A stretch of DNA of 64,000 nucleotides from Dokdonia pacifica (GTDB taxonomy: Bacteria > Bacteroidota > Bacteroidia > Flavobacteriales > Flavobacteriaceae): NCBI RefSeq assembly GCF_900188275.1, contig NZ_FZNY01000006.1, positions 62,001 to 126,000 of the forward strand, in the 5' to 3' direction. Positions 1 to 64,000 of the stretch are shown one piece after another (position 1 is the first letter of the stretch; every line of letters starts with the position of its first letter). The translations under genes and the position numbers were made by a program. The notes beneath the pieces are model-generated. The model did no database searches and was not told where the DNA came from. It was given only the letters and a program-made list of their open reading frames with translations.

Positions 1-301
1 TTTGGACTCTGTAAATCTCAAATAGTTTAATAGTAACCCATTGTGCATTTGATTCTATTTCTACTATTTTTCCTACCCTAAAGGGTAAATAGTAGAAATT
101 TTCATTCCATCCTTTAGGATTTGAGGAAAAGAATGAAAATACAGTAACTAAACACAATCTATTCTTCCCAAATGTACAAGTGTTAATAGTCGTATAAAAA
201 AGTATGATGTTGCCTAAGACTGACTAGCAGCTTGTTTTACTAATTTATGTGTTGCTCCTATTTTTTATAACGTATCTTTGCACCCCGAATAAAAGATAGG
301 T
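1..301. other. Intergenic region upstream of rimO with two nested hairpins
   Basis: No gene is seen. A 13-bp perfect inverted repeat (57-69 with 87-99) encloses an inner ACCCTAAAGGGT (75-86). A second unit has ATCCTTTAGGAT (109-120) flanked by TTCC and GGAA. The same kind of mini-hairpin recurs at 11448-11510, so these look like dispersed repeats rather than terminators. The rimO promoter occupies the 3' end. Confidence 0.6.
252..280 (+). promoter_or_regulatory. Bacteroidetes-type promoter of rimO
   Basis: TTG at 252-254 and TATCTTTG at 273-280 are separated by 18 bases and match the Bacteroidetes -33 and -7 elements (TTTG and TAnnTTTG). The spacing to the ATG at 302 leaves a short leader. 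The -7 match is exact; the transcription start itself is inferred. Confidence 0.65.
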
Positions 302-1654
302 ATGAGAACGAAAACCCTCAAAAAGAATAAGATCAATGTAGTCACTCTTGGATGTTCTAAGAATGTATATGATAGTGAAGTATTGATGGGACAACTAAAG
401 GCAAACGGTAAAGATGTGGCTCATGAAGAAGAAGGAAATATCGTAGTGATTAATACCTGTGGTTTTATTGATAATGCCAAAGAAGAGTCTGTGAACACCA
501 TTCTTGAATATGTAAAACAAAAAGAAGAAGGTGAGGTAGATAAAGTATTTGTGACAGGTTGTTTATCTGAGCGTTATAAGCCAGATTTGCAGAATGAAAT
601 TCCAGATGTAGACCAATATTTTGGTACTACAGAATTACCAGGTTTACTAAAAGCATTAGGAGCAGATTATAAACACGAACTTATAGGAGAGCGTCTTACC
701 ACGACACCTAAAAACTATGCTTATCTTAAAATAGCCGAGGGCTGTGATCGCCCATGTTCGTTTTGTGCCATTCCTTTGATGCGTGGAAAACATAAATCCA
801 AACCTATCGAACATCTTGTTACAGAAGCTCAAAAACTGGCAGCCAACGGAGTTTCAGAATTAATTCTGATTGCACAAGATCTTACTTATTACGGATTAGA
901 CTTATATAAAAAACGAAATCTAGCAGAATTGCTAGAAGCACTCGTAAGAGTAGAAGGGATTGAATGGATTCGTTTGCATTATGCCTTTCCAACAGGATTC
1001 CCTATGGAGGTTTTGGAGGTGATGAATCGCGAGCCTAAAGTGTGTAACTATATTGATATTCCATTACAGCATATCTCAGATCCTATCTTAAAGTCGATGC
1101 GACGTGGTACCACCATGGTGAAGACCAATGCTTTGTTAGACCGCTTTCGCGAAAGCGTACCCAACATGACTATCCGTACTACTTTAATTGTAGGATACCC
1201 AGGTGAGACCGAAGAAGATTTTCAAACACTGAAACAATGGGTGAAAGATCAACGTTTTGAACGTTTAGGTTGTTTTACATACTCTCATGAAGAAAATACA
1301 CATGCTTTTAACTTAGAAGATGATGTACCTGAAGAAGTGAAAATGGACCGAGCCAATCAAATCATGGAAATTCAGTCGCAAATTTCTTGGGAATTAAATC
1401 AGCAAAAAATAGGACAAGAATTCAAAATTGTAGTCGATCGTAAAGAAGGAAATTACTTTGTTGGTCGTACAGAATTTGATAGCCCAGATGTAGATAATGA
1501 AGTGCTGATAGATGCCACAAAGTATTACTTGAAAACAGGAGGCTATACCACGGTAAAAATAATAGAAGCAGAAGATTTTGACCTATATGCAGAGCCTCTA
1601 GAAATATTGGAAAAACCAAAACCAATGCATGCCAAGTCTAAAGCTACTAATTAA
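302..1654 (+). CDS. rimO: Ribosomal protein S12 methylthiotransferase RimO
   Basis: This radical SAM enzyme adds a methylthio group to the conserved aspartate of ribosomal protein S12. The N-terminal MTTase domain has its cluster cysteines at C18 (LGCSKN), C53 (NTCGF) and C87 (TGCLSERY). The radical SAM motif CDRPCSFC (C148, C152, C155) follows, and a TRAM-like RNA-binding segment fills roughly the last 65 residues. The length of 450 aa is normal for the family. The ATG at 302 sits just behind a good -33/-7 promoter. Residues around 280 read RFRES because a full copy of the 16-bp palindrome (1142-1157) lies inside the gene. The downstream lipoprotein gene is 13 bp away and may be cotranscribed. 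The family assignment is secure. Confidence 0.96.
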   Translation: MRTKTLKKNKINVVTLGCSKNVYDSEVLMGQLKANGKDVAHEEEGNIVVINTCGFIDNAKEESVNTILEYVKQKEEGEVDKVFVTGCLSERYKPDLQNEIPDVDQYFGTTELPGLLKALGADYKHELIGERLTTTPKNYAYLKIAEGCDRPCSFCAIPLMRGKHKSKPIEHLVTEAQKLAANGVSELILIAQDLTYYGLDLYKKRNLAELLEALVRVEGIEWIRLHYAFPTGFPMEVLEVMNREPKVCNYIDIPLQHISDPILKSMRRGTTMVKTNALLDRFRESVPNMTIRTTLIVGYPGETEEDFQTLKQWVKDQRFERLGCFTYSHEENTHAFNLEDDVPEEVKMDRANQIMEIQSQISWELNQQKIGQEFKIVVDRKEGNYFVGRTEFDSPDVDNEVLIDATKYYLKTGGYTTVKIIEAEDFDLYAEPLEILEKPKPMHAKSKATN

Positions 1655-1667
1655 GTAATGTCTATAT

Positions 1668-2891
1668 ATGAGATACTTTATTCTATTACTCATCTGTGTG
1701 TCTTTTTCGTGTAAACAAAAAGAAGATACCCCTCAAGTAGAAGAAAAGGTACAAGAAGTTGTATCAGGTTCGTTATTTAAAACTATAGAAAACCCAAGTA
1801 CAGGAAAAGCACATTTGCCTAGATTAGTTGCTCAAAATGGCACTTTGCATATGAGTTGGGTAGAAGAGGAAGACTCACTTGCAATACTTAAATATGCTTC
1901 TTACAACGATGCAAAATGGACGACTCCTAAAACCATTACTTCTGGTTCGGATTGGTTTGTGAATTGGGCAGATTTCCCAGCATTGGCTGTCAATGGAGAA
2001 ACGATACTTACCAATATCCTTCAGAAATCTGCACAAGGTACATATGACTACGATGTGAAACTGAATTTGCTATCTGGAAATGAAATTATAAAATCTAATT
2101 TTCTTTTAAACACGGATGGCATTCCTGCCGAACATGGTTTTGTTTCTATGCAACCCTATGATGATGGTTTTTATGCCACATGGTTAGATGGACGTCATAC
2201 AAAAAATGAAAACGAAGAGCTTAATCAAATGAGTTTACGAGCGGCTATTGTAGGGCTAGATGGAACGATAAGAGAAGATGCCGAAATAGATGCCAGAGTT
2301 TGTGATTGTTGTAATACGGCTATTGGGATTACCTATAATGGACCAGTAGTTGTGTATCGTGATCGTTCTGAAGATACAGAAGAAATACGTGACACCTATA
2401 TCGTACGTTGGGAAGATGGTGCTTGGGGACTCCCTACAGCAGTGTATCATGACCAATGGAAATTAAATGGTTGTCCTGTAAATGGACCAGCTTTAGATAC
2501 GAAGGAAGAGAATGTGGTTATTACTTGGTTTACCGCTTCCAATGATACTCCTAGAGTTTTGGTCACTTTTTCAAAAGATAATGGTGTAACCTTTGGAGAC
2601 CCTGTACGAGTAGATGCAGGAATGGCCATTGGGCGAGTAGATACCTCGTTTCTTAATGATGGAAGTGCCTTGGTAAGTTGGTTAGAACCCAAAGAGAAAG
2701 CTGTTGTTTTGCAAATGGTGCGTGTGTATCAAGATGGACATAAAGACGCTCCCATGACTATCACAACAACATCTGCACAACGCGCCAGTGGTTTTCCTCA
2801 GATGGAAACTATTGATGATACCGTATATGTCGCCTGGACCGATCTTCAAGGGGATGCTTCACAAATAGAGATGGTATCTTTTAAACTATAA
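1668..2891 (+). CDS. BNR/Asp-box-type lipoprotein, function unknown
   Basis: A 407-aa exported lipoprotein: a hydrophobic N-terminus ends in the lipobox VSFSC with acylated C15. The body has repeated beta-propeller-like segments with W and D residues. One clear Asp-box, SKDNGVTF, is at residues 302-309, which suggests a sialidase-like (BNR) propeller fold. An unusual CDCC motif at residues 212-215 and a further Cys in GCPVNG (about 269) could bind metal or form disulfides. No catalytic arginine triad of true sialidases was recognised, so enzymatic activity should not be assumed. It starts 13 bp after rimO, on the same strand. The fold is inferred; the molecular role is unknown. Confidence 0.7.
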   Translation: MRYFILLLICVSFSCKQKEDTPQVEEKVQEVVSGSLFKTIENPSTGKAHLPRLVAQNGTLHMSWVEEEDSLAILKYASYNDAKWTTPKTITSGSDWFVNWADFPALAVNGETILTNILQKSAQGTYDYDVKLNLLSGNEIIKSNFLLNTDGIPAEHGFVSMQPYDDGFYATWLDGRHTKNENEELNQMSLRAAIVGLDGTIREDAEIDARVCDCCNTAIGITYNGPVVVYRDRSEDTEEIRDTYIVRWEDGAWGLPTAVYHDQWKLNGCPVNGPALDTKEENVVITWFTASNDTPRVLVTFSKDNGVTFGDPVRVDAGMAIGRVDTSFLNDGSALVSWLEPKEKAVVLQMVRVYQDGHKDAPMTITTTSAQRASGFPQMETIDDTVYVAWTDLQGDASQIEMVSFKL

Positions 2892-2904
2892 TTGCTGTTT
2901 TATA

Positions 2905-2920
2905 CGCTTTCGCGAAAGCG
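2905..2920. repeat. 16-bp palindrome CGCTTTCGCGAAAGCG, intergenic copy
   Basis: A perfect copy between the BNR lipoprotein and the convergent AraC gene, preceded by TATA. A half-copy, AAAGCGTATAAAG, lies about 40 bp downstream (about 2959-2971). There is no T-run, so it is not a classical terminator. It is one of at least 17 copies in the window. Confidence 0.9.
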
Positions 2921-2996
2921 AACTTGTGAGATTCACAACCAAAGGGAGAGTGTAGCGTTAAAGCGTATAAAGAATTTTTCAGCTTTAAAAAAGATA

Positions 2997-3878
2997 TTAA
3001 TTCAATTCTGCTTTTCCAAAACCAACAGTGTCTCGATACATTTGCGGAGAAATAGCAGTATTGTTTTTAAAGAACCTGCTAAAATAAAACTCGTCTGCAT
3101 ACCCTAATTCCCATGCAATCTCTTTGATTGTTTTTCGAGTCATATATAATTCCCGTTTTGCTTGAATAATGATTCTTTCTTTAATAAGATGCGTAAGCGT
3201 CTTGTTATAATGGGTTTTTACCAGTTTGCCTAACGCATTGGGTGATATGTTTAATAAATCGGCATACTGACTGGCGGTGTGTTTTTCTTTATAATGAATT
3301 TCTATGGCATCTTTAAGACGTTGAAGCTTGTATGGTGTTTTTGTGTCAGCAAATCGTATGTGTTGAGAAGAAGATTTCTCTTTTGCTCTAGAAGCCTGAA
3401 CTAATAGAATTTTTAAATGAGGAACAAGTAATTCATAGTTCTCAAATTCATTTGCAGTAACTTCTGTTTTTAATTGTGAAACATACATTTCAAATTTTTC
3501 TTGATAAAAAGAAGTAAGTGTGAAAAAGGGAGCTTCATATATATTATTAAAAAGAATAGTATTACAATTGGTTTCAGTAGGATTTCTATGAATGCAATAA
3601 AAATCTGAATGAAATTGTATCGCGATTCCTTTAAAACGATCATTAGCCGAAAAAAAGAAAGGTTGAAAAGGAGCAAAAGAAAGCAATGTGTTCTCTTGAA
3701 TGGTGTATTGTGAGAAATCTACTTTAAGTAATGCTTCTCCTTTTTGTAACCAGATAATAGTATAAAAGTTGTTTTGTTGTAATGTATCAAAATGACTGTT
3801 ATCCTGAAATGAAAATAATTTAAAAGCAAGATTGCCATTTTGTTGATTTACTAACGTAAAAACATCTTTTTGTGCCAT
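2997..3878 (-). CDS. AraC-family transcriptional regulator
   Basis: 293 aa. The N-terminal half resembles the cupin-like sensing domain of AraC proteins. The C-terminal hundred residues form a double helix-turn-helix: the first around SQYADLLNISPNALGKLVK, the second around TIKEIAWELGYADEFYFSR, followed by the typical FFKNNTAISPQMYR segment. It acts as a cytoplasmic DNA-binding regulator; the inducer is unknown. It lies 27 bp downstream of a membrane-protein gene on the same strand, so the two are likely an operon. Domain identification is firm, targets are not known. Confidence 0.92.
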   Translation of the reverse strand: MAQKDVFTLVNQQNGNLAFKLFSFQDNSHFDTLQQNNFYTIIWLQKGEALLKVDFSQYTIQENTLLSFAPFQPFFFSANDRFKGIAIQFHSDFYCIHRNPTETNCNTILFNNIYEAPFFTLTSFYQEKFEMYVSQLKTEVTANEFENYELLVPHLKILLVQASRAKEKSSSQHIRFADTKTPYKLQRLKDAIEIHYKEKHTASQYADLLNISPNALGKLVKTHYNKTLTHLIKERIIIQAKRELYMTRKTIKEIAWELGYADEFYFSRFFKNNTAISPQMYRDTVGFGKAELN

Positions 3879-3905
3879 GGTACAAATATAAAACAGTTAC
3901 TACAT

Positions 3906-4568
3906 CTAGTTCTTTTTTAAAAGTTTTAGAATGGATGCTGTATGAATCCAAAGGAATAAGACTCCTCCAAAGAAAACAACATATTGCATATTATGATGAG
4001 GCCCTATGTCTTCCCATACAAAGAAGCAGATACTCGTAACTATAATTAAAATATCAAGTACACCAATAATATTGGCAATCCATAATGCGGTGGTTTTTAA
4101 AGACGAATTTTTTACATAGAGTATGGCTGCTATTAATGCTGAAAAGGCAGAGATGGCATGCATAAAACCATCTAAAATTCCAAAATAAAGCGGAATAATA
4201 CCTAAAGCTGCTTCTGTAAAGAACCCTGCTGAAACAAAAATACGCACCCCTTGAATCATTTGTAAATGTTCTTGAGAAAGATTAAAGAAAGGAGTTCTTA
4301 GTGTGAAATAAAATGTGCCTACTCCAAGAGTAGCAACTCCTAAAATAATTCCAAAAAAAGAGAGGCCAGAAATGGTTTCAGAAAAGAGAATATGACTTCC
4401 AATAAGCCAATGCTCTAGCATAATGTATACTAAACTTATAACTCCTGTGATACGTATTGTCTTTTTAGATGCTTTCCCAATATGTAGAAGTAATAATAGG
4501 CAACCTGCAAGTAGGATGTTGAGAATGATGACATAGTAGGTCGTTGCAGCATAAGTTGTGATATCCAT
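3906..4568 (-). CDS. Multi-pass membrane protein, unknown function
   Basis: A 220-aa protein that is almost entirely hydrophobic, with about six or seven predicted transmembrane helices (for example residues 10-28, 38-56, 65-86 and the C-terminal stretch around 180-210). No conserved enzymatic motif was recognised. It is immediately upstream of the AraC regulator gene (27-bp gap) and probably cotranscribed with it. A role in sensing or transport is conjecture. The ATG at 4568 gives a sensible membrane N-terminus. Confidence 0.75.
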   Translation of the reverse strand: MDITTYAATTYYVIILNILLAGCLLLLLHIGKASKKTIRITGVISLVYIMLEHWLIGSHILFSETISGLSFFGIILGVATLGVGTFYFTLRTPFFNLSQEHLQMIQGVRIFVSAGFFTEAALGIIPLYFGILDGFMHAISAFSALIAAILYVKNSSLKTTALWIANIIGVLDILIIVTSICFFVWEDIGPHHNMQYVVFFGGVLFLWIHTASILKLLKKN

Positions 4569-4665
4569 GTTTTAAAGCTTTTATGTAATGTTATTAGTGG
4601 CGTTACAAAGATGTATGAGCTTTAAAAATTATAGAATGGATAATTTATGCTTTGACATGGATGAT

Positions 4666-5142
4666 TTAAAAAATGTTTTTCAAGTTATTTAATACTGTTA
4701 TAAAGTTTTTATCTCTTAGTTCATATTTCTCTTTTCCGTAACTTTTATATAAAAGTGTTATTTCTGCATGATCACTTTTGATGATTATTTTATCTTTTTC
4801 AATAATTTGGATGTCGGTTATAACATAGTTGGGAATATTATTCTCTTTAATGGACTGTAAAACATTACTATTATGAAATAAGAATTTAGTACTACGACCT
4901 CTATAATAATCATAGCCAGAAATTAAGATGTCTTTTTCGTTATGAAATACCTTCAAATCAATATCATTTAAAATGTGAAGGGAAGAAAACGTAACTTTTC
5001 CTATAATTTTAAACTGATATTTATATCTGGTTTCTAAAGTTTTTAAAAAAGTATCAGTAATCTTATTCTTTTTGTGAGTATAAAAAACATTAGATATAAT
5101 AATTAAGACAAAAACGATAATAAGAGGAGAAACATATATCAT
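4666..5142 (-). CDS. Hypothetical protein with one N-terminal membrane helix
   Basis: 158 aa. Residues 4-20 form a hydrophobic anchor; the rest is polar and predicted extracytoplasmic or cytoplasmic depending on topology. No family was recognised. The gene starts 14 bp after the end of the DUF2007-like gene on the same strand and may be its operon partner. The coding character is supported by uninterrupted length and a normal start; function is unknown. Confidence 0.65.
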   Translation of the reverse strand: MIYVSPLIIVFVLIIISNVFYTHKKNKITDTFLKTLETRYKYQFKIIGKVTFSSLHILNDIDLKVFHNEKDILISGYDYYRGRSTKFLFHNSNVLQSIKENNIPNYVITDIQIIEKDKIIIKSDHAEITLLYKSYGKEKYELRDKNFITVLNNLKNIF

Positions 5143-5156
5143 GAATTTTCATTTAA

Positions 5157-5840
5157 TTAAAACTCAAGAAAAACTCGAATGAGTAGCGCAAGTGGAATTA
5201 AAATAAGGCCTATGTAAAATATATATTTCCCGTGTTTTCTATCTTTTTGAGCATATGAATATACTTTTTGACCATTAGGTAATACTTTTTTAGAAGTCCA
5301 TAAGAAATACCCTATAATGAGCCCTAAAAAGCCTCCTAGAAATGAAAATACATACCCAGCGATAATCCATGGTTTTTGATTGCCCTCTGGTGCTGCAAGA
5401 TCTTTTAAACGTTCATTTTTTAAGGAGTTTAGTAAACTTTCGTCAACAGGTTTTCCTCGTTCCAAAAGTATATTTTGAGCAAGCGTATAGTCAAAAGCAC
5501 TCCACTCATCAGATTTCAATAAGATTTCATAAAGTTCTTCATTTGTAAAATCAAATAGATAATAATCACGATCTATTTCATTAATGATATTTTTTGCATT
5601 TTTTTCTAAAAGCTTTGTGGCGGTCTCAAAATCTTCTTGTGGAATGCGTACTTCAACCTCATGTTGTAATGTATTTCCAGAAAATGTGACATCTACAGAT
5701 GGTACATTATCACCAAGAAGACAAGGAATATTATGATTTTCTAATAGTTCTTTTAGTTCAGTAGCTAATTCTAAATTGGGGAATTTTCTGAATATTGCGT
5801 ATTGTTCTTCCATAGCTGTTGTGAGCAAATTTCTCAACAT
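5157..5840 (-). CDS. DUF2007-like putative signal-transducing membrane protein
   Basis: 227 aa. About residues 11-80 resemble the DUF2007 domain (a short alpha/beta fold, QYAIFRKFPNLELATELKE..., ending in VEVRIPQEDFETATKLL). The C-terminal third carries two hydrophobic helices (about 155-178 and 205-225). An in-frame ATG nine codons downstream (5813) is an equally plausible start, since MEEQYAIF begins the recognisable domain. Function is unknown. A strong hairpin at 5888-5931 separates it from the upstream peptidase gene, so it is likely its own transcription unit with the 158-aa gene. Confidence 0.72.
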   Translation of the reverse strand: MLRNLLTTAMEEQYAIFRKFPNLELATELKELLENHNIPCLLGDNVPSVDVTFSGNTLQHEVEVRIPQEDFETATKLLEKNAKNIINEIDRDYYLFDFTNEELYEILLKSDEWSAFDYTLAQNILLERGKPVDESLLNSLKNERLKDLAAPEGNQKPWIIAGYVFSFLGGFLGLIIGYFLWTSKKVLPNGQKVYSYAQKDRKHGKYIFYIGLILIPLALLIRVFLEF

Positions 5841-5887
5841 ATTATATCGTGTAAGATATATCTTTTATGTGAGGTATATAACTGAAA

Positions 5888-5931
5888 ATTCGCCAGAATT
5901 TGTATTTTAAAATTTACAAATTCTGGCGAAT
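5888..5931 (-). terminator. Hairpin terminator after the M14 peptidase gene
   Basis: A 17-bp perfect inverted repeat (5888-5904 with 5915-5931), AT-rich at the loop. On the minus strand it is followed by TTTTC. It lies about 35 bp beyond the stop codon of the 827-aa peptidase gene. Confidence 0.75.
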
Positions 5932-5966
5932 AGTCAACGTTACGTTAGGTAAAGAACGTGTTATTT

Positions 5967-8450
5967 TTAGATTCTAAATTTATTATTGTTAGTAAAGAAA
6001 ACAGCATTGGCAAAAAATAACTTTCCATTTTGCCAGAATGCACGGAATAAAGGATCATCAGCCATATAGATAATACTACCGCGCCCCATACGCTCTTCTC
6101 CAAAAACTAGGGATTTTGGCAACCTGTCTTTCGCTGCATCTCCAGCAAAACCAGAAACATTGGTAGGATTTTCTCCAATGTATGCTACATTAAAACCATT
6201 ATCAAGATATTTATAAGCACTACTTCCTAGTTTTAAGCTGTAATAGGTGTCTCCGTATCCAAAAGCCATCGGATGTGTAGGATCTACAGTAGTTTTAAAA
6301 ATACTTCCAGTAATAAAATTAGTAACACTTGCTTCCTCACGATCTGCATAAGGAGTTAAGTTTTCTTTTTTGTCTTCTTTCTTCTTATCGTCTCCAGAAG
6401 ATGTATTTCGCTTTAAGCTAAAACCGCTTTGTCCAGCAAAAGAATTTAATGCATTTCCGGTTGCAATTACTTTTCCGCCTCCACGCACAAAGTCTTTTAT
6501 ACTACTCATAGTGCCTTCATTAAGAACACCTCCATAATATCCATTAGGGATGATGATAATATCAAACTGGTCTAGATTCACACGTCCAATACGATCTGCT
6601 TCTATAGAAGTAACTGGGTATTCTAGATTTTGTTCAAAATAATACCAAGTAGCTCCATAGCTTAGCGATGAAGTACCTTCCCCTTTTAATAAAGCTATTT
6701 TTGGCGGGTTGATTAATTTTATTTCTGGAGAGCCAAAATCAGGACCTTCTTTAGAAAAACTAGAAGTAGCAGGAATTAATTTTCTGTCATGCGAAGCCGC
6801 TACTTTATACACATCACTTACAAAATTTGGATTGTTTTTATTATCGCTTTTAGTAATGATAAGCGATCCGCGATCAAATTTCTGACCACTATTAGTCATA
6901 GGTTTTTCTGTAAAACGTACTTTGATACCAGCTTTTAATAAACCTGCAAGGAATTTCGCATCATCCATACTGTCCCATTTTGCGATATAACCAGGAGCAT
7001 CTATACGTTGTTGATTGACTACCTTCGAAAAAGGATTGCTACTATTTGAACTTACTTTTGAAGTACTAGCAATAGCATCTAGGCCATACGCATGTGGTAA
7101 ACTCCATGCAGTAATATCATAGGTAAGAGGTGTAGATAGTTTTGCATCTGGTTCAAATAATACCTTCACCATTTTTCCTTTAGGCTGATCAGTCTGAACA
7201 ATCATAGCAAGATCATAATTCATGCTACCTTGTCCATTATTCGTATAGCTAAAACCACTTGCTTTTCCGTTAATAGCAAACTCATACGTAATTTCGTGGA
7301 GATCTAATAAACTCGCTAATGCCATAAGATTGTCTTGTGAGCCTTTTAATACATAACTCTTATACTTTAAATTACGATTGTCAAAAAACTTAGCAAACTC
7401 GCTATTTATTTTTGAAGCTGTTTTTGAAGAGATTTCTACCGTAGAAAGCCCCGTAGTTTTATGATGAGCCACACGATCAAAAAGTGTAAGTTCATAGCCT
7501 TCATCAGTATTAATCCCTAATCCTGCGCGACCATGACCAGCTTGTTCGTAGGTCATTCCAATAGCCCCCATATAAGTTGGGTAAGTATCTCCATAACTAG
7601 GGTATAGTAAATCAAAACGTTCACGTGTAAAAAATAACCATCCCTCTTGATCAAAGTAGCGTGCGTGATTTTGTCCTATTTGTGTTTGGAAATCACGTTG
7701 CCAGTCTGATATAATCTCATGAAAAGGCTCGGCGGCTGGCGCAAAATAATAAGGCTCATTAATCCCTTGCTCATGAAAATCTACGTGTACATGAGGTAAC
7801 CATTTGTTGTATATTTTTAAACGTGCTTTAGACTCTACTTGTGTTGCCCATGCCCAATCACGGTTCAAATCAAATAAATAATGATTTGGTCGACCTCCTG
7901 GCCAAGGCTCATTATGTTCTGAAGCTACTTGAGAAGGGTCATAAGGTGTTGAAGCAACTTGGTTGAACCAATTTGCATAACGATCACGCCCGTCTGGATT
8001 AATACACGGATCAATAATAACAACCGTATTGTCTAACCAAGCTTTTTTTGTAGTGATAAGTTCATATAATGTCACCATAGATGCTTCTGTACTAGAAGCT
8101 TCATTTCCGTGTACGTTATAGGATAACCAAACAATAGCTTTATCTGCAGTTGACGAGGAAGAACCAATACCAGCTTGCGCAAGATTTGCCGTTCGTATAT
8201 TTTCAAGATTCCCATGATTTGCTTTTGAGGTAACCACTGCATACGTAAGTGGGCGACGCTCATTGGTACGTCCATATTCCTGATACGTTACAAGGTCACT
8301 ATTTTGAGCAACATGCTCAAAATAACGAACCACATCTGAATGTCGAGAAAATTGAGAGCCAATCTCATATCCTAAAAATTCTGAAGGAGATTGAACCTGT
8401 GCTTGAAGTATTCCTGTAAGTAAGAATAGGAATAAAGTGAAATGACGCAT
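5967..8450 (-). CDS. Secreted M14-family zinc carboxypeptidase-like protein
   Basis: 827 aa with a signal peptide (about residues 1-18, ending in LQAQ). The N-terminal half is an M14 metallopeptidase: zinc ligands H114 and E117 in NVHGNEASS, the third histidine in VDFHEQG (H226), and a general-base glutamate in TYEQAG (E302). The C-terminal half (from about residue 570) resembles a glutamine-amidotransferase-like flavodoxin-type fold (KIALLKGEGTSSLSYGATWY, then a GGGKVIATG stretch), as seen in other large Bacteroidetes M14 proteins. It probably degrades peptides in the periplasm or outside the cell. All M14 catalytic residues are present. It is divergent from bshC, with 265 bp between. Confidence 0.88.
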   Translation of the reverse strand: MRHFTLFLFLLTGILQAQVQSPSEFLGYEIGSQFSRHSDVVRYFEHVAQNSDLVTYQEYGRTNERRPLTYAVVTSKANHGNLENIRTANLAQAGIGSSSSTADKAIVWLSYNVHGNEASSTEASMVTLYELITTKKAWLDNTVVIIDPCINPDGRDRYANWFNQVASTPYDPSQVASEHNEPWPGGRPNHYLFDLNRDWAWATQVESKARLKIYNKWLPHVHVDFHEQGINEPYYFAPAAEPFHEIISDWQRDFQTQIGQNHARYFDQEGWLFFTRERFDLLYPSYGDTYPTYMGAIGMTYEQAGHGRAGLGINTDEGYELTLFDRVAHHKTTGLSTVEISSKTASKINSEFAKFFDNRNLKYKSYVLKGSQDNLMALASLLDLHEITYEFAINGKASGFSYTNNGQGSMNYDLAMIVQTDQPKGKMVKVLFEPDAKLSTPLTYDITAWSLPHAYGLDAIASTSKVSSNSSNPFSKVVNQQRIDAPGYIAKWDSMDDAKFLAGLLKAGIKVRFTEKPMTNSGQKFDRGSLIITKSDNKNNPNFVSDVYKVAASHDRKLIPATSSFSKEGPDFGSPEIKLINPPKIALLKGEGTSSLSYGATWYYFEQNLEYPVTSIEADRIGRVNLDQFDIIIIPNGYYGGVLNEGTMSSIKDFVRGGGKVIATGNALNSFAGQSGFSLKRNTSSGDDKKKEDKKENLTPYADREEASVTNFITGSIFKTTVDPTHPMAFGYGDTYYSLKLGSSAYKYLDNGFNVAYIGENPTNVSGFAGDAAKDRLPKSLVFGEERMGRGSIIYMADDPLFRAFWQNGKLFFANAVFFTNNNKFRI

Positions 8451-8686
8451 AAAAACTTCTTTAAGATAAAAGTTTAAATATACCTATTATAGGAAAATAA
8501 ATACGTGTTTTTAGACAAATTTAGGTTTTGTAAGTCCTTAAAACTATGTAGGAGATACAAATGCTAACTATGAGAAAAACCAGTTTTAACGATGTATTAT
8601 ATCATGCTATGATTTTCATAGAATGAAATGTAATTTTCATCGATACATTCAGACAGACCATATTATGTAATCATCATCAAAAGACC

Positions 8687-8694
8687 TATTTTTG
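8687..8694 (+). promoter_or_regulatory. -7 element of bshC
   Basis: TATTTTTG matches the Bacteroidetes -7 consensus TAnnTTTG and lies 21 bases before the ATG at 8716. A longer reading from a TTG at 8692 would put the promoter inside the gene, which supports the ATG as the start. No clear -33 TTTG was found. Confidence 0.5.
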
Positions 8695-8715
8695 AAAGGA
8701 AATTGTTATACCAAG

Positions 8716-10311
8716 ATGCAAAAAGACACCATTACGTATTCTGAGACGGGATATTTTTCAAAGCTTATTTGTCATTATCTAGATCAGGATGAACGAGTAA
8801 CTCCTTTTTATCATAGATTCCCATCATTAGAGAATTTTGAAGCACAGATTATAGAAAAGCAAGCTTGGTTTTCATCGGCTTCTAGGAATGCATTGGTGAC
8901 CTCTTTAGAAAAACAATACGAACAATTTTCGGTATCTGATGCCACACAATTACATATAGAAAAACTTTCGGCAGCTACGACTTTTACTATTACAACAGGG
9001 CACCAGTTAAACCTCTTTACGGGACCGTTGTATTTTTTATATAAGATTATCCATACGATTACGCTTTCGCGAAAGCTAAAACAACAACACCCCAATTATG
9101 ATTTTGTACCTGTGTATTGGATGGCTACCGAAGATCATGATTTTGATGAAATTAATTACTTCCGATTCAAAGGATCAAAAATTCAATGGAATCGGGAAGA
9201 TGGTGGTGCTGTAGGCGAACTATCTACCGAAGGTCTTGATGCTGTTTTGGAATTATTTTCGACAGCTTTAGGGAGCTCAAAAAATGCACAATATTTAGCC
9301 TCTCTTTTTGAAGAAGCCTATATAAAACATAGTAATCTTGCAGATGCGACGCGATACCTGGCTAATGAGCTTTTTGGTGAATATGGTCTTGTGATTGTAG
9401 ATGGAAATGATGTAGGTTTAAAAACACTATTTGCACCTTATGTAGAGCGAGAACTATTTGAAGAAGTTGCTCATCAAACAGTAAATTCACAAACAGAAAA
9501 ACTCACTGCTTTAGGGTATCCAGAACAAGTACACCCTAGAGAAATTAATCTTTTCTATATCATAAAAGGGATTAGAGAGCGTATCATTAGAGATGGCAAT
9601 GATTTTGTAGTAAATAATACAGAGATTCGTTTTACAGAAACTGAAATTCGTTCTGAATTGCAAGCATATCCTGAGCGCTTTTCTCCAAATGCATTATTGC
9701 GCCCTTTATTTCAAGAAATTATTTTACCTAATCTTACCTATATAGGCGGAGGAGGAGAATTGGCTTATTGGTTTCAATTGAAATCTTGTTTTGAAGCAAT
9801 GGAAGTTCCTTTTCCTATGGTATTGCTTAGGAATTCTGCATTGATCAGAACAGAAAAGCAAAAGAAAAAAACGGAAGCATTATCGATTACAGATTCACAA
9901 TTGTTTTTAAAACAAAATGAGTTAGTGAATCAGAAAATACGCGCCATTTCAAATATAGATATAGATCTTTCTAAACAACGCCAATTTTTACAAGAGCAGT
10001 TTAAAGAAATGCATACTCTTGCTGCCGAGACTGATGCTTCTTTTATAGGCGCTGTCAAAGCACAAGAAGTAAAACAATTAAAAGGGCTTGATCACTTAGA
10101 ACAACGGTTATTAAGGGCTCAAAAAAGGAAGCTGAAAGATCAGGTGCAACGCGTTGTTGATATTCAAAATGCTGTATTTCCATTACAAAGTTTACAGGAA
10201 CGCAATACCAATTTTGCAGAATTCTATTTGGAATTTGGAACTGATTTAGTGCCTGCATTACTAGAATGCTTAGATCCTTTAGGTGGAGAATTTACATTAG
10301 TTACTTTGTAG
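8716..10311 (+). CDS. bshC: Putative bacillithiol synthase BshC (cysteine ligase)
   Basis: 531 aa. BshC is thought to join cysteine to GlcN-malate in the last step of bacillithiol synthesis. Recognisable features are TTGHQLNLFTGPLYFLYK near residue 94, YWMATEDHDFDEI near 134, and the C-terminal coiled coil (about 375-480) typical of this family. The ATG at 8716 was chosen over a TTG eight codons upstream because the -7 element overlaps that codon. A 15-of-16 copy of the palindrome (9062-9076) is read here as LSRKL. The 3' end overlaps the convergent trmL by 11 bp. The family assignment is confident; the enzymatic step rests on family knowledge. Confidence 0.93.
   Translation: MQKDTITYSETGYFSKLICHYLDQDERVTPFYHRFPSLENFEAQIIEKQAWFSSASRNALVTSLEKQYEQFSVSDATQLHIEKLSAATTFTITTGHQLNLFTGPLYFLYKIIHTITLSRKLKQQHPNYDFVPVYWMATEDHDFDEINYFRFKGSKIQWNREDGGAVGELSTEGLDAVLELFSTALGSSKNAQYLASLFEEAYIKHSNLADATRYLANELFGEYGLVIVDGNDVGLKTLFAPYVERELFEEVAHQTVNSQTEKLTALGYPEQVHPREINLFYIIKGIRERIIRDGNDFVVNNTEIRFTETEIRSELQAYPERFSPNALLRPLFQEIILPNLTYIGGGGELAYWFQLKSCFEAMEVPFPMVLLRNSALIRTEKQKKKTEALSITDSQLFLKQNELVNQKIRAISNIDIDLSKQRQFLQEQFKEMHTLAAETDASFIGAVKAQEVKQLKGLDHLEQRLLRAQKRKLKDQVQRVVDIQNAVFPLQSLQERNTNFAEFYLEFGTDLVPALLECLDPLGGEFTLVTL
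9062..9076. repeat. Palindrome copy inside bshC
   Basis: Fifteen of the sixteen palindrome bases are present (the last G is replaced by T). Read in the frame CTT TCG CGA AAG as LSRK. Confidence 0.85.
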
Positions 10312-10756
10312 ATAACTGCCGTATGCCTTCGTAGACTACAATACCAACAGCATTTGCGAGATTTAAACTGCGTATATGCTCACTGTATAAAGGAATTTTG
10401 TAAAGTGCCTCTGAGTGCTTCTCAGTAATTTCTTTTGGCAGTCCTTTTGATTCTTTTCCAAAGACTAAGAATAAATTGTCTTGGAATGGAATCTCATAAT
10501 GAGATTTTGTGCCATGACTGGATAGAAAGGCAAATTTTGCAGAAGCATTTACAGAAAAGAAATCATCGATACTATCATAATAGGTAACCGATAGGTGTTG
10601 CCAATAATCTAAACCTGCGCGTTTAAGGCGTGTATCTGTAATTTCAAAACCTAGTGGTTTTACAAGATGTAAACGACATCCAGAACCCAATGCAAGTCTA
10701 CCAATATTTCCTGTATTATTAGGAATTTCTGGGTGTATAAGAACAATGTTGAGCAT
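10301..10756 (-). CDS. trmL: tRNA (cytidine(34)-2'-O)-methyltransferase TrmL
   Basis: 151 aa, the usual length for TrmL. This SPOUT-fold (trefoil knot) enzyme methylates the 2'-O of the wobble base in certain tRNA-Leu species. Motifs seen: HPEIPNNTGNIGRLALGSG at residues 8-26, LVFGKESKGLP near 96-106 and the C-terminal SLNLANAVGIVVYE knot motif. The gene is convergent with bshC and overlaps it by 11 bp. The assignment is secure. Confidence 0.94.
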   Translation of the reverse strand: MLNIVLIHPEIPNNTGNIGRLALGSGCRLHLVKPLGFEITDTRLKRAGLDYWQHLSVTYYDSIDDFFSVNASAKFAFLSSHGTKSHYEIPFQDNLFLVFGKESKGLPKEITEKHSEALYKIPLYSEHIRSLNLANAVGIVVYEGIRQLSTK

Positions 10757-10913
10757 AAATTATAACAGTAAGTTATCGTAAGATATGATCTTGCTTATGT
10801 GTTGATTTATTTTAAGATTTTTCAAATCATAGCTTAATATATACTTAACTAAATAAGTGCAATATTAAAATGAAACTCTCGTGATTCTACTTTTTAGGTA
10901 AATTTCCTTTTAT

Positions 10914-11390
10914 TTAATGATCTCCTAATTTTTTTGCAATGTTATCATAATATTCTTGCGTAACTACTTCAGTCCAAGTTGTTGGTTGTCCACCACCATA
11001 TAAAGCTAAATAAGTTACATCACTATTCTTAGTTGATGAGTGCCAATGTTCGATATCTTTTTCACATTTAATTAAATCACCTTTTTTTAAAATGACTGGT
11101 TTTTTACCTCTTTCTTGATAATATGCTTCTCCATCTACAATTATTAAGACTTGAGCAGAACTATGTTTGTGCCAATCTAACGTTGAATTTGCTTTAAAGG
11201 TAGCTTTTGTGATATTGTAACCTAATTCAGTGTCATCGTGAATAATTGCATTTAACCAAGCTTCCCCTATATAATGAGTATTTGGAGCTTTTATTCCTTC
11301 TGTAAAATATGAGGAAACTTTATAGTCAGCATCTTGGGAAAACCCAGATAAAGAATTTAAAATTAACAGTGCTAAAATTATTTTTTTCAT
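10914..11390 (-). CDS. Secreted cupin-domain protein
   Basis: 158 aa. A signal peptide (MKKIILALLILNSLSGFSQ, cleaved about residue 19) precedes a single cupin barrel. Metal-binding positions are visible as LDWHKHSSAQVLII (two His and a Gln) and DIEHWHSS. The GDLIKC stretch corresponds to the second cupin motif. The substrate is unknown; many such proteins are called cupin_2 family. The gene stands alone, with non-coding sequence on both sides. Confidence 0.85.
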   Translation of the reverse strand: MKKIILALLILNSLSGFSQDADYKVSSYFTEGIKAPNTHYIGEAWLNAIIHDDTELGYNITKATFKANSTLDWHKHSSAQVLIIVDGEAYYQERGKKPVILKKGDLIKCEKDIEHWHSSTKNSDVTYLALYGGGQPTTWTEVVTQEYYDNIAKKLGDH

Positions 11391-11447
11391 TTTGATAATT
11401 TATTAAATATTTATTTTTAAAAATAATACCAAATTTACATTTTCAAT

Positions 11448-11510
11448 ATCCTAAAGGGATGGAAAATTTTTAATCATGACAAGATTGAGAAAAAGTCCAC
11501 CCTTCAGGGT
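11448..11510. repeat. Pair of mini-hairpins (ACCCTTCAGGGT type)
   Basis: ATCCTAAAGGGAT (11448-11460), flanked by TTTTC and GAAAA, and ACCCTTCAGGGT (11499-11510) resemble the hairpins at 75-86 and 109-120. They lie between two same-strand genes. There is no coding potential here; they are probably dispersed REP-like units. Confidence 0.5.
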
Positions 11511-11553
11511 AGGGGAAAAAGCTTTTTCGGATTTTTGGTGCGTTTTAACTAAA

Positions 11554-12270
11554 TCAAGTCAATAAATTCCCATGTTCATCCCATTTTGCGATGTCTCCGC
11601 GTTTACTTTGATCAATGCATTTTGCAATCCATTCTGGATCATAGGCAACACCATGCTGATCGAGTACGTCTTGTGGTACACCATCCCAAACATTAGGTTG
11701 ATTTCCTTTGTAACCTAAGTCTTTGATTCCCCACTCAGAAGTGTAGTAACCTGTCATGGTAAGATTTCGCATCAAACTAAACCATTGAATTTCAAAAGGA
11801 CGTTTTCTAGACGGAACCTCAGGATCGTAAAAAGCAATGGGATCTAAGATTTGCTTTTGTTGCGAAAGCTCTAGGGATTTGAACTCCTTATTAAATAACT
11901 CAAGCGATTGGTTGTCAAGCCACAATAAACCACCCAATAAGGTGTTTTGCATTCTTGGCATGTCTTTGCCAATAAACTCTATAAATTCAGGAACACCAGC
12001 TTCTAATGGGCCTCCTACTTCAGGTTTTGGAGGTAAAATTACTTCGCTTAATACAGCAATAGTTTCTAATTCATGCTCATTAAAAAGTTGTTCGGCATTC
12101 AGTTTTTCTATGCGTTCTAATTCTTCTGGAGTTCGTCCAAAAAAACCATCGGCGCTTTCAATAATTTGTTCTTCTAATGCAGGTTCTCCTTCACTTACAC
12201 AACTGTGTAAGCCAAGGCTTATGGCGCCTGCGCCTAGTAACATGGTTTGTATACTTTGTCTTCTGTCCAT
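11554..12270 (-). CDS. Gluconate 2-dehydrogenase subunit 3-like protein
   Basis: 238 aa. The N-terminus MDRRQSIQTMLLGAGAISLG looks like a twin-arginine signal followed by a lipobox-like LHSC. The rest resembles the small subunit of FAD-dependent membrane dehydrogenases (gluconate 2-dehydrogenase subunit 3, PF13618 type): ELETIAVLSEVILPP near the start and a C-terminal W-rich segment (TGYYTSEWGIKDLGYKG). An ATG at 12270 is preferred to a TTG two codons upstream. It is the third gene of an operon behind the GMC oxidoreductase, its expected partner. In known complexes this subunit helps export and stabilise the catalytic subunit. Confidence 0.85.
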   Translation of the reverse strand: MDRRQSIQTMLLGAGAISLGLHSCVSEGEPALEEQIIESADGFFGRTPEELERIEKLNAEQLFNEHELETIAVLSEVILPPKPEVGGPLEAGVPEFIEFIGKDMPRMQNTLLGGLLWLDNQSLELFNKEFKSLELSQQKQILDPIAFYDPEVPSRKRPFEIQWFSLMRNLTMTGYYTSEWGIKDLGYKGNQPNVWDGVPQDVLDQHGVAYDPEWIAKCIDQSKRGDIAKWDEHGNLLT

Positions 12271-12279
12271 AACCAACAG

Positions 12280-12735
12280 TTATTTTTTTATTATATAAAT
12301 TTCTACTCTCTGATTTTTTGAATCATTTTTTAAGGAGCTAACAGGTTGAGTATCTCTATTATCATTTATTTCAATATTTCCTATTTTGAATCCTAATTCT
12401 TCCATCAAAGTTGCTATTTTTTCTGCTCGTTTTAATGATAGTTTACTATCTCTTAGTAATTCATTTGTATTACAATGACTACTTAACTCTATAGAGTGAA
12501 TGTTATTTTCTAGGAGTATGTTAGTAAAAAATCTTAATGAATCTTTATGAGGGTATTCAATAGAATACGTCTCAAAATAAAATACAGGTAATCGTGTCTC
12601 ATTATTAATACAGTTTGAAATTTCTAATTCTTTTCCTGTTTCTTTGCTCGTTACTTTAATTGTATTTTGAGAAATTACTTGATGTCCTATTAATAAGTAA
12701 GTAAAGAATAATAAAGTACTAATTCTATTTTTCAT
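12280..12735 (-). CDS. Secreted OmpA-C-like protein
   Basis: 151 aa. A signal peptide (about residues 1-22) is followed by a domain resembling the OmpA C-terminal peptidoglycan-binding fold: LLRDSKLSLKRAEKIATLMEE corresponds to the NxxLSxxRAxxV helix, and the end NQRVEIYII matches NRRVEI. The domain is short and the N-terminal part is divergent. It is packed between the two dehydrogenase subunit genes (3 bp after GMC, 9 bp before the small subunit). That is unusual for this operon type and suggests anchoring of the complex to the cell wall. Confidence 0.7.
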   Translation of the reverse strand: MKNRISTLLFFTYLLIGHQVISQNTIKVTSKETGKELEISNCINNETRLPVFYFETYSIEYPHKDSLRFFTNILLENNIHSIELSSHCNTNELLRDSKLSLKRAEKIATLMEELGFKIGNIEINDNRDTQPVSSLKNDSKNQRVEIYIIKK

Positions 12736-12738
12736 TAC

Positions 12739-14457
12739 TTAAATATTCTGTTGTTTCAACTGCTCAATAATATAGTCTGATGCTCTCCAAGAGAGTGCCA
12801 ATATGGTCCATGTACAGTTTTTATCTGCTTGGGAAACAAAAGGCCCGGCATCTACAATAAATACATTGTCTACATCGTGCAGTTGATTAAACTTATTAGT
12901 TACTGATGTTTTAGGATCATTCCCCATACGGGTAGTTCCTACTTCGTGTATGATTTCACCGGGTTTATTTAAACCGTTGTCAGGTCCTCCAGGTCTGTCA
13001 CCTAATACTTGCCCACCCATATTATGGATAATTTCTTCAAAAGTATCTTGCATATGAGTCGCTTGTTTACGCTCTAAATCACTCCACTTGTAATTAAATT
13101 TGAGTACTGGAATTCCAAATTGATCAACAGTAGTTTCATCAATTTCACAGTAATTATCTTTACGGGCAACTCCTTCGCCACGACCAGCCATTCCGACAAC
13201 AGCTCCATAATATTTCTTCACATCATCTCGTAAGACATCGCCATATCCGCCTACTTTAGTTCCAAAGAATTTATTGAATTCATTGGCATTAAATCCAAAA
13301 CCATAACTAGGCATTCCCATACCTCCCCAGACTTCAATATGATATCCTCTTGGGAAATCTAGTTGAGAGTTGTCACCCCACCAAGGTGAGTAGACATGCA
13401 GTCCGCCGACACCATCTTCATTGTAAGAAGGTTTTCTATTCATTAACTGAGGAATAAAACCTGAGCGACTAGACCCTGTAGAATCATGTAAATATTTACC
13501 CACCACATCAGAACTATTTCCTAAGCCATTAGGATGCTGAGGACTTTTACTATTCAATAATATACGAGCAGAGCTACAAGCAGAAGCAGCTAGTACAACC
13601 ACACGAGCTTTTAATTTATATTCTCTACGATCATCTTTACTAATGTACGATACCCCTGTTGCTTTTCCTTCTTCATTTGTTGTCACTTCACGTACGACAC
13701 AGTTGGTATATAAGCGCACTTTTCCGCCACTTTTTTGAGCTGGAAAAATAAGGCAACTTCCTGAAGAAAAATCGGCATAAGCAGAGCAAGAACGTGCACA
13801 TTGCCCACAGTAAAAGCATACCCCACGATCATTATTTATTCGTTTGGTAAGCATAGACATTCTACTAGGAATCACAGGAATTCCAGATTTTCTGGCGCCT
13901 TGTATATAAAAAAGTTCGTGTAATCTTGGTTTAGGAGGCGGTAAAAAGAACCCATCAGGATCATTTTCTAGCCCTTCATTAGTACCAAAAACACCAATGA
14001 GTTTATCTACTTTATCATAATAGGGTTTGACATCTTCATACCCTATAGGCCAATCTTCTCCATATCCATCGCGTGTTTTTCCTTTAAAATCTTTAGGCCC
14101 AAAACGTAAAGAGATCCGTCCCCAGTGATTGGTACGTCCTCCTAGCATATGCGATCGAAACCAACGGAACTCGGTTCCTGGTTCATGCGTATACGGTTCT
14201 CCTTCTATCTCCCAGCCGCCATATGCCATATCAAATTCCCCAAAAGGACGATCTGTTCCCGCACCTCTTCTAGGCGATTGATGGGGCCATTTCATTTGTG
14301 TCATTGTTTTGGGATCGGCGGGATCAAAAAAGGGACCTGCTTCTACAACAGCAACATTAAAACCTGCGTCTGCTAATTGTTTGGTGGCCATACCGCCACC
14401 AGCACCAGAACCTACAATGATCACATCATAAATTTCGGAAGATTCTTTTATTTGCAT
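12739..14457 (-). CDS. GMC-family FAD-dependent oxidoreductase
   Basis: 572 aa. The N-terminal FAD-binding motif VGSGAGGGMATKQLADAG is at residues 15-32. The C-terminal GMC signature includes HEVGTTRMG and a terminal NVFIVDAGPFVSQ...TWTILALSWR segment. Cysteines C214, C217, C220 and C224 (CFYCGQCARSC) form a cluster motif like the 3Fe-4S site of FAD-dependent sugar dehydrogenases. Together with the downstream subunit-3 gene this suggests a periplasmic sugar or polyol dehydrogenase, perhaps a glycoside 3-dehydrogenase. The substrate cannot be read from sequence. The gene heads a three-gene operon; its upstream region holds a palindrome copy and the 8-bp tandem repeat. Confidence 0.92.
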   Translation of the reverse strand: MQIKESSEIYDVIIVGSGAGGGMATKQLADAGFNVAVVEAGPFFDPADPKTMTQMKWPHQSPRRGAGTDRPFGEFDMAYGGWEIEGEPYTHEPGTEFRWFRSHMLGGRTNHWGRISLRFGPKDFKGKTRDGYGEDWPIGYEDVKPYYDKVDKLIGVFGTNEGLENDPDGFFLPPPKPRLHELFYIQGARKSGIPVIPSRMSMLTKRINNDRGVCFYCGQCARSCSAYADFSSGSCLIFPAQKSGGKVRLYTNCVVREVTTNEEGKATGVSYISKDDRREYKLKARVVVLAASACSSARILLNSKSPQHPNGLGNSSDVVGKYLHDSTGSSRSGFIPQLMNRKPSYNEDGVGGLHVYSPWWGDNSQLDFPRGYHIEVWGGMGMPSYGFGFNANEFNKFFGTKVGGYGDVLRDDVKKYYGAVVGMAGRGEGVARKDNYCEIDETTVDQFGIPVLKFNYKWSDLERKQATHMQDTFEEIIHNMGGQVLGDRPGGPDNGLNKPGEIIHEVGTTRMGNDPKTSVTNKFNQLHDVDNVFIVDAGPFVSQADKNCTWTILALSWRASDYIIEQLKQQNI

Positions 14458-14539
14458 AGGATTGGAATAGTTTCCCCTAAAATACTAAAAAAAGAGTCAA
14501 GAAGAATTTACTTTTTCGCTTTCGCGAAAATGTATGCTG

Positions 14540-14640
14540 TTTAAGGGTTTAAGGGTTTAAGGGTTTAAGGGTTTAAGGGTTTAAGGGTTTAAGGGTTTAA
14601 GGGTTTAAGGGTTTAAGGGTTTAAGGGTTTAAGGGTTTAA
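14540..14640. repeat. Tandem repeat (TTTAAGGG) x about 12.6
   Basis: Twelve identical copies of TTTAAGGG plus a final TTTAA, uninterrupted. The array begins about 80 bp upstream of the GMC oxidoreductase start codon. Such perfect short tandem arrays are prone to slippage and could change promoter spacing. Confidence 0.95.
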
Positions 14641-14822
14641 AAAAGATATATAAGATACAAAGAATAGGATTCGTTTCTTCAATGGAACTACATAGATTAT
14701 GTTAGATGATTGAGTGATTTTCGCTTTTCGCGAAAATAGTATCGAAATTATCTGTTAGAAATAGAGTAACACTCTATTTTATGTGCTAAAAAAACTCATT
14801 TCTATAGAGAGGGAAGGGTGGG

Positions 14823-14987
14823 TGATCTCTCAACTGCGCTTGAGATGACTAGTTCTGTCATTTCGAGGGAAACGTAGTGGCGAGAAATCGCATAACAGTG
14901 AGTACGTCTAGGTTGACTTGTTTGAGATCTTGTTAGCTACTTTTCTGAGCTAGCCTATGTGATCTCTCGACTGCGCTCGAGATGACT
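14823..14987. repeat. REP-like hairpin repeats
   Basis: Two copies of a hairpin with the core CTCGACTGCGCTCGAG (14960-14987; a variant with CTCAACTGCGCTTGAG at 14823-14850) flank a related unit starting GTCATTTCGAGGGAAACG (about 14856). These are typical intergenic repeats of Bacteroidetes. They have no T-run and no coding frame. Confidence 0.7.
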
Positions 14988-15066
14988 CATCTTTTGTGAA
15001 GTGTATGTAATGATGCTGTTTTTTCTCACCCTTTGGGAGAGATGTCCGTAGGACAGAGAGGGAAGA

Positions 15067-16080
15067 TTATGCAAAAAACCAATAATCTTCTACGGGTTTT
15101 TTGGTCCATTTTTGGAGGTGTTCTAAAATTTCTTTCTTCCCATCTGGGGACGAAACAACAATAAGGATTTGTGGATTTTCTATGGTTGGAATAGCTTCAA
15201 AAGACTGCATGCGTACCTCATAAATATCTTTGCCTATCTGTTTTGAATTATTAGATACCCAATGGAATGTATCTTGGTACGACTGTAAGATTTTTGCCAT
15301 ATCTTTTCCATTACGACCAGCACCCCAAAGTACCAAGGGTCTACTATAATCTCGATCGATCTCGTAAAAAAAACGCATTTTTAAATCAAAATAACGATTG
15401 TCTTTATATTCCTCCCACGTTCGGGATATTCTATTAGAGCGATCTCTCCAGTGATGTAAAATAACATTTATTCCCATAACTTTTAAACCATGACGATACA
15501 TTCTAAAACAGAGATCATAATCTTCTGGATATACAATGGGATTAAAAGCACCTACGGCATCAAAATCTTCTTTATGGATAAGCCAGCAATGTGAAGGAAT
15601 CACACATTCCTTATAAATTTGTTGGTAATGAGTACTTGTTTTGGCTACTTCATTCAGCCAGCGTTCATAGCGTAAAAAACCATCTCCTACTTCACCTTCG
15701 TCTACAAAATGTTCGGTGCCTCCAGCAATGACATGACCTTTGCCGTATTTATGCCACTCATCTACGAGTACTTGAATTTTGTAGTCTGGCATTTTGTCGT
15801 CAGAGTCCATTCTATTAATGAGTGTGCCTTTAACTTCTCGATATCCGTATTGTAAGGTCGGAATAAGTTTAGGCGTATCACTATGAAATACACGTATTCT
15901 TGAGTCCGCTTTCGCGAAAGCGTCCAAAATATCAGGCGTAGCATCGGTACTATGATCATTTACGGCAATGAGTTCCCAGTTTTGATAGGTTTGTGCTATG
16001 ATAGAATCGATACAGTCGTGTAAATACGGAGCCGTGTCTTTTACGGCCATGATAATAGAAACGAGGGGTTCTGGATTCAT
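15067..16080 (-). CDS. GT2-family glycosyltransferase with C-terminal Rossmann-like domain
   Basis: 337 aa from the ATG at 16080, which begins MNPEPLVSIIMAVKD. A longer reading to 16167 only adds a divergent N-terminus that overlaps a palindrome copy. The GT-A fold shows VSIIMAVKD, AVNDHSTDAT and the metal-binding NRMDSDDK. After about residue 245 the segment PLVLWGAGRNGKDMAKIL looks like a nucleotide-binding Rossmann motif, an extra domain not found in every GT2. A full palindrome copy (15907-15922) is read as DAFAKAD. It probably adds a sugar to a surface glycan and is paired with the sugar-nucleotide epimerase gene upstream. Confidence 0.88.
   Translation of the reverse strand: MNPEPLVSIIMAVKDTAPYLHDCIDSIIAQTYQNWELIAVNDHSTDATPDILDAFAKADSRIRVFHSDTPKLIPTLQYGYREVKGTLINRMDSDDKMPDYKIQVLVDEWHKYGKGHVIAGGTEHFVDEGEVGDGFLRYERWLNEVAKTSTHYQQIYKECVIPSHCWLIHKEDFDAVGAFNPIVYPEDYDLCFRMYRHGLKVMGINVILHHWRDRSNRISRTWEEYKDNRYFDLKMRFFYEIDRDYSRPLVLWGAGRNGKDMAKILQSYQDTFHWVSNNSKQIGKDIYEVRMQSFEAIPTIENPQILIVVSSPDGKKEILEHLQKWTKKPVEDYWFFA
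15907..15922. repeat. Palindrome copy inside the GT2 gene
   Basis: A perfect CGCTTTCGCGAAAGCG, read on the minus strand as GCT TTC GCG AAA GCG (AFAKA). Confidence 0.9.
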
Positions 16081-16094
16081 AGATTTATAATTTT

Positions 16095-16108
16095 CGCTTT
16101 CGCGAAAG
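16095..16108. repeat. Palindrome copy upstream of the GT2 start
   Basis: Fourteen bases of the palindrome lie 15 bp before the GT2 start codon, in the 88-bp gap after the epimerase gene. Confidence 0.8.
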
Positions 16109-16168
16109 TAACTAAAGCTTCTAATATAGTCATAAGAAATGCTCAAGATAAAAGAGAGAATTTGCACG

Positions 16169-17164
16169 TTATGACTTCCAAGACTCAGGTAAGTTTTTAG
16201 TAATCTCTATGTTTTCAAATGTACTACTTTCTCTAGCGCCATGACTGTATACCCAATCTACCATTTTTAAGATGCCTTCTTGTAAAGGAGTTTCTGGCGA
16301 AGGATTAAAAATGGATGAAAATTTGGAATGGTCTGAATAGGCATGAACAACTTCTTCTCGTTGTTCGAGATGTTCTATATGTACTTCTGTTTTCATTGCC
16401 GTAGCAATTTCTTGTGCTAAGGTATTGACGGTAGTAGGAATGTCACTTCCTATATTAAAGGTTTGATTATACGCTTTCGCGAAAGCGGGAGCCTTTGCTA
16501 TATAAGGCGCAACATCATCTATATAGGTGAACGCACGACTTTGATTGCCATCTCCAAAAACAGTTAATGATTTATTTTGAAGGATTTGATTCATGAAAAT
16601 ACCCACCACATTACGATACTTATCTCCGATATTTTGATTCGGACCATATACATTGTGAGGTCTAAAAGTGATATAATTTAATCCAAAGAGCTTATGCGCA
16701 TTCTCAAGATCCATCTCTACGGCATATTTGGCAATGCCATACGGATCTTCGGGTTGTGGTTTTTGTTGTTCCTGTAAAGGAAGCTTCTGATCTCCATATA
16801 CAGCAATAGAAGAAGTAAACACAAAACATTTGATAGCGTGATTTACAGATGCATTAATGAGGTTGATACTTCCTATAAGATTGTTTTGGTAATTAAACTT
16901 GCGAATAAAATGACTCAAGCCTTCTGCGGCATAGGCGGCTAGATGATATACATAATCAAATGTGTATTCCTCAAAAAGAGCATTGACGAGTTGTGTATCT
17001 GTAATAGCGCCTTCTTTAAAAATAGCTTTAGGATGTACATTTTCTTTAAAACCACCAGAAAGGTCGTCTAAAACAATCACTTTATGATTTTGCTGTATAA
17101 GATGTGTGACGACATGAGAACCTATAAAACCTGCGCCTCCAGTAACTAAAGAAGTGTATTGCAT
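16169..17164 (-). CDS. NAD-dependent epimerase/dehydratase (extended SDR)
   Basis: 331 aa. The NAD-binding motif TGGAGFIGSH is at residues 8-17 and the catalytic Tyr/Lys pair in DPYGIAKYA is near residue 145, with FRPHNVYGP following. This is the UDP-glucose 4-epimerase-like branch of extended SDRs. The exact sugar is unknown. A full palindrome copy (16472-16487) is read as PAFAKAYN. The gene lies directly upstream of the glycosyltransferase, which suggests supply of an activated sugar for a surface glycan. Confidence 0.88.
   Translation of the reverse strand: MQYTSLVTGGAGFIGSHVVTHLIQQNHKVIVLDDLSGGFKENVHPKAIFKEGAITDTQLVNALFEEYTFDYVYHLAAYAAEGLSHFIRKFNYQNNLIGSINLINASVNHAIKCFVFTSSIAVYGDQKLPLQEQQKPQPEDPYGIAKYAVEMDLENAHKLFGLNYITFRPHNVYGPNQNIGDKYRNVVGIFMNQILQNKSLTVFGDGNQSRAFTYIDDVAPYIAKAPAFAKAYNQTFNIGSDIPTTVNTLAQEIATAMKTEVHIEHLEQREEVVHAYSDHSKFSSIFNPSPETPLQEGILKMVDWVYSHGARESSTFENIEITKNLPESWKS
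16472..16487. repeat. Palindrome copy inside the epimerase gene
   Basis: A perfect 16-bp copy, read as AFAKA on the minus strand. Confidence 0.9.
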
Positions 17165-17240
17165 ATTACAAACTTACGAATAAGCAATAGAGTACTAAAG
17201 TGTAATTGTGTACAAAAAAAGAAATGAAATTATAGAATTA

Positions 17241-17271
17241 TTTGAATTACAGTAAATAATGTATAACTTTA
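17241..17271 (+). promoter_or_regulatory. Promoter of the first GG-leader peptide gene
   Basis: TTTG (17241-17244), a 19-base spacer and TAACTTTA (17264-17271, one mismatch to TAnnTTTG). The whole 58-bp block up to the ATG is repeated almost exactly before the second peptide gene. Confidence 0.6.
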
Positions 17272-17295
17272 TAAAAACCTTAAAATCAAAATATT

Positions 17296-17484
17296 ATGAA
17301 AAAACTATCATTGATTTCTGGCGCTGTTACTTTAAACAGCAAACAACAAAAAGATGTTTTAGGGGGTGCAGGCGGTGGTCCAGATGGAGAGGCTATGGTA
17401 TGCGGGTGTGATTGTGCAGGAAATGTTACAGGGCCTTCTTATTGCTCTTTTATTATATCCTGTCCTCAGATATATACTTGCTAG
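17296..17484 (+). CDS. Double-glycine leader Cys-rich peptide (copy 1)
   Basis: 62 aa. The leader MKKLSLISGAVTLNSKQQ continues KDVLGG, a double-glycine processing site of the kind cut by C39-peptidase ABC transporters. The core has a Cys pattern: CGCDCAGNVTGPSYCSF, then CPQIYTC at the end. It is paralogous to the next gene. It has its own promoter and a strong terminator. It is probably a secreted or modified (bacteriocin- or RiPP-like) peptide. No modification enzyme or transporter lies nearby, so the class is inferred from the leader only. Confidence 0.82.
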   Translation: MKKLSLISGAVTLNSKQQKDVLGGAGGGPDGEAMVCGCDCAGNVTGPSYCSFIISCPQIYTC

Positions 17485-17506
17485 CTACTATATTTTAAGT
17501 TGTTAG

Positions 17507-17543
17507 AAAATGCTTGTAATGGAAACACTACAAGCATTTTTTT
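17507..17543 (+). terminator. Rho-independent terminator after peptide copy 1
   Basis: A 12-bp stem, AAAATGCTTGTA with TACAAGCATTTT (17507-17518 and 17529-17540), followed by a T-run. Confidence 0.85.
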
Positions 17544-17595
17544 AGTTTTTGCATATGATAAAATTGTTAAAGAAAATAAATCAAGTACGTTTCTA

Positions 17596-17626
17596 TTTGA
17601 ATTGCAGTAAATTATATATAACTTTA
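17596..17626 (+). promoter_or_regulatory. Promoter of the second GG-leader peptide gene
   Basis: TTTG (17596-17599), a 19-base spacer and TAACTTTA (17619-17626), as in copy 1. Upstream blocks 17241-17298 and 17596-17653 differ at only a few positions. Confidence 0.6.
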
Positions 17627-17650
17627 TAAAAACCTTAAAATCATAAGATT

Positions 17651-17845
17651 ATGAAAAAACTAACAGCAATTACAGGAGCTACTATTCTAAGTGGTAAACA
17701 ACAAAAAGACATTATAGGAGGTGTTAGTGGTGATCCAGATTTATCTAAATGCGGATGCGATTGTGCAGGACGTGTTACGGGTCCATTTTACTGCTCTTTT
17801 TATATGGGATGTCCGCAAGTATATACGTGTGATGATGACTCTTAG
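17651..17845 (+). CDS. Double-glycine leader Cys-rich peptide (copy 2)
   Basis: 64 aa, a paralogue of the preceding peptide. The leader (MKKLTAITGATILSGKQQ, then KDIIGG) and the core (CGCDCAGRVTGPFYCSF, CPQVYTC) match copy 1, but the segment just after GG differs (VSGDPDLSK against AGGGPDGEAMV) and there is an acidic tail DDDS. Promoter and terminator are separate from copy 1. The pattern of a conserved Cys core with variable flanks suggests diversification after tandem duplication. Confidence 0.82.
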   Translation: MKKLTAITGATILSGKQQKDIIGGVSGDPDLSKCGCDCAGRVTGPFYCSFYMGCPQVYTCDDDS

Positions 17846-17869
17846 AATGTAGTTATAAGAAGTAAAAGG

Positions 17870-17898
17870 AAAGCCTGTACGATATGTACAGGCTTTTT
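17870..17898. terminator. Bidirectional terminator between peptide 2 and crtZ
   Basis: An 11-bp stem, AAAGCCTGTAC with GTACAGGCTTT (17870-17880, 17886-17896), and a T-run on the plus strand. It separates convergent genes. Confidence 0.8.
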
Positions 17899-17917
17899 AT
17901 ATGTAGTATATTTTCTT

Positions 17918-18388
17918 TTATTTTTTTACTTGTGCTTTTGCTTGCTTGAAATATTTGATAGGAGGGAAGAGCATTCCAAAGGATTCTCCGTCGTGTTTTC
18001 CTAAATGTTTATGATGCATTTTGTGTGCACGTCTTAAAGCTTTTCCATACCAACCATCAGCATTTCTAAATAATTTAAAACGCTGGTGTATAAAAATATC
18101 GTGTACCATAAAATAAGCAACACCGTAAGCAAAAATTCCTAAGCCAATAGGAAGTCCAGCCCAAAAACCTTCATAACGCCATAATAAGAAGCATCCAATA
18201 CTTATTAAGGCATAAAAGATAAAGAACAGGTCATTGCGTTCCCACCAAGAATCATGTTTTTTATGATGGTGATCTTTATGTACTGACCACATAAAACCAT
18301 GCATTACATATTTATGGGTAAACCAAGCCATAAATTCCATGATACAAAATGTGATTAAAAAAATTGAAATCCAAAGAAAGGTTTGCAT
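17918..18388 (-). CDS. crtZ: Beta-carotene hydroxylase CrtZ
   Basis: 156 aa, a membrane diiron hydroxylase that converts beta-carotene to zeaxanthin. The histidine boxes are HKYVMH (residues 25-30), HKDHHH (37-42), HDIFIH and HKMHHKH. Four hydrophobic segments surround them. It is the last gene of the carotenoid operon, 8 bp after crtB. Assignment is confident. Confidence 0.93.
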   Translation of the reverse strand: MQTFLWISIFLITFCIMEFMAWFTHKYVMHGFMWSVHKDHHHKKHDSWWERNDLFFIFYALISIGCFLLWRYEGFWAGLPIGLGIFAYGVAYFMVHDIFIHQRFKLFRNADGWYGKALRRAHKMHHKHLGKHDGESFGMLFPPIKYFKQAKAQVKK

Positions 18389-18396
18389 TGTATAAC

Positions 18397-19236
18397 TTAA
18401 ATAAGATTTAAACGATATTTTACATAACTACGTGCCAATAGACTCACTTTTACATGATCTGGCACACGTATTCTGCTATTTTTAATTTCTGAGGAAGGAA
18501 CACGCTTTAGCTTAATTAATAGTTGTTTGTAATATCTATAAGCTGCGTATACGCCAAACTTTGCTTCTATTGGTAATTTATGAATACCTTCAAGTCCTTT
18601 TTCAAAATCTTCTTCTATTTCTTTAATGATGCGTTGTTTGGATTCCTCATCAAGTTCTTGAAGATTTGTGTTTGGAAAATACGTTCTGCTCAATCCTTCA
18701 AAATCTGCTTTCAAATCTCGTAAAAAATTTACTTTCTGGAAAGCAGAACCTAAACTCATTGCACTTTCTTTGAGCGCATCGTATCGCTCTTTATCTCCTT
18801 TTACGAAAACAGTAAGACACATAAGCCCTACAACATCTGCCGATCCATAAATATATTCTTTGTATTCTTCGTCCGTAAGATAATCAGACTTGGTAAGGTC
18901 TAAACGCATACTCTTCATAAAAGCATCAATAAGGTGCTTTTCTATATGGTATTTATGAACGGTTTCTTGAAAGGCATTTAAGATAGGGTTTAGACTTATT
19001 TTATCTGTTAATGCATGTTCTAGGTCTTGCTCAAATCTTTCAAAAAGAATTGCCTTATCATAGTCGTGAAAAGAATCTACGATTTCGTCTGCAAAACGTA
19101 CAAAGCCATAAATATTATAAATATCCTGTCTAATGACAGGAGACAGCATTTTTGTAGCACTTGAAAATGACGTGCTATATGACTTGGTTACGGTCATTGC
19201 ACACTTTCTGGATACGATGTCAAATAGTGATTTCAT
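18397..19236 (-). CDS. crtB: Phytoene synthase CrtB
   Basis: 279 aa. It condenses two geranylgeranyl diphosphates to phytoene. Both Mg-diphosphate motifs are present: DEIVD (D50-D54) and DLKAD (D174-D178), with GSADVVGLM around residue 131. It lies 5 bp after crtI in the operon. Typical length. Confidence 0.94.
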   Translation of the reverse strand: MKSLFDIVSRKCAMTVTKSYSTSFSSATKMLSPVIRQDIYNIYGFVRFADEIVDSFHDYDKAILFERFEQDLEHALTDKISLNPILNAFQETVHKYHIEKHLIDAFMKSMRLDLTKSDYLTDEEYKEYIYGSADVVGLMCLTVFVKGDKERYDALKESAMSLGSAFQKVNFLRDLKADFEGLSRTYFPNTNLQELDEESKQRIIKEIEEDFEKGLEGIHKLPIEAKFGVYAAYRYYKQLLIKLKRVPSSEIKNSRIRVPDHVKVSLLARSYVKYRLNLI

Positions 19237-19241
19237 GATTC

Positions 19242-20699
19242 TTAGTTGTTTTTGGCTATTAATTGTGCAGTGAGTTTTCCTGATATTAATGCAGGAGGAA
19301 CTCCAGGGCCAGGAACAGTGAGCTGTCCTGTAAAGTACAAATTTTTAACCTTTTTACTTTTAAGTTTAGGTCTCAGAAATGCGGTTTGTGACAGTGTATT
19401 TGCCATACCGTATGCATTTCCTTTATAGGAGTTGTATTCTTTTACAAAATCATTTACACAAAATGATTCTTTAAATAAGATATGCTTTTTAAAGTCTTGC
19501 CCAGAAAGTCGTTCTAAGCGCTCCATGATGATATCAAAATATTGATTTCGTAGGGCTTCCGTATCTTCTACACCAGGAGCAATAGGAATTAAGAAGAAGC
19601 CATTTTCCTTTCCTTTAGGTGCCATTGTCTCATCATTTATAGATGGAAAATTTGCATAAAATAAAGGTTCTTTAGGCCATGCAAGATCATCATAGATAGT
19701 ACGCGCATGCTCATCAAAATCGGTATCAAAAAACAGATTGTGATGCGCTACGGCATCAAATTTTTTATCAAAACCAACATAAAATAATAAAGAAGAAGGC
19801 GCAAATGTCTTTTTGTCCCAATAGGCTTCAGAGTATTGCCTGTCTTTTTCAGAAAGTAATGTTTCAGAATGATGATAGTCTGCACCAGAGACGACAATAT
19901 CTACTTTATGGAATGTACCATTTACTTCAAGTCCTTTTACATTTCCGTTTTCTACATTTATTTTTGTAGCAGGGCTATCGGTATGCATTGTAACTCCTAA
20001 TGATTTTGCAAGATCAATCATTCCCTTAATCACCATATGCATACCCCCTTTAGGATGCCAGGTTCCTAAACCAAAATCTGCATAATTCATAAAGCGATAA
20101 AATGCAGGAGTTTTGTTTGGTTTTGCGCCTAGGAATAATACAGGGAACTCTAATATAGAAACTAGTTTTTCGTTTTTAAATGCTTTTCGAACATCATCGC
20201 TAATCGTTCTAAAAAACTGATCAACACGCACAGCTGTTTCTGGAGTGACTAATTCAAAAGGAGAGATGCCTGGTTTGTTTACCACATCATTAATAGCAAT
20301 GTCATAATTCACACCTGCCTTTTTGATGAATTTTTTTAATGCTGGCGAACTTCCAGGTTCTATGCGTTCAAATTCTACGGCTATTTTGTCTAGGGTATCT
20401 CCTATGGTTACAATTTCATCCTGGAACCATACTTGGTAGGCAGGATTTAATTTTTCTAAATCATAAAAATCAGAGACATCTTTGCCAAAATCTTTGAAGA
20501 ATTTATCAAAAATATCTGGCATCCAATACCAGCTTGGTCCCATGTCAAAAGTAAACCCGTCTCTTTTATATTGACGTGCTCTACCTCCTAATGTGCTGTT
20601 TTTTTCAAATACCTCTACAGTGTTACCTTCTTTTGCAAGATAGCATGCAGCTGCTAGTGAAGAAAATCCAGAACCAATAATGGCAATGTGTTTAGACAT
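19242..20699 (-). CDS. crtI: Phytoene desaturase CrtI
   Basis: 485 aa FAD-dependent desaturase that carries phytoene to lycopene. The N-terminal dinucleotide-binding motif is AIIGSGFSSLAAACYLA (residues 6-22) and the C-terminal carotenoid oxidoreductase signature runs FTGQLTVPGPGVPPALISG. Its start overlaps the end of the upstream regulator gene by 8 bp, so the two are translationally coupled. Lycopene cyclase is not in this window. Confidence 0.94.
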   Translation of the reverse strand: MSKHIAIIGSGFSSLAAACYLAKEGNTVEVFEKNSTLGGRARQYKRDGFTFDMGPSWYWMPDIFDKFFKDFGKDVSDFYDLEKLNPAYQVWFQDEIVTIGDTLDKIAVEFERIEPGSSPALKKFIKKAGVNYDIAINDVVNKPGISPFELVTPETAVRVDQFFRTISDDVRKAFKNEKLVSILEFPVLFLGAKPNKTPAFYRFMNYADFGLGTWHPKGGMHMVIKGMIDLAKSLGVTMHTDSPATKINVENGNVKGLEVNGTFHKVDIVVSGADYHHSETLLSEKDRQYSEAYWDKKTFAPSSLLFYVGFDKKFDAVAHHNLFFDTDFDEHARTIYDDLAWPKEPLFYANFPSINDETMAPKGKENGFFLIPIAPGVEDTEALRNQYFDIIMERLERLSGQDFKKHILFKESFCVNDFVKEYNSYKGNAYGMANTLSQTAFLRPKLKSKKVKNLYFTGQLTVPGPGVPPALISGKLTAQLIAKNN

Positions 20700-21627
20700 A
20701 TTTTGCAGCAGATTTATTAATAAGGTTTACAAATTCTCTAATACTCATCATGACTCTAATATTCTGAGGAACGGTTCTTTCATCAATCGTATTGGTCATA
20801 CTTCCTAATACATATAGATGTAAGTTTTGTTTTCCAAATAACTTATTAAAATCCTTGAAGTACTGTGGGATTTCTTCTTTAGCTGGTTGTACCGTAAAAT
20901 ACGTGACAAATGCTAAGTTAGGATGGTTTATGGATAAATACTTGAGGTTTTCAAGCATAATACTTTGTCCTAAATAAATCACTTTATATCCATGAGAAAC
21001 AATCTCATAATTAAGGAACAAAAGTCCTAATTCGTGAATTTCATTTTCAGGAAGGTATAAGGCAAAGGTTCTATCATTACGAGGTAATGTCTCACGTTGT
21101 TTCTTTTCAATATTGATTAAAATCTTTTGCTTAATCAAGTTGAAAATAAAATGTTCATGAGATGGATTAATCGTATCTGTTTGCCATAATAATCCTATTT
21201 CGTGTAATAAAGGGAGGAAAGACTCATAAAAAATCTCCTCAAAGCTTTTGACTTCAAGAAGGGAATTATAGGTTTTATAAAATAGGTTTTGATCAAAATT
21301 CATCATGGCAATCTTAAACGAATTGATGGCATGATTTTGATTGCTGACACTTTTTTCTGATACAATTTGTGCTACAATAGCTGCAATTTCTGTCGAAGAA
21401 TATTGTGCTATTTTAGAAATCTTATACCTGTTTTCTGTAAGAAATACGACATTTAGTAATTTTTGAAGATCACTAAGAGCGTAGGTTCTAATATTCGTAG
21501 TAGTACGTTCAGGTTGTAAAAGATTATATCTTTTTTCCCAGATACGTATCGTATGTGCTTTAATACCACTAAGACTTTCGAGGTCTTTAATGCTAAATTT
21601 AGTCTTTACTACATTATCCATAAGCAT
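20692..21627 (-). CDS. MerR/B12-binding regulator of carotenoid genes (CarH/CarA-like)
   Basis: 311 aa. A MerR-type HTH (FSIKDLESLSGIKAHTIRIW, then EKRYNLL) occupies residues 11-75. A B12-binding region follows: the W-x9-EH motif of adenosylcobalamin-responsive CarH is present (W148, E158, H159), and H198 in NEIHELG matches the lower-ligand histidine of DxHxxG, with Glu in place of Asp. Such proteins repress crt genes in the dark and release DNA in light. It is the first gene of the crt operon, so it would regulate itself. Light response is inferred from the motifs. An alternative ATG lies two codons downstream. Confidence 0.9.
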   Translation of the reverse strand: MLMDNVVKTKFSIKDLESLSGIKAHTIRIWEKRYNLLQPERTTTNIRTYALSDLQKLLNVVFLTENRYKISKIAQYSSTEIAAIVAQIVSEKSVSNQNHAINSFKIAMMNFDQNLFYKTYNSLLEVKSFEEIFYESFLPLLHEIGLLWQTDTINPSHEHFIFNLIKQKILINIEKKQRETLPRNDRTFALYLPENEIHELGLLFLNYEIVSHGYKVIYLGQSIMLENLKYLSINHPNLAFVTYFTVQPAKEEIPQYFKDFNKLFGKQNLHLYVLGSMTNTIDERTVPQNIRVMMSIREFVNLINKSAAKYV

Positions 21628-21716
21628 TTTTTAACATCTCAAATTTAAACAATAAGTTTCTTTTGTTTAACAAAAGTTAGTTAAAATTTAAACAAAACTG
21701 AAAATCAATAGATTTA

Positions 21717-21732
21717 CGCTTTCGCGAAAGCG
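21717..21732. repeat. Palindrome copy upstream of the carotenoid regulator
   Basis: A perfect 16-bp copy, extended to 20 bp (21715-21734, TA on both ends), about 90 bp upstream of the carH-like start codon. Confidence 0.9.
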
Positions 21733-21854
21733 TATAAATAAAATTAACTATATGATTTATAATTGATAATCAACTTGTCACCTCTTAAAGAAGTTTTTTT
21801 AATTTGATATAGTAGTAATATTTGGATTTAGATACTCGAAAAAGTATTGTTGTG

Positions 21855-22286
21855 TTAGCTGTTATCTTCTGTTGATTTTTTGCGAAACATCTTATCATAT
21901 ATTATCAAAATATACTTAGCAGCTTCCTCAGGAGGGAGGTCTTCTATAATTGCAAGTGAGACATCCATTAAGTTTTTTTCTGCCCATAATTTCCTAAGCC
22001 AAACTATTATACCTAATAAGGAGAATATTGACCCTCCTAAAACAACGCTCATTGTTGTAGGTTCGTCTCTATAGTAAATGGCAAAATAAACTCCTAAAAA
22101 GAAAAGAATGCATAAGAGAACAATCGAAATGATTAATATAGAATTATTGAATTTTGATTGTTTTATTAATCTTTCTTTTAATGTATTTGTATTACTTGGT
22201 GCCTGCTGTTGCCCACCCATAGAACCAAGATCTGAAATTTTACTTTCATCCAAGTATTTCTTAAATATGTTTTTTAATGTGCTCAT
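21855..22286 (-). CDS. Two-TM protein, last gene of the unknown four-gene operon
   Basis: 143 aa. A polar N-terminal 45 residues (with SDLGSMGGQQQAPSN), two transmembrane helices (about 49-71 and 81-99), then a cytoplasmic tail with EDLPPEEAAKYILIIYDKMF. No family can be named with confidence. It starts 4 bp after the end of the CHAT-like gene, so the two are surely cotranscribed. The paired helices and short tail would suit a membrane effector or anchor, but this is inference. Confidence 0.7.
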   Translation of the reverse strand: MSTLKNIFKKYLDESKISDLGSMGGQQQAPSNTNTLKERLIKQSKFNNSILIISIVLLCILFFLGVYFAIYYRDEPTTMSVVLGGSIFSLLGIIVWLRKLWAEKNLMDVSLAIIEDLPPEEAAKYILIIYDKMFRKKSTEDNS

Positions 22287-22290
22287 TGTG

Positions 22291-22872
22291 TTATGATTTT
22301 ATAAATTTTGATGTTATTATATTAAATGCATTTAAGTAGGTTGTATTCATTTCTTTTAGATGCTTAAATAATTCAGCATAAAAATTTAACCATACAAAAG
22401 GAATAGCTTCCTTCTGATTGTATATGCAAATTAAATCTTTAGATTTAGTTTTTCTAATTAATAATGCTAGTTCTGTTTGACTGCAAACACTAAGGTCAAT
22501 TACTCCTGAGTAATCATCTGGTATTAGGCTAGCTATGTGATTATAATCAACCAGTCCATCATAAAATTCTATTTTACTTTTTTCCTTTTTCCAATGTGAA
22601 AATAAAATAACAACTTCATACTTATCAAATAATGGTTTAAACTCGTCAAGAGTCAAATTTTGTTTAATCACTATACCAGATCTAGAGAGTTTAGGTAATA
22701 TTGCATTTAGCTCACTAACTACTTCACGATTATATTTACTCCAAGTATAGAAATTTTTTGCAAAATCTTTATTTGGGTTTTTCAAATCAGAAAAAAAAGA
22801 TTCTTTATCTGTTGGTATTCCAAAAGCCAAGACACATTGGTTGGGTTTTACAGTTTTTTCTTGGGTACTCAT
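22291..22872 (-). CDS. Small CHAT/caspase-like candidate protein
   Basis: 193 aa, no signal peptide. The middle of the protein carries VVILFSHW (H93) followed about 35 residues later by GVIDLSVCSQTELA (C130). This spacing and context resemble the His...Cys dyad of CHAT-domain (clan CD, caspase-like) peptidases, whose motifs look like hhxaHG and hLSACxTG. The glycine after His is replaced by Trp, and the domain is short, so an inactive or divergent version is possible. It overlaps the upstream 467-aa gene by 4 bp. The call is a motif-based hypothesis. Confidence 0.5.
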   Translation of the reverse strand: MSTQEKTVKPNQCVLAFGIPTDKESFFSDLKNPNKDFAKNFYTWSKYNREVVSELNAILPKLSRSGIVIKQNLTLDEFKPLFDKYEVVILFSHWKKEKSKIEFYDGLVDYNHIASLIPDDYSGVIDLSVCSQTELALLIRKTKSKDLICIYNQKEAIPFVWLNFYAELFKHLKEMNTTYLNAFNIITSKFIKS

Positions 22873-24272
22873 TTACTATTTATAATAAACACTATTTTTA
22901 ATTCATCTTTACTAAATAAACTTAAATCATCTATAATTACGATATCTTTTTGTTCAAATTGATTTGTAATTATATTTTGATAGTCACTATTATTAAGATC
23001 AAATTTTTTCAGAATTCTCTTTTTTGTATCAAAAAAGCTTTCTGAAAAAGTTGCTTTATTTTTTACTTTTCTGCCAAAAAACTTAAAAAAAGATTTAATA
23101 ATTTTTTTAGATTTTTCTCTTGTGATTTTTGGCTTAACATCTATATCTAATCTTATCTCTTTTGGAGTGTCTCCTACTTTAACTACATAAGAATTAAATC
23201 CAGAGTAGTCATTAATTAATGTGTATTTTGGATTTAAAATAGATTCAAGAGTCCCATAAAAAAAAATATCTTCATTATTTTTTGGGTATCGTTTAACCTC
23301 AATCTTTATTTTTTTTGCATTTATTTTATTTGAGATAGATGAGAATATACCATCTTCTTTAATTTCACTTATCCCTTTTACTTTTAAGAATTGTATAGTT
23401 TCGTTTGAATTTGACTCATTTACTATATCATTGATGAAATCATCTTTATTTTGAATATTATACTCTTTTTTAGGATTTAATCCATCAAATACAGAAAAGG
23501 AAGTCCTATTCTCACTTTCTTCAATGTACTTAATGTTATAATTTGAATTACTTTTATTATTTAGGTCTTTTATTTTTAATAACGTATTATTCTTTTCATC
23601 TAAGTAGGAAATATCTTTGTCTGGATAATTTACATTAAATTTATTTATACTCTCTTTAGCCAATGTAAGATTGGCTTCATCTATTTGATTAGAAATATCA
23701 ATTTGTTTAGCCTCAGATGTTATATCATTGTAATTCTTAATAATTCTGTTTTGAGCTTTAAATTCTGAGTGAATTATCGAAAGATCAAAGTCTGATTTTC
23801 TTTGGTTAACTTCAATACTTGATGGTGTTATACCAGAATCATCTATGCTTTTTAGGATATATTTTTCTATTAATTTAATTTCTGTAGGACTAAACTTGTG
23901 CTTAGTAGCGGGAGAATCATTAATATACTTTATTGGAATTTGACGTACTTTATTATTAGATTTTATTACTACATTATTATTTATAATTGAAATACCATCT
24001 TGTATAATATCTTTATTAGGAATAGTGCTTTTAACAGAGGCGTCATAAATTATTACATTACCATGCGTTATAATTTGTTCATCTACTCTAGATAAAGGGA
24101 ATTTACTTCTATCAAGAATTTTATCACCCAAATAGTTTTGATACATTTCTGAGCTATAGAAAGAATCACCCGATGGCTTTCTAACTTTAGTTAAGGAACT
24201 TTGTGGATAGGCACTAAAACTAAATAAAACACAAATAAATATTCCGATTTTTGAAATTCTGTTTACTTTCAT
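22869..24272 (-). CDS. Secreted protein of unknown function, operon gene 2
   Basis: 467 aa with a signal peptide (about 1-24, ending SAYPQS). The mature part is Asn-, Lys- and Ser-rich, with no recognised domain; the C-terminal third has a basic segment (KKIIKSFFKFFGRKVKNK) and ends in an alternating hydrophobic stretch, DIVIIDDLSLFSKDELKIVF. It overlaps the CHAT-like gene by 4 bp and follows the 502-aa gene by 6 bp. Base composition appears even more AT-rich than the neighbouring crt genes, which hints at acquisition. Confidence 0.65.
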   Translation of the reverse strand: MKVNRISKIGIFICVLFSFSAYPQSSLTKVRKPSGDSFYSSEMYQNYLGDKILDRSKFPLSRVDEQIITHGNVIIYDASVKSTIPNKDIIQDGISIINNNVVIKSNNKVRQIPIKYINDSPATKHKFSPTEIKLIEKYILKSIDDSGITPSSIEVNQRKSDFDLSIIHSEFKAQNRIIKNYNDITSEAKQIDISNQIDEANLTLAKESINKFNVNYPDKDISYLDEKNNTLLKIKDLNNKSNSNYNIKYIEESENRTSFSVFDGLNPKKEYNIQNKDDFINDIVNESNSNETIQFLKVKGISEIKEDGIFSSISNKINAKKIKIEVKRYPKNNEDIFFYGTLESILNPKYTLINDYSGFNSYVVKVGDTPKEIRLDIDVKPKITREKSKKIIKSFFKFFGRKVKNKATFSESFFDTKKRILKKFDLNNSDYQNIITNQFEQKDIVIIDDLSLFSKDELKIVFIINSK

Positions 24273-24278
24273 TGTAAC

Positions 24279-25787
24279 TTAGTTTTTTGAATATCTATGA
24301 TTTAAGGGACTTGTTAAGTAACTAATTCCAATTTCCTTATCTATTACTTGAGCAAAATTTCCGCCAGTAATTTTATATGGGGTTATTTTAAAAAAATCTC
24401 CTTCAGATGTAACTTTAAAAAAAACATCATCTGCATGGAGTACTCCAGCAAGTTTGTCATTAACATCTAAATTAGGTGTTTTTGATAGAATATATTCCCA
24501 TACAATTTTTCGTTTAGATAGATACCAATCATCCAATTGTGTATTTAAATTGTCATCTTCGGTATTAAATGCCCATCCTCTTAAAAAGGCATCGATGATA
24601 TAATTGATATTAGTTTTATTTGAATATTCTCTTTTAAGGTCTATCAAATTATTTAAGTCATTTTCTACTTTACTAATTTCATTATCAAGATCTAACCCCC
24701 CGAATTCTTGTTCTGCTAAACTTGCTATTTTATTTTTTACTGATGCTGTAAATTCACCTTTTAAATTATCTTCTTTATAAGTTTTCGAGACAAATTCATT
24801 AAATACTACACTCTTATTATATGTTCTCGTTTGTCTATTGTGAAGAAATCCATATTCATCTTCCTCGCCAGTAATTTGAGTTTGTTGAATAGAAATTATA
24901 TCAAACTCTCTATAAGCATTCAATCGGTTTAAATATCTTTTTATATCCTCATTTAAATTTTCGTTTTCAGGATATTTCAATCTATTGCTTGCGTTTAATC
25001 TAGGATAGGATGAAGCGATGTTTTCGAATGATAAGTTGTCTAATGAATATTGCAAATTTTGTAATCTTTTTAATTCAGTTTCCCTGTCATTTATGTAGGT
25101 AATTATATTTTTTAATACTGATTTTCTTGCAAGTTCAATTGGGATTTCTCCAAATAGTGATTTAGGTACGCTTAAAGTTATTTCTTCATTAATCTTGGTA
25201 TCATAAAAAGGGGTAATTATAGGATATTCAGGAAGCTTATATTCAACAATATGAGTTCCCCATTCATTAGACTTATTTGCTAAATTAATATGGGATTTTA
25301 TTAATTCTTGTTTTGAAATATATTCTTCATAATCAACGTCACTCACGGTAACTTGTCTTAAATGTATTTTTGCTAGTTCTTCAAACTTAGCTTTCATGTC
25401 AATTATAATGTCATGGTATTTTTCTTGTTGCTTTTCATCAGAATTAAAATTATAGCCTATGCCAAATGAAAACATAGAGTTGTCTTTTGCACCTAATTTC
25501 TCTATTTTATTAGCTATTTCTAGAGAGGCTACTTCGCAAATGGCTTTTTCTGCATGCCCAGCAATAATAAATCCTACATAAGTAGTGTCCTTTTTAAAAA
25601 ACCAAGCACTTATTGGATCTGTATTAATATCATAATTTGGCAATCCATATTGCAAATTCCTACCGTTATATTCACTTTCTGAAAAAATACTATTTTCATC
25701 ATTATAAATCTGTGACCAACAAAATGATGATTGGTATAAGAAAAGTAACAATGTTAATGTAAATAATAATGGTTTTCGTTCTTTCAT
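24279..25787 (-). CDS. Secreted protein of unknown function, operon gene 1
   Basis: 502 aa. Signal peptide about residues 1-26 (ending CWSQ). An early segment, YVGFIIAGHAEKAICEVASL, has a well-spaced His and Cys but no known family was recognised. The middle (about 225-400) is rich in predicted helices with coiled-coil character (KVENDLNNLIDLKREYSNK). It is the first gene of the operon; upstream are about 200 bp without a gene. Function unknown. Confidence 0.68.
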   Translation of the reverse strand: MKERKPLLFTLTLLLFLYQSSFCWSQIYNDENSIFSESEYNGRNLQYGLPNYDINTDPISAWFFKKDTTYVGFIIAGHAEKAICEVASLEIANKIEKLGAKDNSMFSFGIGYNFNSDEKQQEKYHDIIIDMKAKFEELAKIHLRQVTVSDVDYEEYISKQELIKSHINLANKSNEWGTHIVEYKLPEYPIITPFYDTKINEEITLSVPKSLFGEIPIELARKSVLKNIITYINDRETELKRLQNLQYSLDNLSFENIASSYPRLNASNRLKYPENENLNEDIKRYLNRLNAYREFDIISIQQTQITGEEDEYGFLHNRQTRTYNKSVVFNEFVSKTYKEDNLKGEFTASVKNKIASLAEQEFGGLDLDNEISKVENDLNNLIDLKREYSNKTNINYIIDAFLRGWAFNTEDDNLNTQLDDWYLSKRKIVWEYILSKTPNLDVNDKLAGVLHADDVFFKVTSEGDFFKITPYKITGGNFAQVIDKEIGISYLTSPLNHRYSKN

Positions 25788-25990
25788 TTTATGGTTAATT
25801 ATCTTAAATAAATATTATAGTATGCGTTCTACTTTTATGTGAATCTAACTGATTTTTAGTTGTTTGAAATTACTAAAAAAATGATAGATTACTAATGACT
25901 AAGCATATTAGATTCTAATTGTACGTTATCATTTTTCTTAAATGTATGAATATTACACTAAATTATTTTACGGTATGCCGTAAGAAATAA
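25788..25990. other. Intergenic region with inverted repeat TTACGGTATGCCGTAA
   Basis: No gene. The inverted repeat at 25968-25983 is followed directly by the open frame of the truncated LytTR protein. A near match, TTACGGTTTTACCGTA, lies at 27460-27475 upstream of a peptide gene. The promoter of the four-gene operon should be here, but no clear -33/-7 pair was seen. Confidence 0.5.
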
Positions 25991-26404
25991 TTCATATGTA
26001 CACTGTTTGCTTTCAATGGTTTAACCTCTTTAAAACGATTTAAAAAACGAAGTCATGAGCTTGAAGGAGAGCAATCTGAAGCTATAAAACAATTGCAAGA
26101 ATTAAAAAATATTGTCACCAAAGATTATATTGTATTAAAAGATAAAACCAAAGTTTACATCTCAGATTTAACCTATATAAAGTCTGAAGATCATTATTTA
26201 CGAGTATTTCTTACGAATGGGAAACACAATTTTGTACGCGGAAAATTATCTCAAATCAGTGACGAGTTCCCGCCTAATTTTAAACGTTGTCATCGGTCGT
26301 ATATCGTCAATGAAAATTATATAAAACAACGTACTGTTTCTTTTGTGGTAATGAATGATCATACTCAAATTCCAGTGTCTAGAACGTATAAGAGTAATTT
26401 GTAA
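25991..26404 (+). pseudogene. 5'-truncated LytTR-domain regulator
   Basis: The LytTR DNA-binding domain is complete: DYIVLKDKTKVYISDLTYI, then KSEDHYLRVFL, ending in FKRCHRSYIVN and VSRTYKSNL. The frame stays open upstream to the stop at 25988 and encodes a Lys/Glu-rich coiled-coil-like stretch (SLKRFKKRSHELEGEQSEAI), as found between the membrane part and the LytTR domain of larger Bacteroidetes sensors. There is no ATG or GTG in this extension; the first usable codon is a TTG at 26093. It is either a decayed fragment of a longer sensor or a short regulator with a weak start. It sits next to the peptide gene cluster. Confidence 0.6.
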
Positions 26405-26422
26405 GGGGATTTTTCCTTGGTA

Positions 26423-26438
26423 CGCTTTCGCGAAAGCG
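26423..26438. repeat. Palindrome copy between LytTR fragment and peptide gene
   Basis: A perfect copy, extended to 20 bp (26421-26440). It is the last copy before the 11.4-kb gap that ends at 37870. Confidence 0.9.
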
Positions 26439-26445
26439 TATAAAA

Positions 26446-26475
26446 GACTCCTCCTAAAAGAGAAGCCTTTTTATA
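26446..26475 (-). terminator. Terminator of the Pro-rich peptide gene
   Basis: On the minus strand a 12-bp stem with two wobble pairs (AAAAGGCTTCTC with GAGGAGTCTTTT) is followed by TTTT. It lies 34 bp past the stop at 26509. Confidence 0.6.
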
Positions 26476-26508
26476 GTTTTAGTACAGATTGAAACGTATT
26501 AAAAATAG

Positions 26509-26700
26509 TTAACACGCTACATTCCAAGAAGGACATCCTCTTGTATGATCTGGATCTGGTGGTTTTGGGCAAGTTTTTGCAGGTGATGAATCTGCTGCAC
26601 CCGATTCTCCTGGAGCAGGCGGAGGATCCCCAATACCACCTACTATTTTAGCAATTTTCTCTTTGTTAAGAACTAACATGTTAAGCTTCTTTTCTTTCAT
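26509..26700 (-). CDS. GG-leader Pro/Cys-rich small peptide
   Basis: 63 aa from the ATG at 26700; a longer reading adds an unlikely N-terminus that runs over the shared upstream element. The leader MKEKKLNMLVLNKEKIAKI ends in VGG, a double-glycine site. The core is Pro- and Gly-rich with three Cys: DPPPAPGESGAADSS, KTCPKPPDPD and a terminal GCPSWNVAC. It is probably an exported peptide. The upstream element at 26711-26748 is shared with two other peptide genes in this region. Confidence 0.75.
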   Translation of the reverse strand: MKEKKLNMLVLNKEKIAKIVGGIGDPPPAPGESGAADSSPAKTCPKPPDPDHTRGCPSWNVAC

Positions 26701-26710
26701 AATTATGGAT

Positions 26711-26748
26711 TTTATATACATATGAGTAGAAATAAGAAATATGTTACC
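26711..26748 (-). promoter_or_regulatory. Shared upstream element A of the peptide cluster
   Basis: On the minus strand: GGTAAC, then an ATTTCTTATTTCTACTCATA-like block, then GTATATAAA, ending about 11 bp before the start codon. Near-identical elements stand before the genes starting at 27758 and 29074. Confidence 0.7.
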
Positions 26749-26848
26749 AAGTAAAAAAGAAAATCGCCGATGTCCCACGCCATATAAAGTAGGTCTTATT
26801 ATCACAGCAACAGTTAAAAGTAGGATTCTATAGGAAACAGGTGTTTTG

Positions 26849-26998
26849 TTAAGAGTGATCTACCCATCTAACGCCACATCTTGTACATACAGTGCCATCA
26901 CCCATAAAGTAGCCACAGTCGCCAGACTTTATAGACGTAGAAGAGTGAAATGTTACGTTTTCTTGAGTTGTGTACATGAGTTGTGTTGTGTCTTTCAT
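26849..26998 (-). CDS. Small Cys-containing peptide (49 aa)
   Basis: 49 aa, starting MKDTTQLMYTTQENVTFHSS and ending CTRCGVRWVDHS. Three cysteines (C28, C38, C41), the last two as CTRC. It has no obvious double-glycine site. The upstream region has GAGTAAGTATAAACC, a weak relative of the shared element. It is short enough to be missed by gene callers. Supported by start codon, length, Cys pattern and location among similar genes, but not by homology. Confidence 0.5.
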   Translation of the reverse strand: MKDTTQLMYTTQENVTFHSSTSIKSGDCGYFMGDGTVCTRCGVRWVDHS

Positions 26999-27165
26999 AA
27001 TTGTAAGTAATTGGTTTATACTTACTCATCGAGAAGAATGAAAAATGTCATCACGTAGTTTGCAATTATTTGAAATAGTACAACTTGACTAAGTATTTTT
27101 TGAAACACGTTTAGAAAACTAATATGCGTAATAGATAATAGTATAATGAAGTATGCAAAAAAAAA

Positions 27166-27187
27166 ATAGCGAACCGAAGTTCGCTAT
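27166..27187 (-). terminator. Terminator of the 64-aa peptide gene
   Basis: ATAGCGAAC (27166-27174) pairs with GTTCGCTAT (27179-27187), followed on the minus strand by a run of about nine T. It lies 16 bp beyond the stop at 27203. Confidence 0.85.
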
Positions 27188-27202
27188 GCAATATGGATTG
27201 AT

Positions 27203-27397
27203 TTAGAAACAATGTTCTGATATAACGATAGGAGGACTTCCTAATACACAATGTGCCACCAATTGCCCGTTTAGGCATTGTACAATCCCTCGATATCCAC
27301 CTGGGCATATATAAGGATCAAAACCTCCGTTAATGTCTTTTTGTTGCGCCTTTTTTAATGGCTGTACGCCTTTTAATCTTGAAATTTTTTTTAACAT
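27203..27397 (-). CDS. GG-leader Cys-rich peptide (64 aa)
   Basis: 64 aa from the ATG at 27397 (MLKKISRLKGVQPLKKAQQ). The leader ends KDINGG, a double-glycine site, and the KAQQKDI stretch matches the leaders at 17.3 and 17.7 kb. The core has four Cys (YICPGG, VQCLNG, AHCVLG and a terminal EHCF). An alternative start 11 codons upstream gives an implausible MMLLLIKKNN. An inverted repeat (27460-27475) lies about 63 bp upstream. It has its own terminator. Likely an exported bacteriocin-like peptide. Confidence 0.78.
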   Translation of the reverse strand: MLKKISRLKGVQPLKKAQQKDINGGFDPYICPGGYRGIVQCLNGQLVAHCVLGSPPIVISEHCF

Positions 27398-27459
27398 AGT
27401 ATTGTTTTTTTTAATTAATAATAGCATCAAGTTAGTGAAATTATTTGATAATCAGTAAA

Positions 27460-27475
27460 TTACGGTTTTACCGTA
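27460..27475. promoter_or_regulatory. Inverted repeat TTACGGTTTTACCGTA (possible operator)
   Basis: TACGGT and ACCGTA are symmetric around TTT. A similar sequence, TTACGGTATGCCGTAA, is at 25968-25983. The position, about 63 bp before a peptide gene start, suits an operator. Confidence 0.4.
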
Positions 27476-27496
27476 CTTTTGACTATAACAGTAAAA

Positions 27497-27526
27497 AAAT
27501 AACCCTCCGAATTCGGAGGGTTATTT
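27497..27526 (-). terminator. Terminator of the 60-aa peptide gene
   Basis: A 30-bp perfect palindrome with the core CCCTCCGAATTCGGAGGG and A/T runs on both sides. On the minus strand it ends in a long T-run and lies 50 bp past the stop at 27576. Confidence 0.85.
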
Positions 27527-27575
27527 ACATATGAACGGTGTTTTGCCTTTCATAAGTAAAAACTAATGGGTACGA

Positions 27576-27758
27576 TTAACAGTATAAATCGCAAGGTTGT
27601 TCAATACCGTCACAAAAGCACGTTGCTAATCCTGGGATATCTCCGTGAATTTCTACATCATACTGATCAAGATCATACGTATGCGAAAATCCTGCAGTAA
27701 TGGTTCTTTGTTCTGCTTTGCTTAAAGCAGTTCCTAATTTTGAAATTGATTGTAACAT
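27576..27758 (-). CDS. GG-type (AG variant) leader Cys-rich peptide (60 aa)
   Basis: 60 aa. The leader MLQSISKLGTALSKAEQRTI resembles the neighbouring GG leaders but ends TAG instead of GG. The core is acidic (HTYDLDQYDVEIHGDIPG) with four C-terminal Cys (CFC, PC, LYC). The shared upstream element is at 27776-27817 and a strong terminator follows. The Ala-Gly cleavage site is a known tolerated variant of double-glycine leaders. Confidence 0.75.
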   Translation of the reverse strand: MLQSISKLGTALSKAEQRTITAGFSHTYDLDQYDVEIHGDIPGLATCFCDGIEQPCDLYC

Positions 27759-27775
27759 GATTCTAATTGTTTATT

Positions 27776-27817
27776 GGTTTATATACTTCTATGAGTAGAA
27801 AAAAGAAGTTTGTTACC
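27776..27817 (-). promoter_or_regulatory. Shared upstream element D of the peptide cluster
   Basis: On the minus strand: GGTAACAAACTTCTT, then TTTTCTACTCATA, then GTATATAAACC, about 18 bp before the start codon. It matches the elements at 26711-26748 and 29094-29133. Confidence 0.7.
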
Positions 27818-27894
27818 TAATAGCAGTAAGATATCATTAGAATAGTAGTAGAAATACTAGTTGTAAAATCAATAAAAACTAGAATAGACTATAG

Positions 27895-28167
27895 CTATGC
27901 TTTGTAATTTTTAATAAATAAAAAATAACCAATAGCAACAAGTAATAGATAGACATAGTCTCTTAAAAAATAAAAAAATTCTCCTCTTAAATAGATAAAT
28001 AATTCTAGGGTGACTATCACTACAAAAAGACCAAATCCTGCAATCAAAAACTTACTTGCTAAAGATCCTTTAGACTTTACATAGAAATAAATAGATAACC
28101 CCAAGAATAAAATGTTCGCTAAAAGGTAATAAAAAGGGTAGGTGTCTAAAAAGTGACTTAATTTCAT
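27895..28167 (-). CDS. Small membrane protein (90 aa, three helices)
   Basis: 90 aa with about three predicted transmembrane helices (13-30, 39-60, 68-86). No family recognised. It follows the DUF3592 gene by 37 bp on the same strand and may be cotranscribed. Its place among peptide genes might suggest immunity or export support, but that is only context. Confidence 0.62.
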   Translation of the reverse strand: MKLSHFLDTYPFYYLLANILFLGLSIYFYVKSKGSLASKFLIAGFGLFVVIVTLELFIYLRGEFFYFLRDYVYLLLVAIGYFLFIKNYKA

Positions 28168-28204
28168 GGTGATGATTAGTTTACGTAGAAAATTATTTCA
28201 AAGA

Positions 28205-28645
28205 TTATTCAATGGTATTTATAAATAAACTCATGATAATAATAAAGAAGCTCCAAATAATTCCACCAATAATGAAGATGATTCCTCCTATATAAAATAT
28301 CATGGTAGGCAAAGAACCTGAAGTGCCGTATTCATGAGCTTCAGATGGGTTATTAGCATCGTAAACTACTTCTATTTCACTACCAATAGTCCTAGGCATA
28401 CGCATTCCAAATTTCATTCGTAGTTTTAATGTTCCTTTTACAGGATCATTTACTTCAATGATAGGAAAATAGTAGTCTTTGTCCCCTATGAGTGTTTCGT
28501 CATTATCAATCACAACTCCTTTTGCACGACCGCCATCCTTTGTTAATTGTTCTCTTTTTTTCTTCACCTTAGAACTATAGGCTATTAGTAATACGCCTAT
28601 TACTATAAATAACAAGGCTGGGAGTAAGAAAAAAGAAGTAATCAT
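28205..28645 (-). CDS. DUF3592-like membrane protein
   Basis: 146 aa. Two transmembrane segments (about 5-22 and 113-137) enclose an extracytoplasmic domain with the DUF3592 pattern: GRAKGVVID near residue 39, YYFPIIEV, then IGSEIEVVYDANNPSEA, where the stretch VVYDxxNP is characteristic. The function of the family is unknown. It probably heads an operon with the 90-aa gene. Confidence 0.82.
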   Translation of the reverse strand: MITSFFLLPALLFIVIGVLLIAYSSKVKKKREQLTKDGGRAKGVVIDNDETLIGDKDYYFPIIEVNDPVKGTLKLRMKFGMRMPRTIGSEIEVVYDANNPSEAHEYGTSGSLPTMIFYIGGIIFIIGGIIWSFFIIIMSLFINTIE

Positions 28646-28876
28646 TTTTTAAATCGTAGTTTTTAAAATGGATGTACAAAAGAATACTATGATAGTTGTT
28701 CTATCTATCATAGTGGAGATAATCAAATATAGTTTATTTCATAAATAGTTGCGAGATATGTGTATTGGTAATTGGAAAGTTTTTGTATTGCTAAAGCTCT
28801 TGGTGTAGGAGTAGCAGTAGGTTTTTCAAAATAATTGTTTGTTGGAGAAGAATAAAAAAGTAGGAAGAATGAAAAA
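28646..28876. other. Intergenic region with hairpin
   Basis: No gene. An inverted repeat CTATGATAG (28687-28695) with CTATCATAG (28705-28713) lies just upstream of the DUF3592 gene. The terminator of the next peptide gene follows. Confidence 0.5.
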
Positions 28877-28913
28877 TACTGCTGACAAGGCTTTATAGCA
28901 CTCGTCAGCAGTA
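28877..28913 (-). terminator. Terminator of the 47-aa peptide gene
   Basis: TACTGCTGAC (28877-28886) pairs with GTCAGCAGTA (28904-28913). On the minus strand TTTTTC follows. It lies 17 bp past the stop. Confidence 0.8.
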
Positions 28914-28930
28914 GCAGTTTGCATTAAAGT

Positions 28931-29074
28931 TTAACACTCATGACAAGGTGGATTCTGATTGCCATTACCGTTTGGATTGCCTGAACAGCTACATCCTCTT
29001 CTACCGCGAATGGTTTTTAACTCAGATGGTTTTAAAACTTTTGCATTTTCTAATTTTTTGATGAATTCTAACAT
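28931..29074 (-). CDS. Small Cys/Asn-rich peptide with GG-type-like leader (47 aa)
   Basis: 47 aa. The leader MLEFIKKLENAKVLKPSELK continues TIRGRRG; it resembles the neighbours but has no clean GG. The core is CSCSGNPNGNGNQNPPCHEC, with four Cys and an Asn-Gly-rich middle. The shared upstream element (29094-29133) and an individual terminator support expression. Short enough to be missed by standard gene calling. The function is unknown; it is likely a secreted or modified peptide. Confidence 0.7.
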   Translation of the reverse strand: MLEFIKKLENAKVLKPSELKTIRGRRGCSCSGNPNGNGNQNPPCHEC

Positions 29075-29093
29075 ACTAATAAAGTTTATATGA

Positions 29094-29133
29094 TTTATAT
29101 ACCAGTAAGAGGAGAAAAGAAGAATTCGTTACC
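29094..29133 (-). promoter_or_regulatory. Shared upstream element E of the peptide cluster
   Basis: On the minus strand: GGTAACGAATTCTTC, then TTTTCTCCTCTTA, then GTATATAAATC, about 20 bp before the start codon. It differs from elements A and D at few positions. Confidence 0.7.
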
Positions 29134-29222
29134 CAAATGGTTTGTTTTTTGAAGGCTTATAGGGCTCTTGGAGTTCTTGAAAGGGAGTATTGTATATGAG
29201 ATATAGATTCCTTTTTCTGGAA

Positions 29223-29435
29223 TTAAATAAAACTAAAATTAATAAGCTTAAGAATGACCCAAATGGCAACAAATACAACGATTAGTATGTAGAGAACAGG
29301 TTTGGGTAGTTTGGGTAAAACGCTATCAAAAGCATTTTTTCCTAAAAACAAAATTTTAAAAATAATAAAGATGCTAATTACGAGTAGTAACGTCTTTAAA
29401 AGTAATATTCCTAGTTCTTCAATGGAGAGGTTCAT
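29223..29435 (-). CDS. Small two-helix membrane protein (70 aa)
   Basis: 70 aa with two hydrophobic helices (about 8-28 and 46-66) joined by a short basic and polar loop. No family recognised. It is the last gene before the tRNA-Leu-associated island. The reading frame and start are normal, but no other evidence supports function. Confidence 0.5.
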   Translation of the reverse strand: MNLSIEELGILLLKTLLLVISIFIIFKILFLGKNAFDSVLPKLPKPVLYILIVVFVAIWVILKLINFSFI

Positions 29436-29500
29436 TAACGATCAAAGTTAGTAATAACAAATGAAATCTTTTGATATAGCATTGTAGGGAAGAAATTACT

Positions 29501-29530
29501 GCTAGCGCTCGTTTGCAACGAGTGCCGAGA
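29501..29530. repeat. REP-like hairpin, left copy
   Basis: GCGCTCGTTTGCAACGAGTGC forms a hairpin (GCTCGTT with AACGAGT). Its near copy is at 34783-34812, with about 27 of 30 bases identical, so the two flank the island cargo. Confidence 0.7.
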
Positions 29531-29542
29531 TTTACTTTTTTA

Positions 29543-29560
29543 GTTGTACCCGGAATGGGA
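29543..29560. repeat. Partial tRNA-Leu 3' end copy (candidate att site)
   Basis: GTTGTACCCGGAATGGGA is identical to 34977-34994, which covers the 3' acceptor end of tRNA-Leu(GAG). The following bases (TTGAATCCC) look like a T-arm with a different sequence. This is the usual mark of integration into a tRNA 3' end. Confidence 0.75.
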
Positions 29561-29972
29561 TTGAATCCCTCCGTATTTTGTACTAAACAACCCCTCGTAC
29601 ACCCCTATTTTACTGCAATTGTAATTAGTATATTTTAGTGATTTGACCCAAATTTGACCCAGACCAAATGCTGTAACGACTTGTGTTTACAGGGTGTAAC
29701 AAGATTTATGAATGCATTTAAAACGTCATGTATACCTATATACCCCCTCAAACACCCCTAAAATACGATAAAACAATGTAGGTGAGATAAGAGCTACACT
29801 CCCTAAAGATTACTCTGATAAGTATACGATTGAGTTTTAACGGACTCGGCTATGAATAGTTGCTTGGGTTAGTACGGACTTTTGTAAGTACACGACAAGC
29901 TGAAAAATCCTGCAGGATTTTCAGGATAAGCCTGTAATAGCAATTGTTTATAGCCATTGTTAGCGATAGTTA

Positions 29973-30251
29973 TTATTTCAGATTTTTTTTCAGATAGTCA
30001 GTTACATCTTGGCTAAATGATGTCAACCAAGCTGAAGGCGCACTTGTTGTTCCAACATAGATTTTATCTCCAGAAATTAGATTCTTTTTTAAGTTGTCAC
30101 GAACATTAGCGGCAGTTTCTTCTGTCCAAATTATACAAGCATTGTCCATAAGAAATGCAAACTTTCCATACTCTCGAATCTCGTTTCTTAGAGTATTCTT
30201 TTTTTCGAGAGTTGGATTCTTGAATTCAAATACTATTATTAGTTGATTCAT
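29973..30251 (-). CDS. SinR/Cas2-like small protein, putative TA partner
   Basis: 92 aa. The pattern MNQLIIVFEF at the N-terminus, a hydrophobic AFLMDNACIIWTEE strand and GDKIYVGTTSAPSAW near residue 61 resemble SinR-like/VapD proteins with the Cas2-type ferredoxin fold. No CRISPR array or cas1 is present, so this is not a Cas2 adaptation protein. The start codon overlaps the end of the HEPN gene (ATGA, 4 bp), so the two are translationally coupled. A toxin-antitoxin or defence pair is the simplest reading; it is inference. Confidence 0.6.
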   Translation of the reverse strand: MNQLIIVFEFKNPTLEKKNTLRNEIREYGKFAFLMDNACIIWTEETAANVRDNLKKNLISGDKIYVGTTSAPSAWLTSFSQDVTDYLKKNLK

Positions 30252-30961
30252 TTCTCTTGGCTTATTTTATGGATTTCACTTGCAATAAGCTTTACCAATT
30301 TAATACATTTTGACGCAGATCCTTTGTCTATTTCTATTTCTGTAAGTTCTGTTTGTGTTAAGTCGTGGTCTCCACAATGAACAATCAAATGCCTTCTTTG
30401 GGTGAAATTTTCAATTGAACTTAAAATATTATCTATACTTTTATCTGCGCTAATCGAAATTTGTTTAAAAACCTGATTCATACCAGCAAGTTTCATAAAC
30501 TTATCAATTGATTTTTGTCCTTGGAATGAGCGTTTTTCAAAGTCAGCATCAAATTTTTGAATTACTTTATCATAAAAATTATTCTCTAGTACTACTTGGT
30601 GTAATTCTTCTTTACTAAATAATTCTTCCTTGATATATTTTTTTAGGTCGCCGGATAAAGTTCTTTCGTTCAGATTTTTCTTAATCTCTACTATTAAAAA
30701 TGTTTTTATGTAAGAATCTAATGCGGAAATAGACAATACCACAACAGCACGATATGAATCCAACAATTTATCTTCTCGAATTCCAAGAGAATCTCCAGAA
30801 GAATTAGTGTCGATTTCAAGTAAATTTTGGGCTCTTTTAATTCCGCTTTCAAAAATTGAATAAGCTTGCTCTGATGAACTTCTTACGGTTTCAGCAGAAT
30901 CATTATCAGATTCAGAACTGGGAATATCCTTCCCAATTTCATCATTTATATCTTTGCTCAT
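30248..30961 (-). CDS. HEPN-domain protein (RiboL-PSP-HEPN-like)
   Basis: 237 aa. The segment SYRAVVVLSISALDSYIKTFLI (residues 69-90) and the R-x4-H motif in QRRHLIVHCG (R190, H195) match HEPN-type ribonucleases of the RiboL-PSP/MAE_28990 kind. The N-terminal 60 residues are acidic and low complexity. It is cotranscribed with the SinR/Cas2-like gene (4-bp overlap). The likely role is an RNase toxin or abortive-infection effector; the active-site motif is seen, the rest is family knowledge. Confidence 0.72.
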   Translation of the reverse strand: MSKDINDEIGKDIPSSESDNDSAETVRSSSEQAYSIFESGIKRAQNLLEIDTNSSGDSLGIREDKLLDSYRAVVVLSISALDSYIKTFLIVEIKKNLNERTLSGDLKKYIKEELFSKEELHQVVLENNFYDKVIQKFDADFEKRSFQGQKSIDKFMKLAGMNQVFKQISISADKSIDNILSSIENFTQRRHLIVHCGDHDLTQTELTEIEIDKGSASKCIKLVKLIASEIHKISQEK

Positions 30962-31120
30962 TGTTTATATATCTATTGGTGTTAATTATCGCTAACAAGA
31001 ATATAAACGACATACGTCCCTTATATCCCATATACTTTCCTCTATAAAAATAACAGATTTATTTGATATCTAGTAATTTACGTTTCATGACGGTGTGTAT
31101 GTGTAGAAAAACTATGTATA

Positions 31121-31176
31121 TGAGATAGGAGCGACACTCCCGAAAGATTATTCTGATAAGTATACGATTGAATTTT
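31121..31176. repeat. 56-bp unit repeated from 29783-29838
   Basis: Starting TGAGATAGGAGCGACACTCC and ending GTATACGATTGAATTTT, with about five mismatches to the copy at 29783-29838. It lies between island genes and suggests repeated insertion at related sites. Confidence 0.7.
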
Positions 31177-31202
31177 GAAGATTCATAAATTTTAAACTTA
31201 TA

Positions 31203-32135
31203 CTATTTAATACCACTTTGTTCAATTAGGAAAATAATATTTGTTCCAGTTAAATTTAAACCATATCTAGTCATTTCGTCATCTACTTTTTGTGGTACAT
31301 GACCTTGTCCGTGTCCCCCTAGTTTATTTCTAATTGTAGGTATTCCACTTTCTAATAAATTTTGTAGTGAAGTAAATTGATTTTGAGTGAATGTTGGCAC
31401 TAGTCCATTATTAAAAGCTATTTGGATTAATTTTCTAGCTGTATCGTTAGGTGTATAAGACCATTGTTTTTTGTTACAAATAATTTTTAAAGTACTTTCA
31501 AACGCTTTAAGACATTCTGTAAGACATTCTTTGTTTCTCCCATTTCTATAATGTTCATGGGCTTTTAAATATTCTTCATTTGCTCCTTTAAATTGCTTAT
31601 TCCAAAGAAGTGACAATGTTGGTTTTGTGATTTCAGTATGAATATATGTGGAATCAATTTTTATTATTTCCCCACCTTCGAAACCATAACCGATTCCTTC
31701 TTCTTTGAATCTTTTATTCAATTCATCAATAGCTTCATCAGGTGTTGATTTTGTATTAGTAGATTGCATTTTATAGTTGAAATAATTTTCTCTTATATTT
31801 TCGTTTATATATTTGAATATTAATTCAATTACATCAATCACTTCTTCATTTTGCTTTGTTTGAAGTAGAAAATTTAGAACTTGCTCCTCAGGTCCATGAT
31901 TATTATTTGTCAAGCTAAATTTTCCATATTCTCTACAAAGAGCCTTTTGTATGTAATTATATGATTCATTTATTCTGTAATTATCTCTTCTATAATCATT
32001 CTCACCGATAACGTCTCTTATAATATGAATAATTTTTATTCTAACATTTCCTGGTATATCATCATAAGTTAGAATATCAGGAACTTCTCCTTGTAATCTT
32101 TTTTGTCTTTTTGAAAACAAATCAAATATTGCCAT
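31203..32135 (-). CDS. STM4504/CBY_0614-family HEPN protein
   Basis: 310 aa. The N-terminus MAIFDLFSKRQKRLQGEVPD is the hallmark of the STM4504/CBY_0614 family. The C-terminal domain (about 180-300) has LKAFESTLKIICNKKQWSY and ESGIPTIRNKLGGHGQG with an R-x5-H motif (R269, H275), as in HEPN and AbiJ-like abortive-infection proteins. It stands alone between repeated intergenic units in the island. An anti-phage or stress role is plausible, but unproven. Confidence 0.78.
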   Translation of the reverse strand: MAIFDLFSKRQKRLQGEVPDILTYDDIPGNVRIKIIHIIRDVIGENDYRRDNYRINESYNYIQKALCREYGKFSLTNNNHGPEEQVLNFLLQTKQNEEVIDVIELIFKYINENIRENYFNYKMQSTNTKSTPDEAIDELNKRFKEEGIGYGFEGGEIIKIDSTYIHTEITKPTLSLLWNKQFKGANEEYLKAHEHYRNGRNKECLTECLKAFESTLKIICNKKQWSYTPNDTARKLIQIAFNNGLVPTFTQNQFTSLQNLLESGIPTIRNKLGGHGQGHVPQKVDDEMTRYGLNLTGTNIIFLIEQSGIK

Positions 32136-32418
32136 TATTTATTTTTTCTATTGTATTACTACAAACCTACAACTATTTAATTGATGTATAGATGCTTACA
32201 GAACTATTCTGTTCACAGTTTTCTTCACATATACCTACACCTAAACACATTCTTAAACACGATAAACATTGGGGTTGAGATTCCTGTTTCTACAGATAAA
32301 GCCCTCCCAGAAGATCTAGAAGCATCAAATAAAATGCCTTTTAATTCTAATTCCTGATTTTGACATTTATTTGTTTTATAGTACCCAACGTTTTGGCTAA
32401 ACTGCGTTATAATGTAGT
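32136..32418. other. Intergenic region with possible coding remnant
   Basis: No intact gene. A plus-strand frame at about 32268-32358 reads GVEIPVSTDKALPEDLEA and ends SNS-stop with no start nearby. It looks like the C-terminal tail of a lost gene. Confidence 0.35.
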
Positions 32419-33336
32419 TTAGGTTTTGTTAGGTGTAATTTTTAATTTATACTTTCCCTTAAAGTATTCAGTGGCTCCAGGTATTTTATCTCTCATAGCC
32501 CATCTCACAATCCCTAATTCATTCAAATTACTTCCATCAGGATTATACCAGGGCTTTTTAAGTAAATCCCTGAATTGTTTGACAGTTTCAATATTCATAT
32601 TTTGTAAATCTTCAAGCAACTTAGAGTGACCACCTTCACTTGTGTGGTGTTTTTTCGGTATAAGCTTTCTCATTAAAAACTTCAACATGTCCACATTAAG
32701 CTCATCTGAACTATCTGTTTTATTTAAGCTAGATAGGAATTTATCTCTTTCAGTCTTTACTCTACTAAATTCAAGGTCAACTGTTTCTAGTAGTGCAGCA
32801 GTTCGATTGATAGTCCTTCTAAGTGGTAATGGTATATCGTCTTCTCTTTTGTACTGTAGAATATGCGAAGTGGCAGCCCAAATATGTTGAGCAGCGGTCC
32901 TTACTTGGATTTCAATTTTTAGCTTTTTTAGGTTGCTCAAGGTTGGTAAATTGAACCATTCATCAGGTGGGGTTACTTCATAATGTATAGACCCATATCC
33001 AAATTGATTATCTTTTAATCTCCCTTCTGTGTTTTCCTTACGTAGGACTTTGAAATTTCCATCTATTATTTTTTCTATGTTGTCAACATCTTCTTGGAAA
33101 AGAGAGACTAGCCTAATGCCTGCAATGTCATTGATTTCAGAAATATCGTTAATAGTTATATTGTATCGGTTGCATTTGTCCAAAATTGAATCTAAATCCT
33201 TGACCCTTGATTCGATAGCAAAACCAAGCTTTATATCCTCCTTTTTTAGAAGATACTCAATCTGTTGGACTGACTGTTCCACTAAGCTATGATATAGCCC
33301 GATTTTTGAGTTGTAGTTTGATTCTATTTTTTCCAT
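32419..33336 (-). CDS. RelA/SpoT-type (p)ppGpp synthetase-domain protein
   Basis: 305 aa. Residues about 35-190 form a RelA/SpoT nucleotidyltransferase domain: IESRVKDLDS (R44, K46), DIAGIRLV with catalytic D70, YGSIHYEV (Y114, H118) and EIQVRTAAQHIWA (E142). There is no HD hydrolase domain. The last 110 residues are helical and unassigned. Small RelA/SpoT synthetases in islands can act as toxSAS or CapRel-like phage-defence toxins; a separate antitoxin gene is not evident here. Placement in the island favours a defence role over housekeeping. Confidence 0.82.
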   Translation of the reverse strand: MEKIESNYNSKIGLYHSLVEQSVQQIEYLLKKEDIKLGFAIESRVKDLDSILDKCNRYNITINDISEINDIAGIRLVSLFQEDVDNIEKIIDGNFKVLRKENTEGRLKDNQFGYGSIHYEVTPPDEWFNLPTLSNLKKLKIEIQVRTAAQHIWAATSHILQYKREDDIPLPLRRTINRTAALLETVDLEFSRVKTERDKFLSSLNKTDSSDELNVDMLKFLMRKLIPKKHHTSEGGHSKLLEDLQNMNIETVKQFRDLLKKPWYNPDGSNLNELGIVRWAMRDKIPGATEYFKGKYKLKITPNKT

Positions 33337-33838
33337 TTACAGTTAATTACATCTAAAAGAACATAAACGACATATGTCCCTTATGTCTCAAATATATTCA
33401 CATGTAAAAATAATTGATTTATAGGATGTTAATAGGATAAGCTCTAAAACGTTATCCACACTCTGTTCAATTTCATTTTACCTATACCATCCTCATACAC
33501 CCCTAAAATATACGGGAACTATTATTCGTAACATTACGGAAACCCACAATGGACAATCTACGGTTGCAGAAATATTTTTCCTTCGGAAAAGAAAGCGGAT
33601 TGTACTTACATATTTTGATGTAAGGATGAAAAATGATATGATATAAAAAGGAAATTGAGAGGTATGATAAAGGTTGTAGAATATTTAAGTAATAGTTTAT
33701 GGTGAGTTTAGATTTATAAAAACAAACCTGTTATTTCCGATATACATTTCTTTACGGAAACTCGTAAATGCTGTATTACAGTGTATTGCATTTTTATTGT
33801 GTAAGATATTATAGTATATTAGAGAATATTTCTACGCA
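33337..33838. other. Non-coding region with repeated island motif
   Basis: About 500 bp without a gene. The first 60 bp (about 33358-33420, AACGACATATGTCCCTTATG) resemble 31001-31060, and CACCCCTAAAATA motifs recur as on the left flank. Around 33755-33775 lies TTTACGGAAACTCGTAAATG, a short inverted repeat. Confidence 0.6.
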
Positions 33839-34768
33839 ATGGGGAGCGATAAAGAAAAAAAACTTAAACAAAGAATAGAAAAATTAAAAAAGAAAGCTAG
33901 TTTCCCAGATAGACTATATAAATTATTTACTCTTATTGGAGTACCTTCTCTTGTTGTATTAATTGGTATTTTATTTTCCCAAAGTGAAGATTTAGATGAA
34001 AAAACTCTAAATGTTAAAGAAGAAAGAATTGTTTTATTAGAAGAAAAGATAAAAGACCTCGAAAAAAGACAGTCAATTGTTCTAACTCAACGTATCATTA
34101 CAATAGAACAAAATTATGAAAGTATTGTCTCAAAACTTGAATTCAAAAATAATGAACTTCGCAAAATATTATTCAAAAATAAAATTGATTATGATTCATT
34201 AAAGTTAGCTTACGGAGTTGATGATTTATTTGATGATGTGAATCCAGATTACAATAAACCAATATTACCTTGGGAGTTTGATACACGAGAAGTAGCACTA
34301 TTATATTCAGAAGAAAGGAAAAATTATATCTCATCAAAAATTAATGGTTTTATCGGCCTAACTAGATCTAATAGTGATCCAGAATTTAATGGATTTAAAA
34401 AGTATTTGTATTCTCTTATACCTACAAGTGAATATTCAAATATATCAAGTATAGAAAAACATGACAATAATATACAGTTTTCAATAAATTCGATTGAAGG
34501 TTTTAAGAGTACAATTTCTAATTTTTATATAGAACAACAAGTAATAGATTATTGTAATAATCCTAATAATTCTATTTTAAACAATAAAGATTTTTTGAAT
34601 CCATTTGAAAGCCCTTTTTTTTATGAAAAATCTGTTCTAGAAAGATCAGAAAAATGGGATTCATTAGAAAGATATTATGATGAATATAAAGATTTGATAG
34701 ATTTATATTTTATCTATAACAAATACTTTTATGGTTTGAGAATAGGGGATTCTTTAAAGCTGGATTAA
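33839..34768 (+). CDS. Membrane-anchored coiled-coil protein, island cargo
   Basis: 309 aa. A basic N-terminal helix (KEKKLKQRIEKLKKK), one transmembrane helix (about 31-48, LFTLIGVPSLVVLIGILF), then a long coiled coil (about 55-112) and an Asn/Tyr/Asp-rich domain to the C-terminus. No family recognised. It is the only plus-strand gene in the island and the last one before the tRNA. Very AT-rich with many lysine AAA codons, unlike the neighbouring core genes. Confidence 0.65.
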   Translation: MGSDKEKKLKQRIEKLKKKASFPDRLYKLFTLIGVPSLVVLIGILFSQSEDLDEKTLNVKEERIVLLEEKIKDLEKRQSIVLTQRIITIEQNYESIVSKLEFKNNELRKILFKNKIDYDSLKLAYGVDDLFDDVNPDYNKPILPWEFDTREVALLYSEERKNYISSKINGFIGLTRSNSDPEFNGFKKYLYSLIPTSEYSNISSIEKHDNNIQFSINSIEGFKSTISNFYIEQQVIDYCNNPNNSILNNKDFLNPFESPFFYEKSVLERSEKWDSLERYYDEYKDLIDLYFIYNKYFYGLRIGDSLKLD

Positions 34769-34782
34769 TTACTAAAACCCCC

Positions 34783-34812
34783 GCTACCGCTCCTTTGCAA
34801 CGAGTGCCAAGA
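34783..34812. repeat. REP-like hairpin, right copy
   Basis: CCGCTCCTTTGCAACGAGTGCC, a slightly degenerate copy of 29501-29530, just downstream of the last island gene. Confidence 0.65.
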
Positions 34813-34980
34813 TTGAGTAAGCAAAAATGAGTAATTCCTGAATAGTTAATGTGAATATGAAAAATGGAAATCTCCCAATATCGTATACCGATTATTTTTT
34901 GCAAAAAGAATCACACTAGTTGCTATTTCTTTATATGTAAAATGTAAAAAACCCATCAAGAAATGATGAGCTTTTCGTTG

Positions 34981-35063
34981 TACCCGGAATGGGAGTCGAA
35001 CCCACACGCAACTAGTGCACACGGCCCTCAACCGTGCCTGTCTACCAATTCCAGCATCCGGGT
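34981..35063 (-). tRNA. tRNA-Leu (anticodon GAG)
   Basis: 83 nt. The 7-bp acceptor stem is ACCCGGA with TCCGGGT, the discriminator is A, the anticodon arm is CACGG-TTGAGGG-CCGTG with anticodon GAG, and there is a long variable arm, so it is a class II tRNA. CCA is not encoded. Its 3' end is the integration site duplicated at 29543. Confidence 0.93.
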
Positions 35064-35115
35064 AGACAAATGTGTATAAAAGTAAAAAAGTCGTGCATTA
35101 TGCGACGACTTTTTG

Positions 35116-35188
35116 TGACCTGGCTGGGGCTCGAACCCAGGACCCTCTCCTTAAAAGGGAGATGCTCTACCAACTGAGCTACCAGGTC
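35116..35188 (-). tRNA. tRNA-Lys (anticodon TTT)
   Basis: 73 nt. The acceptor stem is GACCTGG with CCAGGTC, the discriminator is A, the D arm reads AGCTCAGTTGGTAGAGC, the anticodon loop is CTTTTAA (TTT) and the T arm contains GGTTCGAGCC. It lies 52 bp from tRNA-Leu. Confidence 0.95.
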
Positions 35189-35281
35189 TTTTCCTGAATG
35201 CGGGTGCAAATATACAGCCAATTAATTTATATATCAAAGCCTTTTTAAAATAAATTTTACATTTTTTCAATCTTTTGACAA

Positions 35282-35289
35282 TACCTTTG
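35282..35289 (+). promoter_or_regulatory. -7 element of aroK
   Basis: TACCTTTG matches TAnnTTTG and lies 22 bases before the aroK start codon. No clear -33 partner was found. Confidence 0.5.
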
Positions 35290-35311
35290 CTTTTTAATTC
35301 AAAATCACCAC

Positions 35312-35833
35312 ATGGATATTTATTTAATGGGATACATGGGATCCGGAAAAACCACTATAGGACAGCGATTAGCAAAACAAATAGGGTACACCTTTGTCGA
35401 TTATGATCAATTTATTGTCGAAAAAGAAAAAATGTCCATTCCCGCTATTTTTGAATCAAAAGGCGAAATTTATTTCAGAAAAAAAGAAGCACTTTATCTA
35501 AAAGAGATCTTACAAGAAACAAACACCAAAAAAATTGTAGCCCTAGGAGGAGGAACGCCTTGTTATGGAAGTAACTTACAAGAAATAAAAGAGAGTGGAG
35601 TACTTTCTATATATTTAAATGTACCCGTACCTGAACTTACCGATAGGTTATGGGAAGCAAAATCTGAGCGTCCTGTAATTGCTGGGCAAGAGTCTAAAGA
35701 AGCATTAGAAGAATTTGTTAGAAAACATCTATTTGAAAGAGCCTTCTATTACAATCAAGCGGGTAAAGTGATTAAAGTACAAGGGCAAAGTGAAGCAGCT
35801 ATTGTAGAAGAAATCGTTGCGGCTTTATTCTAA
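35312..35833 (+). CDS. aroK: Shikimate kinase
   Basis: 173 aa. It phosphorylates shikimate in the chorismate pathway that feeds tryptophan and other aromatic amino acids. Walker A GYMGSGKTT is at residues 7-15, the shikimate-binding D and R appear in DYDQFIV and EIYFRKKE, and GGGTPCY is the substrate loop. Length is typical. The 3' end overlaps the convergent phosphoribosyltransferase gene by 9 bp. Confidence 0.95.
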   Translation: MDIYLMGYMGSGKTTIGQRLAKQIGYTFVDYDQFIVEKEKMSIPAIFESKGEIYFRKKEALYLKEILQETNTKKIVALGGGTPCYGSNLQEIKESGVLSIYLNVPVPELTDRLWEAKSERPVIAGQESKEALEEFVRKHLFERAFYYNQAGKVIKVQGQSEAAIVEEIVAALF

Positions 35834-36328
35834 GATCGCCATATCGTTTCCTTTTCTGAACGTAACTTTAACAGATTCATTCAGCGATGTACTTAAAGAG
35901 ATGCCCTTAAAATCTGCTTTTACAGGGTATTTCTTATGATTTCTATTCACAAGTACAGCGGTTTTAAAACGCTTTAATGGCACATTTAAAAAATGTTGCA
36001 CACCATAAATAAGTGTCGTTCCAGAGTTCAATACGTCATCTATAAGAACAATAGATTTGTTGGCATAGGCTTCTTCTGTAAGACTTGTTTTCACCGTTCC
36101 TAATGGATTTTCCTTATTCATGGTTACTTTACACAAAACAGTTTTAAAGCTCGCAATTTCTGTAAGTGTTGATTGAAGACGCTCGGCAAATTTATAGCCA
36201 TTGTCTGCAATACCTGCTAAAATAATTTCCTCTTCATTGGCATTGCTTTCATATATCTGATATGCAATACGACGTGTTTTATGTTGGATCGCAGTATGAT
36301 CTAGGATTTTGTCAAGTTTTACTTTCAT
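35825..36328 (-). CDS. Phosphoribosyltransferase-family protein (PyrR-like)
   Basis: 167 aa. The PRPP-binding motif SIVLIDDVLNSGTTL is near residue 92. The N-terminal HKTRRIAYQIYE and overall size resemble PyrR-type bifunctional proteins or other class I PRTases. Whether it regulates pyr genes or salvages a base cannot be decided. pyrE, a true pyrimidine gene, is 6 kb away. Confidence 0.82.
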   Translation of the reverse strand: MKVKLDKILDHTAIQHKTRRIAYQIYESNANEEEIILAGIADNGYKFAERLQSTLTEIASFKTVLCKVTMNKENPLGTVKTSLTEEAYANKSIVLIDDVLNSGTTLIYGVQHFLNVPLKRFKTAVLVNRNHKKYPVKADFKGISLSTSLNESVKVTFRKGNDMAILE

Positions 36329-36356
36329 AATCGTATAATTAGTACAATACTAAGCA

Positions 36357-36761
36357 TTATTCTTCTTCATCGTTAGGAGCATCTGTAAAAAAATCATCAT
36401 TTTCATAGACTTCATCTATATCTCTACGATCTTTTTTGGTAGGGCGTCCCGTTCCTTTTTTTCTATAATAATCCTTAGAATATTTGAGTAATTCTAGTTT
36501 TTCTAAATTTTCTTTAGGAGTTGTGTCTTTTCGATAGATATCCACCAGCTTAGCTCCTAATCTGCTTTCAGGTAAATCTAGCACTTCTAACGTGTATGTA
36601 ACCTGGTTTTTACGCACACTAATATGGTCAGAAGGGTAGACGTCTCTAGAAGGTTTTACTACCTTGTCATGTACCTTTACTTGCCCTTTTTTACAGGCAT
36701 TGGTGGCTATAGATCGTGTCTTAAAATAACGGATACACCATAAATATTTATCAACTCTCAT
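36357..36761 (-). CDS. S4-domain RNA-binding protein (Hsp15-like)
   Basis: 134 aa. The S4 domain (MRVDKYLWCIRYFKTRSIAT, NACKKGQVKVHDKVVKPSRD) is at the N-terminus. The remainder is a charged tail with KKGTGRPTKKDRRDID and an acidic end, as in HslR/Hsp15 proteins that bind free 50S subunits with nascent chains. It is upstream of the PRTase gene on the same strand with a 28-bp gap. Confidence 0.88.
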   Translation of the reverse strand: MRVDKYLWCIRYFKTRSIATNACKKGQVKVHDKVVKPSRDVYPSDHISVRKNQVTYTLEVLDLPESRLGAKLVDIYRKDTTPKENLEKLELLKYSKDYYRKKGTGRPTKKDRRDIDEVYENDDFFTDAPNDEEE

Positions 36762-36850
36762 ATAAAAATGCTTAAAAGCACGTTAATCTATGTAATTATT
36801 AGGTCAAAAATACGTCAAAATTGTATCTTGCACCCTCGAAAAAGAATTTT

Positions 36851-37864
36851 ATGAATATTAAAAATTATCTTAGTATACTAGCGGTATTGGTTTTATTTAT
36901 CTCTTGTGGAGAAGATGACAATACCCCAGACGCCATTCCTTTTAGAGATAGAGGAGAACAATCTATAGCAGATGATGCCTTTATTAGAGAATATCTAGAA
37001 ACGCATTTCTATAACTATGAAGAGTTTGCAAATCCACCTGCAGATTTTGATTACGAAATTCGTTTTGATACCATCTCTGGAGAAAATGCAGATAAAACAC
37101 CTTTGATCAATCAAGTGGTTTCTAAAACCTATGATCGTTTTGAGGCTTCCAATACATTATATATCCTAACAGCTAGAGAAGGAGTAGGTCCTGCTACAAC
37201 ACAAGTAGATTCTACATTTGTAACCTATAGAGGAGAAAACATTTTAAGTAATGTATTTGATAGTGCCTCTAACCCAATTTGGTTTAACCTTCCAGCAACC
37301 ATAGATGGTTTTGCAAATGGAATAGAAGGTGCTAGAGGAGGATCAGGATTTACTATTGCTCCAGATGGAACTACAGAATTTAATAATGATTATGGTATCG
37401 GTGCAATATTTATCCCAAGTGGATTAGCCTATTTTGCACAACCACCTAATAGTGATATCGGAATTTACTCATCGTTAGTATTTACGTTTTCTATGTATGA
37501 TAGTAAGGTAACCGATCACGATGGTGATGGTATTCTTACCATAAATGAAGATATAGATGGTAACGGATTCTTATTTGATGATATAGACAATACCGATGAC
37601 GATACACAGGCAAACTTCAATGATCCTGATGATGATAATGATGGCGTGACAACACGTTTAGAGATCGTACGAGATGACGAAGGTAATTTTGTAGCGTTTA
37701 TAGATACCGATAATGATGGTGTGGTTGATCACTTAGATACAGATGATGATGGTGATGGTATTGATACCGTAGATGAGATCAATATCAACTTTAATACAGG
37801 AGAAATCACCTATCCAGATACAGACGGTGATGGTACCCCTGATTATTTAGATTCGGATAGTTAA
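36851..37864 (+). CDS. FKBP-like lipoprotein with Asp-rich calcium-binding repeats
   Basis: 337 aa from the ATG at 36851, which begins MNIKNYLSILAVLVLFISC, so the lipobox is LFISC and the mature Cys is residue 19. Middle residues (about 90-215) resemble the FKBP-type peptidyl-prolyl isomerase domain of flavobacterial lipoproteins (DSTFVTYRGE, FIPSGLAYFA). The C-terminal 110 residues hold thrombospondin type-3 repeats (DHDGDGI, DPDDDNDGV, DTDGDGTPDY) that bind calcium. It ends just before a palindrome copy and a bidirectional terminator. Confidence 0.85.
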   Translation: MNIKNYLSILAVLVLFISCGEDDNTPDAIPFRDRGEQSIADDAFIREYLETHFYNYEEFANPPADFDYEIRFDTISGENADKTPLINQVVSKTYDRFEASNTLYILTAREGVGPATTQVDSTFVTYRGENILSNVFDSASNPIWFNLPATIDGFANGIEGARGGSGFTIAPDGTTEFNNDYGIGAIFIPSGLAYFAQPPNSDIGIYSSLVFTFSMYDSKVTDHDGDGILTINEDIDGNGFLFDDIDNTDDDTQANFNDPDDDNDGVTTRLEIVRDDEGNFVAFIDTDNDGVVDHLDTDDDGDGIDTVDEININFNTGEITYPDTDGDGTPDYLDSDS

Positions 37865-37869
37865 TAGTC

Positions 37870-37885
37870 CGCTTTCGCGAAAGCG
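37870..37885. repeat. Palindrome copy after the FKBP-like gene
   Basis: A perfect 16-bp copy starting 6 bp after the stop codon and followed by TATAC. It ends the 11.4-kb palindrome-free stretch. Confidence 0.9.
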
Positions 37886-37899
37886 TATACACATATAAT

Positions 37900-37933
37900 A
37901 AAAAAGGCAACTCATAATTGAGTTGCCTTTTTT
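37900..37933. terminator. Bidirectional terminator
   Basis: A 15-bp stem, AAAAAAGGCAACTCA with TGAGTTGCCTTTTTT (37900-37914, 37919-37933), loop TAAT. Serves the FKBP-like gene (plus) and the peptide gene (minus). Confidence 0.9.
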
Positions 37934-37934
37934 A

Positions 37935-38156
37935 TTACCTATGAACTTCTTGATGAGAAAATCCACCATGACTTGCACATATACCATGTGGAGAATAAGG
38001 GATTCCTGTGCAACATCCAATACTAACCCCGTAACCATCATGACACCAGACAGTAACACCATCACATCCACATTCAGAAAGGCCTTCTCCATTCATTGCT
38101 AATTGTTCTAAATTTGATAAGACTTTTACACCTTTTAGATTTAATAATTTTTTCAT
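37935..38156 (-). CDS. Cys-rich peptide with GG-type-like leader (73 aa)
   Basis: 73 aa from the ATG at 38156 (MKKLLNLKGVKVLSNLEQLA). The leader resembles the GG leaders at 17 and 27 kb but ends MNGEG, with no standard GG. The core has six Cys (CGCDG, WCHDG, GCCTG, GICASHGG) and several Gly and His. A longer frame would add an unlikely hydrophobic N-terminus. It is isolated from the main cluster and lacks the shared upstream element. A terminator follows. Confidence 0.7.
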   Translation of the reverse strand: MKKLLNLKGVKVLSNLEQLAMNGEGLSECGCDGVTVWCHDGYGVSIGCCTGIPYSPHGICASHGGFSHQEVHR

Positions 38157-38317
38157 TTTAAATATTTTTTGAATTAAACAATATTTAAAGCTGTAAAAAA
38201 AAATATACATCCACAATAGTGAATGTATATTCGTATAGATAAATTTAATAAGTGCTTTAGAATATTTAAATCCCGCATCTCTCAAATAGATTGAGCGGTT
38301 TTATCTTGTTGATATGC

Positions 38318-38944
38318 TTATTTTTTATCTCCGTTACCTTTTAGTTGATACGATAAACTTAAAATCCATTGTGAAGGCCTAGAGTCTACGACAAATCCAA
38401 AGTCTTGAACATTTGTATCAGAAATGGCATCATTATCTTGAAAAGCGCCCTCATAGCGTAAATCAATACCAAGCCTTCCTAATTGAACTCCAGCCCCTAA
38501 TTGATACCCAATAGTAAATGAATTTTCAGGGTCTTCTATAGCGACTCCTAATCCATCTAGATCATTGTTGAGTACTAATTGAAAGGATGGTCCTGCTTTG
38601 ATATTTAATGGTCCTACTATATCAAGCCCTACCAGTAATGGAATATCTATTTTGGAAAAGTTATAATCAGCACTCGTTCCGTCTTGACTATATTCTGTAT
38701 TTAAACGTGTGTATACAAGCTCAGGTTGAACAAAAATTCCTAGAAGTTTAAACTTAGAGTACAATCCCACATGGAAACCTACTTTATCATCTCCATCTAT
38801 TGAAAAATTTTCTGCAAATGGTGCGAAGGTATCTAATCCTCCAGTAGATCCATAGTTAAGTCCTCCTTTGAGTCCAAATTGTGCACTTTGTCCAAAAGCA
38901 GTTACGGATGATACAAATAGTATCAGAATCATTAGTTTTTTCAT
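38318..38944 (-). CDS. Outer-membrane beta-barrel protein (PorT-like)
   Basis: 208 aa. A signal peptide (MKKLMILILFVSSVTAFGQ) is followed by alternating strands: FGLKGGLNYGS at the start, several aromatic-ended beta strands, and a C-terminal WILSLSYQLK. This is the common outer-membrane beta-barrel domain of Bacteroidetes (OMP_b-brl). The exact function is unknown. Single gene. Confidence 0.83.
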   Translation of the reverse strand: MKKLMILILFVSSVTAFGQSAQFGLKGGLNYGSTGGLDTFAPFAENFSIDGDDKVGFHVGLYSKFKLLGIFVQPELVYTRLNTEYSQDGTSADYNFSKIDIPLLVGLDIVGPLNIKAGPSFQLVLNNDLDGLGVAIEDPENSFTIGYQLGAGVQLGRLGIDLRYEGAFQDNDAISDTNVQDFGFVVDSRPSQWILSLSYQLKGNGDKK

Positions 38945-38980
38945 AATTGAGTTTTAGTGTTTGAATGAATGACAAAAATA

Positions 38981-39005
38981 AAGGCAGAATGTTACACTCT
39001 GCCTT
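38981..39005 (-). terminator. Terminator of the transketolase operon
   Basis: AAGGCAGA (38981-38988) pairs with TCTGCCTT (38998-39005). On the minus strand it is followed by a TTTATTTTT tract, 34 bp past the stop at 39039. Confidence 0.75.
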
Positions 39006-39038
39006 ACAATGTTTTATAAAAACGTAAAATTACATTCT

Positions 39039-39992
39039 TTATTTTCTAGTAATCGCTTTCTTTGAAGCTTTTACAATAGCTGCGGCATTAAGTCCGTATT
39101 TTTCCATAAGTTGTGCAGGAGTTCCACTTTCCCCAAAGGTGTCTTGTGTAGCAACAAACTCTTGAGGAGTTGGATGTGATGTCGCTAATGTTCTCGCAAC
39201 ACTTTCTCCTAATCCTCCTAAGAAATTATGCTCTTCGGCGGTAACGATGCATCCTGTTTTCTTTACAGAAGCAATGATAGCTTCTTCATCTAGCGGCTTG
39301 ATTGTATGTATATTGATCACATCGGCAGAAATTCCTTCTGCATGTAATGTTTTAGCAGCTTCTAGTGCTTCCCATACAAGATGTCCTGTAGCGACAATAG
39401 TTACATCATTTCCTTCCTGTAAGTGTACTGCTTTTCCAATTTGAAAATCTTGATTTTCTGGAGTGAAATTGGCTACTTTTGGGCGACCAAAACGTAAATA
39501 TACAGGTCCTTTATGTGCTGCAATAGCTATCGTTGCGGCTTTGGTTTGATTATAATCACAAGTATTGATAACAGTCATCCCAGGTAGCATTTTCATAAGC
39601 CCTATGTCTTCTAAAATCTGATGGGTTGCACCATCTTCTCCAAGGGTTAATCCTGCATGAGAAGCACAGATTTTTACATTTTTTCCAGAATAGGCAACAC
39701 TTTGACGTATTTGATCATAGACACGTCCCGTAGAGAAGTTGGCAAATGTTCCAGTAAATGGAATTTTACCTCCTATAGTCATCCCGGCAGCAAGACCAAT
39801 CATGTTTGCTTCGGCAATACCTACTTGAAAGAAACGTTCTGGATGATTTGCTTTGAAAGCATCCATTTTTAAAGATCCTGTAAGATCTGCACAAAGTGCC
39901 ACTACATTTTCATTGGTTTTTCCTAGAGCTTCTAGGCCTGCACCAAATCCTGATCGAGTGTCTTTGTTTCCTGTGTTTTCGTATGTTTTCAT
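39039..39992 (-). CDS. Transketolase, C-terminal subunit
   Basis: 317 aa. It carries the pyrimidine-binding and C-terminal domains of a split transketolase. Seen: the catalytic Glu motif GIAEANMIGLAAG near residue 58, ASHAGLTLGEDGATHQ near 110, and the C-terminal TAEEHNFLGGLGESV. It pairs with the N-terminal subunit at 40711. A secreted-protein gene lies between them and overlaps this gene by 4 bp. Confidence 0.94.
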   Translation of the reverse strand: MKTYENTGNKDTRSGFGAGLEALGKTNENVVALCADLTGSLKMDAFKANHPERFFQVGIAEANMIGLAAGMTIGGKIPFTGTFANFSTGRVYDQIRQSVAYSGKNVKICASHAGLTLGEDGATHQILEDIGLMKMLPGMTVINTCDYNQTKAATIAIAAHKGPVYLRFGRPKVANFTPENQDFQIGKAVHLQEGNDVTIVATGHLVWEALEAAKTLHAEGISADVINIHTIKPLDEEAIIASVKKTGCIVTAEEHNFLGGLGESVARTLATSHPTPQEFVATQDTFGESGTPAQLMEKYGLNAAAIVKASKKAITRK

Positions 39993-40708
39993 TCTGAGAT
40001 TTTAAAGCTGTTATTGATGCTTATTTTTAAAGGTGTATCATCTACGCTAATAGCACGGAGTAATACATTATCTGATTGATCTATTATAGAAAGAATAAGC
40101 CCATCGGGAATTTGTCCCTGAATATCACCTTTACTATTGGTAGATGTTAGCATAAGTTGAAAAAAACTTTGGAATAAATTATTGTTGTCCATTGCTTTAG
40201 ATTCGTCTAGTGCTAATTTGATTATACTTTTATTTTCTATATCTGGATAGATTTCATATACTGGGAAAATGTCGCCATTCATATCATATGTACGACTTGT
40301 TTGTCTTGATTCTAAAACGACAACTTCATCAAAGGCATCATCTTGTGTTGTTGTTTCTGACATGATTAATTGGATATCCATATCCATAATCATATTTAAA
40401 GAACCTAAATATAATCCTATAAGAAATTTACCTTGTTCACTAGAATACACAAAATGAGCTGCTCCATCAGGAACGTCTTTTATGCTAGGAAGAATTTCTC
40501 CTGCAAATTCTTGAGCTAGCCCTTTATAATCAGACCACAAATATTTTCCATTTTTTTCAAAACCAACAGTAATGGTGTCTTTTGCTCCCTTTTTTGCATT
40601 ATCTATCACATATTTAACTGTGTAGTCAATGGTGAACTCATGATTTTGGGATTGCCCCCAAAGTGTCATGGAATATAGAAAGCTTACTAAGAATAATAGT
40701 GATCTCAT
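39989..40708 (-). CDS. Secreted hypothetical protein between transketolase halves
   Basis: 239 aa with a signal peptide (about 1-19, ending LWGQS). The mature part is a beta-rich domain (FTIDYTVKYVID, GKYLWSDYKG) similar in style to DUF4412-type periplasmic proteins, but no firm family call. It starts 2 bp after the N-terminal transketolase gene and overlaps the C-terminal one by 4 bp, so all three are one operon. Functional link to sugar metabolism is unknown. Confidence 0.68.
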   Translation of the reverse strand: MRSLLFLVSFLYSMTLWGQSQNHEFTIDYTVKYVIDNAKKGAKDTITVGFEKNGKYLWSDYKGLAQEFAGEILPSIKDVPDGAAHFVYSSEQGKFLIGLYLGSLNMIMDMDIQLIMSETTTQDDAFDEVVVLESRQTSRTYDMNGDIFPVYEIYPDIENKSIIKLALDESKAMDNNNLFQSFFQLMLTSTNSKGDIQGQIPDGLILSIIDQSDNVLLRAISVDDTPLKISINNSFKISE

Positions 40709-40710
40709 GA

Positions 40711-41556
40711 TTAGTAATCTCCTAATGTTTCTGCGTTTTGAGCAAGACCTGTAGCAAGTTGCTCATCATTAGGTGCTTTTCCATGCCATGCATGTGTATG
40801 CATCATAAAATCAACACCGTTCCCCATAATGGTATGCATTAATACACAAACAGGTTTTCCTTTTCCGCTAAGGTTTTTTGCTTCTTGTAATCCTTGAACT
40901 ACAGAAGCCATATCGTTTCCTTTTTCAATATCTAAAACAATCCATCCAAAAGCTTCAAACTTTGCTCTCATGCTTCCTAATGCAAGTACATCATCTGTAC
41001 TTCCATCTATCTGTTGTCCATTAAGGTCTACAGTAGCAATCACATTATCTATATGATTTGCGGCAGCATACATAATAGCTTCCCAGTTTTGTCCTTCTTG
41101 TAACTCTCCATCTCCCATAAGGCTATACACTTTATGACCGCAACCATTTAGCTTTTTTGCTTCGGCAGCACCTAATGCAACGCTGAGTCCTTGACCTAAA
41201 GATCCAGAAGCTATTCTAACACCCGGAAGTCCTTCATGTGTAGTCGGGTGTCCTTGTAATCGAGAATCTAGTAATCTAAATGTATTAAGTTCTTCTACAG
41301 GGAAATAACCAGATCTAGCTAAAACACTGTAAAAAACAGGAGAGATATGACCATTTGATAAGAAGAATATATCTTCTCCTAATCCGTCCATATCAAATCC
41401 TTCTTTGCGATCCATAATTTCTTGGAAAAGGGCTACAAAGAATTCTGCACAACCTAAAGATCCTCCTGGATGACCAGAATTTACTTTATGTACTTGTCTT
41501 AAAATATCTCTACGTACTTGTGTAACTAGTGCTTCGAGCTTCTGAATATCTGCCAT
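40711..41556 (-). CDS. Transketolase, N-terminal subunit
   Basis: 281 aa, the thiamine-diphosphate-binding half. Motifs: HPGGSLGCAEF near residue 28, SGSLGQGLSVALG and the TPP motif GDGELQEGQNWEA, followed by VDLNGQQIDG. With the C-terminal subunit it interconverts pentose and triose phosphates. Split transketolases are known in Bacteroidetes and archaea. Confidence 0.94.
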   Translation of the reverse strand: MADIQKLEALVTQVRRDILRQVHKVNSGHPGGSLGCAEFFVALFQEIMDRKEGFDMDGLGEDIFFLSNGHISPVFYSVLARSGYFPVEELNTFRLLDSRLQGHPTTHEGLPGVRIASGSLGQGLSVALGAAEAKKLNGCGHKVYSLMGDGELQEGQNWEAIMYAAANHIDNVIATVDLNGQQIDGSTDDVLALGSMRAKFEAFGWIVLDIEKGNDMASVVQGLQEAKNLSGKGKPVCVLMHTIMGNGVDFMMHTHAWHGKAPNDEQLATGLAQNAETLGDY

Positions 41557-41669
41557 TAGAATAATATATTATTTTGATGTTCAAAAATACTTTATTTGCC
41601 TCCGACAGCCTATATAGATACTAGGAGGTTATCAACTAATATGAATAAATAGTAAACAATTTTTAGTCT

Positions 41670-42065
41670 TTATTGACCAATACGGTCCATATTTGTAGCT
41701 AACGTTTCAATAAATTTAGTGATTGGTCCTTTGATCATCATAGACATCATAGGATTAAAACTTCCTTCAAAAATTAATTTAACTTCACTTTTCGTGTCTT
41801 CTATCTGAGTAATATTTCCCGTAAGGGTAAATGGTAATTTATCACTAGCAGCACCTAAAACTACTTTAGAATGTGGAACTCCTTCTTTAAGATCTAATAC
41901 AATTTCTGGCATTCCTTTTAGAGCAAAAAGAAAACGTGTATCGTTAATTTTTTCAAATTTTGTGTTTTCTGGCATCAGTGCTTCAAAATTTTCAACGTTC
42001 ATTAAAAATTCATAAACTTCTTCGGCAGATTTGTCAACTACTTTTGTTGGACTTTCTAAATTCAT
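41670..42065 (-). CDS. SRPBCC-fold protein
   Basis: 131 aa. The hot-dog-free helix-grip fold of the START/SRPBCC family is suggested by VVDKSAEEVYEFLMNVENFEALMP at the start, beta strands in the middle and the C-terminal helix MIKGPITKFIETLATNM. The ligand is unknown. It is 23 bp after pyrE on the same strand and probably cotranscribed. Confidence 0.82.
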   Translation of the reverse strand: MNLESPTKVVDKSAEEVYEFLMNVENFEALMPENTKFEKINDTRFLFALKGMPEIVLDLKEGVPHSKVVLGAASDKLPFTLTGNITQIEDTKSEVKLIFEGSFNPMMSMMIKGPITKFIETLATNMDRIGQ

Positions 42066-42088
42066 TTGGCTATTTTTTTAAATAGGTG

Positions 42089-42727
42089 TTATCCCCAGGT
42101 TGCTGGATCTTTACGCCAGTTTTCTAATGTTATTTGTTCTTTTTCTGTGATGTAATTTGTGTCTGCTGCTTGCTCTAATAAGTGTGAATAATCACTTAAA
42201 GTATGTAAATCTACATTTGCTTCTTGAAAGGCAGAGACACTTTTTTCAAAACCATACGTAAAAATGGCAAGCATTCCTTTTACGTTTGCGCCTGCTTCTT
42301 TTAGTGCATCTACTGCTTTAAGACTACTCATTCCTGTACTGATTAAATCTTCTATCACTACGACAGAGCTACCAGATTCTAAATGTCCTTCTATTTTATT
42401 TTGACGTCCATGCTTTTTTGCTTCGGGACGTATATATACAAATGGTAGGTTTAAATAGTCTGCAACAAGCATACCAATACCAATAGCTCCCGTTGCAACA
42501 CCAGCAATGGCGTCTGGTTTGCCGTATATACTTTCAACTTGCTTTGCCATCTCTTGATGTAGGTAATTGCGTATTGCAGGATATGATAGGGTAATTCTAT
42601 TATCACAATAAATAGGAGATTTCCATCCAGATGCCCATGTAAAAGGGTCTTGTGGTTGTAATTTTATTGCATTAATTTGCAATAATAATTCGGCAGTTTT
42701 TTTTGCCGTTTCTTTGTCTAAAATCAT
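42089..42727 (-). CDS. pyrE: Orotate phosphoribosyltransferase PyrE
   Basis: 212 aa. It converts orotate and PRPP to OMP in pyrimidine synthesis. The PRPP motif VVVIEDLISTGMSS is near residue 120, FTWASGWKSPIYCDNR near 28 and YIRPEAKKHGRQNKIEG near 96, all typical. It is divergent from the Nudix gene, with only 7 bp between start codons. Confidence 0.95.
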   Translation of the reverse strand: MILDKETAKKTAELLLQINAIKLQPQDPFTWASGWKSPIYCDNRITLSYPAIRNYLHQEMAKQVESIYGKPDAIAGVATGAIGIGMLVADYLNLPFVYIRPEAKKHGRQNKIEGHLESGSSVVVIEDLISTGMSSLKAVDALKEAGANVKGMLAIFTYGFEKSVSAFQEANVDLHTLSDYSHLLEQAADTNYITEKEQITLENWRKDPATWG

Positions 42728-42734
42728 ACTGCAA

Positions 42735-43358
42735 ATGTATAAAGTTTTTGTGAATGATATTCCTATAATTCTATCTACAGAAAAAGAGATTGGGAATAAT
42801 TATAAATCGATTCCGCTTAAGAAGGTTAGGCTGAAAAGAATTATAAAGAAAATGATCAATGGAGAGCTCATCTATGTGAATCTATATCACAAAAAAGAAG
42901 AAAAGCTACTGAAGTTTCTTAAAAAGAAATTACCGGTTATTGTTGCTGGTGGAGGACTCGTATATAATTCTAAAAAAGAGATTCTTTTTATTTATAGAAA
43001 TGGAAAATGGGATTTGCCTAAAGGTAAAATTGAAAAAGGGGAAGATATTCAAACGTGTGCAATTAGAGAGGTAGAAGAAGAAACAGGAGTTTCGGATATC
43101 CAATTGAAAAAATTTATCACAAAAACGTATCACGTCTTTAAGCGTAATGGAAAGTTTCGATTAAAGGAAACCTATTGGTATGAAATGTATACCGATTATA
43201 ATGGTGAATTGACACCTCAAAAAGAGGAAGGGATCAAAAAAGCCAAATGGAAAGATTTCCAAAAAACGCAAGAAGCTTTAGAAAAATCGTATAATAATAT
43301 CAAACTTCTTTTTCCAGCAGCTTATTTAACGAAGCATCCTAACGATCGGGTATCGTAA
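42735..43358 (+). CDS. Nudix hydrolase
   Basis: 207 aa from the ATG at 42735; a TTG seven codons upstream would overlap pyrE. The Nudix box is complete (GKIEKGEDIQTCAIREVEEE, then TGV). An unusual N-terminal region of about 70 residues precedes the hydrolase domain, as in a Bacteroidetes NUDIX subfamily. The substrate is unknown. The 3' end overlaps the convergent M14 peptidase gene by 33 bp. Confidence 0.9.
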   Translation: MYKVFVNDIPIILSTEKEIGNNYKSIPLKKVRLKRIIKKMINGELIYVNLYHKKEEKLLKFLKKKLPVIVAGGGLVYNSKKEILFIYRNGKWDLPKGKIEKGEDIQTCAIREVEEETGVSDIQLKKFITKTYHVFKRNGKFRLKETYWYEMYTDYNGELTPQKEEGIKKAKWKDFQKTQEALEKSYNNIKLLFPAAYLTKHPNDRVS

Positions 43359-45080
43359 GTGTGCTTTTTCATAATTAGGTGATTTTTTATGGATCCAAGC
43401 TAATTGTGCATACCAGTTTTGCGCAAAGGATGGTTCGGATGCTTTCTTAGCTTCAAATTCAGCTTTGATATCAGGATTCTGGTGTAAGAACTCCAAGGCT
43501 TTGTCTTCCCAAACATAAGGAGAGAAGCCTTCTTTTTGCTGGAGAATAGTGTCAAAAAAGTTCCAGTTGAAAAAGCTGTCATTTGCTTCAGGTTCTAGTG
43601 TTTCTAGTAAATAGCGTAATCCTTTTTTATTTTTTTCTAAGAGTACCATATATCCATCTCTTGGAATGGTAACTTCTTCTTGTGTTTTTCTTACCTGAGT
43701 ACCGTAATGTGGATAATGACCTTCATATGGGTTTCGGGAGGTTTGGTAACTGTCTATATGATAGACCTCAGCCATAAATGTAGTGTCTTTTTTTAATTGC
43801 TTAAACCGAATGTTATTTTCGCGTAATTTTAGCACAATATCTCGATAGCCTCTCGGAATGAAATAGGCCTTAGGAATGGTAACTTCTTTAGTGGGCTTAA
43901 AGTAATTGTAATAGGTGACTTCTTTTGTAAAGGGTTTGTCTCTATTATATTTTAAACGCTGTTTTCCTGTGATTTCGCTTGGTATCATTTCACCTTCATA
44001 TCCTAAGAAGTTCAGGGTAGATGTTTGCGTGCTATCTATGGCGTATGCTAGTGGGTAGGTATCCGCTTTCGCGAAAGCGTTAAAAGCATCTTTACGTAAA
44101 ACTTTGATCTTTTCTCCTTCCTGAGCAGTTACTTTCAAAGCACTTTTCATCAATTCATACGTGCCTTCTACTCTAGATTTATAAGGCTTAAGCATATGAG
44201 TTTCTACCATTAAACCGATGGTATTCCATAGGGTAGTGTAGCCTGTAGAATATCTAGGATGATCCATAAACTGACTAAATCCTTTTTCTGGTGTACGGTT
44301 AAATACATTCACATACGGGGTAATATCCCAGTTTTTTGATTTTAAATCTAGCTCTAATTTTGGCTGAAAATCTTGATAGGTATAATCCCCTAACACGCCT
44401 CCTAGTTTGTTGTGTTGTGTAAATAGATGTGTGAGTGTGTATTGGTAATCGGCTCCATTACTCACATGATTGTCAATAAAAACATCTGGTTCTACGAGAT
44501 GAAAAACCTCTGTAAATGCTTGTGAGTTTTTAGTGTCATTTTTTATAAAATCACGATTGAGGTCATAGTTTTTTGCATTGCCTCTAAAACCATAAGCTTC
44601 TGGGCCATTTTGATTTGTTCTTGATGTACTGTTTCTAGTAAGAGCACCCCCTATGTTATAAACAGCAATTGCACCTACCCACGTATTTTGAGGGGCTTCT
44701 ATAGTTCCTTGTGCTAAATCACGCATGAGCATCATTGTGGCATCAATCCCGTCAGATTCTCCTGGATGAATCCCATTATTAATCAATACCCGACGTACAT
44801 CTTGATCTTCTGAAAATTCACTCTCTAGTGTACGACTAGGATTAAAAGTAATGAGCGTTAATGGTTTTCCAATATCTGTAGTTCCTACTTCATAAGTTTT
44901 TATAGAAACATAGGCATTGTCTAAATCTTTGTAAAACTGAATTACCTCATCGTAGGTGGGTGTTTGAGTACCTCCACTTTTTTCAAAAGTAGTTGTAAAA
45001 TCAATATTTTCAGGATTGTCTACAGATTTTGAACAGGAGAATAGTGCAGCTATAGATAGAAGGTAAAATGCGTATTTCAT
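43326..45080 (-). CDS. M14-family metallopeptidase lipoprotein
   Basis: 584 aa. Lipobox LFSC (C16). The zinc motif NNGIHPGESDGID supplies H and E, VFIDNHVSNGADYQ the third histidine, and TIGLMVETHML the catalytic glutamate. It is shorter than the 827-aa M14 protein at 6 kb and lacks its C-terminal extension. A palindrome copy (44064-44079) is read as NAFAKAD. Likely an outer-surface or periplasmic carboxypeptidase. Confidence 0.88.
   Translation of the reverse strand: MKYAFYLLSIAALFSCSKSVDNPENIDFTTTFEKSGGTQTPTYDEVIQFYKDLDNAYVSIKTYEVGTTDIGKPLTLITFNPSRTLESEFSEDQDVRRVLINNGIHPGESDGIDATMMLMRDLAQGTIEAPQNTWVGAIAVYNIGGALTRNSTSRTNQNGPEAYGFRGNAKNYDLNRDFIKNDTKNSQAFTEVFHLVEPDVFIDNHVSNGADYQYTLTHLFTQHNKLGGVLGDYTYQDFQPKLELDLKSKNWDITPYVNVFNRTPEKGFSQFMDHPRYSTGYTTLWNTIGLMVETHMLKPYKSRVEGTYELMKSALKVTAQEGEKIKVLRKDAFNAFAKADTYPLAYAIDSTQTSTLNFLGYEGEMIPSEITGKQRLKYNRDKPFTKEVTYYNYFKPTKEVTIPKAYFIPRGYRDIVLKLRENNIRFKQLKKDTTFMAEVYHIDSYQTSRNPYEGHYPHYGTQVRKTQEEVTIPRDGYMVLLEKNKKGLRYLLETLEPEANDSFFNWNFFDTILQQKEGFSPYVWEDKALEFLHQNPDIKAEFEAKKASEPSFAQNWYAQLAWIHKKSPNYEKAHLRYPIVRMLR
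44064..44079. repeat. Palindrome copy inside the second M14 gene
   Basis: A perfect 16-bp copy read as AFAKA. Confidence 0.9.
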
Positions 45081-45182
45081 CTATTGAGTAAAAGGTTGAT
45101 TGATGCTGTGAAGATACGGAATGTGCATCAACATTTTTTTATTTTAACGTTGTTGCTTATATCTATATATCGTATTGCAAAA

Positions 45183-45213
45183 AAAATCCCAAGACTGCAA
45201 GTCTTGGGATTTT
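45183..45213 (-). terminator. Terminator of the T9SS protein gene
   Basis: A 14-bp stem, AAAATCCCAAGACT with AGTCTTGGGATTTT (45183-45196, 45200-45213), with a T-run on the minus strand. Confidence 0.9.
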
Positions 45214-45233
45214 AACAAAGGAAAACGCTTCCC

Positions 45234-47537
45234 TTATTGTTTTATAATACGTTTTACAGTACTACTAGTAGCAGTCTCGATACGAACAAAATAAATGCCC
45301 GATGCATAGTTTGAAATATCGATCTGTCTCTCAGTAAAATTGTTGTTAGTTGGAATAGACTGTAATATACGTCCATTCATATCTATAACGCTCATTTGAG
45401 TGATAGATGGAATTCCTGTATAGGTAAGGGTAACAATATCTTTAGCAGGATTTGGATAGATGCTAATCGTATCTTCCAAAGTTTCATCATCTACACTTAA
45501 AGAAGATAATACAGTAATATCAAATGTACATATAGATTCATTACCAGATTCATCTGTTGCTGTGAGTGTAACCGTTTGTACGGTGTTTTGATCTAAGATA
45601 GTTCCCGCAATAGGATCTTGTGTAATGGTCACTTCACTACAGTTATCACTTGCAGATACAGTCGCTGTAAAGTCATCTAGCGGTACCGTAGAATTTCCTT
45701 CTTGATTTACTTCAAAATCTCCAGGGCATCCTATAAAGAAAGGCTGTGTTTCATCTAGGATAGTGACATTAAATGAACAGCTTAAAATAGAACCATCATT
45801 TCCTTCTACTTCATAAGAATTGGTTGTTGTTCCAGCAGGGTATAGATCGCCGCTTTCTAATCCAGCAGTTTGCACAGGAGTATTAGATGTTCCTGTAGCT
45901 GTTGGAAAATCAAAAGTTGCAATAGCATCACAAGCGGTACCTACAAAGGCTATTTCTGCAAATCCAGCATCGTCATCTCCATAATTACTAATTACTTCTA
46001 AACGGATAAAAGCTGCTTCTGTGGCCATAAAACCAAACTGTTCTGGTCCTATAGGTCCATTTTCAATGACTTGAGAAACAAGTGTAGGACCATTAGGAAT
46101 TACGGTAAAGTTTGTACCGTCGAGCGAAGATGATAAAACAATCTCTTGAATACCAGGTTCTCCTTCAACACCTGGGCCTCCATTATTTTGATTCCATATA
46201 GCAACTCCATTCAGCATGAATGTTCCTCCTAAATCAAAATCAAAACTACCAGCTACTTCGTTTTCACTTACAAAAGAATTACCTGGCGAAGTATCGTCAT
46301 GTGTAGCATCTACACTTGGGAATTCAGAAAGTCCTGATCCATCTATAAGTGCTTCTGGTAAGGTGCCAAAACCTGGGGTATATGTTGTTGTTACGCCTAC
46401 AGGAACAATACTAGGGTTATTCACTACTTCAACATCTTCAGGACATAAAATCGCAAAAGAGACAAAAGTCATACAGAAATTATCAAGTGTTCCGGCCTCA
46501 CTACTACTAAAAACATCAATGATTGTTAAGGTCCAGTCTCCATTTATTTCTTCTCCCATAAATGTATCTGCAAATGTTCCTCCTTGCGGTTCAAAAATTC
46601 CTGTAAAAGGAGCAGATGTTGCATTAATAGGGTCGCCACCATCTTGAAAAACCGTATCGGTATAGTTGTTTCCACTACCTCCATTTTCATTAGATAAGAT
46701 TAGGGTAGTTCCCATAGGTGAGGTTAAATTTATATCTAAATCACCTACAAAAGTATGGGTGATATCTAGCATTAGGCTTTCTATAGAAAACTCATTACCT
46801 ATTGTTCCATTTTCTGCAACAGTAATTACAGAAGTAACGGTGTCTCCTTCATTTGAGCCATCAGGATCAATAACTTGACCTGTAGGTCCACATACTGTAA
46901 AAGTTTCATTAGCTAATGAATAACGTATCGCACTTATGCCATCTAACGGGATGGGATCATTAAATGCATATTGATAGACAGTAGTTTCACTTACCACACC
47001 AATAGATGCGCTTTGCCCATAGTTGAAATCTGGATCATCAAAAAAGACATCTTCATAGACAAAAAGAATATCGTTTGTTGTTTCAAATAATACTACTTGA
47101 AATGTAGCTGGATCAATTTCTGTTTGCCCTGGGAAATGAGGTCTGTCTTCCCATTGTATGATCACACGTCTTGCGGGTGCTGTACCTCGTACTTCCCAGT
47201 ATACATCACCAGTCTCATCATCAAAATCATCCCAAAAAGGAACAATTCTAGGAGATTCCCCATCTAATGGTAAGTTGCCAGCAAATAAATCACCTTCGGT
47301 GACTCCATATAAGATACCACCGTTATTTCCAATTCTAAGATCTGAAGAGATTTGCCCATCCAGATTGAATTCAAAAGGAATTACAATATTTTCTTCTCCA
47401 TCATCTGTAAGGCCTAAAGCAGTACCGGTTGTACTAATATCTTCAAACGGAGTGGTGTCTGTATCATCCACCATGAGTTGCCCGTAGGAAACCATATAAG
47501 TGCATAATAAAAAAAGTAGTAGGGTAATTTTTTTCAT
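45234..47537 (-). CDS. T9SS-secreted protein with P-domain and HYR domain
   Basis: 767 aa. A signal peptide (about 1-19) precedes beta-rich domains. A proprotein-convertase P-domain is seen at about residues 215-360 (IESLMLDITHTFVGDLDINL, then a terminal GTLDNFCMTF). An HYR-like domain follows late (DNCSEVTITQDP). The C-terminal 75 residues are a type A type IX sorting tail: ISIYPNPAKDIVTLTY, VIDMNGRIL and YASGIYFVRIE. It is exported across the outer membrane and anchored or released by T9SS. Substrate or adhesive role unknown. Confidence 0.88.
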   Translation of the reverse strand: MKKITLLLFLLCTYMVSYGQLMVDDTDTTPFEDISTTGTALGLTDDGEENIVIPFEFNLDGQISSDLRIGNNGGILYGVTEGDLFAGNLPLDGESPRIVPFWDDFDDETGDVYWEVRGTAPARRVIIQWEDRPHFPGQTEIDPATFQVVLFETTNDILFVYEDVFFDDPDFNYGQSASIGVVSETTVYQYAFNDPIPLDGISAIRYSLANETFTVCGPTGQVIDPDGSNEGDTVTSVITVAENGTIGNEFSIESLMLDITHTFVGDLDINLTSPMGTTLILSNENGGSGNNYTDTVFQDGGDPINATSAPFTGIFEPQGGTFADTFMGEEINGDWTLTIIDVFSSSEAGTLDNFCMTFVSFAILCPEDVEVVNNPSIVPVGVTTTYTPGFGTLPEALIDGSGLSEFPSVDATHDDTSPGNSFVSENEVAGSFDFDLGGTFMLNGVAIWNQNNGGPGVEGEPGIQEIVLSSSLDGTNFTVIPNGPTLVSQVIENGPIGPEQFGFMATEAAFIRLEVISNYGDDDAGFAEIAFVGTACDAIATFDFPTATGTSNTPVQTAGLESGDLYPAGTTTNSYEVEGNDGSILSCSFNVTILDETQPFFIGCPGDFEVNQEGNSTVPLDDFTATVSASDNCSEVTITQDPIAGTILDQNTVQTVTLTATDESGNESICTFDITVLSSLSVDDETLEDTISIYPNPAKDIVTLTYTGIPSITQMSVIDMNGRILQSIPTNNNFTERQIDISNYASGIYFVRIETATSSTVKRIIKQ

Positions 47538-47656
47538 AATATGTAATAGATTTAGGTAGGATAAAACTACTGAATATTTTTAAATAAGTGACCTACAGTA
47601 GTAAAGAAGTAGCTGTTTCTTAAAAGAAAAGGAAAATTTGATATTAAAAATTGTAC

Positions 47657-48316
47657 TTAAAAAAATGGAGTGTATTGTAACACTCTAAAATCAATAGTAG
47701 TGAATTTGGGATTTTCACTTTTCATTTTTTTATAAAGCGCTAAACTACCTACCGCTCTATTGGCTGCTCCCGAAGGTGCTGTCAAGGAGACTGTTTTTAT
47801 TGTCCGTCCTGCCCATATAAATGAATGTATACGAGGTACTTCATTAGAAAGTATATGAAGTGGGACATTTTTTTCTTTTGCCTTTCGGCGAAAAAAGTAT
47901 TCGGGGCCATTTTTACTGTTTCCTCCGGTGAATAATAAGGTGTCAACGTTAGGATATGCCTCTAGGTAACCAAAAATATCTCGTAATTGAACGTTTTGCA
48001 TTCCGAGATCTGAGGCATCTATTTTTGTCCTTTCTGAAGAGGCTACAATATCACAAACCCCTATTTTTCGCGAAAGCAAAAAATGCTTGCGTTGCTCAAT
48101 CGCTCTATGGGTGTTTTCATACACAAGTCCTAAATCAAATATTTTATCTAAAATAGGCCATAACTGACCATTGCTACTTCCGTAACAAAAGTCTACATCT
48201 TTATCATTTAAAGCTCCTGTTGTAAATCTAGGAGGTGGTAAGGTGCCTACAATGAGTTTGGTGGCCCCTTCTAAATTATAAGGTTCGTATGGGTGTGTAT
48301 GAAGAAAAATAGACAT
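47657..48316 (-). CDS. Uracil-DNA-glycosylase-like family protein
   Basis: 219 aa. The LIVGTLPPPR motif near residue 21 and the C-terminal SLTAPSGAANRAVGS correspond to motifs 1 and 3 of the UDG superfamily. The repair substrate is not clear. A truncated palindrome copy (about 48066-48077) is read as LLSRKIG. It lies 4 bp after the TPR-protein gene, on the same strand. Confidence 0.75.
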   Translation of the reverse strand: MSIFLHTHPYEPYNLEGATKLIVGTLPPPRFTTGALNDKDVDFCYGSSNGQLWPILDKIFDLGLVYENTHRAIEQRKHFLLSRKIGVCDIVASSERTKIDASDLGMQNVQLRDIFGYLEAYPNVDTLLFTGGNSKNGPEYFFRRKAKEKNVPLHILSNEVPRIHSFIWAGRTIKTVSLTAPSGAANRAVGSLALYKKMKSENPKFTTIDFRVLQYTPFF

Positions 48317-48320
48317 TTAT

Positions 48321-49049
48321 TTAGGCTGTGAGTTCGTCATACAATTTATGGATCTCTACAAATGTGGCTTTATGTAATCGCTTATTAGGTTTGGTCATAT
48401 AATTTCCTTCAGTTCCTAATTCTTCCAGCAATTCTTTTGCTTCTTCCAGTTTGTTATTGTCTTTGTAAAAACGAGCTAAAATTAAACGTTCTTCATAATT
48501 AGAATACCGCTGATCTATTTTTTTTAGAATGACCTCAGCTTCTTGATCTCTTTCCATTTTTGATAATGATAGACCGTATAAAAACTGTGCTTTAGAAGTT
48601 TCAAACTCAGGTTTGTCTTTAATAACTTGAGCGGTATTAATAGCTTCTTCATATGCCTGTGTGTAATAATAGGCTTTTAATAGTTGTGCCGTACCATAAT
48701 AATCTTCACTGTGACTTCCAGTTAATGCTTCTTCATAATTTTTGATGGCATTTTCTAAATCATTGATTTCGGTATAAGCATCGGCGAGATCTAATCTGTT
48801 TTGGTAGGTGTCTGAAAAGGCAACTTTAGCTTCTAAGTCTTTGACTTTTTTTGTTGGATTAATAACTGCTGTAATTTCTTTCTGAACAATTGCTACATCT
48901 TTCTGGGTAAATACTTGTGTGATTAAATAGATAATAGATCCTAAGCCAGGTGCAAAAAGAATGATAAAATACCAATACAATTTGTTACGAGTTGTATACG
49001 CATGGTACAAGCAATATATCTGAATTCCAATAACTAAGTAATAAAGCAT
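48321..49049 (-). CDS. Membrane TPR-repeat protein
   Basis: 242 aa. Two hydrophobic helices (about 1-19 and 25-45) resemble a PLDc_N-like membrane anchor. About five TPR repeats follow from residue 75 (RLDLADAYTEINDLENAIKN, YYGTAQLLKAYYYTQAYEEA). It probably scaffolds proteins at the inner membrane. Operon with the UDG-like gene (4-bp gap). Confidence 0.8.
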   Translation of the reverse strand: MLYYLVIGIQIYCLYHAYTTRNKLYWYFIILFAPGLGSIIYLITQVFTQKDVAIVQKEITAVINPTKKVKDLEAKVAFSDTYQNRLDLADAYTEINDLENAIKNYEEALTGSHSEDYYGTAQLLKAYYYTQAYEEAINTAQVIKDKPEFETSKAQFLYGLSLSKMERDQEAEVILKKIDQRYSNYEERLILARFYKDNNKLEEAKELLEELGTEGNYMTKPNKRLHKATFVEIHKLYDELTA

Positions 49050-49127
49050 ATCTCAAAAATAAGGAAAGGAAGTAGATAAACAATCTATAGAGGAAATATA
49101 CTAGATATTTACATTTGTTGTATATTC

Positions 49128-49583
49128 TTAATCTAGTTGGGATTTTTGCATTAAATAATTGAAGAAAGCCTTGTCTCTTTTTCGTTCGCTTGAAACGGGA
49201 AATCCTATTTCAATACTATCTTTTGTGTAAACAGTTATATAGCTATCTTCAAGGAAGGAGTCGTCATATTCAACATCTAAATGAATGATTTCATTAAAGG
49301 GAACAATTGTCTTTGGTTCTTCCCAATCTTTGCAGTATACTACAAGCTTTCTGTCGGTAACAAAGTAAAGCCCTTCCTTAATATCTAAAAGACCATCAGA
49401 ATAAAAGTATTTTATCTCTTCGTTATTTTCTAAAAGATTAAGCGCCTTTACTTCTTTTACATATTTCTTAGGCATTTGATTACCTAAATAGACAAAAGTG
49501 TCTGGCGAATCACAGCTGTAAAGGAAAAATATACTGGTAATAACTAATAGAAATTGTAATAGCGTAGTCTTTTTTAATTTCAT
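49128..49583 (-). CDS. Hypothetical lipoprotein
   Basis: 151 aa from the ATG at 49583, giving MKLKKTTLLQFLLVITSIFF and lipobox FLYSC. An upstream start at 49607 would add eight residues before the signal. The mature part has a beta-strand-rich pattern (YFVTDRKLVVYCKDWEEP) but no known family. Confidence 0.65.
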   Translation of the reverse strand: MKLKKTTLLQFLLVITSIFFLYSCDSPDTFVYLGNQMPKKYVKEVKALNLLENNEEIKYFYSDGLLDIKEGLYFVTDRKLVVYCKDWEEPKTIVPFNEIIHLDVEYDDSFLEDSYITVYTKDSIEIGFPVSSERKRDKAFFNYLMQKSQLD

Positions 49584-49750
49584 AAAGTGTTGTTTTGAAT
49601 GATTCATAGTATCAATAAAATATTGATACTAAAATAGGTATGCTATACTGCAAAACAAATAACGATAATCTTATTGGAAAATCCTTATTTAATTTATAAT
49701 GGATTGCTTTAATACTATTAATGATGTGATTCTTGAATACTATACATAAA

Positions 49751-49781
49751 AATAGCTGCTTCTTACGAAGAAACAGCTATT
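49751..49781 (-). terminator. Terminator of yaaA
   Basis: AATAGCTG (49751-49758) pairs with CAGCTATT (49774-49781), with an inner TTCTT/AAGAA stem. On the minus strand TTTTT follows. It is about 25 bp past the stop. Confidence 0.85.
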
Positions 49782-49805
49782 AGAAATAATAATATATGAG
49801 ATGTG

Positions 49806-50570
49806 TTAGCGTATGAAAACCAACTCATTTTTCTCTAGATTAGAATGCTCCTCACTAAATCCGTAGCCTTCATAATCAAATCCTTTTAACCCTTCTAAAG
49901 TAGTAATGTCTTTATCTATGATGTATCGTACCATCATACCTCTTGCTTTTTTAGCAAAGAATGAGATCACTTTGAGCTTGTCATTTTTAAAATCTTTAAA
50001 AATAGGAGTGATCACAGGTACTTTTAAGTTTTTAGGTTGAATCACTTTAAAGTATTCATTACTTGCCAAGTTGATAAATAACTCATTATCGGCGAGTTCT
50101 TCATTTAAATGATGGGTAAGGATGTCTCCCCAGTATTTATATAGATTTTCTTTACGGCCTACTTTTAATTTTGTGCCCATTTCTAGGCGATACGCTTGCA
50201 TTAAATCTAAAGGTTTTAAGATACCATACATTCCAGAAAGAATGCGTAATGTATCTTGAAGTTGGTCTAATTTTTCTTCAGGCAAACTATATGCATCCAA
50301 ACCGTTGTACACATCTCCATCAAAGGTATATACAGCAGGGCGTGCATTTTCGGTAGTGAAAGGGGTATTAAAATCTAGTGTACGTTGCTTGTTAAGCTCT
50401 GCAAGTTTATCACTGATGTGCATTAACTCTCCAATGGCCTTTTTTGATTTTCGCGAAAGCGCACCATTTAGGGTACTCGCCTGTTCTAGAAAAGCAGGTT
50501 GTGTAGCACGTGTAGTTGGAATTTCTGATTCAAGGTTTAGTGATTTGGCAGGAGATACAACAATTTTCAT
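49806..50570 (-). CDS. yaaA: Peroxide stress protein YaaA
   Basis: 254 aa, normal for the UPF0246/DUF328 family that limits free iron under peroxide stress. Seen: [14 protein letters not shown] at the N-terminus, [32 protein letters not shown] and [17 protein letters not shown] partial palindrome copy (50449-50461) is read as ALSRKSKK. It has its own terminator. Confidence 0.93.
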
Positions 50571-50701
50571 CTATTCAATTTTTATTTTCTTTCTTCTCTT
50601 CAAAAATAAGAAATCTCTGCCTGAAAAGAACGCATATAAGATAGATTGTATGTACGTTGGTATAGAGGGAAGTTATAGGTTTAGGAATCGGTAATTTCGG
50701 T

Positions 50702-50726
50702 ACGCTTTCGCAGAAAAAGCGAAGGC
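50702..50726. repeat. Interrupted palindrome copy
   Basis: ACGCTTTCGCAGAAAAAGCG is a palindrome whose right arm carries an insertion. It lies between yaaA and the rluD-like gene and is the only clearly broken copy. Confidence 0.55.
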
Positions 50727-50779
50727 ACTCAATCATCTTGATTTAAATCTATGTTTTCTTTTCTATATTCTTTAAAAAA

Positions 50780-51817
50780 TCACTGCTGATGCGTAGCATA
50801 TCCTTTCCACTTAGCGATACAAGCCGTCATATCTTCAGGAACAGGTGCTTCAAAACGCATAAGTTTTCCAGTGGTTGGATGCACAAAACCTAGTGTTTTT
50901 GCATGTAGTGCTTGACGAGGTAACACTTTAAAACAATTATCTACAAACTGCTTGTATTTTGAAAAAGACGTTCCTTTCAGAATGGCATTCCCTCCATAAC
51001 GCTCATCATTAAATAGTGTATGGCCTATATATTTCATATGCACTCTGATTTGGTGCGTACGTCCTGTTTCTAATTTACAAGCTACAAGGGTTACATACCC
51101 CAAGCGTTCTATTACTTTATAATGTGTTACTGCAGGTTTGCCTAGATGAGCATCGTCATCTTTGTATACTGTGTTTTGTAATCTGTTTTTAGGATGGCGC
51201 CCTATATTTCCTTCTACAGTGCCTTCATCATCTTCTACATTTCCCCAAACCAAAGCCACATACTCACGCTCTGTTGTTTTATCAAAAAACTGTTTAGATA
51301 AATGTGTCATTGCTTGTTCTGTCTTTGCAATCACAAGCAACCCGCTAGTGTCTTTATCGATACGATGTACAAGACCTGGGCGATCACTACTATTGTTTGG
51401 TAAGTTGTCAAAATGATAAATTAATGCATTGATCAAAGTGCCAGAGTAGTTTCCGTGTCCTGGATGTACTACCATACCCGCTGCTTTATTTACAACCAGT
51501 ACGGTGTCATCTTCATATACAATGTCTAATGGAAGATCTTCTGGGGTTAATAAATACTCATAAGGCGGATGCTCGAAGAGCACACGTACTACATCATTTC
51601 CTTTGACTTTGTAATTTTGTTTAACAACCTTTCCGTTTACCTGTATGCTTCCATTTTTTGCCGCTTTCTGAATTTTATTACGAGTTGCATTTTCTATAAA
51701 ATTCATAAGGAATTTATCCACACGCAGCGGTTCTTGTCCTTCACTGGCTGTAAAACTATAATGTTCGTATAGCTCGTCGTCTTGTGGTTCAGGTCCTATA
51801 GGACTAGTTTCCTCCAT
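50780..51817 (-). CDS. RluA-family pseudouridine synthase (RluD-like)
   Basis: 345 aa from the ATG at 51817 (MEETSPIGPEPQ); a start 12 codons earlier would extend further into the upstream PASTA gene. An S4 RNA-binding domain (about 33-95, LRVDKFLMNF) precedes the catalytic domain with the signature GLVHRIDKDTSGLLV, whose Asp is the nucleophile, and ETGRTHQIRVHM. It likely modifies 23S rRNA. The gene overlaps the end of the PASTA gene by 14 bp. Confidence 0.9.
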   Translation of the reverse strand: MEETSPIGPEPQDDELYEHYSFTASEGQEPLRVDKFLMNFIENATRNKIQKAAKNGSIQVNGKVVKQNYKVKGNDVVRVLFEHPPYEYLLTPEDLPLDIVYEDDTVLVVNKAAGMVVHPGHGNYSGTLINALIYHFDNLPNNSSDRPGLVHRIDKDTSGLLVIAKTEQAMTHLSKQFFDKTTEREYVALVWGNVEDDEGTVEGNIGRHPKNRLQNTVYKDDDAHLGKPAVTHYKVIERLGYVTLVACKLETGRTHQIRVHMKYIGHTLFNDERYGGNAILKGTSFSKYKQFVDNCFKVLPRQALHAKTLGFVHPTTGKLMRFEAPVPEDMTACIAKWKGYATHQQ

Positions 51818-52421
51818 CCGTATCGTTGTTTTGAGAATCACTATCGTTGTCACTTACACTAGATCGGTACGATCCTTTTCCATTTCCTAAAACAAGATCT
51901 ATCGTAGCTGTTTTTTGAAGTTTATCTCCAGGTTGAATACGTTTTCCCTTGTGATACATTTCGCGCAATTCATTCTCACCTATATAATCGACAAAGGTGA
52001 TTTTTCCGATCTTAAAACCAAGAGATATTAAGGTTGGTTCGGCTTGTCTACGTGTTTTACTTATCACATTAGGAATTGTGATTTTACGATATCCAGATGG
52101 GTTTAATACCAGATAAATCTGTCTGTTTTCTTTTACAAATTTACCAGCAGCAGGACTTTGTTCTATCACAGAAAATTTAGGGTAATTAGGATTGTAATTT
52201 GCACTGTCCATAATAAAAGGACGTAAGTCTGCATTACTTAATTCTTGCTCTACCACATCAAGTGTCATCCCTTTAAGGTCTGGAACTGCGATAAGCTCAT
52301 CATGATTGGTAGTGCTTCCTAGCCACCACTTTACAATAAAGATAAAAACAACAAGTATCAATAGGGCAAGACCAAGTTGTTTTAGAAAAGTCTTACTAAA
52401 CAGAAAACGAAATATACTCAT
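51804..52421 (-). CDS. PASTA-domain membrane protein
   Basis: 205 aa. A short cytoplasmic N-terminus, one transmembrane helix (about 14-32, LGLALLILVVFIFIVKWW), and two PASTA domains (about 43-108 and 113-178; VPDLKGMTLDVVEQEL, IPNVISKTRRQAEPTL). A Ser/Asp/Asn-rich tail ends the protein. PASTA domains bind peptidoglycan or muropeptides. There is no kinase domain, unlike the PknB type. Overlaps the rluD-like gene, and ddl lies just upstream on the other strand. Confidence 0.88.
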   Translation of the reverse strand: MSIFRFLFSKTFLKQLGLALLILVVFIFIVKWWLGSTTNHDELIAVPDLKGMTLDVVEQELSNADLRPFIMDSANYNPNYPKFSVIEQSPAAGKFVKENRQIYLVLNPSGYRKITIPNVISKTRRQAEPTLISLGFKIGKITFVDYIGENELREMYHKGKRIQPGDKLQKTATIDLVLGNGKGSYRSSVSDNDSDSQNNDTDGGN

Positions 52422-52611
52422 AGGGTCATTAGGTTAGTGTAGCAAAGATATAAAATTGACTGCCTTTTGATAGCCTACTTCGTATCTAGTATTTTTGATA
52501 TTCATTATGACAACGTAAATAACTGAATTTTCTTTTAACGTGTCTCTATAAATTATACTATTTTTAGGTAATAATTCTATATATTTTAAAAACAGTAGAA
52601 CTCTTTCTTTT

Positions 52612-53592
52612 ATGTCAAAAAATGTTGCCGTTCTCATGGGAGGTTATAGCAGTGAATATGAGATTTCTATTCAAAGCGGAACCACAGTTGTCAATGCGTT
52701 AGATCCTGAAAAATATACCGTATATGCCATCCATATATTAAAAGATAAATGGATATGTATGTATGAAGGAGAAGAGTTTTATATGGATTTGGGAGAATTT
52801 AGCGTCTTACTTCCATTTGGGAAAGTATATTTTGATGTATGTTATAATACCATTCATGGTACTCCGGGTGAAGATGGAGAGATTCAGGCGTATTTAAAGA
52901 TGATGGGAATTCCACAAACCAGTTGTGATTTTTATCAAAGCGCCCTTACATTTAATAAAAGAGATACCTTGAGTGTGTTGCGTCCTTACGGGATTGATAT
53001 GGCGCAATCTGTATATATCAATAAAGGAGATGTGGTAGATGACGCTTTCGCGAAAGCTATTAAAGAACGCATCCAATTTCCATGTTTCGTAAAACCTAAC
53101 CGAGCAGGATCTAGCTTTGGGATTAGCAAAATATATAACGAAAAGGGACTCGCGCCTGCACTCGAAAAGGCCTTTGCTGAAGACGATGAAGTTCTCATCG
53201 AATCTTTTTTGAGTGGCACCGAAGTTTCTGTAGGTGTCTGCACCTATCAAGGAAAAACCAAAGTATTGCCTGTTTGCGAAATTGTATCAGAAAACGACTT
53301 CTTTGATTACCAAGCCAAATATGAAGGCAAATCTCAAGAAATTGTACCCGCACGATTAAGTGACAATCAAACTGAAAGTGTGCAATCCCTAACTGGCGCT
53401 ATTTATGAAGTATTAAAATTGAAAGGCATCTGCCGTATAGATTTCATTTTCCATAATGGGAAACCGCACTTTGTGGAAGTAAATTCGAATCCTGGGCTCT
53501 CTCCAGAAAGTATCATCCCAAGACAAGCGAAAGCCGCAGGGATTTCCTTAACAGATTTGTTAGGAGAAGCTATTGAAGCGGCGATGGGGTAG
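52612..53592 (+). CDS. ddl: D-alanine--D-alanine ligase
   Basis: 326 aa ATP-grasp ligase that makes D-Ala-D-Ala for peptidoglycan. Seen: AVLMGGYSSEYEISIQSG at the start, HGTPGEDGEIQAYL near 83, FPCFVKPNRAGSSFGISK near 159 and the metal-binding CRIDFIFHNGKPHFVEVNSN near 271. A 15-of-16 palindrome copy (53043-53057) is read as DAFAKAIK. The divergent PASTA gene lies 190 bp upstream. Confidence 0.95.
   Translation: MSKNVAVLMGGYSSEYEISIQSGTTVVNALDPEKYTVYAIHILKDKWICMYEGEEFYMDLGEFSVLLPFGKVYFDVCYNTIHGTPGEDGEIQAYLKMMGIPQTSCDFYQSALTFNKRDTLSVLRPYGIDMAQSVYINKGDVVDDAFAKAIKERIQFPCFVKPNRAGSSFGISKIYNEKGLAPALEKAFAEDDEVLIESFLSGTEVSVGVCTYQGKTKVLPVCEIVSENDFFDYQAKYEGKSQEIVPARLSDNQTESVQSLTGAIYEVLKLKGICRIDFIFHNGKPHFVEVNSNPGLSPESIIPRQAKAAGISLTDLLGEAIEAAMG
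53043..53057. repeat. Palindrome copy inside ddl
   Basis: Fifteen of sixteen bases, read in the frame AFAKA. It is in a region between two ATP-grasp subdomains where loops vary. Confidence 0.88.
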
Positions 53593-53765
53593 CGAGTAGT
53601 CGGTAGTTTTTAGTTGGTAGCCTTGGGTAGTTTTGAAATACATAATTTGATTCAAATTCGTCGCTCATTATTCGTCGTTCGTCGTTTTCCCTTCTTTCTT
53701 CAGTATAAACAGATCATTCCTCAAAAATAAAACGCTATCATCTATAAATTCCGTATTTTTAATCT

Positions 53766-54257
53766 ATGAGAAGAGCAGTTTTTCCAGGATCTTTTGATCC
53801 TATCACTATAGGACATTACGATATTATAGAACGCGGTGTAACTTTATTTGACGAAGTGATTTTAGCCATAGGTGTTAACTCCGCAAAGAAATATATGTTT
53901 TCGCTAGAACAACGTCTTAGGTTTCTAGAAGAAACTTTTAAAGATGAACCTAAAATCAAAGTGATGAGTTATAAAGGACTTACTGTTGATTTTTGTAAAG
54001 AACAAAACTCAGAGTTTATCTTACGTGGCCTACGAAATCCAGGAGATTTTGAATTTGAAAAAGCCATTGCTCATACCAATAGAAAACTCTCTGGTATAGA
54101 AACTGTTTTCTTGCTGACTTCTTCAGGTAAAAGTTATATCTCCTCTTCTATTGTACGAGAAGTGATTCGTTATGGAGGTGATTGCTCAGATTTAGTTCCT
54201 GAAGTAGTACGCCCATGCGCCAATGATATCTGGGTGAAGGAACATCAAGGGAAGTAA
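53766..54257 (+). CDS. coaD: Phosphopantetheine adenylyltransferase
   Basis: 163 aa. It makes dephospho-CoA from phosphopantetheine. The nucleotidyltransferase motif FPGSFDPITIGHYDII (T/HxGH) starts at residue 6 and SSSIVREVIRYGGD (the ISSSxVR motif) is near residue 125. Typical length. A convergent terminator follows. Confidence 0.95.
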   Translation: MRRAVFPGSFDPITIGHYDIIERGVTLFDEVILAIGVNSAKKYMFSLEQRLRFLEETFKDEPKIKVMSYKGLTVDFCKEQNSEFILRGLRNPGDFEFEKAIAHTNRKLSGIETVFLLTSSGKSYISSSIVREVIRYGGDCSDLVPEVVRPCANDIWVKEHQGK

Positions 54258-54278
54258 AGAAATAATTTAGATAGTAAG

Positions 54279-54312
54279 AGGTTCAGATGAAAACTATTCT
54301 TCTGAACCTTTT
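54279..54312. terminator. Terminator between coaD and the convergent anti-sigma-like gene
   Basis: AGGTTCAGA (54279-54287) pairs with TCTGAACCT (54301-54309), followed by TTTT on the plus strand. Confidence 0.7.
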
Positions 54313-54325
54313 AGTTTATTACTAT

Positions 54326-56419
54326 TTAAAACTGATCATTCAATTTCTTCAATTTTTCTTGTAACGCTTTTACAGTATACGCTTTAAACTCTAAGTCTAA
54401 ATCTTCTATACGATCTGTATTTATATCTTTAATAGCCAATTGATACTGATTATCTACTATTTTTATAGCAACCAATGTGACTTCTTCTCCTTTGGGAACG
54501 TATCCAAAGTCAAAACCATCTGTAGTAAATTGGCTTGGTAAAATAGATCGGATACGCTTAAAAACTATTTTTACATCCGTACCATCGCTATCTTTGATTT
54601 TGACTTTGTACTTCGTGGTAGTATTACTTCTTACAAAACGATCACAGTTAATCCATCCTAGTCGAGAAGCCGTAAATAAGTAATTACTAGCTCCCGGTTG
54701 CCTAGGGACCAATCGAGCAAATTGCCTATCTGGAATTTGAGTTTCATCCCATCGCTTCCGAATCACATTACCGCCTCTCGTAATAGAATCAGTAGGTAAA
54801 ATAGTAAACCCTGAATTTGGGTCATCTAAGACAGCTTTTCGTATAAAAACATAACGCTCTCCTTTTATTCTTCGTTCTTGAATAAGTCGTTTCTTTTTAT
54901 AATTTTCATACCTATCTACAAAAGCAGTGTCTATTTTTACATCATTAGTATGTAGTATTTCTTTTATGTCTTCTATCACAGTTCTTCCTCCATAAAATAC
55001 CGTGTCATTAGTGATAATGGGTAGTTGTATCGTACTTGTTCTAAAATTTATTGTATCTTGATTACGAGTATTTATGTTCCTTCTTGTAGCTACAGTATCT
55101 CGATTAGCAACATCCCTTCCGCGATTAGTTGTTGATCCTTCAAACTTGACAAAAATAGGTAATGAGTAAAGGGTGTTTACCGCAATACCTCTTTGTTTTC
55201 CTGGAGATAGTCTAGGAACTAATCCTAGTACTCTTTCTACTTCTTCTTGAATTCCTGGAAAAGCAGGTCTGGAATTAATCTTGGTAATATCTCCATTGGT
55301 GTCTATGGTAAATGAAGTGAAAATTCGAAGGTTATTATCTGACGTACTACGTTGAATTGCATCTGCATTGAAAGACCTATTTACGATACGCTGAAATACG
55401 TTTCTGACACATTCCATTTGATCTTCTTTAGATAGATTCTGACATTCAGGAAATGACGGTACTTCTTCAATAACGGCAAAAGGAACATTTACAATTTCTT
55501 CCAGTAATTCATCTACTTCAACTACTTCTGAAGCGTTATCCAGTACCCAATTAATCCCCTGAGTAGTTTCTTGACCTGTGAATAACTGCATGTCATCTTT
55601 TTTATCCTCAGTAGGTATTTCGATAGTGATATCTTTATCAAGTGCTAGTAATGCTTCACCAGAACGAGCTTCTACATATAGCATGCCTCCAGTTTCTAAT
55701 AATTGCTCATTTGATTTTGTAGAGAGATTTGCTAAAAGGATATCAGACAACTGATAGAATTCTGAGAGCGCTACAGTTACTATTCCAGTCGCAATTTCAT
55801 CAGTTCCTGTATGTTTAAAAGAATTGGCTTTAATGGTAAGTTTTGTTCCTTCCTTACCAATAATTACAGTATCCCTTTGTGTATTGATCATATATACTTC
55901 AGGAGTTTTCTTTGGATATGTGTGTAGTGGATTCTTTATTTGAGCTTCATTAGTATATAATACTGTGTCTTGATTTTCCTGGTCAATAATAATACGATCC
56001 TTAGTTTCTGCAACTTTTATATGTGTAATGCTGTCATTACTTTTTATTTCTATACTGGAAACAGCGTCTTTTCCTTTTTGAATTGTATGCTGTCTTTGAG
56101 TGGTTGTAGGCGTTGAGGTTTGTACAGGATCTTCTTTAGAGACTACACTATAAATAGCTATAGAAAGACCTATAATTCCTATACCAATCACTAGATACTT
56201 GATCCATTTTGTCCTAAGATATCCTTTGCGTGCCGTTTGAATTTCTTGCTTCAATTCAATACGTTCTACACCTCCTAAAAAGGTTAAGTGCTCTTCGTAA
56301 AGCGAGTTGAATTCGGCGTCGTTTTCTAATTGCTTTTCAAATACCTGTCTTTCTTCTTTAGATAAAGTATTGTTTATATATTCATTAATATGTTCTATGT
56401 CTTGTATGTACTTTTCCAT
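54326..56419 (-). CDS. Anti-sigma-like membrane protein with TonB-like domain
   Basis: 697 aa. A cytoplasmic N-terminal region (about 1-65) of the anti-sigma type, with an acidic helix EYINNTLSKEERQVFEKQL, is followed by one transmembrane helix (about 71-92). The large periplasmic part contains a TonB C-terminal-like segment (about 310-425; PSFPECQNLSKEDQMECVRN, then LRIFTSFTIDTNGDITKI) as found in energy transducers. It is encoded 11 bp after the sigma factor gene, so it is probably its anti-sigma regulator and senses outer-membrane contact. Confidence 0.78.
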   Translation of the reverse strand: MEKYIQDIEHINEYINNTLSKEERQVFEKQLENDAEFNSLYEEHLTFLGGVERIELKQEIQTARKGYLRTKWIKYLVIGIGIIGLSIAIYSVVSKEDPVQTSTPTTTQRQHTIQKGKDAVSSIEIKSNDSITHIKVAETKDRIIIDQENQDTVLYTNEAQIKNPLHTYPKKTPEVYMINTQRDTVIIGKEGTKLTIKANSFKHTGTDEIATGIVTVALSEFYQLSDILLANLSTKSNEQLLETGGMLYVEARSGEALLALDKDITIEIPTEDKKDDMQLFTGQETTQGINWVLDNASEVVEVDELLEEIVNVPFAVIEEVPSFPECQNLSKEDQMECVRNVFQRIVNRSFNADAIQRSTSDNNLRIFTSFTIDTNGDITKINSRPAFPGIQEEVERVLGLVPRLSPGKQRGIAVNTLYSLPIFVKFEGSTTNRGRDVANRDTVATRRNINTRNQDTINFRTSTIQLPIITNDTVFYGGRTVIEDIKEILHTNDVKIDTAFVDRYENYKKKRLIQERRIKGERYVFIRKAVLDDPNSGFTILPTDSITRGGNVIRKRWDETQIPDRQFARLVPRQPGASNYLFTASRLGWINCDRFVRSNTTTKYKVKIKDSDGTDVKIVFKRIRSILPSQFTTDGFDFGYVPKGEEVTLVAIKIVDNQYQLAIKDINTDRIEDLDLEFKAYTVKALQEKLKKLNDQF

Positions 56420-56430
56420 GATGCTGCGAA

Positions 56431-56973
56431 TTAAGATTGAACCGTTTTGTAGTTGGTTTTAAAGATGTCTTTTGCTTTTTGTAAGCATTTATACTTCTGG
56501 TTTTTTGCAATCTTTTCAGATTTAAATTGCATCATTTGAGCAATCACCTTAAAGGATAATGCTCTTTGATAAAACAGTTGTAATAATTCTTGACATCGTT
56601 CTCCTAATTCGAGAAACGCTTTTTCAGCACATTGATATTTTTTCTCCTTTAATATGCTGTGGAATGTATCCACTTCCTCAGGTTGTAAGGAATGTAATTC
56701 TTGTTTGGTATATTGTTTTTGAGTGTCCTTCCAGATAAAACGTGATACCGCATAGATATACGTGTAAAAAGAAGAAGTTAATTTAAAATCTGATTTTTCT
56801 AGATTTTTACTTACTATGATTAATGCTTCTTGAAATACATCTTGTGCATCATTTTTAGAACCGCCTTTAGAAAGTACTAATTTTTCAATTCTGGGATATA
56901 GACGATATAGTTGTCGAAACGCTTTGTCTCGCTGACCATTTTTAAAAAGCGCCATTATTTTTTGATCACTCAT
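56431..56973 (-). CDS. ECF-type RNA polymerase sigma factor
   Basis: 180 aa. Region 2 (AFRQLYRLYPRIEKLVLSKG, then DAQDVFQEALIIVSKNL) and a region-4 helix-turn-helix (ELLQLFYQRALSFKVIAQMM) are visible. It is followed by a membrane anti-sigma-like gene at 11 bp, which gives a sigma/anti-sigma pair. The target regulon is unknown. Confidence 0.88.
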   Translation of the reverse strand: MSDQKIMALFKNGQRDKAFRQLYRLYPRIEKLVLSKGGSKNDAQDVFQEALIIVSKNLEKSDFKLTSSFYTYIYAVSRFIWKDTQKQYTKQELHSLQPEEVDTFHSILKEKKYQCAEKAFLELGERCQELLQLFYQRALSFKVIAQMMQFKSEKIAKNQKYKCLQKAKDIFKTNYKTVQS

Positions 56974-57037
56974 AAAAGTATGTTTTACTTATTAATGGTC
57001 ATTTTGTAAAAAGGTCTCCCTTCTTTAATAAAATATT

Positions 57038-57628
57038 TTATAAAAGTTGTCTAATTTCTTTTTCAATGCCATGTACGCTATATTTTTCTAGTGCGATAAT
57101 ACTACCGTTAGTATCATAAGTGAGTTTTGTATAATCCTTATGCTCTTCATTTAGTTTGAAATTTGTTTTTATTTCCCCTTCTTCATAAGTGTGAGAAAAT
57201 GATAAAAAATAAGTGCGTTGCTCTATCATGTGATCATTCTCATCATACGTTAATGTATACCCCCAAGGTAACTGTGAACAAATCATACATCCTGAATACT
57301 TATATTCAATTAACCTCCCTTTTGTATCATACGTATAAGAGTCTGACCAATTTGCTTGCTCATTTTCAGGATTTGACCATTCTACGATTTCTTGGTTTTT
57401 ATATTTCTTCTTAATAAGTTGTTTAGGAAGTCCATAAAATAGATGAAAATGCTTTTTGTAGAAGTGCACATCTAGTGTTTGCTTCATGTCTTTTATTGCG
57501 ATAGTATCTGTTTTATGCAGTAGATTATTTGAATAATAAGAAGAAACAGAAAAATATAGAGAATCTGATTGAGCATTACCATTTAGAGATAGTAGGACTG
57601 TTATTAAAATGATAATGTATTTATACAT
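57038..57628 (-). CDS. Secreted protein with RHS/YD-like repeats
   Basis: 196 aa with a signal peptide (about 1-19). Three short repeats resemble YD repeats: TYDTKGRLIEYKYSG, TYDENDHMIEQRTY and TYDTNGSIIALEKY. Too short for an RHS toxin. It may be a small beta-structured surface protein. No family name is certain. It lies 16 bp downstream of the aminotransferase gene on the same strand. Confidence 0.65.
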   Translation of the reverse strand: MYKYIIILITVLLSLNGNAQSDSLYFSVSSYYSNNLLHKTDTIAIKDMKQTLDVHFYKKHFHLFYGLPKQLIKKKYKNQEIVEWSNPENEQANWSDSYTYDTKGRLIEYKYSGCMICSQLPWGYTLTYDENDHMIEQRTYFLSFSHTYEEGEIKTNFKLNEEHKDYTKLTYDTNGSIIALEKYSVHGIEKEIRQLL

Positions 57629-57644
57629 GTTTTATAGTATTGTA

Positions 57645-58922
57645 CTAACCAGCAATTTCTTCCAGCGCTTCTACCAGGTAATCAATATCTCTTTTCGTAA
57701 TAAAAATGGCAAAAGAAATACGTACTCCATTCAATCCAAAAGTATTCATAGGCCGAGTGTCTATACCATAATTTTCGGACAGTTGTTTTTTCACATCTTG
57801 CACATGCTTACCCACAACCGCTACCGTTTGTATAGCACATGATAAGTCATCATTAGCCGGAGTTTTAAACGTAAAGGTTGGATTGTCTTTTAGCTTCTCT
57901 CTAAAATAATGTTTTAGCTCATACGATCGTTTTGTAATCTTTTCCTTTCCAATCTTAGTGTGGAAATCTATGGCCGCACCCAGTCCTAAGTATTCTGGTA
58001 AATTACGCGTATTATAATTTTCAAGACGACGTATACTAGGATCATCATACCCATATGCTACCACCAATGGTTTTAGATAGTGCTGGCTCTCTTTTTTTGC
58101 ATAAAATACACTAATGCCTTTCGGCGAAAAAAGCCACTTGTGAGCACTCGCTGTATAAAAATCACACCCTAAATCATGGAGGTCTATTTCAAACATTCCT
58201 GAACTTTGTGCACCATCTACAGCTACCAGAATTCCTCTCTTGTGTGCCATTTCTGAAATCTCTTTCACGGGAAGTATCATTCCATTGGTATTTACCATGT
58301 GGCACATCGAAATCACTTTGGTTTTAGAAGTAATCGCATTTCTGTACACCGCAACAATATCTTCAACAGTTTTAGGAAGGATAGGAAGTACAGGACGTAC
58401 TAATTTTACTCCTTTTGACTCTTGCCATACTTTCCAAGGGACGGTACCACTGTAATGTTCATGATCTGCAAGAATGACCTCATCACCTGGTTGCAAATCA
58501 AAACTACGTGCAATTAGATTCATCCCTTCGGTGGTATTATGTGTAATGGCTATTTCTTCATTAGAGACAGTAAATAGATCAGCAACTTTTTGACGAACCG
58601 TTTCTTTCTCATCACTCCAATCTCCCCACATGTACTTAGAAGGAAACCCATCTAAGGTAGCTCTAAACGTATTGGTTGCCTCTTGTACTGGAATAGGTGA
58701 AGGTCCTAAAGACGCATTATTAAAATAATGAAGTCCTTCAGCAAAAGAAAATTGTTGTTTTATCTGTTCCCAGAAAGCTTCAGAATCATCTTTATAATCT
58801 ATACTGGATACTATTTCTTTTTTAGAAGTAGAAGCATTTGCAGTATAAGAAGGTAATAAAGTAGCTCCTGTCACTCCAGCGAGTAACTGTTTTACAAAAG
58901 ACCGACGACGATTGTTTTTCAT
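57645..58922 (-). CDS. Class V aminotransferase-like PLP enzyme, Tat-exported
   Basis: 425 aa. The N-terminus NRRRSFVKQLLAG is a twin-arginine signal. The PLP-binding lysine is in ASAHKWLFSPKG near residue 260 and the cofactor loop in TEGMNLIARSF near 130; it is closest in style to isopenicillin N epimerase or cysteine desulfurase-like enzymes. An exported PLP enzyme is uncommon. Substrate unknown. Confidence 0.88.
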   Translation of the reverse strand: MKNNRRRSFVKQLLAGVTGATLLPSYTANASTSKKEIVSSIDYKDDSEAFWEQIKQQFSFAEGLHYFNNASLGPSPIPVQEATNTFRATLDGFPSKYMWGDWSDEKETVRQKVADLFTVSNEEIAITHNTTEGMNLIARSFDLQPGDEVILADHEHYSGTVPWKVWQESKGVKLVRPVLPILPKTVEDIVAVYRNAITSKTKVISMCHMVNTNGMILPVKEISEMAHKRGILVAVDGAQSSGMFEIDLHDLGCDFYTASAHKWLFSPKGISVFYAKKESQHYLKPLVVAYGYDDPSIRRLENYNTRNLPEYLGLGAAIDFHTKIGKEKITKRSYELKHYFREKLKDNPTFTFKTPANDDLSCAIQTVAVVGKHVQDVKKQLSENYGIDTRPMNTFGLNGVRISFAIFITKRDIDYLVEALEEIAG

Positions 58923-58978
58923 AAAAGATTGATTTGTCTACATGTCTGTATTAAGATAGCTCCCTTGATAATGAGGTG

Positions 58979-59004
58979 TTATACGCTTTCGCGAAAGCGT
59001 ATAA
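58979..59004. repeat. Longest palindrome copy, 26 bp
   Basis: The core CGCTTTCGCGAAAGCG (58984-58999) is extended by TTATA on the left and TATAA on the right, a 26-bp perfect palindrome. It lies between the aminotransferase and PNGase F-like genes. Confidence 0.92.
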
Positions 59005-59047
59005 AGAATCAACATCAAAGGTATGCGCTGTTTAGAATGTAATTTAA

Positions 59048-60256
59048 TTATTCTAAATCGTATGTAATATACGCAGAAACCATCCAATAATTATTTTCAG
59101 TGTCAGTAGCTATTTGTGCTTCCGGAATGGAAATGGTTAAGGTATGCTTTCCTGCTGATAAATTGTCTAAAGGAATAACTTCTGGTATTACATCACTTCC
59201 TGGACACCAATTAGAACGTGAGAAATCTGAAGATGCTATCTGTTGTGTAGAGGTCTCATCTTCCATAATTTTATTGGCAGGCCACGTAGCAGATGTGGGA
59301 TTGAAACGCCTAAAACTTGCGCAATCATCTCTCCATGGGATAAATGATTTAATCATTGTTCCGTCTAGTGTGATGATATTTTCTTTTTTCACAAACTCAT
59401 CACCACCTCCATGTCCGCCATGACCCGTAGTGATATAATGGAGTTTTGCATTTTTAAAAGGCATATTTATAGAAAAATCTACACGGATGGTATCTTTAGA
59501 AAAGGCATCAAACAATCGTTGTCCAGAAGCATACTTAGTTGTATTCACAAGCGGTAATACTTCTTGTTTCCTACTTGTGTGATTAGGAAAATCACTTTCA
59601 TCAAAATCTAAGGAAACAGAAATAGTATACCCTTCTTTTGTCCAAGTATCTATAAAAACCCCTACATATACCTCATCGTGTAATACCGGTAAAAGATGAG
59701 AAATATCTTGCGACCAAGAAACTTTTTCTTCCCAATGAGGAATATAAATAGGCTTACGATCTTTTACGCGTTCACTATCTGTAAAATGTCCTACGCCAAA
59801 AGGGGTCATAAATCGGAGTAATTCTAGATTAGGTTTGTATGTAATACTATCTTTTGTAAAGGAAGTGACAGCCGGATAAGTTTCTTTAAGTTGCGCTAGG
59901 TCAAAGTTACCATTTTCAAAATCTAATAATGAAATATCAGTATTCGTTGGAATAACAAATAACGACCCCGATTTATCCCAAGGATCTCCATTAGAAGTCA
60001 ATGAAACATTAACTGTCGCTTCTGTTTGTAAGGTGTAGTTTGGAATTTTTACTTTTTTTACAATTACACGGCCTGCATCCAAACGCAAAATAGCATCCTG
60101 TAAAGGAGAAGGTCCAGACTTAAATGCCATATCAAAATACAAATTTGTGTCTTCAAAAACATCTACAGTTGTATCTCCTAATGGTTCAATAATGGATTCC
60201 TTACAGGAGAAAAATAGTACAACTAAAGAGATGTATAAAAATGATTGTGTTTTCAT
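59048..60256 (-). CDS. PNGase F-like lipoprotein
   Basis: 402 aa. Lipobox LFFSC (C18). The C-terminal half carries the peptide-N-glycosidase F signature region: TTGHGGHGGGDEF, then FIPWRDDCASFRRFNP and SSDFSRSNWCPG. PNGase F removes N-glycans from glycoproteins. The N-terminal 210 residues match the first PNGase F jelly-roll domain only loosely. Whether the catalytic acid residues are all present needs alignment. The protein could remove glycans from algal or animal glycoproteins. Confidence 0.83.
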   Translation of the reverse strand: MKTQSFLYISLVVLFFSCKESIIEPLGDTTVDVFEDTNLYFDMAFKSGPSPLQDAILRLDAGRVIVKKVKIPNYTLQTEATVNVSLTSNGDPWDKSGSLFVIPTNTDISLLDFENGNFDLAQLKETYPAVTSFTKDSITYKPNLELLRFMTPFGVGHFTDSERVKDRKPIYIPHWEEKVSWSQDISHLLPVLHDEVYVGVFIDTWTKEGYTISVSLDFDESDFPNHTSRKQEVLPLVNTTKYASGQRLFDAFSKDTIRVDFSINMPFKNAKLHYITTGHGGHGGGDEFVKKENIITLDGTMIKSFIPWRDDCASFRRFNPTSATWPANKIMEDETSTQQIASSDFSRSNWCPGSDVIPEVIPLDNLSAGKHTLTISIPEAQIATDTENNYWMVSAYITYDLE

Positions 60257-60277
60257 AGGGTGTATTTAACTAGTAAT

Positions 60278-60829
60278 TTAAATTTGATTTCTCCAACCTC
60301 TTTTTTCAAGACTTCTTATATTTTTTAAATCTTTTATTGATGAGAGATACTTCACAAGTAATTGTAATTCGCGATCTTCTTGATCACCTTCAAACGGATT
60401 GACATAAATAGCGTTACCGTAGTTGTCTTTTGTTTTTTCAGGAGAATCATCCACAATTAGCATACGCTCTATATTATAGCCCTGTTTCTTTACTTTCTTA
60501 AGACGTTTTTCGTGAACATAGATGTCTAAGCTATAATCTCTCCTTGTAGTACAACGTGACCTTCCCCAAATGAATTTAAAATCTATTATAGGCGGTGTGA
60601 TTTGAGCTACAATATCTTCTACATATCTATCGTCTGCAGATGACCATATAGCTAAATCAAAATCGACACTTATCGTCTTTAGGAATTCTTCTAAGCCAGG
60701 TCTATTATAAATAAAATAGTCAGCATAGGTGAAACTATAGGGGATTTCTAATTGTGTTTCTGTTGCATGTATTAAGGTCTCATCAAGATCTAATACGAGT
60801 AATATATTTTTATTGTTTTCAGATGCCAA
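60278..60829 (-). CDS. NIF/FCP1-type HAD phosphatase
   Basis: 183 aa. The HAD motif I DLDETLIH is at residues 14-21 and the fold matches the NLI-interacting-factor (FCP1/SCP) phosphatase type: YNRPGLEEFLKTI, then LAIWSSADDRYVEDIV, and motif DDSPEKTKDNYGN. The substrate in bacteria is not known. Confidence 0.85.
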   Translation of the reverse strand: MASENNKNILLVLDLDETLIHATETQLEIPYSFTYADYFIYNRPGLEEFLKTISVDFDLAIWSSADDRYVEDIVAQITPPIIDFKFIWGRSRCTTRRDYSLDIYVHEKRLKKVKKQGYNIERMLIVDDSPEKTKDNYGNAIYVNPFEGDQEDRELQLLVKYLSSIKDLKNIRSLEKRGWRNQI

Positions 60830-60856
60830 TTTTGAAAAAAAATAGTTTAAGGGAAG

Positions 60857-61000
60857 TTAAGAATAATAATCTTCATCTTCCTCTTTGTTTTTTTTGAAAA
60901 GAATTTCAGCATTAATGCCAAATATTCTAGTACCCTTTGGGAAGAAATATGCAAGTGCTACTAACCAAATAAATACAATTATAAATATACAAGTTACCAT
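60857..61000 (-). CDS. Small single-helix membrane protein (47 aa)
   Basis: 47 aa starting MVTCIFIIVFIWLVALAYFF, a hydrophobic helix, and ending in an acidic tail (EEDEDYYS). It was found by reading the sequence, not as a typical gene call. Supported only by the reading frame and membrane character. Confidence 0.4.
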   Translation of the reverse strand: MVTCIFIIVFIWLVALAYFFPKGTRIFGINAEILFKKNKEEDEDYYS

Positions 61001-61073
61001 ACACGATAAGTACACCGTATTATAGGAATGTTACATTGTGTCTTTGACGCACTTTGGGAGTTTTAAATAAAAA

Positions 61074-61107
61074 AAAACAGAAACACTTGGGGAGATGTTT
61101 CTGTTTT
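61074..61107 (-). terminator. Terminator of the LRR gene
   Basis: AAAACAGAAACA (61074-61085) pairs with TGTTTCTGTTTT (61096-61107). On the minus strand a T-run follows, about 56 bp past the stop. Confidence 0.85.
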
Positions 61108-61162
61108 AGTATTGATTTGGGGTAAATTGATTTAGGGGTAACTAGTATTAGGGGTGTTGTAA

Positions 61163-61711
61163 TCAATATACAATTGCGAGTGTATGTGTCGTATCCATTG
61201 TTATATGAGTTGCATACATACGAACACGTCTTAAATTAGGTAGCTTACTAATTTTTTCTGGGAATACTCCTGTAAAATCATTGGCATACAGGTATAGGTA
61301 TTCAAGGTTTTTTATTTTTGAAATCTCTTCGGGTATATTTCCTTCCAGTGTATTAAGAGAAAGGTTAAGGCTTCTTAAGTGATTTAAGTCTCCGATAGAA
61401 GCTGGAATTTCTCCTTTTATAGTATTGTTGTGAAGATTTATAACTTTTACATGTATTAAATCACCTATAGATGCAGGAAGCTCTCCATTAAGATTATTAT
61501 TTGTGAGTTGTAAAGCAACTACTTTATGATCGATAATAGTAACTCCTTTCCAGTTTTCTACGGGTGTAGTTAAGTCCCAAGATTCTGTCCAGTGATCTCC
61601 ATCTGTAGCATAGTACAAATCGATAAGCGCTTGCTTTTCAGAAGAAGATAGTGTTGTGGCTGTCGTAGTAAAAGAAAAAAACGATAGCATTAAAATAATA
61701 ACAATTTTCAT
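61163..61711 (-). CDS. Secreted leucine-rich-repeat protein
   Basis: 182 aa from the ATG at 61711 (MKIVIILMLSFFSFTTTATT), which gives a proper signal peptide; a start at 61780 would add an unlikely N-terminus. A short N-cap (ALIDLYYATDGDHWTESWDL) is followed by four or five plant-type LRR repeats with consensus LxxLNLxxNxLxGxIPxxI. Presumably a surface protein-binding domain. Confidence 0.85.
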   Translation of the reverse strand: MKIVIILMLSFFSFTTTATTLSSSEKQALIDLYYATDGDHWTESWDLTTPVENWKGVTIIDHKVVALQLTNNNLNGELPASIGDLIHVKVINLHNNTIKGEIPASIGDLNHLRSLNLSLNTLEGNIPEEISKIKNLEYLYLYANDFTGVFPEKISKLPNLRRVRMYATHITMDTTHTLAIVY

Positions 61712-61926
61712 ATTCTTGAGTTCTGTGACTACAAAAATATGAGGTGATTCACTTATCGGTATATTTTTACACAGAAACATCGATGAACCGACAAGAGGTT
61801 AATTTTTATCGATGAAATACACGGTAATATATATATTCTTATGAAAATGTAATTTTAAAAGAAAGCTTTTAAATGTTATTATTTGTTTTTGACAGCTTGA
61901 GGTTTTAGGGTCTTTACTTTATTTAA

Positions 61927-62688
61927 TTACCGTATCGTTTTTACAAAGTCTGCAACACTATTTGCTCCGTGAGCAGTGATATGTTTTATGAATGCACTTC
62001 CAATAATGGCACCTTTCGCGAAAGCGGTAGCCGCCTGAAATGTATCTGAATTACTAATACCAAAACCTACAATTTGAGGGTTTTTAAGATGCATAGCATG
62101 AATACGTTCAAAATAAGCAGATTGCGTATTGCCAAAACCACTTTGTGCTCCTGTAGTACTCGCACTACTTACCATGTATATAAATCCATCACTAGCAGCA
62201 TCTATCTGCCTGATACGCTCATCACTAGTTTGAGGTGTGATTAAAAATACATTAAGCAAGCCATACTTTTCAAAAATTGCTTTGTACTGTGCTTCATACT
62301 CAGCAAGTGGAAGATCTGGCATAATAATCCCATCAATACCAATTTCAGCACAGGTTGCACAGAACTTTTCTACCCCATATTGTAGCATAGGGTTAAAATA
62401 CCCCATTACAATCAATGGAATATCAATGGTTTTTCTAACATCTTTTAGCTGCTCAAAGAGCAATTGTGTAGTCATTCCATTTTTTAATGCGGCCGTACTG
62501 CTTTCCTGAATGGTAGGACCATCTGCTAATGGATCTGAAAATGGAAGTCCAATTTCTACCATATCAACCCCACTATCTTGTAATTGTTGTAAGATAGACA
62601 TCGTATCATGAATAGCAGGATAACCCGCCGTGAAATAGAGACTGAGTAATTTTTTATCTTCTTGTAATTTTTGTTGTATTCTGTTCAT
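61927..62688 (-). CDS. trpA: Tryptophan synthase alpha chain
   Basis: 253 aa. It cleaves indole-3-glycerol phosphate. VEIGLPFSDPLADGPTIQ near residue 46 contains the catalytic Glu, MPDLPLAEYE the second acid and VGFGISNSDTFQAA the phosphate loop. A truncated palindrome copy (62013-62026) is read as TAFAKGAI. It follows trpB with a 190-bp gap that holds REP-like repeats. Confidence 0.95.
   Translation of the reverse strand: MNRIQQKLQEDKKLLSLYFTAGYPAIHDTMSILQQLQDSGVDMVEIGLPFSDPLADGPTIQESSTAALKNGMTTQLLFEQLKDVRKTIDIPLIVMGYFNPMLQYGVEKFCATCAEIGIDGIIMPDLPLAEYEAQYKAIFEKYGLLNVFLITPQTSDERIRQIDAASDGFIYMVSSASTTGAQSGFGNTQSAYFERIHAMHLKNPQIVGFGISNSDTFQAATAFAKGAIIGSAFIKHITAHGANSVADFVKTIR
62013..62026. repeat. 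Palindrome copy inside trpA
   Basis: CTTTCGCGAAAGCG, fourteen bases, read as AFAK. Confidence 0.8.
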
Positions 62689-62881
62689 TTTATTCTCGCG
62701 CAGGCGGGAATCTTTTCCCGTTTACGACTTTATTATTTTCTGTCATTTCCGCGAAGGCGGAAATCTCATTCTGTTGTGTGTTCTCTTATGCTTTAACGTT
62801 TCGCCATTCCTACGGTCGTGAATCTGCCTGCTGGCAGGTCCCACAGCTCGCCTTCGAGGAAATGAAAAAAGTTTTAATAAT
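62689..62881. repeat. REP-like cluster between trpB and trpA
   Basis: Three short hairpin-forming units: CTCGCGCAGGCGGGAATC, TTTCCGCGAAGGCGGAAA (stem TTTCCGC with GCGGAAA) and GAATCTGCCTGCTGGCAGG. These are widespread intergenic repeats. No gene is supported here. Confidence 0.6.
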
Positions 62882-64000
62882 TTACAATTTAAAATACTCG
62901 ATATATGTATTCAAATCCTTATCTCCACGTCCCGATAGATTAATTACAATCACGTCATCAGGTTTGAATGTGCGTTCTTCAAATATGGCGAGTGCATGAC
63001 TGGTTTCTATAGCAGGAATAATACCTTCTAACTTACTCAATTCAAGACCCGCTTGCATTGCATCATCATCTGTTACAGAGATAAATTCGCCACGACCTGT
63101 TCTAAATAAATTAGCATGCATAGGGCCTACACCTGGGTAATCTAATCCAGCTGAAATAGAATAAGGCTCTGTAATTTGTCCATCTGGTGTTTGCATTAAA
63201 AGTGTTTTACTTCCATGTATAATCCCTTCACGTCCTAAGGCCGATGTAGCAGCACTTTCGCCAGTATCAATTCCTTTTCCAGCGGCTTCTACAGCAATAA
63301 TACCCACCTCTGGTTGATCTAAATAATGGTAGTAAAGTCCAGCAGCGTTACTTCCGCCACCTACACAGGCAACTACATAATCTGGATTTTCACGTCCTTC
63401 TACTTCCTGTAATTGTTTCTTTGTTTCTGCCGAAATTACTGATTGAAAACGAGCTACCATATCCGGGTAAGGATGTGGACCAACTACAGATCCTATTATG
63501 TAATGCGTGTCTACAGGATTATTGATCCAATCACGTATGGCTTCATTAGTAGCATCTTTTAATGTTCTACTTCCAGACATAGCAGGACGTACAGTAGCAC
63601 CTAGCATTTTCATACGTGCTACATTAGGGGCTTGGCGTTCTATATCAATCGCACCCATATATACAATGCATTCTAATCCCATTAAAGCACAAACCGTAGC
63701 GGTTGCTACTCCATGTTGTCCAGCTCCTGTTTCTGCAATAATTCGATTTTTTCCTAATCGTTTGGCCATTAATATTTGACCAATCGTATTATTTACTTTA
63801 TGCGCTCCTGTATGACATAAATCTTCTCGTTTTAAGTAAATTTTTGTGTTGTATTTTTTACTAAAACGCTCTGCATAATAGAGAGGTGTAGGGCGCCCTA
63901 CATAATCTTTTAGTAATTGATTGAACTCCTCCTGAAAAGAAGGTTCTTGCATGATCTGAATGTATTGAGAGCGTAACTCTTCTACATTTGGATAAAGCAT
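62882..64000 (-). CDS. trpB: Tryptophan synthase beta chain, cut at the window edge
   Basis: 372 codons seen. It joins indole and serine. The PLP lysine is in [11 protein letters not shown] near residue 67, and [15 protein letters not shown] and the C-terminal [10 protein letters not shown] are typical. A Met at the very edge could be read as a start, but TrpB proteins usually have about 20-25 more residues before LYPNVEEL, so the gene probably continues beyond the window. Confidence 0.93.

Follow-up and report, generated by a model that had tools for sequence, protein, structure and literature searches.

A conserved 16-bp palindrome recurs by the hundred in Dokdonia genomes and may form a chromosome-wide array of protein-binding sites

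Results

Seventeen copies of the palindrome in one 64-kb window

The stretch analysed here (the window) is 64 kb of Dokdonia pacifica DNA that carries 9 perfect and 8 partial copies of a 16-bp palindrome, located within genes as well as between them (Table 1). An earlier note on this DNA had listed nine perfect 16-mers, all of which were found where it had placed them, and eight shorter copies, all of which were real and lay within 3 bases of the positions it gave; partial copies are numbered here by the start of the 16-base frame, not by the start of the partial match. All 17 copies had the 10-base core TTTCGCGAAA in common. The note had also judged the palindrome far more frequent than chance would allow, and this was borne out by 15 matches with ≤ 3 mismatches in the window relative to 0.03 expected from dinucleotide shuffles (the copies at 14723 and 48063 exceed the 3-mismatch limit and are not among the 15). 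Beyond a loose A+T-rich preference, the flanks of the 17 copies shared nothing, and therefore no single insertion sequence accounts for them; restriction of the copies to one such element was an outcome that the note had named as fatal to its proposal. Five copies fell within 2 kb (14517–16487), in glycosyltransferase and epimerase genes and not in a DNA-binding gene.

Table 1. Palindrome copies in the window, with their surroundings and their state in related genomes.
Copy	Position	Strand	Context and retention
Perfect 16-mer	1142..1157	.	Within ORF 302-1654 (radical SAM / TRAM protein)
Perfect 16-mer	2905..2920	.	Intergenic; ORF 1668-2891 ends 13 bases before
1 mismatch (outermost base)	9062..9077	.	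Within ORF 8692-10311
2 mismatches, intact core	14517..14532	.	Intergenic
Core only, TTTCGCGAAA at 14726-14735	14723..14738	.	Retained in close relative G014
Perfect 16-mer	15907..15922	.	Glycosyltransferase-2 ORF 15067-16167; G014 differs by one outermost base
2 mismatches	16095..16110	.	Glycosyltransferase-2 ORF 15067-16167; identical in G014
Perfect 16-mer	16472..16487	.	Epimerase ORF 16169-17164; identical in G014
Perfect 16-mer	21717..21732	.	Intergenic, flanked by ORFs 20692-21627 and 21855-22286
Perfect 16-mer	26423..26438	.	Outside listed ORFs of at least 80 aa; 18 bases past ORF 26093-26404
Perfect 16-mer	37870..37885	.	Directly past ORF 36821-37864; core retained in 4/4 aligning relatives (G014, G011, G009, G004)
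Perfect 16-mer	44064..44079	.	Within ORF 43326-45080; in aligned Dokdonia relatives perfect in 11/14, core intact in 13/14
Partial, intact core	48063..48078	.	ORF 47657-48316; core retained in G014 and G007, missing or broken in 12 other aligned relatives
3 mismatches, intact core	50446..50461	.	ORF 49806-50570; retained in closer relatives G014, G013, G017, G007
1 mismatch (outermost base)	53043..53058	.	D-ala-D-ala ligase ORF 52612-53592
Perfect 16-mer	58984..58999	.	Intergenic, between ORFs 57645-58922 and 59048-60256; retained in G014 despite diverged flanks
2 mismatches	62011..62026	.	ORF 61927-62688; found in G014, missing in 8 other aligned relatives

Hundreds of copies in three flavobacterial genera

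Counts across the genome and in relatives, both suggested by the earlier note, gave 576 perfect 16-mers in the 5.52-Mb D. pacifica assembly, cf. 0 copies of the reversed word as a control, and 138–711 copies in each of 17 Dokdonia relatives. Density differed several-fold across the genus, with 138 copies in a genome of 2.6 Mb and 711 in one of 3.3 Mb; incomplete genomes were counted too. Copy numbers of individual site-rich genomes were 711 (G003), 704 (G016), 579 (G248), 556 (G009) and 505 (G006). Only 6 of 395 Flavobacteriaceae genomes held more than 13 copies, the genera concerned being Dokdonia, Nonlabens and the genus of G203. In other genera, copies were seen only on an apparent efflux island. 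No other long palindrome (12–16 bp, at least 3 repeats) was found in 20-kb samples of 11 site-poor genomes (G019, G023, G025, G030, G031, G034, G035, G109, G061, G073 and G083). We found no description of the palindrome in the open-licence literature (a scope that leaves aside subscription journals and preprints), where the string TTTCGCGAAAGC had no match and TTTCGCGAAA returned nothing on bacterial genome repeats, as judged by titles.

For the D-ala-D-ala ligase of the window, identity to the best matches was 54–56% in Nonlabens and G203 and 53–60% in 17 site-poor genomes of the family. Nonlabens NrdA showed 78–79% identity to Dokdonia (4 genomes; G004 had no full-length match) and 78% to G203 vs. 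75–82% to site-poor genomes (the 15 with a full-length match). On these protein comparisons, the three site-rich genera are not evidently each other's closest kin, which would be odd for a basic structural system confined to them.

Even spacing along the chromosome

On the single closed chromosome of G016, each of 20 sampled 20-kb stretches contained 2–8 perfect copies, with no clustering. The position bias that the earlier note had proposed to look for was not apparent along this chromosome; instead, the copies were evenly spaced. A strand bias is impossible since the palindrome is perfect, and the polar, orientation-biased distribution that marks Chi is therefore absent. Core frequency was approximately 1 per 3 kb, and DNA not shared between relatives had 0.9–2.4 sites per 10 kb, cf. 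3.3–4.0 in shared DNA.

Five related Dokdonia genomes, and a single stretch of Nonlabens, had an evenly spaced core, with a CV of 0.50–0.68 in five 200-kb Dokdonia stretches (which have many sites in common and are not independent tests) and of 0.39 in Nonlabens. For comparison, E. coli Chi (44 sites in 200 kb) had a CV of 1.34 and was not even. Gaps shorter than 600 bp were almost missing in the Dokdonia genomes; in G016 there were 2, relative to 24 expected under random placement and 17 when gene structure was kept. Evenness was not significant for the window copies (CV 0.76, P 0.21) or for G203, and G016 tolerated one gap of 14.3 kb. Compensatory relocation of lost sites was apparent at first, as a new site lay within 1.5 kb in 5 of 6 and 6 of 8 losses, but this signal vanished with a null conditioned on shared sites (65% observed vs. 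70% in the null, across 68 pairwise cases that are mutually non-independent).

Conservation, gain by substitution and site shape

At 75% identity, 13 of 20 coding cores were retained, as compared to 7.6% of background 10-mers. Third codon positions had approximately 3 to 14 times fewer differences within sites than beyond them (9/71 vs. 376/730 in G004; 2/89 vs. 291/913 in G009). Perfect 14-mers outnumbered those with one mismatch by 263 to 28, and 47 of 54 near misses affected the outermost base. The logo was symmetric, with arms that reached ~14 bases from the centre and no common flank farther out. In the coding cases compared, sites were gained by substitution: coding orthologues without a site differed mostly by substitutions (48063, 62011), with some small gaps (e.g. 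50446, 53043).

In the G016 sample, roughly half of the cores lay within genes and half were intergenic, an enrichment in gaps. Intergenic cores lay closer to stop codons (median 28 bp) than to start codons (median 80.5 bp), which may reflect avoidance of promoters. The outermost base at either end changed independently of the other, with no covariation (8 seen vs. 8.3 expected), and thus base pairing is not what is conserved.

Discussion

The copies number in the hundreds, are evenly spaced and are protected from change; thus, the palindrome is probably a chromosome-wide site for a putative binding protein. We tentatively favour a selected array of sites for a putative symmetric DNA-binding protein that acts along the whole chromosome, with regularly spaced structural anchor points as its most likely role. 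A lineage-specific, two-fold symmetric (dimeric) protein would read ~28 bp, composed of the 14–16 bp core and the A+T-rich arms, and would act on the chromosome as a whole and not on single genes. What is maintained would be roughly one site per few kilobases, most likely serving as regular anchors by which the chromosome is folded, bridged or handled. The dimeric reader, the selection on spacing and the structural role are what we infer from the distribution and conservation of the sites. No candidate binding protein was found in searches that stopped short of whole proteomes. The lack of significant evenness in the window, with its cluster of five copies, and in G203, the several-fold range of density and the 14.3-kb gap in G016 count against such an array, as does the scarcity of sites in unshared DNA, which fits slow build-up by drive as well.

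The earlier note had proposed a chromosome-organising protein, and a conserved, genome-wide site outside any insertion sequence keeps this as a leading reading, although the analogies that it named failed. The parS and Noc sites are akin in composition to the Dokdonia palindrome and are likewise 16 bp, with the half sites of parS two bases farther apart. However, the Dokdonia copies number in the hundreds and are spread, unclustered, along the sampled chromosome, and 14 of 15 site-rich genomes had a single ParB (the second ParB occurred only in the window's own genome), which leaves an extra ParB/Noc paralogue unsupported.

The main rival, which we consider somewhat unlikely, is a palindromic DNA-uptake or self-DNA mark accumulated by molecular drive to about one per transferred fragment, site-bearing DNA being preferentially taken up or recombined. 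The A+T-rich arms of the palindrome look similar to those of the Haemophilus uptake signal, which counts in favour of such a mark, as do dispersal through genes and gaps with enrichment in gaps, the lower density in unshared DNA, two Nonlabens phages without copies, and accumulation in separate genera without common positions (0 of 4 comparable sites). Lineage restriction is also shared with the DUS/USS of Neisseriaceae and Pasteurellaceae, and PMC1939737 reports that Karlin found uptake sequences to be evenly spaced. Furthermore, Riemerella columbina, placed in the Flavobacteriaceae, is transformable and favours its own DNA (PMC7965970). In contrast, uptake sequences are described as non-palindromic in PMC1939737, which also gives 438 perfect and 947 one-mismatch copies for the Actinobacillus uptake sequence; single mismatches are far rarer in Dokdonia. 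The PilB/T2SSE-type ATPase (PF00437) exceeded the cut-off in just 5 of 15 site-rich genomes and was not found in the two richest (G003 and G016); missing from the other 10, it leaves obligatory uptake by a type IV pilus unsupported. A search of the open-licence literature gave no description of natural transformation in Dokdonia. A Chi-like but symmetric self-mark, by which DNA would escape a nuclease or defence system, is improbable: two viral contigs, one integrase-bearing and one with structural genes, have 4 and 6 copies, respectively, and copies in other genera sit only on the apparent efflux island, both of which would suit it, but the Nonlabens phages with zero copies have no annotated integrase and evidently infect. 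Chi is 8 bp and polar. It is genome-wide and of comparable density, whereas the Dokdonia palindrome has no polarity and, unlike the short and unevenly spaced Chi, is evenly spaced.

Maintenance by a DNA methyltransferase and linked repair, as for the cyanobacterial HIP1 (GCGATCGC), appears quite improbable. Both sites are perfect palindromes that occur in great excess within genes and gaps alike, and their near misses fall mainly at the outermost bases (Elhai 2015, in an excerpt of PMC4390886). The Dokdonia site differs in length (14–16 bp plus arms vs. 8), in frequency (about one core per 3 kb) and in its even spacing. Searches for three methyltransferase families (C5, N6_N4 and D12; PF00145, PF01555 and PF02086, with Type I/IIG outside the search) returned no match over the cut-off for three of the 15 site-rich genomes (G006, G009 and G248), which leaves an obligatory enzyme of these families unsupported and tells against the HIP1 analogy of the earlier note. 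One N6_N4 stretch in G006 fell under the cut-off. An RNA-level element, either a terminator or an mRNA hairpin, is largely refuted and very improbable: the extended site folds as RNA (−10.7 kcal/mol for 26 nt) and the intergenic half of the cores lies closer to stops than starts, but about half of the sites are within genes, none of 37 tandem-gap sites was followed by 8 bases with at least 5 T, changes at the outermost bases did not covary, and C-A mismatches in the sense orientation (13) were commoner than U-G wobbles (5). Spread as a mobile or REP-like inserted repeat, which the earlier note had entertained, would account for hundreds of dispersed copies; it is mostly refuted, and scarcely credible, given the lack of a common flank past ~14 bases from the centre and the substitutions that mostly distinguish site-less coding orthologues.

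HIP1 was reported in 1995 (a reference in PMC1939737), and its role was still disputed in 2015 (PMC4390886). What is new here is the even spacing, the strong retention of coding sites and the scarcity of one-mismatch 14-mers. The palindrome is long enough for a pulldown bait, is tightly conserved and evenly spaced, and occurs in named marine species with strain numbers; thus, the use made of hundreds of identical palindromes is directly testable. To return to the array of binding sites, it is possible, if doubtful, that three flavobacterial genera have a new chromosome-wide ruler, in which a palindrome approximately every 3 kb, with its spacing under selection, would be read by a dedicated dimeric protein. 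If the even spacing is due to selection, it would constitute a sequence-encoded ruler of a bacterial chromosome.

Abundance and distribution of the palindrome

The 16-bp palindrome CGCTTTCGCGAAAGCG occurs in the window in nine perfect copies and six more with one to three mismatches, compared to 0.03 in shuffled sequence. Its central 10 bases, the core TTTCGCGAAA, are common to 17 places, in agreement with the nine perfect and eight partial copies described in an earlier note made from the sequence alone. That note proposed counting the 16-mer genome-wide and in relatives: the window's own assembly (G000; 5,520,745 bases, 31 contigs) holds 576 copies but lacks the reversed word altogether, and all 17 same-genus (Dokdonia) relatives, some of them incomplete genomes, hold 138–711 copies each. 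The genus names are suggested by similarity to named contigs: two Nonlabens contigs matched G027 at about 75%, and Dokdonia contigs matched the window (81% over 2.4 kb) and G016 (a different contig, 95% over 8 kb).

At least one copy was present in 54 of 395 family genomes, and more than 13 in only six, namely two of Dokdonia (G000, 576; G011, 630), three of Nonlabens (G027, 495; G248, 579; G374, 448) and one of genus g183 (G203, 153). Copy numbers in three genomes of genus g89 were intermediate between those of stray-bearing and site-rich genomes (G109, 12; G286, 13; G400, 5). Across the phylum, 9 of 296 genomes had a copy, with a maximum of two besides G000. A scan of named genomes, which is no census, gave at least 102 stretches among the matches listed, of which, by a hand tally of titles, at least 82 were Dokdonia or Nonlabens, at least 5 strain BBFL7 and at least 15 others. 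No description of the palindrome was found by title in the open-licence literature on the motif or on Dokdonia/Nonlabens palindromes.

Stray copies and viral contigs

In 13 stretches with clustered copies from 12 site-poor genomes, 37 of 39 cores were inside ORFs. Judged by ORF starts and lengths, the stray-bearing ORFs of 11 of the 12 (G111, G116, G303, G138, G167, G029, G128, G284, G326, G106 and G224; Flavobacteriaceae of several genera) appear to belong to an efflux island for copper or heavy metals, their products being likened to an RND pump, outer-membrane factor, P-type ATPase and membrane-fusion protein; distances of 2446 and 933 bases between palindromes recur in it. Strays in G425 lay in other genes. 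The island looks to have been transferred among site-poor Flavobacteriaceae, and we read the stray palindromes as passengers on DNA from a site-rich donor.

Neither the core nor anything within three mismatches of it was present in two phages isolated on a Nonlabens relative (host recorded as Persicivirga; no integrase annotated), which indicates lack of enrichment rather than avoidance, since about none would be expected by chance in their 71 kb. In IMG/VR, the 16-mer was found in 41 stretches on 30 contigs, 11 of which had two or more copies in the DNA examined; one contig with four carried an integrase gene. Contig IMGVR_UViG_3300040781_000495 had six perfect palindromes in 27.9 kb and the terminase, portal, sheath and baseplate genes of a contractile-tailed phage. 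Its GC of 0.45 is above that of Dokdonia. The phage may therefore infect a member of a third site-rich group, for example the one that includes G203 (GC 0.42–0.48 in the stretches examined).

Site sequence and conservation

The site logo, built from two overlapping pooled samples of G016, was symmetric, with A+T-rich arms reaching about 14 bases from the centre. Over five 200-kb stretches there were 263 perfect 14-mers and 28, 43 and 64 with one, two and three mismatches, respectively (0.07 and 1.5 expected from composition for one and two). Among 54 one-mismatch 16-mers from three stretches, the outermost base was changed in 47, in 43 of these from C to T. The two outermost bases changed independently (8 double changes vs 8.3 expected) and a T-run followed 0 of 37 tandem-gap sites. 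The pattern would fit a symmetric protein reading the site directly, in preference to an RNA hairpin.

Cores were kept at the mapped position of other genomes in 42 of 46 (84% identity), 41 of 47 (81%), 40 of 43 (81%) and 23 of 33 cases (75%). Coding cores were identical well above the 10-mer background, as were 6 of 8 intergenic cores relative to G004 (background 13.9%), and third-codon differences were about 3- to 14-fold fewer inside sites in the four more distant genomes (G008, G006, G009 and G004). Between genera, none of four comparable coding sites was shared.

Core spacing and conservation in related genomes. Spacing is from 200-kb stretches (gaps <600 bases, 9.1–12.1 expected); G016, G008, G006, G009 and G004 have many sites in common and are not five independent tests. 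Identity is from base-by-base alignment.
Genome	CV of gaps	Gaps <600	Coding cores identical	10-mer background	Third-codon differences inside	Outside
G016	0.65	0				
G003			23/23	65%	0/83	107/844
G008	0.53	1	24/26	34%	6/93	254/930
G006	0.50	0	24/27	21%	11/97	297/966
G009	0.68	2	24/25	21%	2/89	291/913
G004	0.64	1	13/20	7.6%	9/71	376/730

Spacing and placement

In the closed 3.29-Mb chromosome of G016, twenty 20-kb stretches sampled around its length contained 99 perfect copies, 2–8 in each stretch, and 141 cores vs 4 reversed cores; all 141 occurrences of the octamer TTCGCGAA were inside the core. Only 2 core gaps were shorter than 600 bases, vs 24 under random placement and 17 under a null that preserved coding/intergenic placement and allowed each gap no more than one site. 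Nonlabens G027 had a gap CV of 0.39 (17 cores, 100 kb); by the same measure, E. coli Chi differed, at 1.34 (44 in 200 kb). Evenness was not significant in G203 (CV 0.83; 26 cores, 120 kb) or in the window (CV 0.76, P 0.21; 3 gaps <600 vs 2.35 expected). Intergenic DNA made up only 10–12% of the G016 stretches (simple ORF caller) and held 67 of 141 cores in the sample and 31 of 62 in the 200-kb stretch. In-gene cores were most commonly in the Ala-Phe-Ala-Lys-Ala frame (36 of 74 in the sample).

Features of the window and of G016.
Sequence	Position	Feature
Window	14517-16487	Five cores in 2 kb, within and beside glycosyltransferase and epimerase genes; unusual, gaps <600 bases being rare elsewhere; four kept in close relative G014, 14517 outside the alignment
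Window	17918-19236	Fatty-acid hydroxylase adjoining squalene/phytoene synthase family gene (carotenoid-type)
Window	20001-36000	Low GC (0.29–0.32), after the carotenoid-type pair
Window	26438-37870	Core-free interval
Window	44064	Perfect in 11/14 aligned same-genus relatives, core intact in 13/14; overall identity about 72–84%
Window	48063, 62011	In relatives without these coding sites, mostly substitutions; small gaps at some other sites, e.g. 50446 and 53043
G016:C1	about 1593786-1608070	14.3-kb core-free, internally repetitive stretch; many off-diagonal matches with G003 (64–70%)

Candidate machinery and possible role

We surveyed 15 site-rich and 11 site-poor genomes. The analogy with Noc drawn in the earlier note did not hold, as every site-rich genome except G000 (two copies) had a single ParB (14 of 15). 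Methyltransferase matches over the cut-off came from the C5 family in 6 site-rich genomes, from N6_N4 in 2 and from D12 in 9; G006, G009 and G248 had no such match, so no methyltransferase of these families is obligatory. Nor is a type IV pilus, since the T2SSE/PilB ATPase was found in only 5 of 15 site-rich genomes (2 of 11 site-poor) and not in the single-contig genomes G006, G008, G009, G016 and G203.

The main rival reading, somewhat less likely than the one favoured here, is that the palindrome is an uptake or drive mark. Drive accounts well for separate accumulation in separate genera and for the lower site density in DNA unshared with the other four stretches (0.9–2.4 per 10 kb, vs 3.3–4.0 in DNA common to five), but two findings weigh against its usual form: the pilus ATPase is absent from many site-rich genomes, and single mismatches are rare. 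We tentatively favour instead a role for the palindrome in chromosome architecture.
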